Assembly: GCF_000768705.1 (NCBI RefSeq)
Contig: NZ_AVPJ01000006.1
Span: 124,001-188,000, forward strand
Length of the DNA: 64,000 nt
Source: Knoellia sinensis KCTC 19936
GTDB lineage: Bacteria > Actinomycetota > Actinomycetes > Actinomycetales > Dermatophilaceae
Reading direction: 5' to 3'
Shown: piece by piece, positions 1 through 64,000 of the stretch
Layout of the letters: every line of letters begins with the position of its first letter
Numbering within the stretch: position 1 is the stretch's first letter
Notes under the pieces: generated by a model
The model's input: only the letters and a program-made list of their open reading frames with translations
What the model was told of the DNA's origin: nothing
The model's database searches: none
Position numbers and translations under genes: made by a program

Positions 1-775
1 GGCGGCCGTCGGTGCCGTTGATGCTCGCCGTGGTGGGCGTGCGAGAGGTCATCGTGGCGTGCAGCAGACCGCGCCCACCTCTCGGTCCGGTGACGAGGAC
101 CGCCTCCTCGGCGTCGACCCCCTCGTCGGTGAGACGCCCCGTGGCGCTCACGGTCTCGATCCCACCGAGGGCGAAACTGGCCAGGGAGACCGGGTAGATC
201 CCGAGGTCGAGGAGGGCGCCGCCGGCCAGGGCAGGGTCGGAGAGTCGCTGCGGCCCATCGGGGTGAAGGGCCTGGCCGTGGTCGGCGAAGACGTTCTCGA
301 CCGTGCCGAGAAGTCCGTCCTCGAGGCACTGGCGGACGACGTCGATGCCGGGCAGGAACCGGGTCCACATGGCCTCCATGGCGAGGAGTCCCTTGGCGGA
401 GGCCGTGTGGAGGATGTCCTGAGCCTCGGTCGCGTTGCGCGCGAACGCCTTCTCGACGAGGACGTGCTTTCCGGAGTCGAGCGCCAGTCGGGCGTGGGCG
501 TGGTGCTCCGAGTGCGGGGAGGCGACGTAGACGATGTCGACGTCCGGATCTGCGACGAGCTCTTCGTACGAGCCGTATGCCGTGTGCGCGCCGAACTCGT
601 CCGCGAAGCCCTGCGCTCTGGTCAGGTCGCGGGACGCGACTGCGCGGATCACCTGGTCGGTCTCGGCACGGAGGGCGGATGCCATCTCACGAGCGATGTT
701 GCCCGGTCCCAGAATGCCCCAGCGCAGGACCGGGGCCGATCTGGGGTCAGGCGTGCGTGGTGTGGGCAGTTCCAT
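1..775 (-). CDS. Gfo/Idh/MocA family NAD(P)-dependent oxidoreductase, 3' end outside window
   Basis: Reading the minus strand from the ATG at 775 gives about 258 codons with no stop before the window edge, so the C-terminus is missing. Near the N-terminus is a Rossmann dinucleotide-binding motif, [11 protein letters not shown] (residues ~18-28). It is followed by [18 protein letters not shown] and the family's Lys motif [10 protein letters not shown], whose Lys is normally catalytic or substrate-binding. These are hallmarks of the Gfo/Idh/MocA fold (sugar, inositol or biliverdin-type dehydrogenases). The substrate cannot be told from sequence. An in-frame GTG at 781 is an alternative start, and no convincing Shine-Dalgarno precedes either. 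The gene diverges from uvrB with about 115 bp between starts. Confidence 0.88.
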
Positions 776-879
776 CGTCACCCGACCATCGTGGCACTTC
801 GGTGCCGACACGGCGGGGTGAGCGGACGGTATTCAGCCGGCCGGGTCGGCGCCATGGCACGGGTGTCGGTGGAACGGCA

Positions 880-885
880 TACCGT
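880..885 (+). promoter_or_regulatory. -10 element of a predicted leaderless uvrB promoter
   Basis: TACCGT fits the actinobacterial TANNNT -10 and ends exactly 6 nt before the uvrB ATG at 892, so transcription should begin at or next to the start codon. There is no Shine-Dalgarno. The hexamer is part of a GGCATACC motif copy (876-882). Inference from spacing only. Confidence 0.45.
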
Positions 886-891
886 TGTCGT

Positions 892-3009
892 ATGCGTCCC
901 ACCACCGACCTCAAGCGCACTGTCGCTCCGTTCAAGGTCGAGTCCGACTTCGAGCCCGCCGGCGACCAGCCCGCGGCGATCAAGGACCTGGCCGAGCGGA
1001 TCGACGCCGGCCAGCAGAACGTCGTGCTCCTGGGAGCCACCGGTACGGGCAAGTCGGCGACGACGGCGTGGCTCGTGGAGCGGGTCCAGCGCCCGACACT
1101 GGTGATCGCCCCCAACAAGACGCTCGCGGCACAGCTGGCCAACGAGTTCCGGGAACTGTTGCCGCACAACGCGGTGGAGTACTTCGTGAGCTACTACGAC
1201 TACTACCAGCCCGAGGCCTACGTCCCGCAGACCGACACCTACATCGAGAAGGACAGCTCGATCAATGACGAGGTCGAGCGGCTGCGGCACTCGGCCACCA
1301 ACTCGCTGCTGACTCGGCGGGACGTCATCGTCGTCGCGTCGGTGTCCTGCATCTATGGCCTCGGGACGCCGCAGGAGTACGTCGACCGGATGGTCGCACT
1401 GCGCGTGGGCGACGAGCTGGACCGTGACGACCTGTTGCGGCGGTTCGTCCAGATGCAATACACGCGCAATGACCTCGCGTTCACGCGTGGCACCTTCCGC
1501 GTGCGGGGCGACACGGTCGAGATCATCCCGATGTACGAAGAACTCGCCGTGCGGATCGAGTTCTTCGGCGACGAGGTCGACAAGATCTACACGCTCCACC
1601 CGCTCACCGGTGAGGTGGTCCGCGAGGAGCAGGAGATGTATGTGTTCCCGGCCTCCCACTATGTGGCAGGGCCGGAGCGCATGGAGCGCGCGATCGCCGG
1701 GATCGAGCACGAACTCGAGGAGCAGCTCCGGTCGTTCGAGGGGCAGGGCAAGATGCTCGAGGCCCAGCGGCTGAGGATGCGCACGACCTATGACATCGAG
1801 ATGATGCGCCAGGTCGGCTCCTGTTCGGGGATCGAGAACTACTCGATGCACCTCGACGGCCGTACGCCCGGATCGGCACCGAACTGCCTCCTCGACTACT
1901 TCCCCGAGGACTTCCTGCTGGTGCTGGACGAGTCGCACGTGACGGTGCCGCAGATCGGCGCCATGTATGAAGGCGACATGTCGCGCAAGCGGACCCTCGT
2001 CGACCACGGCTTCCGCCTCCCGTCGGCCATGGACAACCGCCCCCTGAAGTGGGAGGAGTTCCTCGACCGGATCGGGCAGACGGTCTATCTTTCCGCGACC
2101 CCGGGCAACTACGAACTCGCCCAGGCCGACGGCGTCGTGGAGCAGATCATCCGGCCGACCGGTCTCGTAGACCCAGAGATCGTCCTGAAGCCGACCAAGG
2201 GACAGATCGACGACCTGCTCCACGAGATCAACGAGCGCGCGGCCAAGGACGAGCGGGTCCTCGTGACGACCCTGACCAAGAAGATGGCCGAGGACCTCAC
2301 CGACTACCTGCTCGACAAGGGTGTGCGGGTGCGATACCTCCACTCCGACATCGACACGCTGCGCCGCGTGGAGTTGCTGCGTGAGCTGCGCATGGGCGAG
2401 TTCGACGTGCTGGTCGGTATCAACCTCCTGCGGGAGGGTCTCGACCTGCCCGAAGTGTCGCTCGTGTCGATCCTCGACGCCGACAAGGAAGGCTTCCTGC
2501 GATCGGCCCGGTCGCTCATCCAGACCATCGGGCGCGCGGCCCGCAACGTGTCGGGTCAGGTCCACATGTACGCCGACAAGATCACCCCGTCCATGGCCGA
2601 AGCCGTGGACGAGACATCGCGCCGCCGCGAGAAGCAGATTGCCTACAACGCCGAACGCGGCATCGATCCCCAGCCGCTGCGCAAGAAGATCGCCGACATC
2701 ACCGACATGCTCGAGCGCGAGGATGCCGACACCGAGGCGCTCCTGGGTTCGGGCCGGGCACGCTCGCGCGGCAAGGCGGACGGTGGTGGCCGAGGAGGCC
2801 GCGGCGCGTTGGCGGCCGACGCGGTCACGGTGGGTGCCGATCGACTTGGCGAGATGGCCGCCGGCGACCTGGCCAACCTCATCCAGGAGCTCACGACGCA
2901 GATGCACCAGGCGGCGGGTGACCTCCACTTCGAGTTGGCGGCACGGCTGCGCGACGAACTGGGCGACCTCAAGAAGGAACTGCGCCAGATGAGCGAGGCG
3001 ACGAAGTGA
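892..3009 (+). CDS. uvrB: UvrB, excinuclease ABC subunit B
   Basis: A 705-residue DNA helicase-like subunit of nucleotide excision repair. UvrA loads it at a lesion; it verifies the damage and recruits UvrC. Visible features are the Walker [12 protein letters not shown] (~residues 44-54), the beta-hairpin region [21 protein letters not shown], the Walker B-like DESH, SATPG (motif III), and late helicase motifs including [17 protein letters not shown] and [13 protein letters not shown] motif lies near the C-terminus ([20 protein letters not shown]). Length is normal for the family; a Gly/Arg-rich stretch ([16 protein letters not shown]) separates the helicase core from the UVR motif. The ATG at 892 gives the canonical N-terminus and sits 6 nt after a -10 box, so the mRNA is probably leaderless. 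uvrA and uvrC lie downstream in the window as separate units. Confidence 0.98.
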
Positions 3010-3028
3010 TGGGGTCGGTGGGCGCGCG

Positions 3029-3382
3029 ATGACGCCGGAGGAGGTCGCGGCCTACGCTCTGGCGAAGCCGGGCGCGTGGGCCGACCAGCCCTGGGAAGGG
3101 GACCATGTCGCCAAGGTTGGCGACAAGATCTTCGCGTTCCTGGGTGGGTTGGGGTCCGGGGAGTCGGCCGCTGTGGGGGTCAAGCTGGGCACGCGGGCCG
3201 AAGCCGACGAGTGGATCGCCGAGTTCCCGGATCATGCCGCGGTCTCGGCCTACATCGGGCGACACGGGTGGAACACGCTCGTCGTCGGTGGAGCGATCCC
3301 CGACGACGCGTTGCGCGAGGCGATCGACACGTCCTACGAACTGGTGGTGGCCAAACTCCCGCGGAGTCAGCGGCCTGAGTGA
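3029..3382 (+). CDS. MmcQ/YjbR family protein
   Basis: A 117-residue protein whose pattern (MTPEEVAAYALAKPGAWADQPWEGDHVAKVGDKIFAFLG, given here only as a description of the N-terminal half) matches the MmcQ/YjbR fold, a small CyaY-like/double-wing DNA-binding-like domain. WPE/WEGDHVAKVG, GVKLG and the late ELVVAKLPR segment are typical. It starts 19 nt after the uvrB stop and is probably co-transcribed. Its last 16 nt overlap the 3' end of the convergent hydrolase gene. No enzymatic function is established for the family; the DNA-binding label is a family annotation, not something seen here. Confidence 0.8.
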   Translation: MTPEEVAAYALAKPGAWADQPWEGDHVAKVGDKIFAFLGGLGSGESAAVGVKLGTRAEADEWIAEFPDHAAVSAYIGRHGWNTLVVGGAIPDDALREAIDTSYELVVAKLPRSQRPE

Positions 3383-4113
3383 GCAACGGACAGCTCGTCC
3401 AGGATCTCCAGCTGCCGGGACCATGCCGGCGACTCCGGATCGATGACGACGAAGTGGCCGCCCTCAACGAGCTCCACCGCAGCGTCGGCCCCTGCGGCTG
3501 TTGCACTTGCGATGTAGTCCGCTGACTGGCTGACGGGGACGGTGTCGTCTGCTCGGCCATGGACGCACCGCACGGGCACGTCGAGGGGAAGATGCTGGCG
3601 CGGGTCGAATGGTTCGTCCGCACTCGTGGGCGGGTGCCCGAGCAGGCGAACAACGGCGCCTGTGCCCAGATCGTCACGGGCTGCGCTCACGAGGTCGAGG
3701 ACACCTGCTTGTGACACGGCGCCAGTGACTCGCACGCGCGCATCGTCCCATCCGGCATACCGATGACGACCGGCCGACCACACCGCCAGGTGCCCTCCAG
3801 CGGAGTGTCCGAGAGCCAGCACGGTGGACGAGTCGAGGCCGTCAATGGCGGCCAGGGTGTCGAAGGCCGCGTGCACGTCGTCGAACGTCTCCGGCGCGCC
3901 ACCTCCATTGCCGACACGTCTGTACTCGATGTTCCACGCTGTCCAGCCGTGTTGGGCCAGCGAGGCGGCGAGGGGGCGGCCCAGCCCCAGGTCGTATTCG
4001 GCTTTCCAGAAGCCCCCGTGAATGACGACGACCACCCCCTTGCTCGGACCCACGGGGCGCGTCAGTTCGCCGAACTGGCTCGGGTCATCGCCATAGGCAA
4101 TCCGGAAGGTCAC
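3367..4113 (-). CDS. Alpha/beta hydrolase (esterase/lipase-like)
   Basis: A 248-residue protein with the alpha/beta-hydrolase order. An HGGFW oxyanion-hole motif lies near residue 33, the nucleophile elbow GHSAGG carries the catalytic Ser, and a late HGRADDTVPV segment carries the probable acidic residue, followed by VEGGHFVV with the catalytic His. HGGFW plus GHSAGGHLA is typical of the BD-FAE/kynurenine formamidase-like and carboxylesterase branch. The GTG at 4113 (MTFRIAYGDDPSQ) was chosen because the sequence further upstream in this frame is Arg/Pro-rich and runs through a long inverted repeat. No signal peptide, so cytoplasmic. The substrate is unknown. Confidence 0.85.
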   Translation of the reverse strand: MTFRIAYGDDPSQFGELTRPVGPSKGVVVVIHGGFWKAEYDLGLGRPLAASLAQHGWTAWNIEYRRVGNGGGAPETFDDVHAAFDTLAAIDGLDSSTVLALGHSAGGHLAVWSAGRHRYAGWDDARVRVTGAVSQAGVLDLVSAARDDLGTGAVVRLLGHPPTSADEPFDPRQHLPLDVPVRCVHGRADDTVPVSQSADYIASATAAGADAAVELVEGGHFVVIDPESPAWSRQLEILDELSVAHSGR

Positions 4114-4155
4114 GACCGGAGCGTATGCCGGCAGGCCGCCCAGTGGGTCCCGGGA

Positions 4156-4258
4156 GCGCGTACGTGTCGGTTCGCCGCTGGCTGGGCCTGGCGGGAGCGC
4201 GGAGTGCGTGCAGCGCGCGCAGCGCGGATGGGACTGCGGCGAACCGACACGTACGCGC
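4156..4258. repeat. 23-bp perfect inverted repeat with 57-nt spacer
   Basis: The arm at 4156-4178 (begins GCGCGTACGTGTCGG) is exactly reverse-complemented at 4236-4258. The 57-nt spacer is GC-rich and has its own GCGCGC-type self-complementarity. It lies between divergent genes, so it is not placed like a terminator. It could be an operator or cruciform, an RNA structure in a long 5' leader, or a miniature inverted-repeat element. No clear target-site duplication is visible beyond a 2-bp GA on each side. Confidence 0.75.
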
Positions 4259-4296
4259 GACTCAGGATGGCGAGCCGACGGCATACGTCGCTCCGT

Positions 4297-4341
4297 GGTC
4301 AGGATTCATTACACGTGCGAAGCCGTGAGAGAATCCTGACC
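4297..4341. repeat. 11-bp inverted repeat just upstream of the riboswitch
   Basis: GGTCAGGATTC (4297-4307) and its exact complement GAATCCTGACC (4331-4341) flank 23 nt. The second arm ends 3 nt before the riboswitch P1 stem. It could be a repressor/activator site for terC or the first hairpin of its leader RNA. Confidence 0.6.
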
Positions 4342-4343
4342 AG

Positions 4344-4441
4344 CGGAGGGGAGTATCCCCAGCGCGGTGTCCTCGTCATCACGGCCCATCCCACGGTGTG
4401 CCCGGGGAGCCGGTCCGTCCACTGGACGGGAGAGACCTCCG
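4344..4441 (+). ncRNA. yybP-ykoY (Mn2+-sensing) riboswitch upstream of terC
   Basis: The outer P1 stem is CGGAGG (4344-4349) paired with CCTCCG (4436-4441). Directly inside the 5' strand is the invariant GGGGAGTA loop; directly before the 3' strand is the second conserved loop, GGGAGAGACC. Between them are GTCATCACGG and a GC-rich P4-like hairpin (GGTCCGTCC...GGACGG). The two metal-docking loops plus P1 closure are the defining features of the yybP-ykoY class, which binds Mn2+ and typically controls TerC/Alx, MntP and related exporters. The next gene is a TerC family protein, as expected. The expression platform is not obvious by eye. Confidence 0.88.
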
Positions 4442-4517
4442 GGCCCTGACCCCAACCCTCGGAAGGTTGTCCGCGTTGCTCACCCTCTCCACCGCGCTGC
4501 CTGCGGCGACGGAATCC

Positions 4518-5552
4518 ATGAACATTGCCCCGTGGCAGTGGTTCCTCACCATTGGCGTCGCCGCCGCGATCCTGCTCTTCGATGTCATTGCGATCGCGCG
4601 CAATCCGCACCGTCCCTCGACCAAAGAGCTCGTGCTCGCCCTGTCGTTCTACGTCGGCGCGGCAGTGCTGTTCGGCGTGTGGGTCTGGGTCAGCCATGGC
4701 AGCACCCTCGCCGGTGAGTTCTATGCAGGCTGGCTGACGGAGTACTCGCTGTCCGTCGACAACCTCTTCATCTTCTTGTTGATCATGGCGAAGTTCGCCG
4801 TGCCGGAGAAGTTCCAGCAGACCGCCCTCATGTGGGGCATCATCATCGCGATCGTCCTGCGCGGCATCTTCATCTGGCTCGGCGCGGCGGCCATCAACAA
4901 CTTCTCGTGGGTCTTCTACATCTTCGGTGCCTTCCTCATCTACACCGCGATCAAGCTCGCGACCGAGGGTGAGAGCGACGACGAGGAGTACGAAGAGAAC
5001 CGCTTCATGAAGTGGGTCGAGAACACGCTCCCCTCGACCAAGGAGTGGAGCACCAAGATGATCACGAAGGAGAACGGGAAGCGTCTCGTCACGCCGCTCT
5101 TCATCGTGGTTCTGGCACTCGGCACCACGGACCTGCTCTTCGCGCTGGACTCGATCCCGGCGATCTACGGGCTCACCAAGGAGCCGTACCTCGTCCTCAC
5201 CGCGAACCTCTTCGCGCTCATGGGTCTGCGACAGCTCTACTTCCTGCTGGGTGGCCTGCTGCAGAAGCTCGTCTACCTCAGCCTGGGTCTGTCGGTGCTT
5301 CTGGCCTTCATCGGTGTCAAGCTCATCCTGCACGCCCTCCACGAGAACGAGCTGCCGTTCATCAACGGTGGCCAGCACGTCAGCGTCCCGGAGATCCCGA
5401 TCGCGGTGTCACTCGGTGCCATCGTCGTCATCCTCGGCGTCACGACGATCGCCAGCCTCTGGAAGTCGAAGCGTGACGCCAAGTCCGAGTTCGCGCAGGT
5501 CGGTGCCGGCCCCGACTCGAGCGACGGCGACGACTTCTACAAGGGCGACTGA
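4518..5552 (+). CDS. TerC family integral membrane protein, probable Mn2+ exporter
   Basis: A 344-residue polytopic membrane protein with about nine hydrophobic segments. The TerC family motifs are visible: an early DVIAIAR segment, TEYSLSVDNLFIFLLI (~residues 73-88, acidic membrane residues) and a second repeat FALDSIPAIYGLT. Alx/TerC proteins export Mn2+ in several bacteria; tellurite resistance is only the historical name. The riboswitch upstream (4344-4441) strongly supports a manganese role, with expression rising when Mn2+ is high. The ATG at 4518 gives the canonical MNIAPWQW start; an earlier in-frame start would run through the riboswitch. The acidic cytoplasmic tail ends in DSSDGDDFYKGD. 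Confidence 0.93.
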   Translation: MNIAPWQWFLTIGVAAAILLFDVIAIARNPHRPSTKELVLALSFYVGAAVLFGVWVWVSHGSTLAGEFYAGWLTEYSLSVDNLFIFLLIMAKFAVPEKFQQTALMWGIIIAIVLRGIFIWLGAAAINNFSWVFYIFGAFLIYTAIKLATEGESDDEEYEENRFMKWVENTLPSTKEWSTKMITKENGKRLVTPLFIVVLALGTTDLLFALDSIPAIYGLTKEPYLVLTANLFALMGLRQLYFLLGGLLQKLVYLSLGLSVLLAFIGVKLILHALHENELPFINGGQHVSVPEIPIAVSLGAIVVILGVTTIASLWKSKRDAKSEFAQVGAGPDSSDGDDFYKGD

Positions 5553-5581
5553 GCCACCCGGCATACGCCGCTTGAACGCGT

Positions 5582-6454
5582 CTAGGACCCCGTCGATTCG
5601 GCGGGGTCCTTGCGGGCTCCGAGGCCGAGGACGATGGCGGACGCGAGCACGACGAGGGTCATCCCAACCAACTGGACGCCGCTGAGCGTCTGGCTGAGGA
5701 TGATCAGCCCGGCAAGCGCCGCGACGGCCGGCTCGAGGCTGAGCAGGATGCCGAACACCTGGGCACTGAGTCGACGGAGAGCCACGAGCTCGAGCGAGTA
5801 GGGCAACACCGACGACAGCACGGCGATGCCCAAGCCCTTGGCTAGCGTCTCGCTGGTCCAGTCCGGCACGGAGGCCAGCCCGAAGGGCAACGTCACGATG
5901 GTCGCGACGATCATGGCGAGCGCCAGTCCTTCGAGCTTGTCGAATTCCGCTCCGGTCCGCCCGCTGAAGATGATGTATGCCGCCCAGCACGCTCCCGCAG
6001 TGGCCGCCAGTCCCAGCCCGGTCCAGTTCAGGTCGGCGAACGGGATGGAGAGTGCCTCGGAGATGAGCAGGACGCCCGCCGCTGCAGCCACGACGGCGAG
6101 GAGGTCGACGAGCCTGCGCGACAACGATGCTGCGAGGAGCAACGGGCCGAGGAACTCGACGGTCACGGCGACACCGATGGGCAGGTGGGCGAGTGAACCG
6201 TAGAACGTGAAGTTCATGAGGCCGAGGGCGAGGCCGAAGCCGATGACGGTGAGCCAGGCCTTGCGGGAGTGTCCGCGGAACCGCGGGCGTGCGATGGCGA
6301 CGAGGATGACGGTCGCAAAGAGGAGCCGCATCACCACGGACCCGCCGGCCCCGATCTCGGGCACGAGGGTTGCGGCGAGCGCGCCCCCGAACTGGACCGA
6401 GAGGATCCCGGCAAGAACCAGCAGAGGGGCGGGGACGGACTCGAGACGCGACAC
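5582..6454 (-). CDS. EamA/DMT superfamily exporter (RhtA-like)
   Basis: About 290 residues with ten hydrophobic segments arranged as two five-helix EamA repeats; VTVEFLGPLLLA lies in the first and LPYSLELVALRRL plus SLEPAVAALAGL in the second. This pattern resembles RhtA-type amino acid exporters (threonine/homoserine) of the drug/metabolite transporter superfamily, but the substrate is not determinable. Two consecutive GTG codons (6457 and 6454) could start it. A TAGCCT -10 box lies exactly 6 nt before the second, so 6454 is preferred as a leaderless start. The C-terminus overlaps the terC terminator hairpin. Confidence 0.88.
   Translation of the reverse strand: MSRLESVPAPLLVLAGILSVQFGGALAATLVPEIGAGGSVVMRLLFATVILVAIARPRFRGHSRKAWLTVIGFGLALGLMNFTFYGSLAHLPIGVAVTVEFLGPLLLAASLSRRLVDLLAVVAAAAGVLLISEALSIPFADLNWTGLGLAATAGACWAAYIIFSGRTGAEFDKLEGLALAMIVATIVTLPFGLASVPDWTSETLAKGLGIAVLSSVLPYSLELVALRRLSAQVFGILLSLEPAVAALAGLIILSQTLSGVQLVGMTLVVLASAIVLGLGARKDPAESTGS
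5584..5610. terminator. Hairpin between terC and the convergent exporter gene
   Basis: AGGACCCCG (5584-5592) pairs with CGGGGTCCT (5602-5610) around a 9-nt loop, 31 nt after the terC stop. On the minus strand it lies inside the last codons of the EamA gene. No long U tract follows, which is usual for actinobacterial terminators. Confidence 0.5.
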
Positions 6455-6460
6455 CACGTC

Positions 6461-6466
6461 AGGCTA
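6461..6466 (-). promoter_or_regulatory. -10 element of a predicted leaderless promoter (EamA gene)
   Basis: TAGCCT on the minus strand, 6 nt upstream of the GTG at 6454 and 3 nt upstream of the GTG at 6457. There is no Shine-Dalgarno. Confidence 0.45.
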
Positions 6467-6530
6467 GATCCGCCCGTCGAGTCAAGTGATTCGCGCCACG
6501 CGGTGAGACCGCCGGCAGGACACTGGCGTC

Positions 6531-7334
6531 ATGAGCAATATCGCGGTCGACCTGCACGAGGCACGTGAGAACGATCCGTCGACGCAGCGTGCTGTCACAG
6601 CCTTCACCAGCGCCATGCGCATCCTGTGGAGCGCCTTCCCCGACGGCGCCTGGCGCGACTCCGCCGATCTCGTCCGCTATGACACCGAGCAGCCCACGCC
6701 GAGGTTCAACGGGGTCGTCGTTCTCGGACCTGAGGCGGACGAAGAGTCAGCCTCACAGTGGCTGGACGCGCTGGCTGGACGCGGTTTGCCCTACTGCATC
6801 CTCAGCCGCCCATCGGCCCCGGAGTGGGTTGCCGGACTCGCCTCGCGACACCACCTGGATCGGGTGGAGCACGAACCGTTCATGATCCACTCCTCGCCGG
6901 CTGAGGTCGTCGTGCCCCAGGGGACCGTGATCTCGCGCGTCGACCCGGAGGACGCGGGGGAGGTGGCCCTGGCGCAGCAGCTGTTCGCGGACGGCTTCGA
7001 GGGCCCGGTCGAGGTCCTGGGCTCACTCATGACGGCGGAGGTCCTGCGGCTGCCCGAGATGGAGGCCTATGTCGGACGGGCCGACGGTCAGCCGTGCACC
7101 ACGGGCTTCGGGACACTGACCGATGGACACGTCGGTGTGTTCAACATCGCCACTCCTCCCGCCTATCGCACGCGCGGCCACGGGCACGCCATCACGGCGG
7201 CGGTCATGGCTGCGGGTGCAGCGGCAGGTGCGCACACGGCATACCTGCAGGCATCCGAGATGGGGTACCCGATCTACGAACGGATGGGGTTCCGCGCCGT
7301 CGAGCTGTGGCCGAGCTACTACCCCGCCGAGTGA
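6531..7334 (+). CDS. GNAT family N-acetyltransferase
   Basis: A 267-residue protein. The C-terminal half carries the GNAT acetyl-CoA fold: PPAYRTRGHGHAITAAVM matches the pyrophosphate-binding motif (R/Q-x-x-G-x-G/A), and ASEMGYPIYERMGFR matches the final beta-strand/helix motif. The N-terminal half is probably a degenerate second GNAT-like domain or substrate domain. Substrate unknown. The ATG at 6531 was chosen; upstream there is no overlapping reading frame and only a weak GGCAGGA-like ribosome-binding region. It is flanked by genes on the opposite strand, so it is monocistronic. Confidence 0.85.
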   Translation: MSNIAVDLHEARENDPSTQRAVTAFTSAMRILWSAFPDGAWRDSADLVRYDTEQPTPRFNGVVVLGPEADEESASQWLDALAGRGLPYCILSRPSAPEWVAGLASRHHLDRVEHEPFMIHSSPAEVVVPQGTVISRVDPEDAGEVALAQQLFADGFEGPVEVLGSLMTAEVLRLPEMEAYVGRADGQPCTTGFGTLTDGHVGVFNIATPPAYRTRGHGHAITAAVMAAGAAAGAHTAYLQASEMGYPIYERMGFRAVELWPSYYPAE

Positions 7335-7343
7335 GAGGCGGGG

Positions 7344-8015
7344 TCACCAGCCTCGAGAACGCCATTCGTCGAGGTGTGGCCGCTCGACCCCCAGCGTCGT
7401 GTCACCACCATGCCCCGGATAGACCCACGTGTCGTCGTCGTAGACGTCGAAGACCCGAGACGTGACGTCCGTGATGAGGCTGTCGAAGCTCTGGCCCGGG
7501 TTCTTCGTGTTGCCCACGCCTCCGGGGAAGAGGGAATCGCCCGTGAAGAGGTGAGTGTGGCCGCTGGGGTCGCCGTAGGCCAGCGCCACCGAGCCGGGCG
7601 TGTGCCCGCGCAGGTGAACGACATCGAGGTCGCATTGCCCGACCCGGATCCGGTCGCCGTGCTGCAGGCGTACGTCTGGCCGGACGGGGAGGGCGTCGGC
7701 GTCCTCAGCGCCGGCATGGGTCTGGGGATGGAACGCGTCGACGAGGTCGCTGAGGGCTCGCACGTGGTCCCAGTGCTGGTGTGTCGTGACGATCATGTCG
7801 AGGGAGCCGGTGCCTTCGCGGATGAGGGCGCTGAGTCGGGCGGGATCGTCGGCGGCGTCTATGAGGAGCTGTTCGCCGGTCGCGCGGCAGGTCAGCAGGT
7901 AGGCGTTGTTGGACATCTCGGACACAGCGACCTTGCGGATGACGAGGCGCGCGAGTTCGCGGGTGTCGGTGGGGCCTCCGGGGGAGACGTTGCCGGCGTA
8001 GTCGGAGCCGGCCAT
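7344..8015 (-). CDS. Metallo-beta-lactamase fold hydrolase (glyoxalase II-like)
   Basis: A 223-residue MBL-fold protein with all metal motifs visible: THQHWDH (the HxHxDH signature, ~residues 77-83), HTPGS for the next His, FTGDSLF for the bridging Asp, and YPGHGG for the last His. This arrangement matches glyoxalase II/S-acyl-thiol hydrolases. It starts 2 nt after the stop of a mycothiol-dependent isomerase family gene on the same strand, so the two are probably translated from one message. That suggests, as inference, a substrate that is a mycothiol conjugate or thioester. Confidence 0.88.
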   Translation of the reverse strand: MAGSDYAGNVSPGGPTDTRELARLVIRKVAVSEMSNNAYLLTCRATGEQLLIDAADDPARLSALIREGTGSLDMIVTTHQHWDHVRALSDLVDAFHPQTHAGAEDADALPVRPDVRLQHGDRIRVGQCDLDVVHLRGHTPGSVALAYGDPSGHTHLFTGDSLFPGGVGNTKNPGQSFDSLITDVTSRVFDVYDDDTWVYPGHGGDTTLGVERPHLDEWRSRGW

Positions 8016-8017
8016 GG

Positions 8018-8701
8018 TCAGAGCCCCGCCGTGAGCTCGGGGATCGCGTCGCCCCGGACACCGGACGAGTCCTGCCTGGCCAACCAGAGGAGTATGCCGG
8101 CCCGCGAGCCGGTCACGTCGCGGTCAGCGGTGCCCAGGGGCCAGGCATCTCCCTCGTCGCTGCGGATCGTGACCGACAACGGTGTGGGACCGCCTTGCTG
8201 CCGCTTGATCTCGTTCTCGATGAAGAGGAGTTGGAGGTCGGCAGCCAGGTCGTCGAACCCGAATCCTGTGTCGAGGTCGACGTGGTGATAGACCACCTCT
8301 CGCAGGCGCATGAAGGTCAGCATGCCTCCCTTGAACGTTGGCCCGCCCGGGGTGCGCTCGAGGACGATGTCCGCGTGGGCGGGCGTGAGCCGACGCAGGT
8401 CTTGGGCCAAGGGGACGGAGGTTGCCTCGACCTCATCGACGACGGTCCCGCCCGGCCGGCCCACACCGGCGTTGATGTCCTCGTCACGGCCCTCCGGCGA
8501 GGCATACATCGTCTCGCCTGTCCCGTCCACGGCCGATCCGACAAGTCGCGACATCGCCTCGGCGTTCCGCGCGATGTGGTTGAGGACATGGTCGCGGCTC
8601 CACCCCTCGCACAGGCTCGGCGCCGAGAGGTCATCGACGGCCCTGGCATCCGCAACGAGGAGGCCGGTCTGTTGATCGATGGCGGCGAGAAGGTCGGTCA
8701 C
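8018..8701 (-). CDS. Maleylpyruvate isomerase family mycothiol-dependent enzyme
   Basis: A 227-residue protein. The N-terminal DinB-like four-helix domain contains SLCEGWSRDHVLNHIARNAEA (~residues 29-49), where the His residues of this family coordinate a divalent metal. Later come LREVVYHHVDLDTGF and a C-terminal region resembling the MDMPI-C domain. The family includes mycothiol-dependent maleylpyruvate isomerase and mycothiol S-transferases; the actual reaction is unknown. A TAGCCT -10 box sits exactly 6 nt before the GTG start, implying a leaderless message. The downstream MBL hydrolase follows at 2 nt. Confidence 0.88.
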   Translation of the reverse strand: MTDLLAAIDQQTGLLVADARAVDDLSAPSLCEGWSRDHVLNHIARNAEAMSRLVGSAVDGTGETMYASPEGRDEDINAGVGRPGGTVVDEVEATSVPLAQDLRRLTPAHADIVLERTPGGPTFKGGMLTFMRLREVVYHHVDLDTGFGFDDLAADLQLLFIENEIKRQQGGPTPLSVTIRSDEGDAWPLGTADRDVTGSRAGILLWLARQDSSGVRGDAIPELTAGL

Positions 8702-8705
8702 GGCC

Positions 8706-9845
8706 TCAGGCTACGCGTGCTCGCCAGAGCGTGCCTGCTCCCGCGTCGTCCGTGGTGACGACCCACAGTTCATCCCCGTGGGCGACGGCCGACACGGGCA
8801 TGCCGGTCGGACCCCGGCCCCGCTGCCATGCGTCACCGTCGCGGAACAGGACTGCCGAGGATCGATCCTGGGGGACCACGAGGATCTCGGACCCCGCGGG
8901 TCCGACGGGGGCGAGTACGCGCGCGTTCTCGTCGACACGAACAGCCGGTATGCCGGACAGCTCACCTGGCGATTCGCCACCCGCCTGCCACACCGACAGG
9001 CGCCCGTCGGTGACTCCTGTGAGGAGGCACTCCGTGTGACAGGTCGCGGCGTGCACCTCCGAAGTCCCGGCGCCGCCCGTCCGCGGGAGGTCCACGCGAG
9101 TCCACGGTCCCGTCGGTCCGGGGGAGAGCCAGACGGCCGGGGAGACCGTCACGGCGCCGGGATCGAGGTGGGTGACCGATCCCGTGAGCACTAGTCCCGT
9201 GCCGTGGGACGCGATGGCGGTTGCGCTGAGGAGTTCGTCGGCGGTGCTTCCCAAAGGGGTGCCGGTGGAGGGTAGACGCGCCCACCGGTCGCCAGACCGA
9301 CTCCAGGTGGCGATGTCCTGTCCGGTGGACTCGCTCTGCCAGGCGCCGAGAATGACAGGCGACCCACCGGCATACGCGACGCCCGCAAGGTCACCCGCGC
9401 CGTAGCTGCCGAAAACCCCGAACGGCTGTTCCTGCTCCGCGACGCTCGCCCCTGAGCCGGTCCACGTCGACCACCGGTAGTTCCCGTGAGCGCCGCCGCG
9501 GGCGCCACCGATCGCGTCGATGCGGTCCTCGTGCGTGGCGATCTGGAACCACCGGGCCTCGTAGGCGTAGGGCGACCCGGGGGAGAGGGGAATCTGCGTG
9601 AGCGATTCGGGGTCCGGACCCTTGAGGAGGCGTGGTCGCGTCCGGCCGGCCCCCACTGCCCCGACGATGACGTCCTCAGGCGTGGACGCCAAGGTCACTG
9701 CCGACACGCCCTCGGGGAGGGCGACGCGTTCCCAGGTGATGGTGCGTTCGGTCGGCGAGGGCGAGGCGGGGTCGGGGGAGGTGCAGCCACTGATCGCCAA
9801 GGCAGACGTGACGACGAGCGCCACCGTGGCTGATCGCAGGATCAC
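8706..9845 (-). CDS. Lipoprotein of unknown function
   Basis: From the GTG at 9845 it encodes 379 residues with a lipoprotein signal peptide: a short basic start, hydrophobic VALVVTSALA, then the lipobox AISGC with the lipidated Cys near residue 20. The mature part is Pro/Ser-rich at first and then built of repeated beta-strand-like segments (WSTWTG, ATWSRSG, AVWLSPG, LSVWQAG, ILVVPQ, LWVVTTDD). This is suggestive of a beta-propeller/WD-like extracytoplasmic fold, but I recognise no named family. Three Cys residues are visible, including the pair in ATCHTECLLTG. A TAGGCT -10 box lies 7 nt before the GTG. It diverges from uvrA. Confidence 0.75.
   Translation of the reverse strand: MILRSATVALVVTSALAISGCTSPDPASPSPTERTITWERVALPEGVSAVTLASTPEDVIVGAVGAGRTRPRLLKGPDPESLTQIPLSPGSPYAYEARWFQIATHEDRIDAIGGARGGAHGNYRWSTWTGSGASVAEQEQPFGVFGSYGAGDLAGVAYAGGSPVILGAWQSESTGQDIATWSRSGDRWARLPSTGTPLGSTADELLSATAIASHGTGLVLTGSVTHLDPGAVTVSPAVWLSPGPTGPWTRVDLPRTGGAGTSEVHAATCHTECLLTGVTDGRLSVWQAGGESPGELSGIPAVRVDENARVLAPVGPAGSEILVVPQDRSSAVLFRDGDAWQRGRGPTGMPVSAVAHGDELWVVTTDDAGAGTLWRARVA
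8708..8713 (-). promoter_or_regulatory. -10 element of a predicted leaderless promoter (isomerase-MBL pair)
   Basis: TAGCCT on the minus strand, 6 nt (GAGGCC) before the GTG at 8701. It lies inside the 3' end of the upstream lipoprotein gene, whose stop is at 8706, so the pair can be transcribed separately from it. Confidence 0.45.
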
Positions 9846-9852
9846 GGACTCA

Positions 9853-9858
9853 AGCCTA
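9853..9858 (-). promoter_or_regulatory. -10 element of a predicted leaderless promoter (lipoprotein gene)
   Basis: TAGGCT on the minus strand, 7 nt before the GTG at 9845. Confidence 0.4.
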
Positions 9859-9924
9859 GGCGCAGGGTGGCTCTCCGCCCGGCGCCAGCAGGCGGTCGTC
9901 GGGGGCCTTGTCGGTGGTCCCACC

Positions 9925-9930
9925 TAGCAT
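9925..9930 (+). promoter_or_regulatory. -10 element of a predicted leaderless uvrA promoter
   Basis: TAGCAT ends 7 nt before the GTG at 9938 and overlaps the alternative ATG at 9929. This favours translation from the GTG of a leaderless message. Confidence 0.4.
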
Positions 9931-9937
9931 GGTGATC

Positions 9938-13096
<3,159 letters not shown>

Positions 13097-13111
13097 CTCC
13101 GTCAGAAGACC

Positions 13112-13147
13112 GGACGTCCCGCCTCCCATGAGGGAGGCGGGACGTCC
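13112..13147. terminator. 16-bp perfect hairpin, uvrA/livF bidirectional terminator
   Basis: GGACGTCCCGCCTCCC (13112-13127), loop ATGA, and the exact complement (13132-13147), then TTCTTGCT. It lies 15 nt after the uvrA stop and 27 nt beyond the livF stop, so it serves both convergent operons. Confidence 0.85.
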
Positions 13148-13174
13148 TTCTTGCTGTGACGCGGGCGCTCGGAC

Positions 13175-13888
13175 TCAGTCCTCGCCGAGGTATGCCTTGC
13201 GGACCTCGTCGCTCTCAAGGAGCTCCGGACCGGTGCCCGAGAGCACGATCTTGCCCACCTCGAGGACATAGCCCTTGGTGGCGCGCTTGAGGGCGGCCTG
13301 GGCGTTCTGCTCGACGAGGAGGATCGTCGTGCCCTGCTCCTGCAAGGTCGTGACGGTCGACATGACGGTCTTCATCATGAGCGGTGACAGACCCATCGAC
13401 GGCTCGTCGAGCATGAGCAGCTTGGGCCGGCTCATCATCGCCCGACCCATGGCGAGCATCTGCTGCTCGCCACCGGAGAAGGTGCCGGCTGCCTGCGACT
13501 TGCGCTCCCCGAGGATCGGGAAGAGGTCGTAGGCCGCCTGCAAGTCCTTCTTGACGTCACCATCACGCCGGGCGAAGGCCCCGAGCAGGAGGTTCTGCTC
13601 GACCGTGAGGCGAGGGAAGATCCGCCGCCCCTCGGGGGAGTGGGCCAGGCCCAGCGACACGATGTCGTGCGCCGCGACGCTGTCGATGCGCTTGCCCTGG
13701 AAGCGGATCGAGCCGCTCGCCGGACGAAGCAAACCGGAGATCGTGCGCAGCGTCGTGGTCTTGCCCGCACCGTTCGTGCCGATCAGGGTGACGACTTCGC
13801 CCTCATCGACGCTGAAGCTGATGCCCTTGACGGCCTTGATCTGGCCGTAGGCGACGACGAGGTTCTTGACCTCGAGCATGGCGCTCAC
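13175..13888 (-). CDS. livF: LivF, branched-chain amino acid ABC transporter ATP-binding protein
   Basis: A 237-residue ABC ATPase: Walker A GTNGAGKTT (~residues 37-45), signature FSGGEQQMLA, Walker B LLMLDEPSMGLSP and switch His/VEQNAQ. The HSPEGRRIFPRLTVEQNL and EPSMGLSP segments are diagnostic of LivF in HAAT transporters. It is the last gene of livK-H-M-G-F. Its ATG overlaps the livG stop by 4 nt (ATGA), indicating translational coupling. It hydrolyses ATP on the cytoplasmic face to drive uptake of Leu/Ile/Val or related substrates (urea and amides are alternatives for this family). Confidence 0.95.
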   Translation of the reverse strand: MSAMLEVKNLVVAYGQIKAVKGISFSVDEGEVVTLIGTNGAGKTTTLRTISGLLRPASGSIRFQGKRIDSVAAHDIVSLGLAHSPEGRRIFPRLTVEQNLLLGAFARRDGDVKKDLQAAYDLFPILGERKSQAAGTFSGGEQQMLAMGRAMMSRPKLLMLDEPSMGLSPLMMKTVMSTVTTLQEQGTTILLVEQNAQAALKRATKGYVLEVGKIVLSGTGPELLESDEVRKAYLGED

Positions 13889-14748
13889 TGCTGTTCCTCC
13901 GTGGACTCGGTGGTGGAGGCGGGTGCTTCCTCATCTTCGTCGTCGCCGCCACCGATGTAGGCCTCGATGACGCGCGGGTCGGACTGGACCTCGTGCGGAG
14001 TGCCCTCGACGAGGACCTCGCCGCGAACCAGACAGAGCACCCGGTCGCACAGGTTGAAGATGAACCGCATGTCGTGCTCGATGACGACGACGGCAAGACC
14101 ACTGTCCCGAATCCGGAAGATCAGGTCACTGGCCTGCTTGGTCTCCTGCGGGTTCATGCCCGCCGTCGGCTCATCGAGGAGGATGAGCTTCGGGTCGGTC
14201 GCCAGCGCCCGAGCGATCTCAAGGCGGCGCTGGTCACCGTAGGGCATGTTGCGCGCGAGGCTCTCTGTCGAGTTGCCGAGGCCGACGAACTCGAGGAGTT
14301 CCTGGGCGCGAGCCCGGGTGGCCTCCTCCTCCCGCCGGAACTTCGGTCCGCGCAGGATCGAGGTGAGCGCCATCGAACTGGTTCGGCAGTAGCGACCCAC
14401 CATGACGTTCTCGAGGGCGGTCATGTTGGCGAAGAGCCGGATGTTCTGGAACGTCCGAGCCATGCCAGCGACGACGACTGCACGAGGCTTCGGCGGCAGG
14501 ACCTCGCCCTGCAGTCGCACTTCACCCTCGGTCGGCTTGTAGAGGCCGGTGAGGCAGTTGAAGAACGTCGTCTTGCCAGCACCGTTGGGCCCGATGAGCC
14601 CGACGATTTCGCCGGGGTTGACGTGCATGTCGACGTCCTTGACGGCCGTGAGGCCGCCGAAGCGCATCGTCACGCCACGTGCCTGGAGAACCGGGTTGTC
14701 CGGGGTGGACGGGCCGGTGGGCGGGGCGGGGGTGTCGGTGACGGTCAT
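13885..14748 (-). CDS. livG: LivG, branched-chain amino acid ABC transporter ATP-binding protein
   Basis: A 287-residue ABC ATPase: Walker A GPNGAGKTT, then ARTFQNIRLFANMTALENVMVG (a LivG hallmark), signature YGDQRRLEIARAL with the LivG-specific replacement of LSGGQ, Walker B LILLDEPTAGMNP and IEHDM switch. The N-terminal ~20 residues are Pro/Thr-rich. The C-terminus ends in an acidic tail (DDEDEEAPASTTES) not needed for function in the family. It overlaps both neighbours by 4 nt and is the partner of LivF for the LivH/LivM membrane pair. Confidence 0.95.
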   Translation of the reverse strand: MTVTDTPAPPTGPSTPDNPVLQARGVTMRFGGLTAVKDVDMHVNPGEIVGLIGPNGAGKTTFFNCLTGLYKPTEGEVRLQGEVLPPKPRAVVVAGMARTFQNIRLFANMTALENVMVGRYCRTSSMALTSILRGPKFRREEEATRARAQELLEFVGLGNSTESLARNMPYGDQRRLEIARALATDPKLILLDEPTAGMNPQETKQASDLIFRIRDSGLAVVVIEHDMRFIFNLCDRVLCLVRGEVLVEGTPHEVQSDPRVIEAYIGGGDDEDEEAPASTTESTEEQQ

Positions 14749-16487
14749 GCCTTGGCCTCCGCTTCCTCGAGGTGGACTTCTTCGATGCGCTGCGCGAGAT
14801 CCTCGTCGTCATGGTGGAACTCGAGCTTGCGCCGCTGGCTCGCGATGAGGCCTTCGGGACGGAACCGCATCATGAGGACGAGCACGAGCCCGAAGATCAT
14901 GAGCCGGTAGTCGGCGATGAACCGCAGCTTCTCCGGGAGGAGCTTGAGGATCGTGGCGCCGACGAGAACACCGGCGACCGTTCCCATACCGCCGAGGACC
15001 ACGGCCGCGAGCAGGAATGCCGACTCGAGGAAGATGTATTGGTCCGGGGTGACAGAGACGTCGTGATGGGCCTTGACGGTCCCCGCCATGCCGGCGAGGA
15101 AGGCACCACCGGCGAAGGCGAACAACTTGAGCCCAAAGACGTTGACGCCCATGGCTTCAGCAGCCTTCTCGTCCTCACGGATCGCGACCCATCCACGCCC
15201 GATTCGGCTGTTGTTGAGCCGAATGAAGACGAAGATGATGAACGCCGCGATGACGAGCAGCAGGAAGTAGTAGTTCGCGAACCGGCCGAGCGTGATGCCG
15301 AAGACCTCGTGCGGTTGGCCGAAGTCGAACGAACCGAACTTCAGGTCGGGAATGGCCGGGATGCCGTTCGGGCCGTTGGTGAGGTCAGGTCCGTTGTTGC
15401 CGTCGAGGTTGCCCATGGTGAACCGGAAGATCTCACCGAAGGCCAGCGTGACGATGGCGAGGTAGTCACCCGAGACACGCAGCGTCGGTGATCCGATGAT
15501 GAGGCCGAGGATCGCCGAGACGAGGGCGCCGATGAGGACGACGACGATGAACGGGGGCTTCCACCCGATGGTGGCGAACGCCGAGTTCGAGAGGATCGCG
15601 CCGACGTAGGCACCAGCGCCGAGGAACGCGATGTAGCCGAGGTCGAGCAGGCCCGCGAGACCGACGACGATGTTGAGGCCGAGGGCCGTCGCCGCGAAGA
15701 TCAGGACCTGCGTCGCGATCGACATGTTCTCGTCCGAGCCACCCTGGGTGAACGGGAAGAGGAACGCCACGGCAAACGCGCCGAACATGAGCACCTGGCG
15801 GTTCTTCTGCGACACGACGCCGAGCCAGGTGAACACACCGGCCTTGGTGAGCGCCATGGACAGCATCCCGGCGAACAAGAGGAAGAGGGCGAAGCTCACC
15901 GCATCTTCCAGACCCAGGGCATAGGCCGCGCCAAAGAGGACCAGAGCCAAGAGCACGATGATCGTGATGATCTCGAACCACGACGAGGTCTTCGCGAAGA
16001 GTGGGTCACGCGTGTTGCGCGACACGAGCATCAGGCTCCCCGCGAGGAGCAGAAGTGCGCCGATGAGGGTGATCCATCCGCCGGGGTTGACGTTGAGGAT
16101 CGCTCCCGTCTGCCAACCGATGGCGATGATCGTCGCGGCCATGTAGATGACGGCGCCGAGGCCAATCCAGCGGAGAGCCGACGCAGCATCCAGCCAGTCA
16201 CCGAGGCGGCTGAGCGGCCCGCGATAGGCCAAGAGGAAGATGACGGCCGCGATGCCGAGGGCAACCACGCACAGCTGCAACCCATTGGGGTAGAAGTTCA
16301 CCGAGAGGTCGCCAAGGACGTCATCGGGGAAGCTCCACGAGAGGAAACTTCCGGCGATCAGCAGGGCGGCTCCGACGAGGGCGAGTGGCCAGGCGGCAGC
16401 GCTGCCACGTCCGGGCATGCGCTCCAGCAGTGGCACGGCCTCGTGGTCGTCGTGGTCAGGCGTGAGGTCAGTCGTTGAGGTACTCAT
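14745..16487 (-). CDS. livM: LivM, branched-chain amino acid ABC permease with long N-terminal membrane extension
   Basis: 580 residues, against 300-430 for typical LivM. The canonical permease begins near residue 255 (ALGLNIVVGLAGLLDLGYIAFLG) and includes the EAA-like loop GRGWVAIREDEKAAEAMG and GGMGTVAGVLVGA. The first ~250 residues add about seven further hydrophobic segments with no similarity I recognise beyond a possible DUF3382-like part. The ATG at 16487 overlaps the livH stop by 4 nt (ATGA); the frame extends further upstream but only inside livH. The cytoplasmic C-terminus is charged (HHDDEDLAQRIEEVHLEEAEAKA). It forms the channel with LivH. Confidence 0.93.
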   Translation of the reverse strand: MSTSTTDLTPDHDDHEAVPLLERMPGRGSAAAWPLALVGAALLIAGSFLSWSFPDDVLGDLSVNFYPNGLQLCVVALGIAAVIFLLAYRGPLSRLGDWLDAASALRWIGLGAVIYMAATIIAIGWQTGAILNVNPGGWITLIGALLLLAGSLMLVSRNTRDPLFAKTSSWFEIITIIVLLALVLFGAAYALGLEDAVSFALFLLFAGMLSMALTKAGVFTWLGVVSQKNRQVLMFGAFAVAFLFPFTQGGSDENMSIATQVLIFAATALGLNIVVGLAGLLDLGYIAFLGAGAYVGAILSNSAFATIGWKPPFIVVVLIGALVSAILGLIIGSPTLRVSGDYLAIVTLAFGEIFRFTMGNLDGNNGPDLTNGPNGIPAIPDLKFGSFDFGQPHEVFGITLGRFANYYFLLLVIAAFIIFVFIRLNNSRIGRGWVAIREDEKAAEAMGVNVFGLKLFAFAGGAFLAGMAGTVKAHHDVSVTPDQYIFLESAFLLAAVVLGGMGTVAGVLVGATILKLLPEKLRFIADYRLMIFGLVLVLMMRFRPEGLIASQRRKLEFHHDDEDLAQRIEEVHLEEAEAKA

Positions 16488-17407
16488 GCGCGATCCACCA
16501 CCCGGGCGCCGAGGAGGCCCTGGGGCCGGAAGACGAGAACGAGGATGAGGAGCACGAAGGCCCACACGTCCTTCCATGCCGATCCACCGAACTGGCCGGG
16601 GATGAACTGGGTGGCCATCGATTCCGCGATGCCGAGGGTCAGGCCACCGACGACGGCGCCCTGGATGTTTCCGATGCCCCCGAGGACGGCGGCCGTGAAC
16701 GCCTTGAGGCCCGCGAGGAAGCCCATTCGGAAGTCGATGTTGGAGTTCAGGAGACCCTGAGCGACACCGGCGATGGCTGCGAGCGCGGCGCCGACGGCGA
16801 AGGCGATGACGATGATCCGGTTGACGTTGATGCCCATGAGCTGGGCGGTGTCAGGATCCTGCGACACGGCCTGCATGCCCTGTCCGAGTCGAGTGCGGTT
16901 GACGAAGAACCACAGCAGCACGGCCGACACGACCAACGCACCGACCGTGAAGATCGCCGCGCGCTGGATCTGGAGTCCGCCGATCGAAAGGGCCGAACCG
17001 GTGACCACCTCGATCTCGGGGAAGGTCAGCTTGCTCTTGGCTCCCGGGTAGAAGAGGCGGACGGCCTCCTGGAGGAACACCGAGATGCCGATGGCGGTGA
17101 TGAGCGGGGCGAGTCGTGGAGCTCCGCGCAGGGGCCGGTAGGCAATGCGCTCCATCACGACTGCGGTGAGGACGGAGACGAGCACGGCGCCGAGCACCAT
17201 GATCGGCAGGACCCACAGGCCTGTTTGGCCCTTGAAGAGCACGGTCCACGTGGCCAGCGCGCCGAACGCGCCGATCATGAAGACCTCGCCGTGGGCGAAG
17301 TTGATGAGCTGGACGATGCCGTAGACGACGGTGTAGCCGACGGCGATCAGCGCGTACAGCGACCCGAGGGTCAAGCCGTTCACGATCTGTTGCAGGAACT
17401 CGGTCAT
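16484..17407 (-). CDS. livH: LivH, branched-chain amino acid ABC transporter permease
   Basis: A 307-residue, roughly eight-helix permease. Its start MTEFLQQIVNGLTLGSLYALIAVGYT is the LivH N-terminal signature, followed by INFAHGEVFMIGA. The coupling segment GQGMQAVSQDPDTAQLMGINV contacts the ATPases. GGIGNIQGAVVGGLTLGIAE and FRPQGLLG near the end are family-typical. The ATG at 17407 fits the family start. It is separated from livK by a hairpin (17445-17484) that probably lowers expression of the membrane and ATPase genes relative to the binding protein. Confidence 0.95.
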   Translation of the reverse strand: MTEFLQQIVNGLTLGSLYALIAVGYTVVYGIVQLINFAHGEVFMIGAFGALATWTVLFKGQTGLWVLPIMVLGAVLVSVLTAVVMERIAYRPLRGAPRLAPLITAIGISVFLQEAVRLFYPGAKSKLTFPEIEVVTGSALSIGGLQIQRAAIFTVGALVVSAVLLWFFVNRTRLGQGMQAVSQDPDTAQLMGINVNRIIVIAFAVGAALAAIAGVAQGLLNSNIDFRMGFLAGLKAFTAAVLGGIGNIQGAVVGGLTLGIAESMATQFIPGQFGGSAWKDVWAFVLLILVLVFRPQGLLGARVVDRA

Positions 17408-17444
17408 CGTTGAACCGGCACCTCTCTGTTTTGGGGGCTGGCAC

Positions 17445-17484
17445 ATTCAAGCAGGGGCGGACACTCGCCCGCCCCTGCTCGAAT
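17445..17484 (-). terminator. Intra-operon hairpin between livK and livH (attenuator-like)
   Basis: A 16-bp stem (17445-17460 with 17469-17484, one G-U pair) around an 8-nt loop; the core is GCAGGGGCGG. It lies 31 nt after the livK stop, before livH. Such partial terminators or mRNA-stabilising stems are common after binding-protein genes and would give excess LivK. Confidence 0.7.
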
Positions 17485-17515
17485 GAACTACGTCAGCGTT
17501 TCGGCTGGTGCCGGG

Positions 17516-18730
17516 TCAGCTCACGTTCTCGGACTTGACGCTGGCCCACTTGCCGCCCTCGACCTTGTAGCCCGTGATGACCTTGACGAGCGTGTCGCCG
17601 AACTCGTCGAAGGAGACCTTGCCGGTCACACCGTCGAAGGAGACCTTGCCCACCGCGTCAACGGTGGCCTGGCGGGCGCTCTTGGCGTCCTCGGCGTCCT
17701 TCAGCGAGGTCTTGAGAGCCTCGATGATGGCGTTCGCGGCGTCGTAGGAGTAGCCACCGTAGGCGGCAGCCGGCTCTGCGAACTTCGCGGCCTCGTACTC
17801 GGCGAGGAACTTCTTGCCGGCCTCGGTGTTCTCGGTCGGCTCACCGACGGAGGTGGCGAGGTCGTTGTTGGAGGTGGAACCCGCGAGCTCGATGAACTTC
17901 GGGTCGTAGATGCCGTCGCCACCCATGAGCGGGACGTTGAGGCCACCAGCCTTCATCTGCTTGGACAGCGGACCGGCCTGCGGGTACTCACCACCGTAGA
18001 AGACGGCGCCCGGCTTGGACGGAGCGACCTTGGAGACGACCGGCGCGTAGTTGGACTCGTCCGGGTTGATCGTCTCGGCGGCGACCACCGTGCCACCGGC
18101 GGCCTTGTAGGCCTCGGTGAAGTACTGGACCAGGCCCTGGCCGTAGGTCTTCTTGTCGTGGATCGTCGCGACGGTCTTGATGCCCTGCTCGATGAGGAAC
18201 TTGGCGGCGAAGCCACCCTGCGCGATGTCCGTCGTGCAGGTACGGAAGAACGTCTTGTAGGGACGCGTGTTGCCGTCCGCACCACGGGTCAGGGAGGGAC
18301 CGGTGTTGGCGGGCGAGATCTGGGTGATGTTGGCGGCAGCGAAGACCGGCTGGGTCTGCTGGCTGACGCTCGAGTTGAGGTTGCCGACCACGCCGACGAT
18401 CTGGTCGTCTGCGGCGAGCTTGGTCGCGCCGTTCTTGCCGACCTCGGCCTTGCCCTCGTCGTCGACGGCCTCGACCTCGAGGGTCCAACCGGGGATGGCC
18501 TTCGAGTCGTTGGCCTGCTTGACGGCGAGCTCGACGGAGTGCTGGATACCCTTGCCAAGTGCGGAAAGGTCTCCCGAGAGCGGGGCGATGACGCCGATCT
18601 TGGCGACCTTGGCGTCGCCGCCGGTGTCGCCGGTGCCGCTGGTCTCGTCGCCACGGTCGCCACAGCCGGCGAGAGCGAGTGAAGCCACCAGCAGCGAGGC
18701 GCCGACGGTCATGACGGAACGCTGAGCCAC
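17516..18730 (-). CDS. livK: LivK-type branched-chain amino acid binding lipoprotein
   Basis: 404 residues from the GTG at 18730, preceded by a near-perfect Shine-Dalgarno (AGGAGGAAAC). A lipoprotein signal peptide (MTVGASLLVASLALAGC) places the lipidated Cys near residue 24. The mature protein begins, after a Gly/Thr/Asp linker, with KIGVIAPLSGDLSALGKGI. This is the type I periplasmic-binding fold start of Leu/Ile/Val receptors (Peripla_BP_6). It contains SSVSQQTQPVFAAANI and TYGQGLVQYFTEAYKAAGGTVV typical of the family. It delivers substrate to LivHMGF from the outer face of the membrane. First gene of the operon. Confidence 0.95.
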   Translation of the reverse strand: MAQRSVMTVGASLLVASLALAGCGDRGDETSGTGDTGGDAKVAKIGVIAPLSGDLSALGKGIQHSVELAVKQANDSKAIPGWTLEVEAVDDEGKAEVGKNGATKLAADDQIVGVVGNLNSSVSQQTQPVFAAANITQISPANTGPSLTRGADGNTRPYKTFFRTCTTDIAQGGFAAKFLIEQGIKTVATIHDKKTYGQGLVQYFTEAYKAAGGTVVAAETINPDESNYAPVVSKVAPSKPGAVFYGGEYPQAGPLSKQMKAGGLNVPLMGGDGIYDPKFIELAGSTSNNDLATSVGEPTENTEAGKKFLAEYEAAKFAEPAAAYGGYSYDAANAIIEALKTSLKDAEDAKSARQATVDAVGKVSFDGVTGKVSFDEFGDTLVKVITGYKVEGGKWASVKSENVS

Positions 18731-18996
18731 GTTTCCTCCTGAAGTTCTTCTCCTGCGGCAGGGTGCCGAGGAACTCGCGACGGGTGTGCGAGCACCGCGA
18801 ACAATAGCCACGAGGAGGGCACTTTCTGGGCCCGTTGAACGAGATTGTGCAGAGTCGTTACCAAGGCGAGCGTGGACGAGGCCCACGCGCGATGATGCAC
18901 AAAGTCTTGTGCGATCTGCACAGGCGTGGAACAGGAACCATCGGCATACTGAGCCTCGACCGTACGAACTCCGTGCAGCGTGAAAGGTGAGCACCC
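18731..18996. promoter_or_regulatory. Divergent promoter region (livK / Rieske gene) with repeated TTGTGC half-sites
   Basis: 266 bp without a gene. A TATTGT -10 for livK is likely at 18806-18801 (minus strand). Upstream of it are four related half-sites: TTGTGC 18845-18850, the perfect 6-4-6 inverted repeat GCACAA-AGTC-TTGTGC 18897-18912, and GCACAG 18918-18923. The 18897 and 18918 sites are two helical turns apart. This suggests an unidentified regulator of the liv operon and/or the Rieske gene. A GGCATAC motif is at 18943. Confidence 0.55.
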
Positions 18997-19521
18997 ATGC
19001 CAGGACCAGCGGACACCACCGACGTCACCACCCCACCCGAGCAGGCGGCCACGTGTTGCGGTCGGCGAGATGCGCTGCGGGCGGTGGGCGCCATCGCCGT
19101 CTCCGGAGCGGGACTGAGCGCGTGCGGCACTGACGCGGAGTCGGCGGGCGAGGCGGTCCAGAGCGCTGCGTCGAACGCCGCGAGTGGCGCCTCGAGCGCC
19201 GCGTCGAGTGCTGCGTCCAGCGCAGCCGGGGCTGCCCAGGACCTTGCCAAGAAGGCGGAGGTGCCCGTCGGTGGCGGCAAGGTCTTCGCCGACGCCAAGG
19301 TCGTCGTCACCCAGCCCACCGAGGGGGACTTCAAGGCCTTCTCGGCCGTCTGTACTCATCAGGGTTGCACCGTGACCGGCGTCGAGGGTGGCACGATCAA
19401 CTGCTCCTGCCACGGCAGCAAGTTCGACATCGCCACCGGCGAGGTGAAGGGCGGACCCGCAACGTCCGCGCTTCCTTCGAAGTCCGTGACCGTGGGGGCC
19501 GACGGCATCAGCGTCACGTGA
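18997..19521 (+). CDS. Tat-exported Rieske [2Fe-2S] lipoprotein
   Basis: 174 residues. The Rieske cluster motifs CTHQGC (~residues 120-125) and CSCHGS (~138-143) supply two Cys and two His ligands and the structural disulfide Cys pair, as in cytochrome bc-type Rieske domains. The N-terminus has a twin-arginine RRDALRAVG motif, a hydrophobic stretch and a lipobox-like GLSAC, so it is probably exported folded through Tat and lipid-anchored. Between anchor and domain lies a ~35-residue Ala/Ser-rich linker (NAASGASSAASSAASS). It has no quinol-oxidase neighbours; the electron partner is unknown. GAAAGGTGAG precedes the ATG. Its terminator follows 1 nt after the stop. Confidence 0.93.
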   Translation: MPGPADTTDVTTPPEQAATCCGRRDALRAVGAIAVSGAGLSACGTDAESAGEAVQSAASNAASGASSAASSAASSAAGAAQDLAKKAEVPVGGGKVFADAKVVVTQPTEGDFKAFSAVCTHQGCTVTGVEGGTINCSCHGSKFDIATGEVKGGPATSALPSKSVTVGADGISVT

Positions 19522-19522
19522 G

Positions 19523-19563
19523 CACACGGCATACGGGCGATTCTTTCGTTCGTATGCCGTGTG
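19523..19563 (+). terminator. Terminator hairpin built from an inverted pair of the GGCATAC motif
   Basis: CACACGGCATACG (19523-19535) pairs perfectly with CGTATGCCGTGTG (19551-19563), loop 15 nt. It begins 1 nt after the Rieske stop and ends before the uvrC -10 box. Each arm carries one copy of the window-wide octamer CGGCATAC. Confidence 0.8.
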
Positions 19564-19583
19564 AGCCCGTCGGTGCCGCGTCC

Positions 19584-19589
19584 TAGGGT
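19584..19589 (+). promoter_or_regulatory. -10 element of a predicted leaderless uvrC promoter
   Basis: TAGGGT ends 6 nt before the GTG at 19596. There is no room for a Shine-Dalgarno leader. Confidence 0.5.
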
Positions 19590-19595
19590 TGGAGC

Positions 19596-21566
19596 GTGGC
19601 CCACCCTTCGTCCTACCGTCCGCGACCGGGCGAGATCCCGACCGATCCGGGTGTCTACCGGTTCCGGGACAAGGACGGTCGCGTCATCTATGTCGGCAAG
19701 GCCAAGTCGCTGCGGTCCCGCTTGTCGTCCTACTTCCAGGACCTCAGTGCGCTTCACCCGCGCACTGCATCGATGGTCACTTCAGGTGCCAGCGTCGAGT
19801 GGACCGTCGTCTCGACAGAGGTCGAGGCGCTGCAGCTGGAGTACTCCTGGATCAAGGAGTTCGACCCGCGCTTCAACGTCAAGTACAGGGACGACAAGTC
19901 GTATCCCTATCTTGCGGTGACGATGGGGGAGGAGTTCCCCCGAGCGCAGGTCATGCGCGGCGCCAAGCGCAAGGGCACGAGGTACTTCGGGCCCTACGCC
20001 CACGCCTGGGCCATCCGCGAGACCCTCGACCAGGCCATGCGCGTCTTCCCGATGCGCACCTGTTCGGCGGGCGTCTTCAAGCGCGCGAGTCAGGTCGGCC
20101 GGCCCTGCCTCCTCGGCTACATCGACAAGTGTTCCGCGCCCTGCGTCGGACGGGTCGATGCCGACGAGCACCGGGCGATCGCCGAGGACTTCTGCGACTT
20201 CATGGCTGGCGAGAGCTCGAAGTTCGTCAAGCGACTCGAGCGCAGGATGCGAGAGGCGTCCGACGCCATGGAGTTCGAGCAGGCGGCGCGGCTGCGCGAC
20301 GACATCGCGGCTCTCCAACGCGTGCTCGAGAAGTCCGCCGTGGTGTTCGGTGACGGCACGGATGCCGACGTCTTCGCGCTGGCCGACGACGAGCTCGAGG
20401 TCGCGGTGCAGGTCTTCCATGTGCGAGGGGGCCGCATCCGGGGCCAGCGGGGGTGGGTGGCCGAGAAGGAGTTCGAGACGGTCCCCGAGGTCGTCGGTCA
20501 CCTGTTGCAGCAGCTCTACGGCGGCGAGGAGGGCGAGGCAGTTCCTCGTGAGGTGCTCGTTCCGGTGCTGCCCGAGGACGCCGACTCCATGGTCGAGTGG
20601 CTCTCCGGGCGCCGAGGCAGTCGGGTCGACCTGCGCGTCCCGCAGCGAGGTGACAAGCGCACGCTCATGGACACGGTCGCGCGCAATGCGACCCAGAGCC
20701 TGGCCCGGCACAAGGTCGCTCGGGCCGGCGACCTCACTGCGCGCTCCCAGGCTCTGCAGCAGTTGCAGGAGTTCCTCGAGCTCGACGAGTCACCCCTGCG
20801 GATCGAGTGCTACGACATCAGCCATGTGCAGGGCACCCAGGTCGTCGGGTCGATGGTGGTCTTCGAGGACGGTCTGCCACGCAAGGGTGAGTACCGACGC
20901 TTCATCGTGCGAGGAGCTGAGGAGGCCGATGGTGTCACCGCCACCGTGGACGACACGGCGGCCATGCACGAGGTCCTCACGCGCCGCTTCCGGCGCCATC
21001 TGAAGGACCGCGAGGAGCCGCGTGGACTCGACGAGGAGACGGGACGTCCGTCGCGGTTCGCCTACCCGCCGCAACTGGTCGTCGTCGACGGAGGCCTGCC
21101 CCAGGTCAATGCCGCGGCGAGGGCGATCTCGGACCTCGGCATCGTCGATGTCGCCGTGGTGGGACTGGCCAAACGTCTCGAGGAGGTCTGGGTTCCGGGG
21201 CAGGACTTCCCCGTCGTGCTCCCGCGAACCAGCGAAGGCCTCTACTTGCTGCAGCGACTCCGCGACGAGGCGCACCGGTTCGCCATCACGTTCCACCGCC
21301 AACGCCGGAGCAAGGCGATGACGAACTCCGCGCTCGACGGCATACCGGGTCTGGGCGACGTCAAACGCAAGGCGCTCCTGCGTCATTTCGGTTCCGTGAA
21401 GAGCATCCGCGCCGCCACGCTCGACGAACTCGGCGAGGTCAAGGGCATCGGTCCTAGGCTGGCCATGACGATCCAGCGTGAACTCACCGGGGCCAGCGAG
21501 GAACCAGCGGTCAACCTCACGACCGGCGAGATCATCGACGACGCACCGAGAGGGAGCCATGCCTGA
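19596..21566 (+). CDS. uvrC: UvrC, excinuclease ABC subunit C
   Basis: 656 residues; the dual-incision nuclease of nucleotide excision repair. The N-terminal GIY-YIG nuclease domain is visible ([21 protein letters not shown], ~residues 18-38). Four Cys near residues 150-190 include [23 protein letters not shown] (UvrB-binding) motif is [21 protein letters not shown]. The RNase H-like C-terminal nuclease contains [23 protein letters not shown] and [11 protein letters not shown], and the end has two helix-hairpin-helix motifs ([25 protein letters not shown]). The GTG start is 6 nt after a -10 box. It overlaps rapZ by 8 nt and heads a uvrC-rapZ-yvcK-whiA transcription unit. Confidence 0.98.
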
Positions 21567-22452
21567 GCCAGCAACGCCCGAGACGTCCGGGGCTGACTTC
21601 GTGATCGTCACCGGGATGAGCGGGGCCGGCCGTTCGACCACCGCGAACGTCATGGAGGACCAGGGCTGGTACGTCGTCGACAACCTGCCTCCGCAGCTTC
21701 TCGTCGCCATGGCCGAGCTGGGGAACCAGACCCGCGAGGCCGGCCACGAGATCAAGATCGCTGCGGTTGTGGACGTGCGCAGCAAGCACTTCTTCCCCGA
21801 GTTCGAAGGTGCCGTCCAGCACCTCAAGTCAACGGGGTGGACACCGCAGCTCGTCTTCCTCGATGCCACGGACGAGGCCTTGGTGCGCCGCTTCGAGTCG
21901 GTGCGGCGGCCCCACCCCCTGCAGGGGGACGGGCGACTCCTCGATGGGATCCAGAGCGAGCGCGAGGTCCTGCGCGACCTGAGGTCGCGTGCCCAGATCG
22001 TCATCGACACCTCCGGACTCAACGTCCACCAACTGGCCCGCAAGATCGCGCCGTTGTTCGGTGCCCAGTCTGGGCCGTCCTTGCGCCTCGCCCTGCTGTC
22101 GTTCGGCTTCAAGTACGGCGTGCCGCTCGACGCAGACTTCGTGTTCGACATGCGGTTCCTGCCGAATCCGTTCTGGGTGCCGGAGCTTCGGGCGCTCGAT
22201 GGCCGCGACGCCTCTGTCTCGGCTCACGTCCTGAGTCAGGACGGAGCGGCCGCGTTCCTCGACCGAGTGGTGGCGCTCATGGAGCCGGTCACCCAGGGCT
22301 ACCACTCCGAGGGCCGGCGCTACGTCACCTTGGCCATCGGCTGCACCGGCGGCAAGCACCGCTCCGTGGCGATGGCCGAGGCGCTCTCACAGCGGCTCAG
22401 CTCCGACAGCATCGAGACCTTCCTCGTGCACCGCGATCTGGGGCGCGAGTGA
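21559..22452 (+). CDS. rapZ: RapZ family nucleotide-binding protein (YvcJ)
   Basis: 297 residues. The N-terminal P-loop [10 protein letters not shown] (~residues 17-26) has Arg in place of the Walker A Lys, a change usual in actinobacterial members. Also visible are [12 protein letters not shown] and, in the C-terminal half, FSFGFKYG-like [26 protein letters not shown] and the [10 protein letters not shown] motif, all family-diagnostic. RapZ binds GTP/ATP and in Enterobacteria is an RNase E adaptor; in Gram-positives (YvcJ) the role is less clear. The ATG at 21559 follows GAGAGGGAG. It overlaps uvrC at the start, and its stop overlaps yvcK. Confidence 0.93.
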
Positions 22453-23402
22453 GCGGGCCGGTCATTGCTGCGCTCGGCGGCGGTCACGGGTTGGCGGCAT
22501 CGCTCGCAGCCCTGAGGTTCGTCACCGACGAGATCACTGCCATCGTCACGGTGGCGGACAACGGCGGCTCGTCCGGCCGACTCCGGGGTGAGTTCGGGGT
22601 GTTGCCGCCGGGTGACCTGCGGATGGCGCTGTCGGCCCTGTGCGAGGAGACCGAGTGGGGGCACACCTGGCGCGACGTCCTGCAGCACCGCTTCGAAGGG
22701 ACGGGTCCGCTCGGCGGACATGCGCTCGGAAACCTGCTCATCGTTGCGCTGTGGGAGCTCCATGACGACCCGGTGGCGGGACTGGAACTCGTCGGCCGGC
22801 TCCTCAACGCGCGGGGACGCGTCCTCCCCATGGCCTCGGTACCCCTCGACATCGAGGCCGACGTGGTCGGCGCCGACCCCGATGCGCCCGACACCGTCTC
22901 GCTCGTGCGTGGACAGGCGCAGGTCGCCACCACCCGTGGCCGGGTCCGAGATCTGCGGCTCGTGCCCGCGAGGCCACCGGCCTACCCCGAGTCCGTCGCC
23001 GCCATCCGCGCGGCCGACTGGGTCGTCCTCGGTCCGGGTTCCTGGTTCACCTCGGTGATGCCTCACCTGCTTGTCCCGGAGTTGGCCGAGGCGCTGGCCG
23101 TGACCCGGGCGCGACGCCTCCTCGTCCTCAACCTCGAAATGGTGACCAAGGAGACCGCAGGCTTCAGCGCAACCCACTACCTCGAGTCGTTTGCTGCCTA
23201 CGCACCGGACATTCGACTCGACGCCGTGCTCGCGGATCCGACGGTCGTGGATGACGAGGCTGCTCTCTCGCAGGCGGCCCGTGTCCTCGGTGCTGAGCTG
23301 CACGTCCATCGAGTGGGCATGTCGACGTCGCCGACGCAGCACGACCGGCTCCGTCTCGCGGCCGCACTCCAGGACGTCCTCGGCTCTAGACGCCGACCCT
23401 GA
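22449..23402 (+). CDS. yvcK: YvcK/CofD-like gluconeogenesis factor
   Basis: 317 residues. The CofD-like fold is shown by [17 protein letters not shown] (N-terminal Gly-rich loop), [37 protein letters not shown] and [24 protein letters not shown]. In Bacillus and mycobacteria the family binds UDP-sugars and is needed for growth on gluconeogenic carbon and for cell-wall precursor control. The GTG start overlaps the rapZ stop (GTGA), giving translational coupling. rapZ-yvcK-whiA is the conserved Gram-positive order. Confidence 0.93.
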
Positions 23403-23425
23403 GGGCGCGTGGCAGGATGACCGGC

Positions 23426-24406
23426 ATGGCTATGACGGCGAAGGTGAAGGACGAGCTCAGCCGTCACGAGGTGACCAAGCCCTGCTGCCGCAAGGCGGAG
23501 GTCGCAGCCACCCTGAGGTTCGCGGGTGGTCTGCACATCATCGGCGGACGCATCGTTGTTGAGGCTGAGCTCGACACGGCCAACGCGGCTCGAAGGCTGC
23601 GGCGCGAGATCCATGAGCTCTACGGCCAGACGCCCGAGGTGCTCGTCCTGGCTGCCGGGGGCCTGCGCAAGGGGAGTCGCTACGTCGTTCGGGTCGTGCA
23701 GGACGGCGAGGCCCTCGCGCGGCAGACCGGCCTGATCGACGGGCGCGGGCGGCCCGTGCGCGGTCTGCCTCCCAAGGTGGTGTCGGGCTCGGTCTGTGAC
23801 GCGGAGGCGGCCTGGCGAGGCGCCTTCCTGGCGCATGGTTCGCTGACGGAGCCCGGTCGATCCTCGGCTCTGGAAGTGACCTGTCCGGGTCCTGAGGCCG
23901 CACTGGCTCTCGTGGGTGCCGCCCGTCGTCTGGGGATCCAGGCCAAGGCTCGCGAGGTGCGCGGCATCGATCGGGTCGTGATCCGCGATGGCGACGCCAT
24001 CGGCGCGATGCTCACCCGCCTGGGTGCTCACGACGCGGTCCTCGCGTGGGAGGAGCGCCGGATGCGGCGGGAGGTTCGCGCCACTGCGAACCGTCTCGCC
24101 AACTTCGACGATGCCAACCTGCGCCGGTCGGCCCGTGCCGCTGTGGCCGCCGGCTCGCGGGTCGGGCGCGCACTGGAGATCCTCGGGGATGACATTCCCG
24201 ACCACCTTCGCGAGGCCGGCCAGCTGAGGCTGGAGCACAAGCAGGCCTCCCTCGAGGAGCTGGGACAGCTCGCCCAGCCCGCCATGACCAAGGACGCGGT
24301 CGCCGGACGCATCAGACGGCTCCTCGCCATGGCCGACAAGCGAGCAGAGGACCTCGGCATCCCGGGCACCGATGCCAACCTCACGCCCGACATGCTCGAC
24401 AGCTGA
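23426..24406 (+). CDS. whiA: WhiA, sporulation/cell-division transcription regulator
   Basis: 326 residues. The N-terminal LAGLIDADG-like homing-endonuclease fold includes [24 protein letters not shown]. The C-terminal helix-turn-helix contains [22 protein letters not shown] and [34 protein letters not shown]. Catalytic endonuclease residues are lost in this family; WhiA binds DNA and, in Streptomyces, acts with WhiB to control division genes. ATG 23426 ([13 protein letters not shown]) matches the family N-terminus and has AGGA 8-11 nt upstream; ATG 23417 and 23432 are alternatives. Last gene of the uvrC operon run. Confidence 0.95.
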
Positions 24407-25549
<1,143 letters not shown>

Positions 25550-25590
25550 CCCCAGCACAGGCCACTTTCACCCCTACGGAGTCTTCTGAC

Positions 25591-26793
25591 ATGCAAGCGA
25601 TCGCCGATCTTGGCGACCTGCGAGGCAAGCGCGTCCTCGTCCGGTCCGATCTGAACGTCCCGCTCGATGGAGCGACGATCACGGATGACGGGCGTATTCG
25701 CGCATCCGTCCCGACCATCAAGGCACTCTCCGAGGCAGGCGCACGCGTCATCGTGTGCGCCCACCTGGGACGGCCCAAGGGGTCGCCCGAGGACAAGTAC
25801 TCACTGGCACCGGTGGCGACGCGCCTCGGTGAACTGCTCGGGCGGGAGGTCGCCTTCGCGACCGACACCGTGGGGGAGAGCGCCAAGGCGGCTGTCGAGG
25901 CAGCCGGCGAGGGTGACGTCGTCCTTCTCGAGAACCTCCGGTTCAACCCGGGTGAGACCGCGAAGTCGGCTGACGACCGCGCCGAGTTCGCGGGCCAGCT
26001 CGCCGGACTCGCCGATGCGTTCGTGTCCGACGGTTTCGGTGTCGTCCATCGCGAGCAGGCGTCGGTCTTCGACGTTGCCCGTCTCCTGCCATCGGCCGTG
26101 GGCGGTCTGGTCGAGGCGGAGGTCGGCGTGCTCCGTCGCCTGACGACCGATCCCGAACGCCCGTATGCCGTGGTGCTGGGCGGTGCGAAGGTCTCCGACA
26201 AGCTCGCAGTCATCGACAACCTCATCCAGACCGCTGACCGCCTGCTCATCGGCGGCGGCATGGTGTTCACGTTCCTGAAGGCGCAGGGACACGAGGTCGG
26301 CAAGAGCCTCCTGGAAGAGGATCAGGTCGACACGGTCAAGGGCTACCTCGAGCAGGCGAAGGACCGCGGCGTCGAGATCGTCCTGCCCGTCGACGTCATC
26401 GCGGCCACCGAGTTCTCGGCCGAGGCCGAGCACGACGTCGTGACCATCGACGCCATCCCGGCAGATCGCATGGGGCTCGACATCGGTCCGAAGTCCTCGG
26501 AGCTGTTCGCCGACAAACTGGCAGACTGCCGGACGGTCTTCTGGAACGGCCCGATGGGTGCGTTCGAGATGGAGCCCTACGCCGGCGGCACCGCGGCGCT
26601 CGCCAAGGCGCTCGTGGACATCACGGCACAGGGCGCCCTCACGGTCGTCGGAGGTGGTGACTCGGCTGCAGCGGTCCGGCAGCTGGGTTTCGCGGACGAC
26701 CAGTTCGGCCACATCTCCACCGGTGGCGGTGCCAGCCTCGAGTACCTCGAGGGCAAGGACCTGCCCGGCCTCACCGTGCTCGACGAATCCTGA
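25591..26793 (+). CDS. pgk: Phosphoglycerate kinase
   Basis: 400 residues. The N-terminal [15 protein letters not shown] is the PGK signature. [15 protein letters not shown] and the hinge region are present, [16 protein letters not shown] binds substrate, and [13 protein letters not shown] and [19 protein letters not shown] form the nucleotide site. It transfers the acyl-phosphate of 1,3-bisphosphoglycerate to ADP. The ATG at 25591 gives [15 protein letters not shown]; an upstream in-frame extension lies inside gap and was rejected. It sits 41 nt after gap. Confidence 0.97.
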
Positions 26794-26807
26794 AAGGCGC
26801 ACACACC

Positions 26808-27614
26808 TTGGCGACGAAGTCACCCCAGCGCGTCCCGCTCCTCGCGGGCAACTGGAAGATGAACCTTGACCATCTGCAGGCCACGCACCTGGTCCAGAAG
26901 CTCGACTGGACGCTGCGCGACGCCAAGCATGACCATGGCGCCGTGGAGGTCGCGGTCCTGCCGCCCTTCACGGACCTCCGCAGTGTCCAGACGCTGGTCG
27001 ACGGTGACCGGCTCGCGATCAAGTACGGCGGACAGGACATCTCACAGCACAAGAGCGGGGCCTACACCGGCGAGATCAGTGGGGCCTTCCTCGCAAAACT
27101 GGGCTGCACGTACGTCGTCGTGGGTCACAGCGAGAGGCGTGAGTACCACGGTGAGACCGACGCGACGGTGAAGGCCAAGGTCGCCGCGGCATACGAGCAC
27201 GGTCTGACACCGATCTTCTGCGTCGGCGAGGGCCTCGAGATCCGGCAGGCCGGCACTCACGTCGAGCACGTGTTGGCCCAGGTGCGTGCCGGCCTCGAAG
27301 GACTGTCGGCCGACAAGGCCGCGACCCTCGTCATCGCGTACGAGCCGGTGTGGGCCATCGGCACCGGTGAGGTTGCCACCCCCCAGGACGCCCAGGAAGT
27401 CTGCGGTGCGATCCGCACCGCCCTCGCCGAGCTCTATTCGGGTGACCTCGCGGATGGAGTGCGCATCCTGTACGGCGGGTCGGTGAAGTCAGGAAACGTG
27501 GCGGCGATCATGGAACAGGACGACGTCGACGGAGCCCTCGTCGGGGGTGCCTCGATCGACCCCGCCGAGTTCGCAGCCATCTGCCGCTTCCGCGACCACA
27601 TCAAGACTGCCTGA
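26808..27614 (+). CDS. tpiA: Triosephosphate isomerase
   Basis: 268 residues, TIM barrel. [11 protein letters not shown] carries the catalytic Lys (~residue 17), VVGHSERRE the catalytic His, and [14 protein letters not shown] the catalytic Glu plus loop 6. [12 protein letters not shown] and GALVGGASI form the phosphate site. It interconverts dihydroxyacetone phosphate and glyceraldehyde-3-phosphate. TTG start, 14 nt after the pgk stop with GAAAGG upstream; no ATG or GTG fits the conserved N-terminus better. Confidence 0.97.
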
Positions 27615-27692
27615 CACGGCAGGTATCCTGTAGCCGCGGCGCCCCACAGGGCTGGTCGCATTCGACACACGACGTACTACCGAAGGAGCACC

Positions 27693-27935
27693 GTGGACGC
27701 GGTACGCATCGGCCTCCAGGTCCTCCTGGTTCTGGGTGGGCTCTTCCTCACCCTTCTCATCCTGCTTCACAAGGGCAAGGGTGGCGGACTCTCGGACATG
27801 TTCGGTGGCGGTATGTCCACGTCTCTGGGTGGTTCGTCCGTGGCTGAGCGCAACCTCGACCGCATCACGATCGCCATCGCTTTGGTGTGGTTCACCTGTG
27901 TCGTGGCGCTCGGCGTTCTCGATCGCTTTTCCTGA
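27693..27935 (+). CDS. secG: SecG, preprotein translocase subunit
   Basis: 80 residues with two transmembrane helices (LQVLLVLGGLFLTLLILLH and ITIAIALVWFTCVVALGVL) joined by the conserved Gly-rich loop KGKGGGLSDMFGGG. SecG joins SecY and SecE in the membrane channel. GTG start preceded by GAAGGAGCACC. The gap-pgk-tpiA-secG order is typical of actinobacteria; a 78-nt gap after tpiA may hold its own promoter. Confidence 0.95.
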   Translation: MDAVRIGLQVLLVLGGLFLTLLILLHKGKGGGLSDMFGGGMSTSLGGSSVAERNLDRITIAIALVWFTCVVALGVLDRFS

Positions 27936-27975
27936 CCGGAGCTCTTGGCCGGGTCCGACCTGAAAGAAGAGGCTG

Positions 27976-28332
27976 ATGTCGATGTCTGGTGGGAACGCGA
28001 TTCGGGGCAGCCGCGTGGGCGCGGGTCCGATGGGCGAGGCCGAGCGGGGTGACGCTGCCCCGCGCGTGCACGTGTCCTTCTGGTGCTCCAACGGGCACGA
28101 GACACGCCCCAGTTTCGCTCAGGAGCAGGATCTCGAGATCCCCGACACGTGGGACTGCCCGCGCTGCGGATTCCCCGCTGGTCAGGACAAGGACAACCCT
28201 CCGGCGCCGAGCAAGGTCGAGCCCTACAAGACCCATCTGGCGTATGTGAAGGAGCGCCGGTCCGACAAGGACGGCGAGGCCATCCTCGACGAGGCTCTGG
28301 GTTCACTGCGCGATCGCGGCCTGATCCAGTAA
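27976..28332 (+). CDS. rbpA: RbpA, RNA polymerase-binding protein
   Basis: 118 residues. The central zinc-ribbon-like domain has CSNGHET and CPRCGFPAG, then the basic linker. A C-terminal sigma-interaction helix region follows (THLAYVKERRSDKDGEAILDEAL). RbpA is an actinobacteria-specific transcription factor that stabilises open complexes with group I/II sigma factors. The N-terminal tail (MSMSGGNAIRGSRVGAG) is the type that contacts RNA polymerase. ATG 27976 or 27982 could start it; AAGAAGAGG is upstream. It ends at a very long hairpin shared with pgl. Confidence 0.95.
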   Translation: MSMSGGNAIRGSRVGAGPMGEAERGDAAPRVHVSFWCSNGHETRPSFAQEQDLEIPDTWDCPRCGFPAGQDKDNPPAPSKVEPYKTHLAYVKERRSDKDGEAILDEALGSLRDRGLIQ

Positions 28333-28337
28333 CGAAC

Positions 28338-28399
28338 CGACCTTGTGCCCGGTTGGGACAGCGAGCGCCAGCGAACTGTCCCAACCGGGCACAAGGTCG
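28338..28399. terminator. 24-bp perfect hairpin between convergent rbpA and pgl
   Basis: The arm 28338-28361 (begins CGACCTTGTGCCCGG) is exactly complementary to 28376-28399, loop 14 nt. It begins 6 nt after the rbpA stop and ends 13 nt from the pgl stop, so it is a bidirectional terminator. The stem is unusually long and has no U tract. Confidence 0.85.
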
Positions 28400-28412
28400 A
28401 GATTCAGTCAGG

Positions 28413-29165
28413 TCAGAGTGCCTGCGCCGCGTCCTGGTCGATGAGCCACAGGGTCCTCTCCCGGCCCTTGACCTGGGCGGCCGAGTTCAGCTCTGGTGGC
28501 GCACCGTGGATGCCCCGAGCGACGGCCTCGGCCTTGTCCGCTCCCGCCACGATGAACCACACCTCGCGCGCATGGCCCAAGGCGCCGAACGTCAGGCTGA
28601 CCCGGTCTGGAGGTGGCTTGGGGGAGTCGTGCACCGCGACGGCGAGGGCGTCCGAGGTCTGCTGCGCGGGGTGCCCCGGGAAGAGTGAGGCGATGTGGCC
28701 GTCAGGTCCGACGCCCAGGATCATGACGTCGAAGGCATCGGTGTCGCTGGCACGCACGTCGTCGCCGTAGGCTTCCGCACTCGCTTCGGCGCTCTCGGAC
28801 GCGTCCGGACCAGCCACGCGGTGCACTCGGGCGGGGTCGAGCGGGAGAGTCGCCAGACCGGCAGCGTCGTTCTGGACGTCGTTGCGATCCGGGTCGCCCG
28901 CAGGCAGGTAGCGCTCATCGCCCCACCACAACTCCACCCGTGACCAGTCGACGGCAGTTCGGGCTGGAAGTGCTGCGACAGAGGCCCACAGGTCGGAGCC
29001 CAGGGACCCCCCGGTCAGGGAGAGGTGAACGATGTCGCGCTGTGCTTGGACGTCAGCGATGGCTGTCACGAGCCGGGCCGCGATGGCGTCGCTGAGCTCC
29101 TGCTTGCCCGGGTGGACCACGACATCGACCTCGTGGACCTGGCTGAGGTCGTTGGCTCCGGTCAT
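28413..29165 (-). CDS. pgl: 6-phosphogluconolactonase
   Basis: 250 residues. SLTGGSLGSDLWA (phosphate loop), WWGDERYLP with the conserved DER, and GVGPDGHIASLFPGH are the signature motifs of the Pgl/glucosamine-6-phosphate isomerase-like fold. It hydrolyses 6-phosphogluconolactone to 6-phosphogluconate in the oxidative pentose phosphate pathway. The ATG at 29165 lies 13 nt after opcA. Last gene of tkt-tal-pgi-zwf-opcA-pgl. Confidence 0.95.
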   Translation of the reverse strand: MTGANDLSQVHEVDVVVHPGKQELSDAIAARLVTAIADVQAQRDIVHLSLTGGSLGSDLWASVAALPARTAVDWSRVELWWGDERYLPAGDPDRNDVQNDAAGLATLPLDPARVHRVAGPDASESAEASAEAYGDDVRASDTDAFDVMILGVGPDGHIASLFPGHPAQQTSDALAVAVHDSPKPPPDRVSLTFGALGHAREVWFIVAGADKAEAVARGIHGAPPELNSAAQVKGRERTLWLIDQDAAQAL

Positions 29166-29178
29166 GTTTCGGGTCCTC

Positions 29179-30321
29179 TCAGGAGTTCGTGGTGCGCTTG
29201 GCCAGTGCCTTGTCGAGCTTGCGGGCCGCGGCCTTCTTGACCTGCTTTGGATCGTCGGCCTTCTCGGGCATGGGTGCTTCGACCATGGCCGAGGCGACGC
29301 CCACCTTGGCCTCGCGTCGCAGGCGATCGGTGTCCTCCCGGACCTCGGCAACGGAAGGCGTGATGCCCTTGCGCTGGGCCTCGGTCGACGTTCGCCGACT
29401 GTGTGACACCAGGTCGAGACCCTGACGAAGGGCCTCCGCATAGACCTCGTCCGGATCGAGCCGGCGGAGCTCGTCGGCGAGGCACTCGGCGTCGCTGCGC
29501 GGCGGGAGAGCGATCGTGCGTTCGGGCCGCCCGGGCTGCGACAGCAATGCGGTCGTGCCGTTCTGGGGACGGACGAGATCGAGCGGTCCGCTCGCCCGGT
29601 CGAAACGGACGCTGATGATGCCACTCCCGTTGCGGGACGGCACGAGGGTCACCGGGCACCTCAGCCGGTGCCCGAGCCAGCCAGCGAGAAGCTTGGCCGA
29701 TGGAGAGTCACCGCCACCGGTGACGACGACCGACGTGACCGGTTCGAACGGAGCCTGGTCGAGGGCGGCTGTCAGCAGGGCCCGCCACAGCGTGATACGG
29801 GACCAGGCGAGATCCGTGTCGCCGGGGGTGTAGGCAGCGGCAAGCTTGGTCAGGGGAGCCTTGGACGTCCCCTTGGTCCGCGCGACGTCGGTGATCCGCC
29901 GCTGAGCCATCTCACCGATGGGGTCGGCAGCCGGGTTCTTCGGAGCCTCTGCCGGCCACCACGCAACGATGGGAGCGTCGGCGAGCAGGAGCGGTGTCAC
30001 GACAGCGCGCCCATGAGCGGTGAGCGGCCCGAAGAGCCGCAGCACCACGACCTCGCTGGCCCCGGCGTCTCCGCCGATCCTGATCTGACCGTCGAGGCGG
30101 GCCGCGCCGCGTCGATTCGCGATCACGACGACGATGATGCGGCAGGGATGCTGCCGACTGGCGTCATTCGCCGTCTCAATCGCGTCATCGGCGTCATTCT
30201 CGTCCACGACGATGACGAGGGTGAGCACCCTGGTGAGTGCCATCGACCCGGTCTCGGAGCGAAGACGCACCAGCCTCTTCGAGATGTCGACGGTGGTCGT
30301 GCTGGGAAGGTCGACGATCAC
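29179..30321 (-). CDS. opcA: OpcA, glucose-6-phosphate dehydrogenase assembly protein
   Basis: About 380 residues. The actinobacterial/cyanobacterial OpcA features are present: the N-terminus VIVDLPSTTTVDISKRLVRL, RIIVVV, LLLADAPIVAWWPAEAP, and VTGGGDSPSAKLLAGWL. OpcA is required for assembly or allosteric activity of Zwf. The GTG at 30321 gives the family start MIVDLP; a TTG at 30333 would add four residues. A 55-nt gap separates it from zwf. The C-terminus is basic (KKAAARKLDKALAKR). Confidence 0.92.
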   Translation of the reverse strand: MIVDLPSTTTVDISKRLVRLRSETGSMALTRVLTLVIVVDENDADDAIETANDASRQHPCRIIVVVIANRRGAARLDGQIRIGGDAGASEVVVLRLFGPLTAHGRAVVTPLLLADAPIVAWWPAEAPKNPAADPIGEMAQRRITDVARTKGTSKAPLTKLAAAYTPGDTDLAWSRITLWRALLTAALDQAPFEPVTSVVVTGGGDSPSAKLLAGWLGHRLRCPVTLVPSRNGSGIISVRFDRASGPLDLVRPQNGTTALLSQPGRPERTIALPPRSDAECLADELRRLDPDEVYAEALRQGLDLVSHSRRTSTEAQRKGITPSVAEVREDTDRLRREAKVGVASAMVEAPMPEKADDPKQVKKAAARKLDKALAKRTTNS

Positions 30322-30376
30322 CGGTATCCCCAATCAGTATCGGAGCGAGGGACGAGCGCAGAACTGCTTGGGGTGG

Positions 30377-31921
30377 TCACGGGAGCCTCCATTCGCGGCC
30401 GTCGCGGCGCATGAGGTTGTCCGCGCTGCGGGGCCCCCAGGTGCCGGACGTGTATTGGTCGATGCCGCCCTTGGTCTTGGCCCAGAACGCCTCGATGGGG
30501 TCGAGAATCTGCCAGGAGAGCTCGACCTCCTCGTGGCGAGGGAAGAGGGGTGGCTCGCCGAGCAGCACGTCGAGGATGAGGCGCTCGTAGGCCTCCGGCG
30601 AACTCTCGGTGAAGGCGCGGCCGTAGCCGAAGTCCATTGTCACGTCCCGCACCTCCATCTGGGCGCCGGGCACTTTGGCGCCGAAGCGCATCGTGACGCC
30701 CTCATCGGGTTGCACCCGAATGACGACGGCGTTCTGTCCGAGTTCTTCGGTCGCCGTGTCGGTGAAGGGAAGGTGAGGGGCCTTCTTGAAGACGACGGCG
30801 ATCTCGGTCACGCGCTTCCCGAGCCGCTTGCCCGTGCGGAGGTAGAACGGGACCCCAGCCCAGCGGCGCGTGTCGATCTCAAGTTTGACCGCGGCATACG
30901 TCTCGGTCGTCGACCGGGCCGCAACACCGTCCTCCTCGAGGTACGAGCTGACTTCCTCGCCGCCCTGCCATCCCTTGGCGTACTGGCCTCGGGCCGACCC
31001 CTTTGCCAGATCCTTCGGCAACCTGACCGCGGACAGGACCTTCTCCTTCTCGCTGCGGAGGTGATCGGCATCGAACGAGACGGGCTCTTCCATCGCCGTG
31101 AGCGCCAGCAGTTGAAGCAGGTGGTTCTGGATGACGTCGCGGGCCGCTCCAATGCCGTCGTAGTAGCCCGCCCGTCCCCCGATCCCGATGTCCTCAGCCA
31201 TGGTGATCTGGACGTGGTCGACGTAGTGGCTGTTCCAGACGGGCTCGAACATCTGGTTTGCAAAGCGCAGGGCCAGGAGGTTCTGGACCGTCTCCTTGCC
31301 GAGGTAGTGGTCAATCCGGAAGACCGCATCGGCCGGGAAGACCTCGGCGACGATCTCGTTGAGCTCGCGGGCACTCTTGAGGTCGTGGCCGAACGGCTTC
31401 TCGATCACCACGCGACGCCAGGAGCCGGGTCCGGCCGTCGACAACCCGGAGCGCTTCAGCTGCTCGCACACCGTGGCGAAGAACGACGGCGGGATCGAGA
31501 GGTAGAAGGCGTGGTTGCCGCCCGTGCCCCGCTTGTCGTCAAGGTCCCGAACCGTCTCGGCGAGAAGGTCGAAGGCCTTGGGGTCGTCGAACGTGCCCGG
31601 GACGAACCGGATTCCCTCGCTCAGGGAACGCCACACGTCCTCCCGGAAGGGTGTCCGCGATCGCTTCTTCACCGACTCGTAGACGATCTTGCCGAAGTCC
31701 TGGTCCGCCCAGTCACGTCTGGCGAACCCGATCAGGGAGAAACCCGGTGGCAGGAGCCCGCGGTTGGCGAGGTCATAGATCGCTGGCATGAGCTTCTTGG
31801 TCGCCAGGTCCCCGGTCACGCCGAACAGGACGAGGCTGCAGGGTCCCGCGATGCGGGGCAGCCTCTTGTCGCGCGGGTCCCTCAGGGGGTTGTGGGTGGC
31901 GGTGACGCGCGCCGGACTCAT
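30377..31921 (-). CDS. zwf: Glucose-6-phosphate 1-dehydrogenase
   Basis: 514 residues. The N-terminal nucleotide-binding motif is VLFGVTGDLATKKLMPA (~residues 31-47), and RIDHYLGKETVQN carries the signature His/Lys of the active site. EKPFGHDL and PFYLRTGKRL are also present. It oxidises glucose-6-phosphate to 6-phosphogluconolactone with NADP+, feeding Pgl in the same operon. ATG start overlaps the pgi stop by 1 nt (TGATG), implying translational coupling. Confidence 0.97.
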   Translation of the reverse strand: MSPARVTATHNPLRDPRDKRLPRIAGPCSLVLFGVTGDLATKKLMPAIYDLANRGLLPPGFSLIGFARRDWADQDFGKIVYESVKKRSRTPFREDVWRSLSEGIRFVPGTFDDPKAFDLLAETVRDLDDKRGTGGNHAFYLSIPPSFFATVCEQLKRSGLSTAGPGSWRRVVIEKPFGHDLKSARELNEIVAEVFPADAVFRIDHYLGKETVQNLLALRFANQMFEPVWNSHYVDHVQITMAEDIGIGGRAGYYDGIGAARDVIQNHLLQLLALTAMEEPVSFDADHLRSEKEKVLSAVRLPKDLAKGSARGQYAKGWQGGEEVSSYLEEDGVAARSTTETYAAVKLEIDTRRWAGVPFYLRTGKRLGKRVTEIAVVFKKAPHLPFTDTATEELGQNAVVIRVQPDEGVTMRFGAKVPGAQMEVRDVTMDFGYGRAFTESSPEAYERLILDVLLGEPPLFPRHEEVELSWQILDPIEAFWAKTKGGIDQYTSGTWGPRSADNLMRRDGREWRLP

Positions 31922-33627
31922 CAGGCTCCTGACGTCGAGAGGGCTGACTGCACCTGACCCAGGCCGCGGCCGTGGTCGGTGAGGTGAAGTCGAAGGACGG
32001 GTCGCCCGTGCTCGGCCAGCACCTGCGCGTCACCACCGGCCTGGGCCGCGATGAACTCCCCGAACGTGAATTCGCGCCCGGGGACGGCGAGGTCCTCGGA
32101 CGGCTCGGCAGTGATCTGGATGAAGACCCCGTTGGCCGGTCCGCCCTTGTGGTACTGACCTGTCGAATGCAGGAACCGAGGTCCCCAGCCGAAGGTCACC
32201 GGTCGCCCGGTGTGGTCGAACAGGCTCCGGGCGACCTGCTCGAGTTCGGCGTCCGTCTCGCGGTCGAGGTAGGCCATGACGGCGACGTAGCCGCTGGACT
32301 CGTCGAGCTCACCCAGCAGGGCCGAGACGGCAGACGGCAGGCTGCTCGCGCCGCCGAGCCAATCCCCGCCCAGCGTCCTCACCTCGACTGAACCGTCGAC
32401 GAAGGCCGGCTCTTCGACGGACGATCCCGCCTGGTCGAGCAGGCCCCGAGCGGCCTTCTTGGCGCTCTCGACGTCGGGTTGGTCGAACGGGTTGATGCCG
32501 AGGAGTCGGCCGGCGACAGCGGTCGCAACCTCCCACAGCAGGAACTGCGCCCCGAGGCTGCCGCCCACGGTGACGAGCGATCCGCTGTCACCCGTGTGGT
32601 CCTCGGGCGTTTCGTCGGCCGGGCCCGGCTGCTCCGCGGCGATCGAGTCAGGGTGCCGCTCAGTCAGGTCGCCGTCATCGCCCTCGTCGCCGTCACCGGT
32701 GGCGATGAGGCGGACGACGTTGGCGTCGGCATAGGTGTGGGTGGGGGCCTCACCGTCGGCGACGACGGGGAGAATGCCCTTGCCGTCCTTGCCGGTCGAC
32801 TCGGCGATGAGCTGCTCGGCCCACGCCCCGAAGCCCACGTTCTCGGTGCCGGCATCGACGAGGACGAGCTTGTCGCGAAGCGGTTTCGTCCCCGCCATCG
32901 CGGCACCGAGCCGGAGGGCGGGGTTGCCCTCCTCGTCGGCAGCCAGCAGGTCCGCGACCAGTTCGGCGTCGTCGAGCAGCGCACCCACATCGGCGCCCGC
33001 GAGCCCGGACGGGACCAGGCCGAACGCCGTGAGCGCGGAGTACCGACCACCCACGTCAGGGTCCGCGTTGATGACGCGGTAGCCGGCCGCGCGGGCCTCA
33101 GCGTCGAGCGGACTGCCCGGGTCGGTGACGACGATGATGCGTGTCGTGGGATCGATCCCCGCTTGGGTGAAGGCACTCTCGAAGGCGCGACGCTGTGAAT
33201 CGGTCTCGACGGTGGAGCCCGACTTCGAGGAGACGACCACGGCGGACTTCTTGAGGTCGGTCGAGACGGCGCGGCGCACCACGTCGGGGGAGGAGGAGTC
33301 CAGGACGACGATGTCGACGCCCGCCGTCGCGCAGATGACCTCTGGCGCCAGGGACGAACCACCCATACCGCAGAGGACGATCCGGGAGACGCCGTCCCCG
33401 CGAAGTTCCTCGCGCAGGGCAGCGATCTCGCCGAGGAGCGGGCGCGACGTGCGGGAGAGGCCGACCCAGGACAGGCGCTTGCTCGCCTCCTCGTGTGCCG
33501 CGGCACCCCACAGGTCGGCATCCTGGGCGAAGATCCGGCTGGCGACTCGATCGTCGACGAGCACTGGGACGTGCGTCGAGATGGCGTCAGCAGCCGCGCC
33601 TCGGGCGGTGACCTCGAGGCTGCTCAC
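31921..33627 (-). CDS. pgi: Glucose-6-phosphate isomerase
   Basis: 568 residues, two SIS-type sugar-isomerase domains. Visible segments include [29 protein letters not shown] (phosphate-binding SSKSGxT), [13 protein letters not shown] and [18 protein letters not shown] near the C-terminus. It converts glucose-6-phosphate to fructose-6-phosphate. The actinobacterial form found in this operon has this length. An acidic low-complexity insertion ([18 protein letters not shown] to PEDHTGDSG) lies in the middle and is probably a surface loop. The GTG start overlaps the tal stop by 4 nt. Confidence 0.95.
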
Positions 33628-34748
33628 CGGGCCGCCTTGTCGAGTTCGGACTGCACGCCCGCGAGCAGCTCCTCCCAGGACTTCTCGAACTTGTCGACGC
33701 CTTCCTTCTCGAGCTGGGCAGTCACATCGGAGTAGGAGATGCCCAGACCCTCGAGGTCGTCGAGGACCTGTGCTGCCTCGTCGTAGGTTCCCTCGATCGT
33801 GTTGCCGGTGATCTCACCGTGGTCCTTGACCGCGTCGAGCGTCTTCTCGGGCATCGTGTTGACCGTGCCGGGTGCCACCAGTTCCGTGACGTACATCGTG
33901 TCCGGGTATGCCGGGTCCTTCACTCCCGTGGACGCCCACAGGGGGCGTTGTGGCTTGGCGCCCTCGGCCTCGAGGCTCTTCCAGCGCGGCGTCGAGAAGA
34001 CCTCTTCGTAGGCCTGGTAGGCGAGTCGTGCGTTGGCGATGGCGGCCTTGCCCCTCAGCGCCTTGGCGGCCTCGGCCTTGTCACCCTCGATGGCGTCGAG
34101 ACGCTTGTCGATCTCGGTGTCGACGCGAGACACGAAGAACGAGGCGACCGACTCGAGTGTGCTGATGTCCTTGCCTGCCTCCTTCGCCTGCTCGAGACCG
34201 GCGAGGTGGGCATTCATCACCGCGCGATAGCGATCGAGGCTGAAGATGAGAGTGACGTTCACGGAGATCCCCTCGGCGAGGACCTTGGTGATCGCCGGCA
34301 GTCCCTCGACCGTGGCGGGGATCTTGACGAGGAGGTTGGGGCGGTCGACGAGCGCCGACAACTCCTTGGCCTGCTCGATGGTCTGGTCGGTGTCGTGCGC
34401 GAGCCGTGGGTCGACCTCGATCGAGACTCGGCCGTCCAGGCCCTTGGTGGCTTCGAAGACCGGCATGAGCACGTCGCAGGCGTCTCGCACGTCCTGGGTG
34501 GTCATTGCGGTGACGGCATCGTCGAGGCTCGCGTTGGCCGCGGCCAACTCGGCCACTTGCTCGCTGTAGTCCTCACCGTCGGACAGGGCCACCTGGAAGA
34601 TCGACGGGTTCGTGGTGACACCCACGACGCCCTTGGTGTCGATGACCTCCTGCAGGTTGCCCGACGTGAGCCGCTCTCGGCTCAGGTCGTCGAGCCAGAT
34701 GGAGACGCCGTTGTCGGCGAGCGCCTGGAGTGCAGTGCTGTCAGTCAT
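33624..34748 (-). CDS. tal: Transaldolase
   Basis: 374 residues, TIM barrel. [13 protein letters not shown] is the N-terminal signature, [16 protein letters not shown] carries the Schiff-base Lys, and [19 protein letters not shown] follows. The length and [11 protein letters not shown] start match the mycobacterial/streptomycete Tal type. It moves a dihydroxyacetone unit between sugar phosphates in the non-oxidative pentose phosphate branch. The ATG at 34748 is 7 nt after tkt; longer in-frame extensions lie within tkt. Confidence 0.96.
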
Positions 34749-34755
34749 GGTGAAC

Positions 34756-37041
34756 TCACTTCCCAGCTGTGGCCGCGCTCTTGCGGGCCGGCTTCTTGGT
34801 GGTGGGTACGTCCGTTCCGGTGTCCTTGCGGCTGCGTGGTGCGGTCTCCACGGCCCCGGCGACACCGGCGCCGTTCTGGGCTGCCTTGAGCGACTCCTTC
34901 GCCGCCTTGACGACTGCCTCGGGGGTGAATCCGAACTGTGTGAAGAGCGTCTTGGCGTCGGCCGACGCGCCGAAGTGCTCGATGCTGATCGACCGGCCAG
35001 CGTCTCCGACGATCTCCCGCCAGCCCTGGGCCACGCCGGCTTCGACGCTGACGCGCGCGCGCACCGAGGGCGGCAGAACCTTGTCCCGGTAGCTCTTCGA
35101 CTGGGTGTCGAACCATTCACGGCACGGCATCGAGACGACGCGCGTGGGTACGCCTGACTTCTCCAACGTCCGGCGAGCCTCCAGCGCGACGGACACCTCG
35201 GAGCCCGTGGCCACGAGGATGACCTCGGGAGACTGCTTGCCGTCCTCTCCGCCATCGATGAGGACGTAGCCACCCTTGGCCACGTTGGTGGCCTTGGCGT
35301 GCGTCGTGCGGTCAACGGTGGGGAGGGCCTGACGGCTCAGCGCCAGGGCGGCCGTCGCCCCGTTCTTGAGGATGGCACCCCACGCCGCAGCCGTCTCGTT
35401 GGCGTCGGCGGGGCGGACGACGTCGAGGCCGGGCATCGCTCGCAGCGAGGCCAGGTGCTCGATGGGCTGGTGGGTCGGGCCGTCCTCGCCGAGTCCGATG
35501 GAGTCGTGTGTCCAGACGTAGGTCACGGGCAACTGCTGGATCGCGGCCAGGCGGACGGCGGGGCGCATGTAGTCGGAGAAGACGAGGAACGTGCCGCCGT
35601 AGGGGCGGGTCAGCCCCTCCAGCGCGATCCCGTTGAGGATCATGCCCATGCCGTTCTCGCGGATGCCGAAGTGAAGGGTGCGACCGTAGGGCCCGCCCTT
35701 CCAGGCGTCGGTCTGCTTCGACTTGGGGATGAAGGACGGCTCACCCTCCATCGTCGTGTTGTTGGACTCGGCCAGATCGGCGGAGCCGCCCCACAGCTCG
35801 GGCATGACGGACGCCAGCGCGCCGAGGACCTTGCCGGATGCGGCGCGGGTTGCGATGCCCTTCTCGTCGGCCGGGAAGGTCGGCAGAGCGGCGTCGAGTC
35901 CCTCGGGCAACTCGGCCGCGACCAGTCGGTCGAGGAGCGCGGCGCCGTCCTTGTTCTTGCGGCGCCACGCGGCGTAGGCCGACTTCCATTCCTTGTGGGC
36001 TGCCTTGCCGCGGGCCTTGACCTTGCGCGCGTGGGCGAGAACGTCCTTGTCGACCTCGAAGGTCTTCTTGGGGTCGAAGCCAAGCAGCTCCTTCAGCCCG
36101 GCGATCTCCTCGTCTCCCAGGGCTGAACCGTGCGACTTGCCGGTGCCCTTCTTGGTGGGTGAGGGCCAGGCGATCACCGTGTGGAGTCGGATGAGAGTGG
36201 GTTTGGCGGACTTCTTGCTCTTGTTGAGGGCTGCGAGCAGGGCGTCGACGTCCTCGACATAGTCGGGGCCGCCGGCCGGGTCGTTGCTCTGACGCCAGTC
36301 GACGTCGACGACCTCCCAGCCGTAGGACTGGTAGCGGAGAGCCACGTCCTCGGAGAAGGAGATGTCGGTGTCGTCCTCGATGGAGATCTGGTTGGCGTCG
36401 TAGACGACGGTGAGATTCCCGAGTTCCTGGTGGCCCGCAAGCGAGCTCGCCTCGGACGCCACGCCCTCCATGAGGTCGCCGTCGGAGGCGATGACCCAGA
36501 TGTGATGGTCGAAGGGGCTCTCGCCCGCCTTGGCGTCGGGGTCGAGGAGTCCGCGCTGGCGACGCTGCGCCATGGCCATACCCACGGCCGAGGCGAGTCC
36601 GGAGCCGAGGGGTCCGGTGGTGATCTCGACGCCGGCCGTGTGGTGCACCTCAGGGTGACCCGGCGTGAGTGAGCCCCACGTCCGCAGGGCCTTGAGGTCC
36701 TTGAGTTCCAGGCCATAACCCGAGAGGTACAGCTGGATGTACTGGGTGAGGCTCGAGTGACCGCAGGACAGGACGAAGCGGTCGCGACCGAGCCAGGTGG
36801 GATCGGACGGGTCGTGCGTCATCACGTTCTGGAAGAGCAGGTAGGCCGCGGGGGCCAGACTCATGGCCGTTCCGGGGTGTCCGTTTCCGACCTTCTGCAC
36901 CGCATCGGCGGCGAGAACGCGCACCGTATCGACCGCGCGGACGTCAAGATCGTTCCACTTCGCCTTGCGAGCCGTGGGACGGGCGAGTTCGGGGGAACGC
37001 CGGGTCGTCGCCCGGCCTGCCTTCGGCGTGGTGGTGGTCAC
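34756..37041 (-). CDS. tkt: Transketolase with basic N- and C-terminal extensions
   Basis: 761 residues, somewhat longer than the ~700 typical. The TPP-binding motif is [19 protein letters not shown] through [34 protein letters not shown] (His of substrate site), [21 protein letters not shown], and [23 protein letters not shown] are signature segments. It transfers two-carbon ketol units. The N-terminal ~28 residues are Thr/Arg/Lys-rich, and the C-terminal ~40 end in [20 protein letters not shown], a low-complexity basic tail. GTG start. First gene of the pentose phosphate operon, divergent from ctaB. Confidence 0.96.
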
Positions 37042-37078
37042 GTGGGGCCTCTCTGACGTCGCGAAAATGTGATGCAGG

Positions 37079-37090
37079 TCAAACGTTTGA
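37079..37090. promoter_or_regulatory. Perfect palindrome TCAAACGTTTGA in the tkt/ctaB promoter region
   Basis: A 12-bp perfect palindrome in the 148-bp intergenic region, 37 nt upstream of the tkt GTG. It is AT-rich relative to its surroundings and is a candidate operator for tkt. A TAGACT -10-like hexamer for ctaB lies further right (~37144). No regulator can be named. Confidence 0.4.
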
Positions 37091-37189
37091 TTCCCACCCT
37101 AGACCGCGCCAGACCGGTGGGCGCGACCCTGTCCAGCCCCGGTTAGACTCGCTACGACCAATCGCTCCAGTGCACCCCCGAAGGACGCC

Positions 37190-38131
37190 GTGGCAACCGC
37201 CCCGATCAGCACCGCCTCGTCGGCTCGACCGACCGTTGGGTGGAAGCGATCAGTGGGCAACTACGTCGCGCTGACGAAGCCTCGGATCATCGAACTGCTC
37301 CTCGTGACAACGGTGCCGGTGATGTTCCTGGCTGAACGTGGGGTGCCCAGCCTCTGGCTCATCGTCGCCACCCTCGTCGGTGGGACGCTGAGTGCGGGTG
37401 CCGCCAACACGTTCAACTGTGTCTACGACCGCGACATCGACGCGCTCATGGACCGCACGAAGAACCGTCCGATGGTCACGGGCGAGATCAGCCCGCGGGC
37501 CGGGGTGGTCTTCGGCCTGGTGCTGACCGTGGTGTCGACGGCGTGGTTCGTCGCCTTCGTCAACGTCGCGTCGGCACTTCTCTCGCTCGCGGCGATCGTC
37601 CTGTATGCCGTGTTCTACACGATGATCCTCAAGCGCCGGACCCCGCAGAACATCGTGTGGGGCGGGGTCGCGGGCTGCATGCCGACCCTCATCGGATGGT
37701 CCGCTGTGACGGGCACGGTCGGATGGCCGGCGGTCATCCTCTTCCTCGTGATCTTCTTCTGGACGCCGCCGCACTACTGGCCGTTGTCGATGGCCTTCAA
37801 GGACGACTACGCCAACGCGCACGTGCCGATGCTTCCGGTCGAGCGCGGCGCCATCGCCGTCGCCCGCCAGATCGTGGCCTACAGCTGGGTCATGGTGGCC
37901 GTCTCCCTGGCGCTCGTCCCTGTCGCGGACATGGGCTGGATCTATCTCATCGCCGCACTCGTCAGCGGCGGGCTCTTCATCGGCGAGGCGCACCGACTTC
38001 TGCACCTCGCCAAGCAGGGTGCCGCGACCAAGGTGCTCAAGCCGATGCGCCTCTTCCACTTCTCCATCACCTACGTGACGCTGCTCTTCCTTGCGGTCGC
38101 CATCGATCCGCTCGTCCACCTCGCCATCTGA
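37190..38131 (+). CDS. ctaB: Heme O synthase (protoheme IX farnesyltransferase)
   Basis: 313 residues, about nine transmembrane helices, UbiA superfamily. The two Asp-rich prenyl-diphosphate motifs are [22 protein letters not shown] (~residues 70-90) and, in the second half, [27 protein letters not shown], a CtaB hallmark. It attaches farnesyl to heme b, giving heme o for CtaA and then cytochrome aa3. GTG start, divergent from tkt as in other actinobacteria. Its last 61 nt overlap the 3' end of the convergent MFS gene. Confidence 0.95.
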
Positions 38132-39366
38132 TCGGGCAGGTCGCGACCGCGGGCGTAGGGCCCGACGAACACCGTCAGCGAGCCGACGGCGTGGATGGCC
38201 GCCATGAGCAGAATGGTCTCCCGTACGCCGATCCAGGTGCCGAGGGCACCCGCGACGAGGGCGGCCAGGGGCATCGTCCCGAAGTTGAGCACGGCCGACG
38301 TGGCCATGGTTCTGCCGAGCAGTTCGGGCGGCGTGTAGCGGAGTCGGAACGACGACCGCACGACGTTGGCACCCACGACGCCGGCTCCGACGAAGAACGA
38401 CCCCAGGGCGACGACTGCCGCACCCGTCCCCGGCCAGGCCAGTCCGATGAGCAGGGCCGGAGGTCCTCCGACGACCTGGAGCCAGCGCAGGGCTCCCGCG
38501 TTGCCCAGCCACTGCGATGTGCGGGTCGCGAGGGTGGCGCCCACGAGTCCCCCCACGGAGCCGAAACCCATGACCAGCCCCACCGAACCCGGTTGCAGGT
38601 GCAGATCGCGAACGAGGAAGAGCACGAGCAGTGCGCCATAGCCCGTCAGCGCGAAGTTGCCCAGGCCGCCGAGCAGGGTCATGAAGCGGAAGTACGGGTC
38701 GCGCGCCACGATGATCACGCCCTCCCTGATCTGGCGAACGAGGGGTTCCGAGGCTTCACGCTCGGGACCGGCTCCGAGTTCCTCGGGCCGCATGCGAGCC
38801 AGGCACCACCAGGAGACGAGGAAGGTCACGACATCGAGCAGCACGACATACGCGGCTGAGAAGAGCTGGACGAGAAGTCCGCCGATCCCGGGACCCCCGA
38901 CCTGCATGGCCGATTCCGTGCCGTAGATCCGTGCGTTGGCGCGTTCGAGGTCGTCGCTCGCCACCACGCGTGGGACGAATGCCGTGTATGCCGTCCGGAA
39001 GAAGACCATGCAACAGCCCAGTCCCAGCGCGGTCACCACGAGGTGGGGAAGCGTGAGGACGTCGAGTGCCCAGGCAAGCGGGACGCTGCCCACGATCGCG
39101 GCGGCAGCAAGGTCGGCTCGCATCATGACCCGGCGCGGGTCCGACCGGTCGACCCAGGCGCCGGCCACGAGGCCGAGGACGAGCCAGGGGAGCCAGACAG
39201 CTCCCGCGAGGATGCCCATCCAGAACGGACCAGCGTCGAACTGGGTGACGGCGATGAGGGGAAAGACGACGGTCGTCGTCATGGACCCGAGGACGCTGAT
39301 GCCTTCGCCGGCCCACAGCAGTCGGAAGTTGTGGCCGAGCCCGGGTGGGGGAGTGGTCGCGCTCAC
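38071..39366 (-). CDS. MFS transporter (EntS/MFS_3-like)
   Basis: 431 residues with about 12 hydrophobic segments. [30 protein letters not shown] is the typical MFS_3 (enterobactin-exporter-like/macrolide efflux-like) N-terminus, and [12 protein letters not shown] is the loop 2-3 motif. The substrate is unknown. The GTG start at 39366 overlaps the stop of the upstream ArsR-type regulator gene by 4 nt (GTGA), so the two are coupled and the regulator probably controls this transporter. The 3' end overlaps ctaB on the opposite strand by 61 nt. Confidence 0.88.
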
Positions 39367-39971
39367 GGCTGGGCCGGGAAGCCGCGAGCGAAGACGAACA
39401 CGGACTCGCGTTCCACGCCGTCGTCCGGCGTGTCCCGGTGGCTCCACCGCAAGAGGACGTCGATCAGTTCCCCCGAGAACTCGCGCAACTCCGAGGGGGA
39501 CAGGCGCAACCAGTTCTGGGTCGCAAAGGCTGCGTCGTCCCACTCGGGCACGGTGGCGGCGTTGGCGTTCCACTCCTGGACGCGCTCGAACTGGCGCTGG
39601 ACGATGAGGGCCTCGGCGGCGTACGCGGCCGTCACGGCTGCCGTGTCGGAGGCGAAGTCGGCGCGGGACCATCGGGTTCCGGGGTCCACGAGGCGCCACC
39701 ATCGTTCGCGCCGGTCCTTTGCGAGTTCGGGGGCCTCCTCGACCAGGCCGGCCTCGCTGAGGACCTTGAGGTGGTGGCTGGCGGAGCCGACGGCCTGACC
39801 GGTTCGGGCGGCGAGACCGGAGGCCGTCGACGGGCCATCGACCTTGAGCGCGTCCATCATCCGCGAACGGAAGGGGTTGGCCATCGCTGAGAGCGCCTTG
39901 GCGTCGGTGATGGTGCGCACGCCATCCTGAGGTGCTCCGGCGCGCGAAGGGGGTCGTTCAGAGGGGGTCAT
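39363..39971 (-). CDS. ArsR-type winged helix-turn-helix regulator
   Basis: 202 residues. The N-terminal half has the ArsR/GntR-like winged-helix pattern ALSAMANPFRSRMMDALKVDGPSTASGLAARTGQAVGSASHHLKVLSEAGLVEE, described here only by position (residues ~25-78), with recognition helix SASHHLKVL. No Cys-rich metal site is visible, so a metal sensor is unlikely. The C-terminal half is probably dimerisation/effector binding. The ATG at 39971 was chosen; the operator repeats lie 18-47 nt upstream, inside and just beyond the ctaA 3' end. It is translationally coupled to the MFS gene. Confidence 0.87.
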   Translation of the reverse strand: MTPSERPPSRAGAPQDGVRTITDAKALSAMANPFRSRMMDALKVDGPSTASGLAARTGQAVGSASHHLKVLSEAGLVEEAPELAKDRRERWWRLVDPGTRWSRADFASDTAAVTAAYAAEALIVQRQFERVQEWNANAATVPEWDDAAFATQNWLRLSPSELREFSGELIDVLLRWSHRDTPDDGVERESVFVFARGFPAQP

Positions 39972-39988
39972 GGTTGCGACCGTAGCCC

Positions 39989-40018
39989 CACAAGAACTCT
40001 TGTGCAACTAGTCTTGTG
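39989..40018 (-). promoter_or_regulatory. Candidate operator of the ArsR-MFS pair: three CACAAGA repeats
   Basis: CACAAGA-AC-TCTTGTG (39989-40004) is a perfect 7-2-7 palindrome; a further TCTTGTG follows at 40012-40018. All lie 18-47 nt upstream of the regulator's ATG and overlap the last codons of ctaA. Position and symmetry fit autoregulation by the winged-helix protein. Confidence 0.6.
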
Positions 40019-40895
40019 TAATTGTCCTCAGGGCGACGACCCCATTCGTCAGCGCCACGACAAGCGCTGCGGCACCGAGCATGTGCGCGAGAACGAGGAC
40101 TTCGGGTAGGTCAGTGAGGTACTGCACGTAGCCGATCGCGCCCTGCGCGAAGGTGACCAGGAGAACGGTCCGCCACGCACGGCTCACGGATGCCGGGGCG
40201 GGGGAGAGTCGCGTCGCCAGCCAGACTGCGACGACCAGTCCGATGAAGAGCATGACCGCGTCGGCGTGCAGCCAGGAGATCGTCCGCGGGTCGAAGCCGA
40301 AGCGGGCGGGAGCGTCCGCGTCGCCCGAGTGCGGCCCCGAGCCCGTGACGACGGTGCCCAGCACGAGGACGATCCCAGCGACCGCGCAGGTCACCCAGGC
40401 CACACGACGGACGAGTTCGGGAACGAGAGGTCGCGGCTCGCCGTCAGTCTCGGCGCGAGCGAACCACAGGTAGGCAGCTGCAGACACCAGTGCCGCGGAC
40501 ACGAGGAAGTGCGCCGCGACGGTGATCGGGTGGAGTTCGGTGAGAACTGTGACACCGCCGAGGATCGCCTGGAACACGACACCGGCCAGAACGACGACCG
40601 CTGCGGTCTTGAGGCGTCGCACGGGTGCCCATTTCCAGACGGCCACGACGGCGAGGATCGCGATGATGCCGAGCACGCCGGTGAGCGTGCGGTTCCCGAA
40701 CTCGATGATCTTGTGGAAGCCCTCGGCCTGCTCCGGGACAGGAACGTACGAACCGGGGACGCACTCGGGCCACGTGGGGCACCCGAGCCCGCTTCCGGTG
40801 AGGCGCACCAAGCCACCCGAGACGATGATTGCCACCTGAGCGACGAGGTTGGCCAAGAGGATGCGGTGGTAGGTCGGGGGTGGCGGCGTTCTCAC
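40008..40895 (-). CDS. ctaA: Heme A synthase (CtaA/COX15)
   Basis: 295 residues, about eight transmembrane helices in two four-helix repeats. GGLVRLTGSGLGCPTWPECVPGSYVP carries the paired Cys of actinobacterial CtaA. EGFHKIIEFGNRTLTG, ITVAAHFLVS, SWLHADAVMLFIGL and LVLAHMLGAA supply the heme-ligand His residues. It oxidises heme o to heme a. GTG start at 40895 with a TACCCT -10 box exactly 6 nt upstream, so leaderless. The 3' end contains the ArsR operator. Confidence 0.95.
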   Translation of the reverse strand: MRTPPPPTYHRILLANLVAQVAIIVSGGLVRLTGSGLGCPTWPECVPGSYVPVPEQAEGFHKIIEFGNRTLTGVLGIIAILAVVAVWKWAPVRRLKTAAVVVLAGVVFQAILGGVTVLTELHPITVAAHFLVSAALVSAAAYLWFARAETDGEPRPLVPELVRRVAWVTCAVAGIVLVLGTVVTGSGPHSGDADAPARFGFDPRTISWLHADAVMLFIGLVVAVWLATRLSPAPASVSRAWRTVLLVTFAQGAIGYVQYLTDLPEVLVLAHMLGAAALVVALTNGVVALRTITQD

Positions 40896-40901
40896 CCCCG
40901 A

Positions 40902-40907
40902 AGGGTA
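40902..40907 (-). promoter_or_regulatory. -10 element of a predicted leaderless ctaA promoter
   Basis: TACCCT on the minus strand, 6 nt before the GTG at 40895. Confidence 0.45.
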
Positions 40908-40977
40908 TGGGAGGCTCTGTCCCGGCCCGGGAGGGGCACCGGCTTCGAGGTAGGCCGTTCGAGGGGGAAGGGTCCAC

Positions 40978-41889
40978 GTGCTGGAACGTTCGTGGCGTCG
41001 TCGTGACGCCGTGCTGCTGGGTGCCCTCGCGCTGACCGGGTGCACAGCGCCGACCCGGACGAGCGCCCCGGCTTCGGCGCCTTCACCTGCGCGGGAGTCC
41101 ACTGCGGCACCGGCCCCTACGGCCCCGACGCGGTCCGCCGCACCATCTGCGAGCGGACCCGTCCTCCGCCCCACGCGTGCCGAGCTGCGCGAGGAATTCG
41201 ACGCACAGCGGCCATCCGCGTTTGGGCTGGAAGTGCCTGGTGTGCGAACTCGCACCGACCCGGCGGCGGTGGCCCTGACACTGGACGCGTGTGGTGGGTC
41301 TGGCGGGGGGAATGGCGTCGATCACGAACTGCTGACGGTCCTGCGGAGACACGCCGTCCCCGCAACGCTGTTCCTCAACGTCCGGTGGGTGCGGGCGAAT
41401 GGGTCCGTGGCGGCCGAACTCGCTCAGGACCCCCTGTTCGAACTCGCCAACCACGGACATCGTCACCGTCCGCTCACGGTCAGGGAGCGGACGGCATACG
41501 GCATTGCGGGGACCGGCAGCGTGGGCGAGGTGGTCGACGAGATCGAAGCGGCAACACCGTGGTTCGTCGAACACACGGGTGCTCCGCCGCGATGGTTCCG
41601 AGCCGGGACCGCGCATACCGATGACGTCGCCGCGACGGTGGCTGAACGTCTCGGACAGCCGATCGCCGGGTTCTCGGTCAACGCCGACTTCGGTGCGACT
41701 GCCCCGGCCCACGCCGTGGCCCGAGCGCTGGGGGCCGTATCCCCGGGGGACATCGTCATCGGTCACATGAATCGGCCCGGACGTGGCACCGCCAAGGGGT
41801 TCGCCACCGCCCTGCCGCGCCTACTGGACAGCGGGGCGCGCTTCACGACCTTGACTCTTCCGGCACCCGGCGCAGGCGTTAGCCACTGA
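40978..41889 (+). CDS. Polysaccharide deacetylase-like lipoprotein
   Basis: 303 residues. A basic start, hydrophobic DAVLLGALALTG and lipobox LTGC (~residues 19-22) make it a lipoprotein. A ~45-residue Ala/Pro/Thr/Ser linker follows. The NodB-type domain shows motif 1 as ALTLDACGG, where the usual second Asp of T-F-D-D is Ala, and motif 2 as NHGHRHRPLT with the H-x-x-x-H metal ligands. APPRWFRAGTAH corresponds to motif 3. The altered motif 1 occurs in a recognised side branch, so activity is plausible but unproven. It probably acts on cell-wall or capsule glycan outside the membrane. GTG start, divergent from ctaA. Confidence 0.82.
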   Translation: MLERSWRRRDAVLLGALALTGCTAPTRTSAPASAPSPARESTAAPAPTAPTRSAAPSASGPVLRPTRAELREEFDAQRPSAFGLEVPGVRTRTDPAAVALTLDACGGSGGGNGVDHELLTVLRRHAVPATLFLNVRWVRANGSVAAELAQDPLFELANHGHRHRPLTVRERTAYGIAGTGSVGEVVDEIEAATPWFVEHTGAPPRWFRAGTAHTDDVAATVAERLGQPIAGFSVNADFGATAPAHAVARALGAVSPGDIVIGHMNRPGRGTAKGFATALPRLLDSGARFTTLTLPAPGAGVSH

Positions 41890-41904
41890 AATTCAGCCGG
41901 GTCC

Positions 41905-42675
41905 TCAGTCGGACCAGCGGAACCAGCGGGCCGCGGCAGCGCCACCAAGAGCGGTCCACACGAGGAGCACGAGCCACTGGCTCACGGGCCACGCGCCCTC
42001 AACGAGGGAGAGTCGCAAGCCGTCCCCGAGGGCGCCCGACGGCAGCAGGCGCGCCACGGGCGTGAGCGACTCCGGCAGCTCGTCCGTGGGCACGAGGACT
42101 CCGAGTCCCAGCAGCAGCACCCAGACAAGGTTTGCCAGGGCAAGGACCCCTTCAGCACGCACAGTGCCGGCGAGGAACAGGGCCAGAGCAAGGAACGCCG
42201 CGGCGCCCAACACCACCGTCACGAGCGCGGGAACGATGCCGATCGCAGCCGGCCGCCATCCCAGCACCGCGGCGATGGTGCCGAGCACGAGCAGTTGCAG
42301 GGCGATGACGACCCCGACCGCACCCAGTTTGCCGAGCAAGAGACCCTCGCGGCCGAGGGGGCTGGCGCCGAGGAAGCGGAGGACTCCGTGCCGACGGTCG
42401 AAGCCCGTGGCGATCGCCTGGCCCGTGAAGGCCGTCGACACCACCGCGAGCGCGAAGACCCCAGCCGTCGCGACGTCGATGCGGCGTCCCGAGCCGAGGT
42501 CCGGCACGTCCGTCAGCGCGAGTACGACGAGGGCGAGGGCGGGAAGGACGAGCGCGACGAGAAGTTGCTCGCCGTGGCGCAGGATCGTCGCCGTCTCGAA
42601 CCGAGCCTGGGCCAGCCATCTCTGAAGCGGGGTTGCGGGTCCACCCGCTGCGGAGGTCGGTGTGGGTGGTGTCAC
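41905..42675 (-). CDS. ABC transporter permease (ABC-2 type)
   Basis: 256 residues with about six hydrophobic helices (for example LLVALVLPALALVVLAL, GVFALAVVSTAFTGQAIA, GVVIALQLLVLGTIAAVLG, VLALANLVWVLLLGLGVLVP). FDRRHGVLRFLGASPLGREGLLLGK is the cytoplasmic loop of ABC-2 permeases. The start GTG overlaps the ATPase stop by 4 nt. By position (between ctaA/ctaB and suf) it corresponds to the permease gene found beside ctaA in mycobacteria. The substrate is unknown; a heme- or cofactor-related role is only inference from context. Confidence 0.87.
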   Translation of the reverse strand: MTPPTPTSAAGGPATPLQRWLAQARFETATILRHGEQLLVALVLPALALVVLALTDVPDLGSGRRIDVATAGVFALAVVSTAFTGQAIATGFDRRHGVLRFLGASPLGREGLLLGKLGAVGVVIALQLLVLGTIAAVLGWRPAAIGIVPALVTVVLGAAAFLALALFLAGTVRAEGVLALANLVWVLLLGLGVLVPTDELPESLTPVARLLPSGALGDGLRLSLVEGAWPVSQWLVLLVWTALGGAAAARWFRWSD

Positions 42676-43376
42676 CGACGACCACCCCCCGTGAGGGCGA
42701 AGTAGCGCTCCTCGAGCGGGCGGCCGTCGCAGACCTCTGCGAGCGAGCCCTCGGCCGCGACCTTCCCGGCATGCATGATGACCACGTGGTCCGCGATGCG
42801 CTCGGCTTCCTCGAACGAGTGTGTCGTGACCACGACGGCTGAGGCGTCAGCCGTTTCGCGGATGAGGTCCCACACCTCCAGGCGCGCATGGGGGTCGAGT
42901 CCGGCAGTGGGCTCGTCGAGGAAGGCGACCTCGGGACGACCGACGAGGGCGGCGGCCAGGGCGACCCGCTGGCGCTCGCCGCCGGAGAGCCTCCGGATGG
43001 ATCGGCCACCGATCCGGTCGAGTTCGAGCCGCTGGATGAGGCCGCTGACGTCTCCCGGGAACGCGTGCAGTCGTGCGACGTGATGCAGGAGCCGGCGCGG
43101 GGTCGTGGTGACGGGCAGCCCGCCATCCTGGAGCATGACGCCAACCTTGGCGCGATGCGCGGCTGGAGCACGCCAAGGGTCCGTGTCGAGCACGCGGACC
43201 GAGCCCGCAGTGGGTCGCTGGAGCCCTTCGAGACATTCCATCGTCGTCGTCTTTCCGGCGCCGTTGGGCCCAAGGATCGCCGTCACGGCGCCACTCTCGG
43301 CCGACCAACTGGCGTCGTCGACGGCACGCACCGCGCCGATGTCACGGCGCAGGCCGATGACTTCGACTGCAGGCAC
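42672..43376 (-). CDS. ABC transporter ATP-binding protein
   Basis: About 234 residues. Walker A LGPNGAGKTT, signature RLSGGERQRVALA, Walker B VAFLDEPTAGLDP and switch THSFEEAERI are all intact, typical of ABC-2 exporter ATPases (CcmA/DrrA-like). The start is uncertain: ATG 43385 is in frame, but it overlaps a TAGGAT -10 box that sits exactly 7 nt before the GTG at 43376 (MPAVEVIGLRRD), so the GTG is preferred as leaderless. It is coupled to the permease and divergent from psd. Confidence 0.9.
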   Translation of the reverse strand: MPAVEVIGLRRDIGAVRAVDDASWSAESGAVTAILGPNGAGKTTTMECLEGLQRPTAGSVRVLDTDPWRAPAAHRAKVGVMLQDGGLPVTTTPRRLLHHVARLHAFPGDVSGLIQRLELDRIGGRSIRRLSGGERQRVALAAALVGRPEVAFLDEPTAGLDPHARLEVWDLIRETADASAVVVTTHSFEEAERIADHVVIMHAGKVAAEGSLAEVCDGRPLEERYFALTGGGRR

Positions 43377-43383
43377 GGCGCAC

Positions 43384-43393
43384 ATCCTAGGCT
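43384..43393. promoter_or_regulatory. Overlapping divergent -10 elements (ABC ATPase / psd)
   Basis: ATCCTAGGCT reads TAGGCT on the plus strand (43388-43393, towards psd) and TAGGAT on the minus strand (43389-43384, towards the ABC ATPase), sharing the palindrome CCTAGG. This resembles bidirectional promoters with a symmetrical -10. Confidence 0.45.
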
Positions 43394-43419
43394 GGGGGCC
43401 ACTCGACTCAAGGAGACAC

Positions 43420-44088
43420 ATGGTCACCATCGACCGCGAGGCCGCCCCGGCCACCGCCGTCGCAGCCGTCCCCGCCCTCGTCGCGGCCCTTGCCGGGCGT
43501 CGCGGGACGGCCCTGTTGCTCGGTGCGGTCCCCGCCGCTGTCGCGCTGTTCTTCCGCGACCCGGACCGCCGGCCCGACCGTGGGTCGATCGACGTCGACA
43601 CCGTCGTGTCACCGGCCGACGGCAAGGTCATGTATGTCGGACCGGGCCAGGAGGGCGTGGCACCTGAGGGGGAGTGGCAGCAGATCAGCATCTTCCTGTC
43701 CGCCTTCGACGTCCACATCAACCGGGCGCCCTACGGCGGCACGTTGCGCGAGGTGACCTACAAGCCGGGACGGTGGCTCGCGGCATACACGCACGAAAGT
43801 GCCCATCTCAACGAGCGGACCGACCTCGTCGTCGAGCGTGTGGTGAATGGCCGCACGCGCACCGTGCATTTCCGCCAGATCGTCGGTCTCATGGCACGGC
43901 GAGTGGTGACGCGTGTCGCCGCAGGTGACGAGATCACGACGGGGCAGCGGATCGGGCTGATGAAGTTCGGCTCGCGCATGGACGTCTTCGTGCCCACCGA
44001 GGTCGGGTTGCTCGTGCATGCCGGTCAGCGTGTCGTCGCCGGTGAGACCGTCATCGGTCGATGGCCGAGCGCAGGCGTGGCCACGTGA
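43420..44088 (+). CDS. psd: Phosphatidylserine decarboxylase proenzyme
   Basis: 222 residues, the short (PSD-A) type. VVSPADGKVMYVG and FLSAFDVHINRAPYGG are family motifs (His of catalysis). The self-cleavage site is MKFGSRMDVF near residue 185: cleavage before Ser creates the pyruvoyl group of the alpha subunit. N-terminal hydrophobic segments attach it to the membrane. It makes phosphatidylethanolamine from phosphatidylserine supplied by the next gene, pssA. The ATG follows AAGGAG at good spacing; the stop overlaps the pssA GTG (GTGA). Confidence 0.95.
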   Translation: MVTIDREAAPATAVAAVPALVAALAGRRGTALLLGAVPAAVALFFRDPDRRPDRGSIDVDTVVSPADGKVMYVGPGQEGVAPEGEWQQISIFLSAFDVHINRAPYGGTLREVTYKPGRWLAAYTHESAHLNERTDLVVERVVNGRTRTVHFRQIVGLMARRVVTRVAAGDEITTGQRIGLMKFGSRMDVFVPTEVGLLVHAGQRVVAGETVIGRWPSAGVAT

Positions 44089-45014
44089 GCGAGGAAGCCC
44101 CAGCTCGGCGTCGACGGTTCGACCGGTGGCGGCTCGTGTCGCCGACCGGAGCCGAGGTCGTCTCGCTGCGGCAGTTGAGCAAGCGCGAGCGACTGCGTGT
44201 CACGGCCCCGACGCTCTTCACGATCGTCAACATGATGAGTGGGCTCTCGTCGGTCCTGCTCGCCTTCCGGGGTGAGTTCACCTGGGCCGCGATCCTCATC
44301 GCCGTCTCGATCATCATGGACATTGCTGACGGTGGGGTGGCCCGCCTCGTCGGCGCGACCTCTCCGTTCGGGCTGCAGATGGACTCGCTCGCGGACCTCA
44401 TCGCCTTCGGCTTCGCCCCGGCGGTCCTCGTGCACACGTGGGCCCTGCCCGACTACCCCCTGCTCTCCTGGCTCGCCGCGTTCTTCTGGCTGGGGTGTGC
44501 GGCATTTCGTCTCGCCCGCTTCAACGTCACCGTGGATCCCACCGCGGACAAGCGCTACTTCGTCGGTCTTCCCAGCCCGGCCGCGGCAGCGGTCGTGATG
44601 GCGACGATCTTTGCTCTCAACCAGCCGAAGTCCGGCGCCTATGACACCTCGCTCATCGTGCCGGTCATTGTGAGCTTCGTCCCAGCCCTGCTCATGGTGA
44701 CGTCCATCCGGTTCCGGTCCTTCCGAAACCTGCTCGCCCCCAGCGGGCGCAACGCGTGGATCACCACGGGACTGGCAGTCCTGGCGATCGTCATCGGCCT
44801 GGTGCTCAACCCGGGTCTGACCGGCCTCGTGATCGCGTACGGCTACATCCTTCAGGCTCCGCTCGGCGTCCTCACGGCACCGGCGCGCGAACGGCTCCTG
44901 GGCCCTGAGTCGGTGGCCCCACGGCGCGAGCGCATGCCCTCGGTCTTCCTCCCGGAGACCGAGGTGGTCTCCGCTGCCGAGGATGTCGCCGGCCCGGGGT
45001 GTCCGCCGAGTTAG
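44085..45014 (+). CDS. pssA: CDP-diacylglycerol-serine O-phosphatidyltransferase
   Basis: About 309 residues, multi-pass membrane protein. The CDP-alcohol phosphotransferase motif D-G-x2-A-R-x8-G-x3-D-x3-D is complete in DIADGGVARLVGATSPFGLQ followed by MDSLADLIAFG. It makes phosphatidylserine from CDP-diacylglycerol and serine. GTG 44085 overlaps the psd stop and is preferred; ATG 44061 would add eight residues. The N-terminus is Arg-rich. The order psd-pssA fits the two-step PE pathway. Confidence 0.94.
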   Translation: MSEEAPARRRRFDRWRLVSPTGAEVVSLRQLSKRERLRVTAPTLFTIVNMMSGLSSVLLAFRGEFTWAAILIAVSIIMDIADGGVARLVGATSPFGLQMDSLADLIAFGFAPAVLVHTWALPDYPLLSWLAAFFWLGCAAFRLARFNVTVDPTADKRYFVGLPSPAAAAVVMATIFALNQPKSGAYDTSLIVPVIVSFVPALLMVTSIRFRSFRNLLAPSGRNAWITTGLAVLAIVIGLVLNPGLTGLVIAYGYILQAPLGVLTAPARERLLGPESVAPRRERMPSVFLPETEVVSAAEDVAGPGCPPS

Positions 45015-45050
45015 GCTCACCTTCATTTCCCCTTGTCGGGGCAATTACGT

Positions 45051-45062
45051 AACATCAGTGTT
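45051..45062 (+). promoter_or_regulatory. Candidate SufR operator AACA-N4-TGTT abutting the sufR start codon
   Basis: AACATCAGTGTT is a perfect 4-4-4 inverted repeat ending immediately before the GTG at 45063. A TAGGCT -10-like box is at 45012-45017, so a bound regulator would sit in the early transcribed region. Autorepression by apo/holo-SufR is inferred from position. Confidence 0.45.
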
Positions 45063-45788
45063 GTGAATATCCCGGCCACCACTGCGGTGCCCCAGGTTCT
45101 CGAGTCGCGCACGCGCGACCGGGTCCTGCAGGCGATCAGTGAGCACGGCCCGGTCACTGCCACCGCATTGGCCGAGGAGCTCGTGCTCACGGTCCCTGCC
45201 GTGCGCCGGCATCTCGACAATCTGGCCGACGCCGGCCTGATCGAGGACCGCGAAGCAGCCACGACGTCGCGCGGGCGAGGCCGCCCCGCTCGGGCCTACG
45301 TGCTGAGCGAGGGTGGACACCAGGCTCTGGAGTCCGACTACGACCACTTGTCGACAGAGGCCCTTCGCTTCCTGGCCCAGGAAGTCGGGGAGGACGCGGT
45401 CCGTCGCTTCGCCGAGTCACGGGTGGGTGCCCTCGAGAGCCGGTATGCCGCTGAACTGGCTGCCGCCGGACCCGACACAGCCGCTCGGGTCGAGGCCCTT
45501 GTGGCCGCGCTGACCCGTGACGGCTTTGCCGCGTCGGCCCGCCCGGTGGGTGAGCACCCCGATGGCCCGCTCCCTGCGCTGTCTGGCATACAGCTGTGTC
45601 AGGGTCATTGCCCGGTGCAGCACGCAGCCAGGGAGTTTCCCCAGTTCTGTGACGCCGAAACCGACGCGTTCTCGCGCCTGCTCGGCGTTCACGTCCAACG
45701 TCTCGCAACACTCGCGCACGGAGATCACGTGTGCACGACATTCGTCCCCACCAAGCCAGAGCTTTCAACAGAAAGGTCTTCGCGATGA
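45063..45788 (+). CDS. sufR: SufR, Fe-S cluster-sensing repressor of the suf operon
   Basis: 241 residues. The N-terminal winged helix is [45 protein letters not shown] (positions ~15-60). The C-terminal Cys cluster is [22 protein letters not shown], whose Cys residues ligate a [4Fe-4S] cluster in the SufR family. GTG 45063 ([11 protein letters not shown]) follows a likely operator. The stop overlaps the sufB ATG (ATGA), so regulator and operon are translationally coupled. Confidence 0.95.
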
Positions 45789-47203
45789 GCACCATCGAGG
45801 AGCTGAACCCGGGTCTGAAGGACCTCGGGCGCTACGAGTACGGCTGGGCCGACAGCGACAGCGCTGGCGCCACGGCCCGACGCGGACTGAACGAGGACGT
45901 CGTCCTCGACATCTCGCGCCGCAAGGGCGAGCCGCAGTGGATGGAGGACCTGCGACTGAAGTCGCTGCGACTCTTCGGCAAGAAGCCCATGCCGACGTGG
46001 GGGAGTGACCTGACCGGCATCGACTTCCAGAACATCAAGTACTTCGTGAAGTCCACCGAGAAGCAGGCGACCTCGTGGGAGGACCTGCCCGAGGACATCA
46101 AGGCGACCTACGACCGTCTCGGCATCCCGGAGGCGGAGAAGCAGCGCCTCGTCGCAGGCGTCGCGGCCCAGTACGAGTCCGAGGTCGTCTACCACCAGAT
46201 CCGCGAGGATCTGGAGGAGAAGGGTGTCATCTTCGTCGACACCGACACGGGCCTGCGCGAGCACGAGGACCTGTTCCGTGAGTACTTCGCCTCCGTCATT
46301 CCGGCGGGCGACAACAAGTTCGCTGCGCTCAACACGGCCGTGTGGTCGGGTGGCTCGTTCATCTATGTCCCGCCGGGCGTCCACGTCGACATCCCGCTCC
46401 AGGCCTACTTCCGGATCAACACCGAGAACATGGGTCAGTTCGAGCGGACGCTGATCATCGCCGACGAGGGCTCCTACGTGCACTACGTCGAGGGCTGCAC
46501 CGCACCGATCTACCAGTCCGACTCGCTGCACTCCGCCGTCGTCGAGATCGTCGTCAAGAAGAACGCCCGCGTGCGCTACACGACGATCCAGAACTGGTCC
46601 AACAACGTCTACAACCTCGTCACCAAGCGCGCGACCTGCGCCGAGGGCGCGACGATGGAGTGGATCGACGGAAACATCGGCTCCAAGGTGACGATGAAGT
46701 ACCCCGCCGTCTTCCTCATGGGTGAGCACGCCAAGGGCGAGACCCTGTCGGTCGCCTTCGCCGGCGAGGGCCAGCACCAGGACGCCGGTTCCAAGATGGT
46801 CCACGCGGCGCCCAACACCTCCTCGACGATCGTGTCGAAGTCGGTCGCCCGTGGCGGTGGTCGCACGTCCTACCGCGGCCTGGTCCAGATCATGGAGGGT
46901 GCGCACGGCTCGAAGTCGAGCGTCGTCTGCGACGCGCTGCTCGTCGACACGATCAGCCGCTCCGACACCTACCCGTACGTCGACATCCGCGAGGACGACG
47001 TGACCATGGGCCACGAGGCCACGGTCTCCAAGGTGTCCGAGGACCAGATGTTCTACCTCATGTCCCGAGGCATGTCCGAGACCGAGGCCATGGCGATGAT
47101 CGTGCGCGGCTTCGTCGAGCCCATCGCCAAGGAACTCCCCATGGAGTACGCCCTCGAGCTGAACCGCCTCATCGAGCTTCAGATGGAAGGAGCAGTCGGC
47201 TAA
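45785..47203 (+). CDS. sufB: SufB, Fe-S cluster scaffold subunit
   Basis: 472 residues. [22 protein letters not shown] is the SufB N-terminal signature. The beta-helix core includes [41 protein letters not shown] (conserved Cys), [20 protein letters not shown] and [27 protein letters not shown] is represented by [21 protein letters not shown] at the end. SufB with SufC and SufD forms the SufBC2D complex where clusters are assembled. No intein is present, unlike mycobacterial SufB. It is coupled to sufR; the sufD ATG follows directly after the stop. Confidence 0.98.
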
Positions 47204-48388
47204 ATGAGCCTTCTGGCAGATAAGACTCAGCAGACCCAGTCCGTTTCTCAGGGCTCCCACACCGATTCCGCCGCTGCGTTCGTCCCGGACCAGTCCCGCG
47301 CGGAGCGGACGACCTCGTATGCCGTGTCGGACTTCCCGGTCCCGTCCGGTCGCGAGGAGGAGTGGCGTTTCACCCCCGTCGACCGTCTCCAGGCGCTCTT
47401 CGCCGAAACGTCCGGGACGCCGCTGCGCCGTGAGGAGTCCCTTCCCGAGGGCGTGACCGTCTCGACGCTGAGCAAGGACGAGTGGCAGGGGAGCGGCGCG
47501 CCGAAGCCCGCAGACCGCGCCGCCGTGATCGCCGCAGCCCAGGCCGAGGCAATCACCGTCCTCGACGTCCCGGCCGAGGCCGAGCTCACCGAGCCGGTCC
47601 GTCTCGTCCTCACGGGTGAGGGAGCACTGGCTCACGGCCACACGCTGGTGCGGGTCGGCAACTTCGCCAAGGCGACGATCGTCCTGCGCCACGAGGGCGA
47701 CGCCCAGTACTCCGAACTCCTCACGGTCGTGGCGGGGGACGGTTCCGATGTCACCGTCGTGACGGTGCAGGAATGGGCCGACAGCGCCCTCCACCTCGGC
47801 CAGCACGACGTCGTCGTGGGCCGGGACGCCAAGGTCCGGCACATCGCCGTCACCCTCGGTGGTGGGATCGTCCGCCTCAACACCAACGCGTCCTACGCCG
47901 GTCCCGGCGGCTCCTTCGAAGGCCTCGGCGTCTACTTCGCCGATGCCGGTCAGCACCAGGAGCACCGCCTCTTCGTCGACCACGAGGCGCCCCACTGCCA
48001 CTCCAATGTCGAGTACAAGGGCGCCCTCCAGGGCGAGACCGCGCACACCGTGTGGGTGGGCGACGTCCTCATCCGGGCAGCCGCCGAGGGCACCGACACC
48101 TACGAGCTCAACCGCAACCTCATCCTCACCGACGGGGCCCGCGCCGACTCCGTGCCCAACCTCGAGATCGAGACCGGCGAGATCGCCGGTGCTGGGCACG
48201 CTTCTGCGACAGGGCGATTCGACGACCAGCAGTTGTTCTACCTGCAGGCTCGTGGGATCGACGAGGACACCGCCCGTCGTCTTGTCGTGCGCGGCTTCTT
48301 CGCCTCGATCGTCGGCCGGATCGGTGTGCCCGAGGTCGAGGAGCACCTCATGGAGGCGATCGACCGCGAGTTGGAGGCGACCGCATGA
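47204..48388 (+). CDS. sufD: SufD, Fe-S cluster assembly subunit
   Basis: 394 residues, SufB-like beta-helix. GREEEWRFTPVDRLQALF is the SufD N-terminal WRxT motif, and DHEAPHCHSNVEYKGALQG plus QQLFYLQARGIDEDTARRLVVRGFF are typical late motifs, the latter holding the His/Asp residues of the SufB-SufD interface. Cytoplasmic partner of SufB and SufC. The ATG begins at the nucleotide after the sufB stop; the stop overlaps the next ATG by 4 nt. Confidence 0.97.
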   Translation: MSLLADKTQQTQSVSQGSHTDSAAAFVPDQSRAERTTSYAVSDFPVPSGREEEWRFTPVDRLQALFAETSGTPLRREESLPEGVTVSTLSKDEWQGSGAPKPADRAAVIAAAQAEAITVLDVPAEAELTEPVRLVLTGEGALAHGHTLVRVGNFAKATIVLRHEGDAQYSELLTVVAGDGSDVTVVTVQEWADSALHLGQHDVVVGRDAKVRHIAVTLGGGIVRLNTNASYAGPGGSFEGLGVYFADAGQHQEHRLFVDHEAPHCHSNVEYKGALQGETAHTVWVGDVLIRAAAEGTDTYELNRNLILTDGARADSVPNLEIETGEIAGAGHASATGRFDDQQLFYLQARGIDEDTARRLVVRGFFASIVGRIGVPEVEEHLMEAIDRELEATA

Positions 48389-48741
48389 GTGAGGTCACCG
48401 AGTCGACGGCCGGGACGACCGCGGACTTCGTGAAGGTCTGCACCCTCGACGAGCTCCCCACCGTGGGGGCGGCAGCAGCCGACATCCACGGTCGCATCGT
48501 GGCCATCGTCCGCACCGAGGACGGCGACGTCCACGCAGTCGATGACACCTGCAGCCATGCCAACGTCTCGCTCTCCGAGGGCGAGCTCGACGGCTGCACC
48601 TTGGAGTGCTGGCTGCACGGCTCCCGTTTCGACATCCGCACCGGCGACCCGTCCGGCCCACCTGCCACGGCGCCCATCGCCGTCCACACCGTCAAGATCG
48701 AGGGCGACGACGTCTATGTCGCCCTGAACCAGGAGAACTGA
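48385..48741 (+). CDS. Rieske-type (non-heme dioxygenase-like) ferredoxin of the suf operon
   Basis: 118 residues. Cluster motifs CSHANV (Cys-x-His) and CWLHGSRFD (Cys-x2-His) give two Cys and two His ligands. The second-shell Cys pair of quinol-oxidase Rieske proteins is absent, so it is of the ferredoxin (NirD/dioxygenase) type. It lies between sufD and sufC with 4-nt overlap upstream and 3-nt gap downstream, the conserved actinobacterial position. It probably supplies electrons for cluster assembly, but this is inference. Confidence 0.93.
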   Translation: MSEVTESTAGTTADFVKVCTLDELPTVGAAAADIHGRIVAIVRTEDGDVHAVDDTCSHANVSLSEGELDGCTLECWLHGSRFDIRTGDPSGPPATAPIAVHTVKIEGDDVYVALNQEN

Positions 48742-48744
48742 TTC

Positions 48745-50832
<2,088 letters not shown>

Positions 50833-50833
<1 letters not shown>

Positions 50834-51306
50834 TGGACCTGTACCAAGAGCTCATCCTCGAGCACTCGAAGCGCCCGCAGCACGCGGGCCTGCGAGAGCC
50901 GTTCGAGGCCGAGGTGCACCACGTCAACCCCACCTGTGGCGACGAGGTGACGATGCGCATCCACGTCACCGGCGAAGGCTCCGAGGCCATCGTCGAGGAC
51001 ATCTCCTACGACGCCCTCGGGTGTTCGATCAGCATGGCGTCGACGTCGATCCTTGCCGAGGAGAGCATCGGCCGTCCGCTGACCGAGGTCCTCACGACCT
51101 ACGAGGCGATGAAGGCCATGCTCACCTCCAAGGGTGAGGACCCGGGCGACGAGGAGGTCATCGGTGACGGGGTCGCCCTCTCCGGTGTCGCCCAGTACCC
51201 CGCACGCGTCAAGTGCGCCCTCCTGGGATGGATGGCGTTCACCGATGCGTTGCACCAGAGCGGTCGCCAGGCCGCATTGACCCAGCTTGAGGAAGGAACG
51301 TCATGA
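50833..51306 (+). CDS. sufU: SufU, zinc-dependent sulfurtransferase
   Basis: 157 residues, IscU-like fold. MDLYQELILEHSKRPQHAG is the SufU start. Zn/sulfur ligands are the Cys in NPTCGDEV, ALGCSISMAS and RVKCALLGW, with the SufU-specific insertion between the second and third. It accepts persulfide sulfur from SufS and passes it to SufBCD. It overlaps sufS by 1 nt and the next gene by 4 nt. Confidence 0.97.
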
Positions 51307-51632
51307 GCGAGACCACCAACGCACCGGCCAACGTGGCCGACGTCGAGGAGGCCATGCGCGACGTCGTCGACCCCGAGCTCGGCATCAACGTCGTCGACCT
51401 CGGCCTCGTCTACGGCATCACCGTCGACGGCCAGAACCACGCCGTCATCGACATGACCCTGACGTCCGCGGCCTGCCCGCTCACCGACGTCATCGAGGAC
51501 CAGACCGCGCAGTCGCTCGAGGGTCTCGTGTCGTCCTACCGCGTCAACTGGGTCTGGATGCCACCGTGGGGCCCGGACAAGATCACCGACGACGGTCGCG
51601 AGCAATTGCGAGCCCTCGGCTTCAACATCTGA
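51303..51632 (+). CDS. sufT: MIP18/DUF59 family metal-sulfur cluster assembly factor (SufT-like)
   Basis: 109 residues. VEEAMRDVVDPELGINVVDLGLVYGI is the MIP18 signature, and TSAACPLTDVIEDQ carries the conserved Cys. Proteins of this family help Fe-S maturation in actinobacteria and are encoded last in the suf operon. The ATG overlaps sufU by 4 nt. The symbol is by operon position; single-domain members are also called PaaD-like. Confidence 0.9.
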   Translation: MSETTNAPANVADVEEAMRDVVDPELGINVVDLGLVYGITVDGQNHAVIDMTLTSAACPLTDVIEDQTAQSLEGLVSSYRVNWVWMPPWGPDKITDDGREQLRALGFNI

Positions 51633-51641
51633 CCAAGGGCG

Positions 51642-52175
51642 ATGAGCCGCACGGCCCGTCTTGTTGAAGTCGCGCCCGAGCGGTATGCCGCGTGGCGCGA
51701 GCGCTTCGACGCCGCCAATCCCGACGGCCCCCAGCGGGTCGTCGGGATCTCGCGTTTCGACGACCCCCACCTCGCCGTCGTGCTCATCAGGCGCGGCGGG
51801 TATGCCGTCGCGCACGTTCACGAGTCGTCTCTCGTCGCGCACAAGGTCGGGACCCGTCACGTCCAGTCGCGCACGGCCGCCGGGGGGTGGTCGCAACAGC
51901 GGTTCGCCCGTCGCCGCGGCAATCAGGCCGACGAACTCGTTCGAGCGGTTGCGGAGCACACCACGAGAATCGTGCCGGACGGCATACCGACTGCTCTGGT
52001 CGTCGGTGGGGACAAGTCACTGGTGAGGGACGTGCTCAGCGACCCGCGTCTGTCGTGGCTGGGGGAGTTGCCGCGCCGGGAGTTCCATGACATCGGTGAC
52101 CCGCGCCGGGCCGTGCTCGACGAGGTCGTGCGGCGCGCGCGAGCCGTGCAGGTCGCCATCGACGACGGCCCGTGA
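51642..52175 (+). CDS. acVLRF1 family peptidyl-tRNA hydrolase (ribosome rescue)
   Basis: 177 residues. AAGGWSQQRFARRRGNQADELV (described by residues ~80-100) matches the VLRF1 catalytic segment GG-x-S-x-QxF-x-R-R-x-x-Q, related to Vms1/ANKZF1. The family's conserved Gln is in SQQRF. VLRF1/eRF1-like proteins are thought to release nascent chains from stalled or split ribosomes; the actinobacterial clade is named acVLRF1. It begins 10 nt after sufT, so it may be the tail of the suf message, but no functional link is known. Three GGCATAC-type motifs lie in this short gene (51683, 51800, 51981). Confidence 0.8.
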   Translation: MSRTARLVEVAPERYAAWRERFDAANPDGPQRVVGISRFDDPHLAVVLIRRGGYAVAHVHESSLVAHKVGTRHVQSRTAAGGWSQQRFARRRGNQADELVRAVAEHTTRIVPDGIPTALVVGGDKSLVRDVLSDPRLSWLGELPRREFHDIGDPRRAVLDEVVRRARAVQVAIDDGP

Positions 52176-52202
52176 CCCGGGCGCTGGGGACATGATGGGG
52201 TG

Positions 52203-52562
52203 ATGGCGAAATACACCGTGAATCGCAAGGCGGTGCGTCACTGCCGCGACCTCATCGCCGAGGGCAAGGTGGAGCTCGACAGCGACTGGGGTCGAGTCCA
52301 ACCCGATGCCGACACCCAGAACGCCTTCCTCGAGGAACATGGCTGGTCTGACTACTCCGTCTGGCACCTCGGACTCACCGAGGGCGCTCACGACGAGACC
52401 AAGGCGCGCCACGCGTTCGTCTTCGGGGACTTCCGGAAGGTTCACCGCAGCGCCCTCATCGCCTGCGTCTACCGGGCCTCGGAGTGGCGGCACAAGGACG
52501 TGGAACTCGCGGCGCACCGATTGCTCCAGGAACTCGACAAGGCCTTTCCGGGCGACGACTGA
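52203..52562 (+). CDS. Small conserved-looking protein of unknown function
   Basis: 119 residues, no signal peptide or membrane helix, rich in His, Trp and charged residues. Notable segments are SDWGRVQPDADTQNAFLE, WHLGLTEGAHDETKARHAFVFGDF and VYRASEWRHKDVELAAH. It looks like a compact cytoplasmic domain; I associate it with uncharacterised actinobacterial proteins but cannot name a family. The ATG at 52203 is preferred over a GTG three bases upstream. It ends at a 13-bp hairpin shared with the convergent metallopeptidase. Confidence 0.75.
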   Translation: MAKYTVNRKAVRHCRDLIAEGKVELDSDWGRVQPDADTQNAFLEEHGWSDYSVWHLGLTEGAHDETKARHAFVFGDFRKVHRSALIACVYRASEWRHKDVELAAHRLLQELDKAFPGDD

Positions 52563-52590
52563 GCCGCCGCGTCCGAGGACGCAGCGGCTC
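52561..52590. terminator. Bidirectional hairpin between convergent genes
   Basis: GAGCCGCCGCGTC (52561-52573) pairs with GACGCAGCGGCTC (52578-52590), one mismatch, loop CGAG. It starts at the stop codon of the small unknown protein; the metallopeptidase stop is 22 nt beyond. Confidence 0.7.
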
Positions 52591-52611
52591 AGTGGGGACG
52601 AGTTGACCTGG

Positions 52612-53523
52612 TCAGGAGACCCGGTCGACGTTGAAGGTGTTGCACTGGTTGAGGTCACCCTTGCTGTAGCCCTGAAGGAACCACCGCTGGCGGGCCTCGG
52701 CCGAGCCGTGGGTCCAGGCCTCGGGGCTGACCTGACCCTGGGTCTTCTCCTGAATGCGATCGTCTCCGACCGCAGCAGCGGCGGAGAGGGCGCTCTTGAT
52801 GTCCTCTTCGGTGAGCTCCTTGAGGAACGGCTTGCCATCGGCACCGGGGGTGGTCGAGGCGTGCTTGGCCCAGACACCGGCCAGGCAATCGGCCATGAGT
52901 TCAATCCGGACGGCGCCACTGTTCGGCCCTGACGGGTCCTGCTGCGCGCGTCCGAGGAGGCCGAGCTGGTCCTGGAGCGCGTGACCGTACTCGTGCGCGA
53001 CGACGTACTCCTGAGCCAGCGCACCGCTGTCCGCACCGAACTGCTGGGTCAGGATCGAGAAGAAGTCGGCGTCGATGAAGACCCTCTGATCCAGCGGGCA
53101 GTAGAAGGGCCCGACCTGGTTGCTCGCCGTGCCGCACTGCGACTGCGTCGAGCCCGTGTAGAGCACGGTCTTGGTCGGCTGCCACTGCTTCTGGTAGCGG
53201 GGGAGTTCAGCGGTCCAGAAGGCCTGCACCGAGTTCACCGTGCCGATGACGCGGCATTGGACATCGGCGTTGGCGTCGGCGCCCGTCTTGCACTTCTCGA
53301 ACTCCTCGCCGCTGGCCGTGGTGCCGTCGACCTGCTCCTGGCTGGTTCCCGTGGTGCCGCCGCCCGAGGGCAGGTCCGAAGGATTGATCCCGAAGATGAG
53401 CGCGATGATCAGCATGATGATGCCGCCGATTCCGCCACCGACGGCAATCCCTCCGGGTGCGCCACCGCCGCCACCGGACTCGACCTGTGAGGTATCGAGG
53501 CTGACGTCGTCGTTGAAGCTCAT
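52612..53523 (-). CDS. Neutral zinc metallopeptidase (YpfJ family), membrane-anchored
   Basis: 303 residues. A cytoplasmic Gly-rich N-terminus precedes one transmembrane helix (GGIGGIIMLIIALIFGI, ~residues 30-46). The external domain has the zinc motif VVAHEYGHALQDQ (HExxH form HEYGH) and RIELMADCLAGVWA with the third ligand Glu. Four Cys in the external part probably form disulfides. This is the neutral zinc metallopeptidase family (PF04228 type); the physiological substrate is unknown. ATG start with GGAGGCCCAC upstream. Confidence 0.92.
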   Translation of the reverse strand: MSFNDDVSLDTSQVESGGGGGAPGGIAVGGGIGGIIMLIIALIFGINPSDLPSGGGTTGTSQEQVDGTTASGEEFEKCKTGADANADVQCRVIGTVNSVQAFWTAELPRYQKQWQPTKTVLYTGSTQSQCGTASNQVGPFYCPLDQRVFIDADFFSILTQQFGADSGALAQEYVVAHEYGHALQDQLGLLGRAQQDPSGPNSGAVRIELMADCLAGVWAKHASTTPGADGKPFLKELTEEDIKSALSAAAAVGDDRIQEKTQGQVSPEAWTHGSAEARQRWFLQGYSKGDLNQCNTFNVDRVS

Positions 53524-53656
53524 CTGTGGGCCTCCCGGTGGTGGGCGATTTTTCGTGCCTGACGCGGCGCAACCTAGACTAAACGTCCGAAGGCCCGCGG
53601 TGCGTCAGCGGTGCGCCTCTCTCCACCCGAAGTTCCCCCACCCACGAAGGACACCT

Positions 53657-55255
53657 GTGCTGACTGCTGCCTCGATCGAGCTGCGGGCGGGGTCGCGCCT
53701 CCTCCTCGACGGAGCGACCTTCAGGGTCGCAGCAGGCGACCGGATCGGCCTCGTGGGTCGCAACGGCGCGGGCAAGACCACGCTCACCAAGGTGCTGGCC
53801 GGCGTGGGCCAGCCGGCAGCGGGCAGCGTGCAGAGCACGGGCGAGGTCGGCTACCTGCCCCAGGACCCTCGCACTGGCGACCTGCACGTCACGGCCCGCG
53901 ACCGCATCCTCTCGGCGAGAGGCCTCGACCGCATCGTCCGCGACCTGCGCGCAGCAGAGAGGGCGATGTCGGAGGAGACGGGCGAAAAGCTCGACAAGGC
54001 GATGCGTCGCTATGCCCGCCTCGACGCCGAGTTCGAGTCCGCCGGGGGCTATGCCGCCGAGTCCGAAGCTGCGTCGATCGCTTCCGCGCTGTCCCTGGAG
54101 GAGCGGCACCTCGACCAGACCTTGGCCACCCTGTCGGGTGGTCAGCGCCGACGCATCGAACTCTCCCGCATCCTCTTCTCAGGTGCGGAGACGCTGCTCC
54201 TCGATGAGCCGACGAACCACCTCGACGCAGACTCCATCGTGTGGTTGCGCGACCACCTCAAGGGCTACAAGGGCGGGCTCATCGTCATCTCGCACGACGT
54301 CGACCTGCTCGACACGGTCGTCAACAAGGTGTTCCACCTCGATGCCAACCGATCCGAGCTCGACATCTACAACCTCGGGTGGAAGGCCTACCTGCAGCAG
54401 CGCGAGACGGATGAGCGACGCCGGAAGCGCGAGCGCATGAACGCCGAGAAGAAGGCGTCGGTGCTCATGGCGCAGGCGGACAAGATGCGCGCCAAGGCGA
54501 CCAAGACCGTTGCGGCGCAGAACATGGCCCGTCGTGCCGAACGACTGCTTGCCGGTCTGGAGTCCGAGCGGGCGAGCGACCGTGTGGCCAAGCTCCGGTT
54601 CCCGGATCCTTCACCGTGTGGCAAGACCCCTCTTCGGGCCAGTGGGCTCTCGCGTTCGTACGGATCACTGGAGATCTTCACGGACGTCGACCTCGCCATC
54701 GACCGTGGCTCCCGCGTCGTCGTGCTCGGGCTCAACGGCGCCGGCAAGACCACCTTGCTGCGGATGCTCGCGGGCGTCGATGCCCCTGACACGGGGCAGG
54801 TCGAGCCGGGCCATGGCCTGAAGATCGGCTACTACGCCCAGGAGCACGAGAATCTCGACGTCGACCGGTCGGTGCTCGACAACATGAAGTCCGCAGCTCC
54901 TGCGCTCGGCGAGACCGAGGTCCGCAAGGTCCTGGGTTCATTCCTTTTCACCGGCGATGACGTCGACAAGCCTGCGGGGGTGCTCTCGGGCGGTGAGAAG
55001 ACTCGTCTGTCGCTCGCGCTCCTCGTCGTCTCGTCCGCCAACGTGCTCCTGCTCGACGAGCCCACCAACAACCTCGACCCGGCCTCACGTGAGGAGATCC
55101 TCGGCGCGCTGCGCACCTACAAGGGTGCCGTCGTCCTCGTGACCCACGACGAGGGCGCGGTCGACGCACTCGAACCGGAGCGGATCCTGCTGCTGCCAGA
55201 CGGTGTGGAGGACCTCTGGGGTCCCGACTACAAGGACCTTGTCACCCTCGCCTGA
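53657..55255 (+). CDS. ABC-F family ATPase (ribosome-associated)
   Basis: 532 residues with two ABC ATPase domains and no membrane segments. Domain 1: GRNGAGKTT, LSGGQRRRIELS, LLLDEPTNHLD. Domain 2: GLNGAGKTT, LSGGEKTRLSLA, LLLDEPTNNLD. They are joined by the charged linker ERRRKRERMNAEKKASVLMAQADKMRAKA that in ABC-F proteins enters the ribosomal E site region (P-site tRNA interaction motif). Possible roles are translation-factor (EttA/Uup-like) or antibiotic-resistance ribosome protection; the sequence alone does not decide. The GTG at 53657 follows GAAGGA; a longer frame upstream runs through the divergent metallopeptidase gene. Confidence 0.93.
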   Translation: MLTAASIELRAGSRLLLDGATFRVAAGDRIGLVGRNGAGKTTLTKVLAGVGQPAAGSVQSTGEVGYLPQDPRTGDLHVTARDRILSARGLDRIVRDLRAAERAMSEETGEKLDKAMRRYARLDAEFESAGGYAAESEAASIASALSLEERHLDQTLATLSGGQRRRIELSRILFSGAETLLLDEPTNHLDADSIVWLRDHLKGYKGGLIVISHDVDLLDTVVNKVFHLDANRSELDIYNLGWKAYLQQRETDERRRKRERMNAEKKASVLMAQADKMRAKATKTVAAQNMARRAERLLAGLESERASDRVAKLRFPDPSPCGKTPLRASGLSRSYGSLEIFTDVDLAIDRGSRVVVLGLNGAGKTTLLRMLAGVDAPDTGQVEPGHGLKIGYYAQEHENLDVDRSVLDNMKSAAPALGETEVRKVLGSFLFTGDDVDKPAGVLSGGEKTRLSLALLVVSSANVLLLDEPTNNLDPASREEILGALRTYKGAVVLVTHDEGAVDALEPERILLLPDGVEDLWGPDYKDLVTLA

Positions 55256-55257
55256 TC

Positions 55258-56643
55258 TCAGACGAGGACCTGCGGCAGTCGGCTCAGAGCCTGCGCCACG
55301 GACTCCTGGAGCTCGGAGTCCTCCCAGGTGTGGTCGGTGAGGGATCCCGTGAGGTAGGCGTCGTAAGCAGCCATGTCCACGTGACCATGACCCGACAGGG
55401 CTGTGAGGATGACCGGCGACTCACCGGCCTCCGTCGCCGCGTTGGCGGCGTCGACGGTGGCGGCGAGCGCGTGCGTGGCCTCCGGCGCCGGGATGATGCC
55501 TTCGCTGCGCGCGAAGAGGACTCCGGCAGCGAAACAGTCCTGTTGTCCCTTGGCGACCGCCTCCATGAGGCCCTCCTCCACGAGGTGGGAGATGAGCGGG
55601 CTCATGCCGTGGTAGCGCAACCCACCGGCGTGGATGGGGTCGGGAATGAAGTCGTGGCCGAGGGTGTGCATCTTCATCATGGGGGTGAGTCCGGCCACAT
55701 CGCCGAAGTCATAGGCGTAGACACCTTGGGTCAGGGTCGGACAGGAGGCGGGTTCGACCGCGCGGATGACCGGTCCGGCACCTCCAGCCGCCAACGTCTC
55801 GCGAATGAAGGGGAACGTGAGGCCACCGAAGTTCGACCCGCCGCCGGTGCAGCCGACAATGAGGTCGACCGACTCGTCGATCTTGGCCAGCTGGAGCAGG
55901 GCTTCCTCACCGATGATCGTCTGGTGCAGCAGGACGTGATTGAGGACTGATCCCAATGCGTAGTTGGCGTTGGGGTCACCAGCGGCCGCCTCAACCGCCT
56001 CGCTGATGGCCACCCCCAGAGACCCGGGGGAGTCCGGGTGCTCGGCCAGTACCGCCCGCCCGGCCTCGGTGAGGTCCGACGGGCTGGGATGGATCGTGCC
56101 GCCGAAGGTCTCGATCATCATCTTGCGGTAGGGCTTCCCGTCGTAGGAAGCACGTACCTGCCACACCTCGCACTCAAGACCGAACTGAGCGCAGGCGAAC
56201 GCCAGGGACGTGCCCCACTGGCCGGCCCCCGTCTCGGTCGTGAGCTTCTTGATGCCGGCCTTGGCGTTGTAGTAGGCCTGCGGCACAGCGGTGTTCGGCT
56301 TGTGTGACCCCGCAGGCGAAACGCCCTCGTACTTGTAGTAGATGCGCGCCGTGGTGCCGAGCGCCCGCTCCAGGCGGTGCGCCCGGAAGAGCGGCGACGG
56401 CCGCCAGAGGCGGTAGACGTCCTGGACCTCCTCGGGAATGTCGATGTAGCGCTCGGTGGAGACCTCCTGGAGGATGAGGTCCATCGGGAAGATCGGGGTG
56501 AGGTCGGCGGGTCCTATGGGTTGTCCGGTCCCCGGGTGCAGCGGGGGAGGTGGAGGTGTGGGGAGATCCGCCAAGATGTTGTACCAACGCGTCGGCATCT
56601 CGCTCTCGTCGAGCACGACCTTGTGTTGCGGGACCTGAGCCAC
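55258..56643 (-). CDS. trpB2: TrpB2-type tryptophan synthase beta chain-like protein
   Basis: 461 residues, longer than TrpB1 (~400). PLP Lys is in [20 protein letters not shown], and [16 protein letters not shown] is the TrpB2 phosphate loop. The N-terminal extra segment ([23 protein letters not shown]) is the TrpB2 clade marker. No trpA is adjacent; TrpB2 enzymes act on their own with indole plus serine, salvaging indole. Convergent with the ABC-F gene (2 nt between stops). Confidence 0.93.
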
Positions 56644-56838
56644 GGCATTCCCCTTCGTCCTGGGTCGCGCCAGTGCGACCAGAGGTCATCGTCGCTGGCT
56701 GACCTGCGGGCGGCGAGAGGCGTCCCACATCGCGGAGACATCGAGGACGGTCTCGGGAATGCGGTGTCGGTGGGGAGTGGTTGAGTCGAGATGGCGCGAG
56801 GTGAGTGATTTGACCTCACGCGCACTTGAGGATCGAGG

Positions 56839-56889
56839 ATGACGGACATGACGAGACCCCACGAGTCGACGACGGCGGCGGCACGATGA
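56839..56889 (+). CDS. 16-codon leader ORF translationally coupled to the ABC exporter
   Basis: ATG at 56839 opens MTDMTRPHESTTAAAR and ends at TGA 56887-56889, which overlaps the exporter's ATG (56886) as ATGA. It is preceded by GAGGATCGAGG, a plausible Shine-Dalgarno, whereas the exporter start has only a GGCGGCGGCACG run upstream. An internal ATG (56848) would give a 13-residue version. Coding status is inference from the arrangement; the peptide has no recognisable motif. Confidence 0.4.
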   Translation: MTDMTRPHESTTAAAR

Positions 56890-58772
56890 GCATGGCCGGA
56901 TGGCAGGCGATGCAGAGTCTGAGCAAGGACTCCAGTGTCAAGACCAAGGACCTGGCACCGGGGACGGCTCGCCGAGTGCTGACGTATGCCCGCCCCTATC
57001 GAGGGATCATCACCGGATTCCTCACCCTCGTGGTGATCGACGCCATGCTGATCGTCGCGACGCCGCTGCTGCTCAAGAGCCTCATCGACGACGGGATCTA
57101 TCCCCAGGACAGGGGCGTCGTGATCCGGCTGTCACTGATGGTCGCCGGTATCGCCGTGGTCAGCGCCCTGGTGACCCTGGTGTCACGATGGCTGTCGTCT
57201 CGCATCGGTGAGGGTCTCATCGTCGACCTCCGGACCCAGGTCTTCTCCCATGTGCTGCGTCAGCCGATCGCCTTCTTCACTCGCGCGCAGACCGGGGCGC
57301 TGGTGTCGCGCCTCAACAGTGACGTCATCGGAGCCCAGCAGGCGTTCACCTCCGTTCTGTCGAGCGTCGTGAGCAACGCTGTCTCCCTCGTGCTCATTAT
57401 CGGCGCCATGCTCGTCCTTTCCTGGCAGCTCACCCTCGCCTCGCTCATCCTCGTCCCGCTCTTCCTCCTCCCGGCCCGCACGATGGGCGGTCGGCTCGCG
57501 TCTCTTGCGCATGATCAGATGGGTCTCAATGCCGACCTTGGCACTCGGATGACGGAGCGCTTCAACGTTGCCGGCGCCCTGCTCGTCAAGATCTACGGCA
57601 ACCCGGAGGTCGAGAACAGCGAGTATGCCCAGCGAGCCACGAGGGTCCGGGACATCGGCGTCCGGATCGCCGTCAACCGATCCATCTTCTTCGTCGGGCT
57701 CACCCTCGTCGCGGCGTTGGCTACCGCCCTGGTCTATGGCTTCGGTGGTGTCATGGCGGTCGAGGGTGCCCTGTCGGTCGGGACGTTGATCGCGCTCACA
57801 GCTCTCCTGGCCCGGCTCTACGGCCCCCTCACGACCATCTCCAACGCTCGGGTCGACGTCATGACCGCGCTCGTCTCCTTCGAGCGGGTCTTCGAGATCA
57901 TCGACCTCGAGCCACTCGTCGCGGAGGCACCCGACGCAACGCCCATCCCGGCCGGCCCGGTGCGGGTGGACCTCGACCACGTGGGCTTCGCCTACCCGTC
58001 GGCCGACGCCATCTCCCTGAGTTCGCTCGAGTCCTCGGCCACAGGTGATCGGTCCGCGGGCGACACGGTCCTGGAGGACATCGACGCGACCATCGAGCCG
58101 GGGCAGTTGGTCGCTCTCGTCGGACCCAGCGGTGCTGGCAAATCCACTCTCACCTCACTCGTCGCGCGCCTCTACGATCCCACCAGCGGAGCTGTTCGTC
58201 TCAATGGCTCCGATCTGCGCACCGTCACCCTCGAGTCGCTGCGCGACACCGTCAGCGTGGTGACCCAGGAAGCCCACTTGTTCCACGACACGATTCGGGC
58301 GAACCTCCTGTATGCCGCGCCCGCGGCCACCGAGGCCGAGATGGAGGCTGCACTGCGCGCCGCTCGTGTGTGGGACCTCGTGGACCGACTTCCGGCGGGT
58401 CTGGACACCGTCGTCGGTGATCGGGGCCATCGCCTCAGTGGGGGAGAGAAGCAACGGATCGCCATCGCGCGGCTGCTGCTCAAGGGCCCTCGCCTCGTCG
58501 TTCTCGACGAGGCGACCGCACACCTCGACAGTGAGAGCGAGGTGGCCGTCCAGCGAGCCCTGGATGCCGCTCTCGCGGGTCGCACGGCGCTTGTCATCGC
58601 GCACCGCCTTTCGACGGTCCGACACGCCGACGTCATCCTCGTCCTTGATGGCGGTCGCATCGTGGAGCGTGGCACGCACGCCGAACTGTTGGCCTCCGGA
58701 GGGCTCTACTCCGACCTCTACACAACACAGTTCGCCGAAGGCCCGACCGTCTCGGTCAGGTCCGGGACCTGA
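56886..58772 (+). CDS. ABC exporter, fused permease-ATPase (multidrug/lipid type)
   Basis: 628 residues. The N-terminal ~330 residues hold six transmembrane helices of the ABC_membrane type (GIITGFLTLVVIDAMLIVA, VVIRLSLMVAGIAVVSALV and on). The ATPase has Walker A VGPSGAGKST, VVTQEAHLFHDTIRANLLYA (Q-loop), signature RLSGGEKQRIAIARLLL, Walker B LVVLDEATAHLD, and switch IAHRLSTV. This is a half-transporter that dimerises; no partner gene is adjacent, so it is probably a homodimer. Substrate unknown. The start ATG at 56886 overlaps the stop of a 16-codon leader ORF; no strong own Shine-Dalgarno. Confidence 0.93.
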   Translation: MSMAGWQAMQSLSKDSSVKTKDLAPGTARRVLTYARPYRGIITGFLTLVVIDAMLIVATPLLLKSLIDDGIYPQDRGVVIRLSLMVAGIAVVSALVTLVSRWLSSRIGEGLIVDLRTQVFSHVLRQPIAFFTRAQTGALVSRLNSDVIGAQQAFTSVLSSVVSNAVSLVLIIGAMLVLSWQLTLASLILVPLFLLPARTMGGRLASLAHDQMGLNADLGTRMTERFNVAGALLVKIYGNPEVENSEYAQRATRVRDIGVRIAVNRSIFFVGLTLVAALATALVYGFGGVMAVEGALSVGTLIALTALLARLYGPLTTISNARVDVMTALVSFERVFEIIDLEPLVAEAPDATPIPAGPVRVDLDHVGFAYPSADAISLSSLESSATGDRSAGDTVLEDIDATIEPGQLVALVGPSGAGKSTLTSLVARLYDPTSGAVRLNGSDLRTVTLESLRDTVSVVTQEAHLFHDTIRANLLYAAPAATEAEMEAALRAARVWDLVDRLPAGLDTVVGDRGHRLSGGEKQRIAIARLLLKGPRLVVLDEATAHLDSESEVAVQRALDAALAGRTALVIAHRLSTVRHADVILVLDGGRIVERGTHAELLASGGLYSDLYTTQFAEGPTVSVRSGT

Positions 58773-58883
58773 ACTCACCAGCGACCCATCCACGCACACG
58801 CCCCGACCAAGGTGGCAGGATTCCGGTTCGGGTGGCGCGGCCTGCGCCGCCGTCTGGGGAATCATCTTGGGAGGAAGTCACAC

Positions 58884-59528
58884 ATGCCACGTCACATCGC
58901 GCGTCGTCTGTCCGGCGCAGCCGCCGGGTTGGCGCTCGTGGGTGCCTCGGGGATCGCCTTTGCCACCGCGGCGCAGGCAGACCCGAACGCGAACATCACC
59001 ATCTGTCACGCCACGGGGTCCGCATCGAACCCGTTCGTCGTCATCAAGGTCGACGCCGCGTCGATCGTCAAGCAGGGGCACGACCAGCACCAGAACCGGC
59101 GCGACGTCATCCCTCCGTTCACCTATGTGGCGGAGAACAGCGGTGCCACGGTGTCGTACCCCGGCCTGAACTGGCACGACAACTGGGAGACCAACGGCGA
59201 GGGCGTCGCCATCACGAAGCCGAAGAAGACTGACTGTGTCGCCCCGGGTGGCACGACGCCTCCGGGTGGCACGACGCCTCCGGGTGGGACGACGCCTCCG
59301 GGTGGGACGACGCCTCCCGGTGGCACAACCCCTCCGGGTGGGACGACGCCTCCGGGTGGCACAACCCCTCCCGGTGGCACGCCAGCTCCCACCGGCCCGA
59401 TCGTCGAGACCGACATCGTTGACGACTCCGGGGTGAGCCTCGGTCTTGTCGGAGGCGGGGCTGCGCTCCTGCTCGCTGGTGCCGGCGCGGCAGCCGCGGT
59501 GGCGCGTCGTCAGGGTATGCACTCCTGA
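58884..59528 (+). CDS. Secreted, C-terminally membrane-anchored protein with PGGTTP repeats
   Basis: 214 residues. Signal peptide: RRLSGAAAGLALVGASGIAFATAAQA with a probable AQA-D cleavage near residue 33. A ~90-residue domain follows with ICHATGSASNPFVVIKVD and HDQHQNRRDVIPPFTYV, a Cys/His-containing segment I have seen in many actinobacterial surface proteins but cannot name. Then come eight PGGTTP-type hexapeptides (18-bp DNA units, 59244-59387). A C-terminal hydrophobic helix (LGLVGGGAALLLAGAGAAAAVA) and RRQ tail end it, like a cell-wall sorting region but without an LPXTG. Good Shine-Dalgarno GGGAGGAAG. Confidence 0.82.
   Translation: MPRHIARRLSGAAAGLALVGASGIAFATAAQADPNANITICHATGSASNPFVVIKVDAASIVKQGHDQHQNRRDVIPPFTYVAENSGATVSYPGLNWHDNWETNGEGVAITKPKKTDCVAPGGTTPPGGTTPPGGTTPPGGTTPPGGTTPPGGTTPPGGTTPPGGTPAPTGPIVETDIVDDSGVSLGLVGGGAALLLAGAGAAAAVARRQGMHS
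59244..59387 (+). repeat. Eight tandem 18-bp units coding PGGTTP
   Basis: The unit is CCGGGTGGCACGACGCCT with third-position variants (GGC/GGG; ACG/ACA; CCC/CCG); the last unit ends GCCAGCT. All changes except in the last unit are silent or near-silent. It is an intragenic minisatellite, so copy number may vary between strains. Confidence 0.9.
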
Positions 59529-59562
59529 TCCTGCATTGACCCCTGCGGGGGCCATCGGATCG

Positions 59563-59617
59563 CTGCCCTCGTCCCGGATGCAGATCCGGGACGAGGGCAG
59601 CCCCGTCCCGGATCTGC
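59563..59617. terminator. Terminator with two mutually exclusive hairpins
   Basis: Stem A: CTGCCCTCGTCCCGGAT (59563-59579) with its exact complement 59584-59600, loop GCAG. Stem B: GCAGATCCGGGACG (59580-59593) with CGTCCCGGATCTGC (59604-59617), loop 10 nt. Both use 59584-59593. It lies between the convergent surface-protein and SURF1 genes. Confidence 0.75.
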
Positions 59618-59657
59618 ACACGCGAGGGGGATGTTCACGCGGGGGGGGCGACGACGC

Positions 59658-60443
59658 CTAGAAGTCCTCCTCGTCCCAGATGCGCACCTTCTTGGGCTTC
59701 GCGGGACGGTCAGGATCGGCTTCGCGCTGCTCACGGCGCAGCCCGAGCCAGATGAGGATGAGGCCCACGGGCATCGAGAGCCACCACTGGAAGGCGTAGG
59801 CCTGGTGCGGCCCCAGACTGCGGTCGGGCTCCGCGAGCCGTTCCGGTCGAGGAGGCGTGGAGCCATCGGGGAGTCGTTCGGCGTCGAGAGTGACATAACC
59901 GTTCAGCAGTTCTCGGTCCCAGGCGCGCTCGAGGTCGGGAAGGGCGATGCTCGCCACCTGCCCTGCCGGGAGGGACTTGTCCTGGGTGCTCTCCAGTGGA
60001 CGTACCCACCCCACCACCGTGACGTCCCCCTCGGGTGGCGGAGCCACTTCAGGGACAACCGCGGCCCCGCGGTCCGAGTTTGCGACCCAGCCGCGGTCGA
60101 CCACCACGGTCTGCCCGTCCGCGAGTTCGAGGGGTGCCAGCACCTCGTATCCGAAGACACTGTGGTTCGGTCGGTTGCGCACGAGCACCTGTGGTCCGGC
60201 ATACCGACCCGTCGTCGTCACACGCGTCCAGTCGTCCGACCCGCGGTCCACTGGACGGTCGGTGAGGATGCTGGTCGCCGGCACGGGGTCCGCGCGGTAG
60301 TGCGCGTCGAGCAGGGCGTTGCGCTCCACCTTGAACTCGTGGCGGCCGTACTGCCAGTGGCCCAACTGGTAGGCCGCGAAGGCAAAGACGATGGAGAGTG
60401 CGAGAGCGCCCAGCCAACGCGGGGTGAGCAGACGCCGTAACAC
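59658..60443 (-). CDS. SURF1 family cytochrome oxidase assembly protein
   Basis: About 261 residues. Two transmembrane helices, near the N-terminus ([21 protein letters not shown]) and the C-terminus ([21 protein letters not shown]), flank an external domain. The SURF1 motifs are the N-terminal [41 protein letters not shown] and the C-terminal [12 protein letters not shown]1 assists heme a insertion into cytochrome c oxidase, matching ctaA/ctaB elsewhere in the window. Start choice: GTG 60443 is 7 nt after a TACCGT -10 box; ATG 60464 would add seven residues but leaves only 11 bp to the divergent moaA start. Confidence 0.9.
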
Positions 60444-60450
60444 GGACGTC

Positions 60451-60456
60451 ACGGTA
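60451..60456 (-). promoter_or_regulatory. -10 element of a predicted leaderless promoter (SURF1 gene)
   Basis: TACCGT on the minus strand, 7 nt before the GTG at 60443. Confidence 0.35.
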
Positions 60457-60463
60457 CCCGGCA

Positions 60464-60469
60464 TACGCT
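60464..60469 (+). promoter_or_regulatory. -10 element of a predicted leaderless moaA promoter
   Basis: TACGCT ends 6 nt before the moaA ATG at 60476. It is part of a CGGCATACGCT motif copy. Confidence 0.45.
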
Positions 60470-60475
60470 GGGGTC

Positions 60476-61486
60476 ATGTCCACAGCCCTGCCTGCGCCAC
60501 GACTGGTCGACCGTTTCGGTCGAGTCGCGCGTGACCTGCGGGTCTCGGTGACGGACAGGTGCAACCTCCGGTGTCGCTACTGCATGCCGGCCGAGGGACT
60601 GCCGTGGATGGCCAAGCCCGAGATGCTCACCGATGACGAGCTCGTCCGCCTCGTCGGCATCTTCGTGGGTCTCGGTGTCGAGCAGGTCCGTCTCACGGGC
60701 GGCGAACCCCTTCTGCGGCGTTCTCTCACTGATGTGGTGGCACGCATCGCCCAACTCCAGCCGAGGCCGCGCATCGCCATGACGACGAACGGTGTCGGTC
60801 TGGTGCGACTCGCCGCACCCCTGGCAGCAGCCGGCCTGGACCGGGTCAATGTCAGCCTCGACACGGTCGACCCCGTCGAGTTCGCCGACCTCACACGCCG
60901 AGACCGGCTGGCCGACGTCGAGGCAGGACTGAGCGCGGCTCGCGATGCAGGACTGGTGCCCGTCAAGGTCAATGCCGTCGCGATGCGCGGCATCAACGAC
61001 CACTCTGTGGCCGACCTGCTCGCGTGGTGCCTGGAGCGCGGATACGAGCTCCGCTTCATCGAGCAGATGCCGCTGGACGCCCAGCATGGGTGGGATGCTT
61101 CCGACATGGTCGGTGGCGACGAGGTCCGGGCCCGACTGTCCGAGCGCTTCGCCCTGACTCCGCTCCCAGCCACTGACCGGGGGAGCGCGCCTGCCGAGCG
61201 GTTCCTCGTGGACGGCGGTCCGGCCACCGTCGGCATCATCGCCAGCGTCACCGCGCCCTTCTGCGGGGCCTGCGACAGGACGAGGCTCACGGCAGACGGT
61301 CAAGTCCGCAACTGCCTGTTCTCGCAGCGCGAGACCGACCTGCGTGGCCCCATGCGTGACGGGGCCTCGGACGACGAGCTGGCGGCCCTGATCACGGGGG
61401 AGATGTGGCGCAAGGCCAAGGGCCATGGCATCGGGACGCAGGGCTTCGTCCAGCCTCTCCGCCCCATGAGCGCGATCGGCGGCTGA
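60476..61486 (+). CDS. moaA: MoaA, GTP 3',8-cyclase
   Basis: 336 residues, radical SAM enzyme. The first cluster motif is [12 protein letters not shown] (CxxxCxxC, ~residues 24-31) and TGGEPLLR binds SAM. The second [4Fe-4S] site is [21 protein letters not shown]. The conserved double-Gly C-terminus (MSAIGG) is present. It converts GTP to 3',8-cyclo-GTP, the first step of molybdenum cofactor synthesis. No other moa genes are adjacent. ATG 60476 is 6 nt after a -10 box, so leaderless. Confidence 0.97.
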
Positions 61487-61494
61487 AAGGCGGA

Positions 61495-62804
<1,310 letters not shown>

Positions 62805-62851
62805 CACTTCCCATTACATCCCGCGTCACCACTCGAAGGAGAACGACCCCG

Positions 62852-63610
62852 ATGCTGCTCGAGGGCAAGAAACTGCTCATCACGGGAGTCCTCATGGACT
62901 CCTCGATCGCCTTTCACGTTGCCAAGCTGGCGCAGGAGCAGGGGGCCGAGGTCGTGCTCACCTCCTTCGGCCGCACCATGAAGATCACGTCGACGATCGC
63001 GAAGCGGCTGCCGTCCACGCCACCCGTGGTCGAGCTCGACGTCACGGACACGGAGCACTTGGCCAGCCTCGCCGAGCGCCTCGGCGAACACGTCGACCAT
63101 CTCGATGGGGTCCTGCACTCCATCGGCTTCGCCCCGCAGGGTGCCTTCAACTTCCTCGAAGGCACCTTCGAGGACGTCTCGACAGCGATGCACGCATCGG
63201 CGTACTCGCTCAAGTCCCTGGCCGTGGCGGCGCTCCCGCTGATGAGTCCTGGAGCATCGGTGGTCGGGCTGACGTTCGACGCCAAGTTCGCCTGGCCCGT
63301 CTACGACTGGATGGGCGTTGCCAAGGCAGCCTTCGAGTCCACCAACCGCTACCTCGCACGCGACCTGGGGCCGAAGGGCGTGCGGTGCAACCTCGTGGCG
63401 GCCGGGCCGATCAGGACGACCGCGGCGAAGTCGATCCCGGGCTTCCAGACCTTCGAGGATTCCTGGGGCGAACGTGCACCCCTGGGTTGGGACGTGAACG
63501 ACGCAGTCCCCGCCGCAAAGGCATGTGCCGCGTTGCTGTCCGACTGGTTCCCCGCGACGACGGGCGAGATTGTCCACGTCGACGGCGGCGTACACGCGAT
63601 GGGCTTCTGA
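62852..63610 (+). CDS. fabI: Enoyl-ACP reductase (FabI/InhA type)
   Basis: 252 residues. LLEGKKLLITGVLMDSSIAFHVA is the InhA-like start with the divergent Gly-rich motif of enoyl reductases, and YDWMGVAKAAFESTNRYLARDLG carries the Tyr-x6-Lys. GVHAMGF forms the end. The NADH-dependent last step of fatty acid elongation and the isoniazid/triclosan target class. The ATG has CGAAGGAGA upstream. It is closer to mycobacterial InhA than to E. coli FabI; this alone does not imply mycolic acids. Confidence 0.95.
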   Translation: MLLEGKKLLITGVLMDSSIAFHVAKLAQEQGAEVVLTSFGRTMKITSTIAKRLPSTPPVVELDVTDTEHLASLAERLGEHVDHLDGVLHSIGFAPQGAFNFLEGTFEDVSTAMHASAYSLKSLAVAALPLMSPGASVVGLTFDAKFAWPVYDWMGVAKAAFESTNRYLARDLGPKGVRCNLVAAGPIRTTAAKSIPGFQTFEDSWGERAPLGWDVNDAVPAAKACAALLSDWFPATTGEIVHVDGGVHAMGF

Positions 63611-63626
63611 GCCCGTCTCGACGAAC

Positions 63627-63632
63627 TAGGCT
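63627..63632 (+). promoter_or_regulatory. -10 element of a predicted leaderless promoter
   Basis: TAGGCT ends 6 nt before the GTG at 63639. Confidence 0.45.
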
Positions 63633-63638
63633 CGGCGA

Positions 63639-64000
63639 GTGACCAGCGACACCCGCGCCCGCCCTGCCGTGACCGCCACGGAGGTCCGCGTCCTCGAAGG
63701 GCCGAACCTCTACTTCCCGAAGCCGGCCGTCAAGGTCACCCTGGACCTCACGGCATACCTCGACGCCGACAAGGACGAGGTCCGTCGTGTCGCCCGGACA
63801 GCCGGGCTCGGTGCCATCCAAGCAGGAGGGCCGGGCACTGAACAGCGGCAGCGAGTGCTCGCCCGCCTGGCCGAGAGGGCAGTGCGCCACGTCTCGCGAG
63901 GATCAGGAACGAAGAGACTTGGCGTGCGGGCGCGCCCCGGCTCCGAGCGCTCCGTCGTCGTCGTGTCCTTCGTGTGGCGGCGCAGAGGATCCGCACAGGC
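63639..64000 (+). CDS. N-terminal part of a probable Mur-ligase/cyanophycin synthetase-like protein
   Basis: About 120 codons from the GTG at 63639, running off the window. EVRVLEGPNLYFPKPAVKVTLDL resembles the N-terminus of cyanophycin synthetase-like Mur ligases (xRVLxGPNxxxxxP), and the 3' part presumably carries the ATP-grasp/Mur domains. No ATP-binding motif is reached, so the identification is tentative. The start is set by the -10 box 6 nt upstream; a GGCATAC motif lies at 63752. Confidence 0.5.
   Translation, partial: MTSDTRARPAVTATEVRVLEGPNLYFPKPAVKVTLDLTAYLDADKDEVRRVARTAGLGAIQAGGPGTEQRQRVLARLAERAVRHVSRGSGTKRLGVRARPGSERSVVVVSFVWRRRGSAQ

What the first reader, a model, noticed from the sequence alone, without database searches (positions are those of the whole stretch)
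1..64000. Strongly over-represented octamer CGGCATAC/GTATGCCG: candidate genome-wide DNA signal
By eye I find about 39 copies of GGCATAC/GTATGCC (21 on plus, 18 on minus), and about 34 of these extend to CGGCATAC/GTATGCCG. At ~70% GC a 7-mer with four G/C and three A/T should occur about 6-7 times on both strands, and the octamer about twice. Plus copies: 876, 3754, 4280, 5560, 7238, 8501, 9369, 18943, 19528, 21339, 27188, 30893, 41493, 43782, 45585, 50752, 51981, 60198, 60460, 62673, 63752. Minus copies: 575, 4123, 5975, 8092, 8948, 13190, 19552, 26163, 33906, 37603, 38986, 45443, 47318, 51683, 51800, 56984, 57623, 58310. Copies occur in at least three codon frames, so protein sequence does not explain them. 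Possible roles: uptake sequence, Chi-like site, nucleoid-protein or methylation site.
Basis: seen in the sequence. Interest (0 to 1): 0.75.

Follow-up and report, generated by a model that had tools for sequence, protein, structure and literature searches.

The report
Uptake-sequence-like DNA word in actinobacteria
This genome carries one 8-letter DNA word about 2,500 times, kept nearly unchanged between species and swapped for other words in related lineages, a pattern best known from bacteria that use such words to take up mainly their own kind's DNA.

Summary
In detail: 39 GGCATAC and 34 CGGCATAC in the window. Genome-wide there are 2,485 CGGCATAC, against 68 for the reversed control. That is one per 1.6 kb, 15-62 times Markov expectation with copies masked.

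Orientation is balanced. Density is 3.5 times higher outside genes. Close pairs are inverted in 15 of 15 cases, none in a divergent gap. Inside genes the word overrides codon preference. Alignable sites are 77-91% conserved in five congeners, against 28-32% for same-composition 8-mers.

Among genomes sampled, enrichment is confined to one family, patchily. Relatives use the dialects CGGCATCC or CGTCATAC; two genera, one probably Janibacter, use the unrelated CGAAGGGGG and lack CGGCATAC.

This matches the DNA uptake sequences (DUS/USS) of Neisseriaceae and Pasteurellaceae. The genome has comEA, comEC and Tad/Flp genes. Uptake is untested and no receptor was found. Unexplained: same-orientation copies avoid each other within 1 kb in CGGCATAC genomes. 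Chi/KOPS-like polarity is excluded; a methylation-linked motif (HIP1-like) is the main rival.

The parts
575..582 (-). CGGCATAC copy
875..882 (+). CGGCATAC copy, outside called genes
3753..3760 (+). CGGCATAC copy
4123..4130 (-). CGGCATAC copy, outside called genes
4279..4286 (+). CGGCATAC copy, outside called genes
5559..5566 (+). CGGCATAC copy, outside called genes
5975..5982 (-). CGGCATAC copy
7237..7244 (+). CGGCATAC copy
8092..8099 (-). CGGCATAC copy
8948..8955 (-). CGGCATAC copy
9368..9375 (+). CGGCATAC copy
18942..18949 (+). CGGCATAC copy, outside called genes
19527..19534 (+). CGGCATAC copy, left arm of the hairpin, outside called genes
19552..19559 (-). CGGCATAC copy, right arm of the hairpin, outside called genes
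19523..19563 (.). terminator-like hairpin built from an inverted pair of the motif; its first motif copy starts 5 bp after the end of the called gene 19084-19521
   Evidence: position; -37 kcal/mol for 19515-19572, z -8.0, 0 of 200 shuffles as stable
21338..21345 (+). CGGCATAC copy
26163..26170 (-). CGGCATAC copy
27187..27194 (+). CGGCATAC copy
30892..30899 (+). CGGCATAC copy
33906..33913 (-). CGGCATAC copy
37603..37610 (-). CGGCATAC copy
38986..38993 (-). CGGCATAC copy, outside called genes
41492..41499 (+). CGGCATAC copy
43781..43788 (+). CGGCATAC copy
45443..45450 (-). CGGCATAC copy
47317..47324 (-). CGGCATAC copy
50751..50758 (+). CGGCATAC copy
51683..51690 (-). CGGCATAC copy
51800..51807 (-). 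CGGCATAC copy
51980..51987 (+). CGGCATAC copy
58310..58317 (-). CGGCATAC copy
60197..60204 (+). CGGCATAC copy
60459..60466 (+). CGGCATAC copy, across a gene edge (counted as outside genes)
62672..62679 (+). CGGCATAC copy
63751..63758 (+). CGGCATAC copy
8501..8507 (+). GGCATAC only (no C before it); probably background: the three non-C forms together are 20 against about 13 expected in 464 kb
13190..13196 (-). GGCATAC only, probably background
45585..45591 (+). GGCATAC only, probably background
56984..56990 (-). GGCATAC only, probably background
57623..57629 (-). GGCATAC only, probably background

Best explanation
CGGCATAC is most likely the DNA uptake sequence of a naturally transformable actinobacterium. 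A surface receptor of the competence machinery, probably a minor pilin or another protein of the Tad/Flp pilus, would bind double-stranded DNA that carries the octamer. ComEA and ComEC would then bring one strand in, and recombination of mostly own-species DNA would keep replanting and preserving the word across the genome. Related lineages changed the receptor's preference, giving the dialects CGGCATCC and CGTCATAC and, in the Janibacter-like lineage, replacement by an unrelated word, CGAAGGGGG. Shown here: the abundance, sharpness, conservation, placement, hairpins beside gene ends, family-limited distribution, the dialects, and the presence of comEA, comEC and tad genes. Inferred: uptake, the receptor, and the drive or selection that maintains the copies.
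For: 2,485 copies, one per 1.6 kb, close to the DUS spacing of about 1,150-1,500 and USS spacing of about 1,000 bp in print (passages of PMC2397512 and PMC7811141). Sharp: the motif has 252 copies against 8.3 at order 2; among single-mismatch forms the highest count is 80 against 48.4 and the highest ratio 2.8 (16 against 5.7). Balanced orientation. Density 1.49 per kb outside and 0.43 per kb inside genes. 15 of 15 pairs closer than 61 bp are inverted: 13 lie between genes, one straddles gene edges and one is inside a gene; of the first 14, 5 are in convergent, 9 in tandem and 0 in divergent gaps (68 of 250 gaps are divergent); 4 of 4 folded are strong hairpins. Frye 2013 describes such pairs for DUS (passages of PMC3630211). 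Rare codons are used where they complete the word: GCA 60 of 106 against 9 of 185 elsewhere; TAT 87 of 108 against 43 of 147. Conservation 15/19 to 21/23 alignable sites in five congeners against 28-32% in controls; mismatch 3.3% inside and 20.3% outside. Dialects: CGGCATCC 3,816-4,480 copies in 4 of 152 genomes; CGTCATAC 1,622-1,966 in 5 of 5 g14 genomes; CGAAGGGGG 797-1,939 in 16 of 16 g27 and g35 genomes and 11-80 in the other 136, with its own inverted hairpins. Own genome: ComEA with SLBB and HHH, ComEC, and a tadA-tadB-tadC-flp-TadE cluster. In Micrococcus luteus comEA, comEC and tad clusters are needed for transformation (passages of PMC8467076).
Against: No uptake experiment for these species appeared in anything I saw. 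ComEC (151 of 152 genomes) and the main tad cluster are also present in genomes without the word, so machinery and motif do not co-vary and no receptor is identified. The excess outside genes is not seen everywhere: CGGCATCC in G034+G017 is 1.29 against 1.21 per kb and CGGCATAC in G029 0.52 against 0.47. Published work on H. influenzae finds uptake indifferent to USS orientation (passages of PMC1939737), whereas here same-orientation copies avoid each other within 1 kb (20 of 92 pairs in the own genome, 79 of 243 in other genera); the uptake model does not predict this, and the same test shows nothing for CGGCATCC (54 of 120) or CGAAGGGGG (17 of 36). Cyanobacterial HIP1 also shows lineage-specific replacement words, tied to methyltransferases (passages of PMC4390886), so dialects alone do not prove uptake.
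Confidence: 0.7

Rival explanations
1. A methylation-linked word like cyanobacterial HIP1: a methyltransferase marks CGGCATAC and a methylation-dependent repair or strand-discrimination process creates and maintains copies; each orientation would mark one strand.
For: HIP1 is abundant and in some lineages replaced by alternate words together with a matching methyltransferase (passages of PMC4390886). A strand-specific signal would explain why same-orientation copies avoid each other within about 1 kb while opposite ones do not.
Against: HIP1 is a palindrome; this word is not. Its one-base deviations are biased to its ends; here single-mismatch forms are near background at all positions. Enrichment outside genes and use in hairpins at gene ends is the DUS/USS pattern. 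Methylation could not be tested.
Confidence: 0.15
2. A chromosome-organising or nucleoid-protein site spread over the chromosome.
For: Genome-wide presence in both orientations and strong conservation.
Against: Dialects and complete word replacement between close genera are not expected of a core chromosome protein; spacing is near random overall (SD 1,916, mean 1,844); preference for positions just after stop codons as hairpins.
Confidence: 0.07
3. A Chi-like recombination site or KOPS-like FtsK orienting site.
For: Octamer length, abundance, non-palindromic.
Against: Orientation balanced, 98:91 and 32:31 on two stretches, whereas GGGGGAG in the same stretches is 4:126 and 44:0, which is what a polar site looks like.
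Confidence: 0.02
4. The word is only the stem of a favourite terminator or a small mobile hairpin.
For: 13 fully intergenic inverted pairs in 464 kb, each with a stop codon within 5-40 bp.
Against: 177 of 252 copies are inside genes, only 30 of 252 are in close pairs, and contexts are all different.
Confidence: 0.02
5. Sequencing-adapter contamination or a codon or composition artefact (the octamer also occurs in the Illumina P7 adapter).
For: The octamer is part of the adapter primer printed in an abstract listed.
Against: 252 of 252 sites have different contexts; the longer adapter piece GAAGACGGCATAC has 0 copies in 464 kb and ACGGCATACGAGAT 2. Copies are conserved at orthologous places in other species; rare, not common, codons are used.
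Confidence: 0.01

Closest known systems
DNA uptake sequence (DUS) of Neisseriaceae, read by the minor pilin ComP
   Same: Thousands of copies, spacing of 1-1.5 kb, conserved core, many intergenic inverted pairs as terminators, dialects that follow the phylogeny (passages of PMC3630211, PMC2397512, PMC5031613)
   Different: Unrelated sequence, high-GC Gram-positive host, Tad/Flp genes instead of a type IVa pilus (PilM in 6 of 152 genomes only), no known receptor, full replacement by an unrelated word in one lineage, orientation-dependent avoidance
Uptake signal sequence (USS) of Pasteurellaceae
   Same: 9-bp core, about 1,000 bp spacing, no chromosome orientation bias, -/+ and +/- hairpin pairs usually at gene ends (passages of PMC7811141, PMC1939737, PMC5031613); weak flank preferences here too, T at +15
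   Different: Sequence unrelated; the AT tracts of the USS (PMC7811141) are only hinted at here; uptake shown there, not here
HIP1 of cyanobacteria
   Same: Very abundant octamer with lineage-specific replacement words (passages of PMC4390886)
   Different: HIP1 is palindromic and tied to methyltransferases; this word is asymmetric and intergenic-rich, methylation untested
Chi and KOPS sites
   Same: Short, asymmetric, abundant (recalled)
   Different: They are polar along the chromosome (recalled); this word is not
Micrococcus luteus natural transformation (comEA, comEC, tad-1, tad-2)
   Same: Same kind of machinery genes; in two relatives scanned the main tad cluster lies beside an FtsK/SpoIIIE gene, as tad-1 does (passages of PMC8467076)
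   Different: A find query for 'uptake sequence' in PMC8467076 returned 0 occurrences; 271 genomes sampled from the 16 other families of the order are not enriched in CGGCATAC; the own genome has a GAF/Fis-type regulator, not FtsK, beside tadA

Membership tests
DNA uptake sequences (DUS/USS) | Hundreds to thousands of copies of one short word, far above chance | tested here: met
DNA uptake sequences (DUS/USS) | No orientation bias along the chromosome | tested here: met
   (two stretches, 464 kb)
DNA uptake sequences (DUS/USS) | Excess outside genes and inverted pairs shaped like terminators | tested here: met
   for the own genome; no excess outside genes for CGGCATCC in G034+G017 nor CGGCATAC in G029; termination itself not measured
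DNA uptake sequences (DUS/USS) | Strong conservation at orthologous sites and lineage-specific dialects | tested here: met
DNA uptake sequences (DUS/USS) | Competence machinery in the genome | tested here: met
   but also present without the word
DNA uptake sequences (DUS/USS) | The word increases uptake or transformation | not testable with these tools
   needs an uptake assay
DNA uptake sequences (DUS/USS) | A cognate receptor such as ComP | tested here: inconclusive
   no gene examined tracks the word; whole proteomes were not compared
Chi / KOPS | Polar orientation relative to replication | tested here: not met
HIP-type methylation-linked words | Palindromic word | tested here: not met
   CGGCATAC and its complement GTATGCCG differ
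HIP-type methylation-linked words | Matching methyltransferase and methylation of the word | not tested
   no methylome data; methyltransferase genes were not surveyed

The most novel reading that the evidence does not exclude
A self-DNA recognition code in high-GC Gram-positive bacteria that evolved independently of DUS and USS. It is read by a Tad/Flp-pilus competence system, has point-mutation dialects and one complete change of word (CGGCATAC to CGAAGGGGG) within a single family, and in CGGCATAC genomes acts in an orientation-dependent way over about 1 kb, so that each strand needs its own copies.
Probability: 0.5. Interest if true: 0.93.

Novelty: new variant of a known kind. Interest (0 to 1): 0.85.

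Why it matters
A 2016 review names two families, Neisseriaceae and Pasteurellaceae, as having sequence-specific DNA uptake (passage of PMC5031613), and my searches listed no Gram-positive case. A third, independent origin in a large Gram-positive family, with several words and switches on a tree, would let one ask how such codes start, change and die. It also suggests a practical route to transform soil and wastewater actinobacteria: add the right octamer to the DNA.

Tried and rejected
Rejected: Chi/KOPS (balanced orientation); terminator-only element (177 of 252 copies in genes); adapter contamination; protein or codon cause; type IVa pilus as machine (PilM in 6 of 152 genomes). Presence of comEC or of the main tad cluster does not separate genomes with and without the word. 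Of 10 loci checked for the cluster's pilins 7 held tadC, and 5 of these (L094, L105, L111, L163, L165) had weak, distant or no pilin matches; this does not track the word either, since L094 is from a CGGCATCC genome and L165 has 5 CGGCATAC in 21 kb. The other three (L098, L106, L114) turned out not to hold this cluster.

De novo 8-mer searches gave no comparable word in 11 pooled samples from other families (20-96 kb each; the strongest is the palindrome ATCGCGAT, 16 against 1.1 in 95 kb). Within the family no convincing word stood out in twelve genomes with few or no CGGCATAC (G160, G083, G038, G184, G022, G001, G011, G019, G021, G068, G095, G004; 40-80 kb each). Weaker words in G082 (CCGCATCG, 54 against 13.4) and in G014, G089 and G015 (CGTACGCC, CGGCGTAC) were not resolved.

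Literature: word searches for actinobacterial uptake sequences, the family and competence and uptake sequences in general listed nothing on such a signal in Actinobacteria. The search for the octamer itself found 2,606 papers, of which 20 were listed; those I saw hold it in primers or read sequences, so an earlier mention could be hidden. The library lacks most subscription papers. Papers were seen as listings, abstracts or find passages only; none was read whole.


Full report
OBSERVATION. It is the most over-represented 8-mer of the window under an order-3 model (34 against 1.94). The whole genome (3,987,063 bases) has 1,234 forward and 1,251 reverse copies, against 33 and 35 for the reversed pattern. 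In 464 kb of this genome (plus the window) there are 252 copies; with the motif masked, expectation at Markov orders 0 to 5 is 4.1 to 17.2. Unmasked models of order 4 and 5 expect 46.5 and 148.7 because they are trained on the motif.

THE WORD. The core is C-G-G-C-A-T-A-C: 93% of 272 GGCATAC sites have the leading C. Single-mismatch forms stay near an order-2 expectation (the highest count is 80 against 48.4, the highest ratio 2.8, 16 against 5.7), while the motif has 252 against 8.3. Weak flank preferences recur in three classes of sites pooled over 17 genomes (226 outside genes, 180 and 301 in the two main coding frames): a purine at -1, C or G at -2 and -5, and T at +15 (36%, 37% and 31% against 16% background); T at +18 shows in two of the three. 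In the coding classes part of this may be codon position. All 252 sites have different 28-bp contexts, so this is not a repeat family.

PLACEMENT. Of 252 copies 177 are in genes called by my own codon-based caller and 75 outside: 0.43 and 1.49 per kb. The gene caller is simple and was not checked against an annotation. Inside genes two frames dominate, reading xCG-GCA-TAC (Ala-Tyr) and, on the other strand, TAT-GCC (Tyr-Ala). There GCA makes up 60 of 106 Ala codons against 9 of 185 in other Ala-TAC contexts, and TAT 87 of 108 Tyr codons against 43 of 147. Copies closer than 61 bp are inverted in 15 of 15 cases: 13 pairs lie between genes, each with a stop codon within 5-40 bp, one straddles two gene edges and one is inside a gene. 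Of the first 14, 5 are in convergent, 9 in tandem and none in divergent gaps, although 68 of 250 gaps of at least 20 bp are divergent; the chance of none is 0.012. Four of these hairpins were folded, at -37 to -42 kcal/mol with z from -6.7 to -10.7. The window's own example is 19527-19559. The excess outside genes also holds for CGGCATAC pooled from G141, G164 and G039 (2.29 against 0.77 per kb) and CGGCATCC in G178 (1.38 against 0.67), but not for CGGCATCC in G034+G017 (1.29 against 1.21) or CGGCATAC in G029 (0.52 against 0.47).

POLARITY. CGGCATAC is 98 plus and 91 minus on a 340-kb stretch and 32 and 31 on 124 kb. In the same DNA GGGGGAG is 4:126 and 44:0, so a polar site would have been seen.

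CONSERVATION. The window and its flanks (124 kb, 63 sites) were aligned to 60 kb from each of five congeners, at 83-84% identity. Of own sites with an aligned counterpart 20/25, 20/24, 15/19, 17/22 and 21/23 are unchanged, against 28-32% of non-overlapping 8-mers of the same composition (3,738-4,157 each). Mismatch is 3.3% in the 8 bp and 20.3% in the flanks, with sharp edges. In another genus (G141) 12 of 16 are kept, control 20%; in a CGAAGGGGG genome (G053) 0 of 11, control 16%.

DISTRIBUTION. Of 186 genomes of the family 106 have at least 400 copies (404 to 4,724), 15 have 120-399 and 65 fewer than 120 (recounted). In both g18 genomes and three of five g4 genomes the reversed control is itself raised (ratio 2.5-3.1), perhaps because the right flank often extends to CATACGGC (8 against 0.5 in G041). 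Outside the family, 0 of 271 genomes of the order reach 200 copies and 0 of 195 genomes of the phylum reach 400 (the maximum, 386 against 176, is in a 7.5-Mb genome; 5 genomes are in both samples). Named loci rich in the word come from Pedococcus, Phycicoccus sp., Terrabacter, Tetrasphaera, Ornithinimicrobium, Serinicoccus and Flexivirga; Janibacter limosus, Phycicoccus endophyticus, Cellulomonas and Geodermatophilaceae loci have none and Frankia-like loci 0 or 1 (the best 80 loci of a capped list, 3-21 kb each). The family is therefore probably GTDB Dermatophilaceae (recalled name); the genus of the window was not determined.

DIALECTS. De novo counts in 20-80 kb per genome led to whole-genome counts in 152 genomes. 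CGGCATCC: 3,949 (G178), 4,480 (G034), 3,816 and 3,838 (G017, G018); the next are 1,336, 1,239 and 1,210, and the rest 241-1,040, so its background is high. CGTCATAC: 1,622-1,966 in 5 of 5 g14 genomes, which also carry 1,734-2,542 CGGCATAC, and 1,557 in G167; smaller excess in g4, g36, g40, g49 and others. CGAAGGGGG: 13 of 13 g27 genomes (797-1,860) and 3 of 3 g35 genomes (1,317-1,939), and 11-80 in the other 136; these 16 genomes have 7-41 CGGCATAC. Outside the family no genome of the order exceeds 101 copies (182 such genomes of 198). Janibacter and Marihabitans loci carry CGAAGGGG, so g27 is probably Janibacter. CGAAGGGG has the same anatomy: 1.89 against 0.46 per kb in G053+G064 (5 close inverted pairs) and 1.41 against 0.68 in G092 (3 pairs). 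On a FastTree of concatenated TadABC (51 taxa, no support values inspected; labels of named taxa rest on their one locus) the CGAAGGGGG clade sits inside the CGGCATAC species, as do G178 with Humibacillus (CGGCATCC) and several losses, such as G083 beside G085.

MACHINERY. The own genome has ComEA (SLBB and helix-hairpin-helix), ComEC, and a tad cluster with T2SSE, T2SSF, a short flp-like gene without a Pfam hit, one clear TadE protein and two weaker TadE/Tad-like ones. In two relatives scanned, a large gene beside this cluster is FtsK/SpoIIIE with FHA; genes of similar size sit there in many others, while the own genome has a GAF/Fis-type regulator in that place. The tad-1 cluster of M. luteus also lies beside an FtsK/SpoIIIE gene implicated in transformation (passages of PMC8467076). 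ComEC is in 151 of 152 genomes, T2SSF in 38 of 38 chosen, and the tad cluster also in genomes without the word. So the machinery is background, not evidence of specificity, and the receptor is unknown.

AN UNEXPLAINED FEATURE. Pairs of copies 61-999 bp apart are in the same orientation in only 20 of 92 cases in the own genome (label shuffles: 45.7 +/- 4.8, 0 of 2,000 as low), 34 of 103 in congeners (not independent of the first) and 79 of 243 in twelve genomes of other genera (118.2 +/- 7.3, 0 of 2,000). Beyond 2 kb the effect is gone. The lowest of 203 control 8-mers has 30%. The same test shows nothing for CGGCATCC (54 of 120) or CGAAGGGGG (17 of 36, few pairs). A simpler test on nearest neighbours beyond 60 bp gives opposite against same 160:75 in the own genome, 369:216 in the other CGGCATAC genomes, 85:37 with CGGCATCC and 67:59 with CGAAGGGG, so for CGGCATCC the two tests disagree. 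Same-orientation copies seem redundant, opposite ones not, as if each orientation served one strand or one direction over about 1 kb. Published USS work finds orientation irrelevant to uptake (PMC1939737), so this is either new or a hint at a different function.

VERDICT. By anatomy, evolution and genomic context this works like a DNA uptake sequence; membership is not claimed because uptake and receptor are untested. Confidence 0.7. The main rival is a methylation-linked word like HIP1 (0.15).

Noticed in passing
G000 contig C1:1-340000 and C59:84001-208000 (window included): GGGGGAG (and CGGGGGAG) is almost absolutely polar: 4 plus and 126 minus on C1, 44 plus and 0 minus on C59. A candidate Chi or FtsK-orienting site; mostly polar in G078 too (30:4 in six stretches, 0:5 in a seventh).
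   Followed up: partly
G000, 464 kb sample: A second word, ACTTTGTG/CACAAAGT with GGCACAAA, is about 8-14 times over expectation (17-20 copies); not explained.
   Followed up: no
L163 (Nostocoides sp. F2B08): CTGGTACAC-like 8-mers stand out (10-12 copies against 0.4-0.8 in 21 kb): another word or a local repeat.
   Followed up: no
G178 loci L057, L058, L093, L094: TTCCAGAA, TGGAACAA, GTTCCAGA and AACAACTG are each 14-17 copies against under 1 expected, probably a longer local repeat.
   Followed up: no
Illumina P7 adapter: CGGCATAC is part of the adapter; k-mer surveys that filter adapters could hide or mimic this word.
   Followed up: yes
G113 (genus g41): The only genome of its genus at background for the word (50 copies); its ComEC match covers only positions 1-150 of 270. 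Possibly a decayed system, or a contig end.
   Followed up: no
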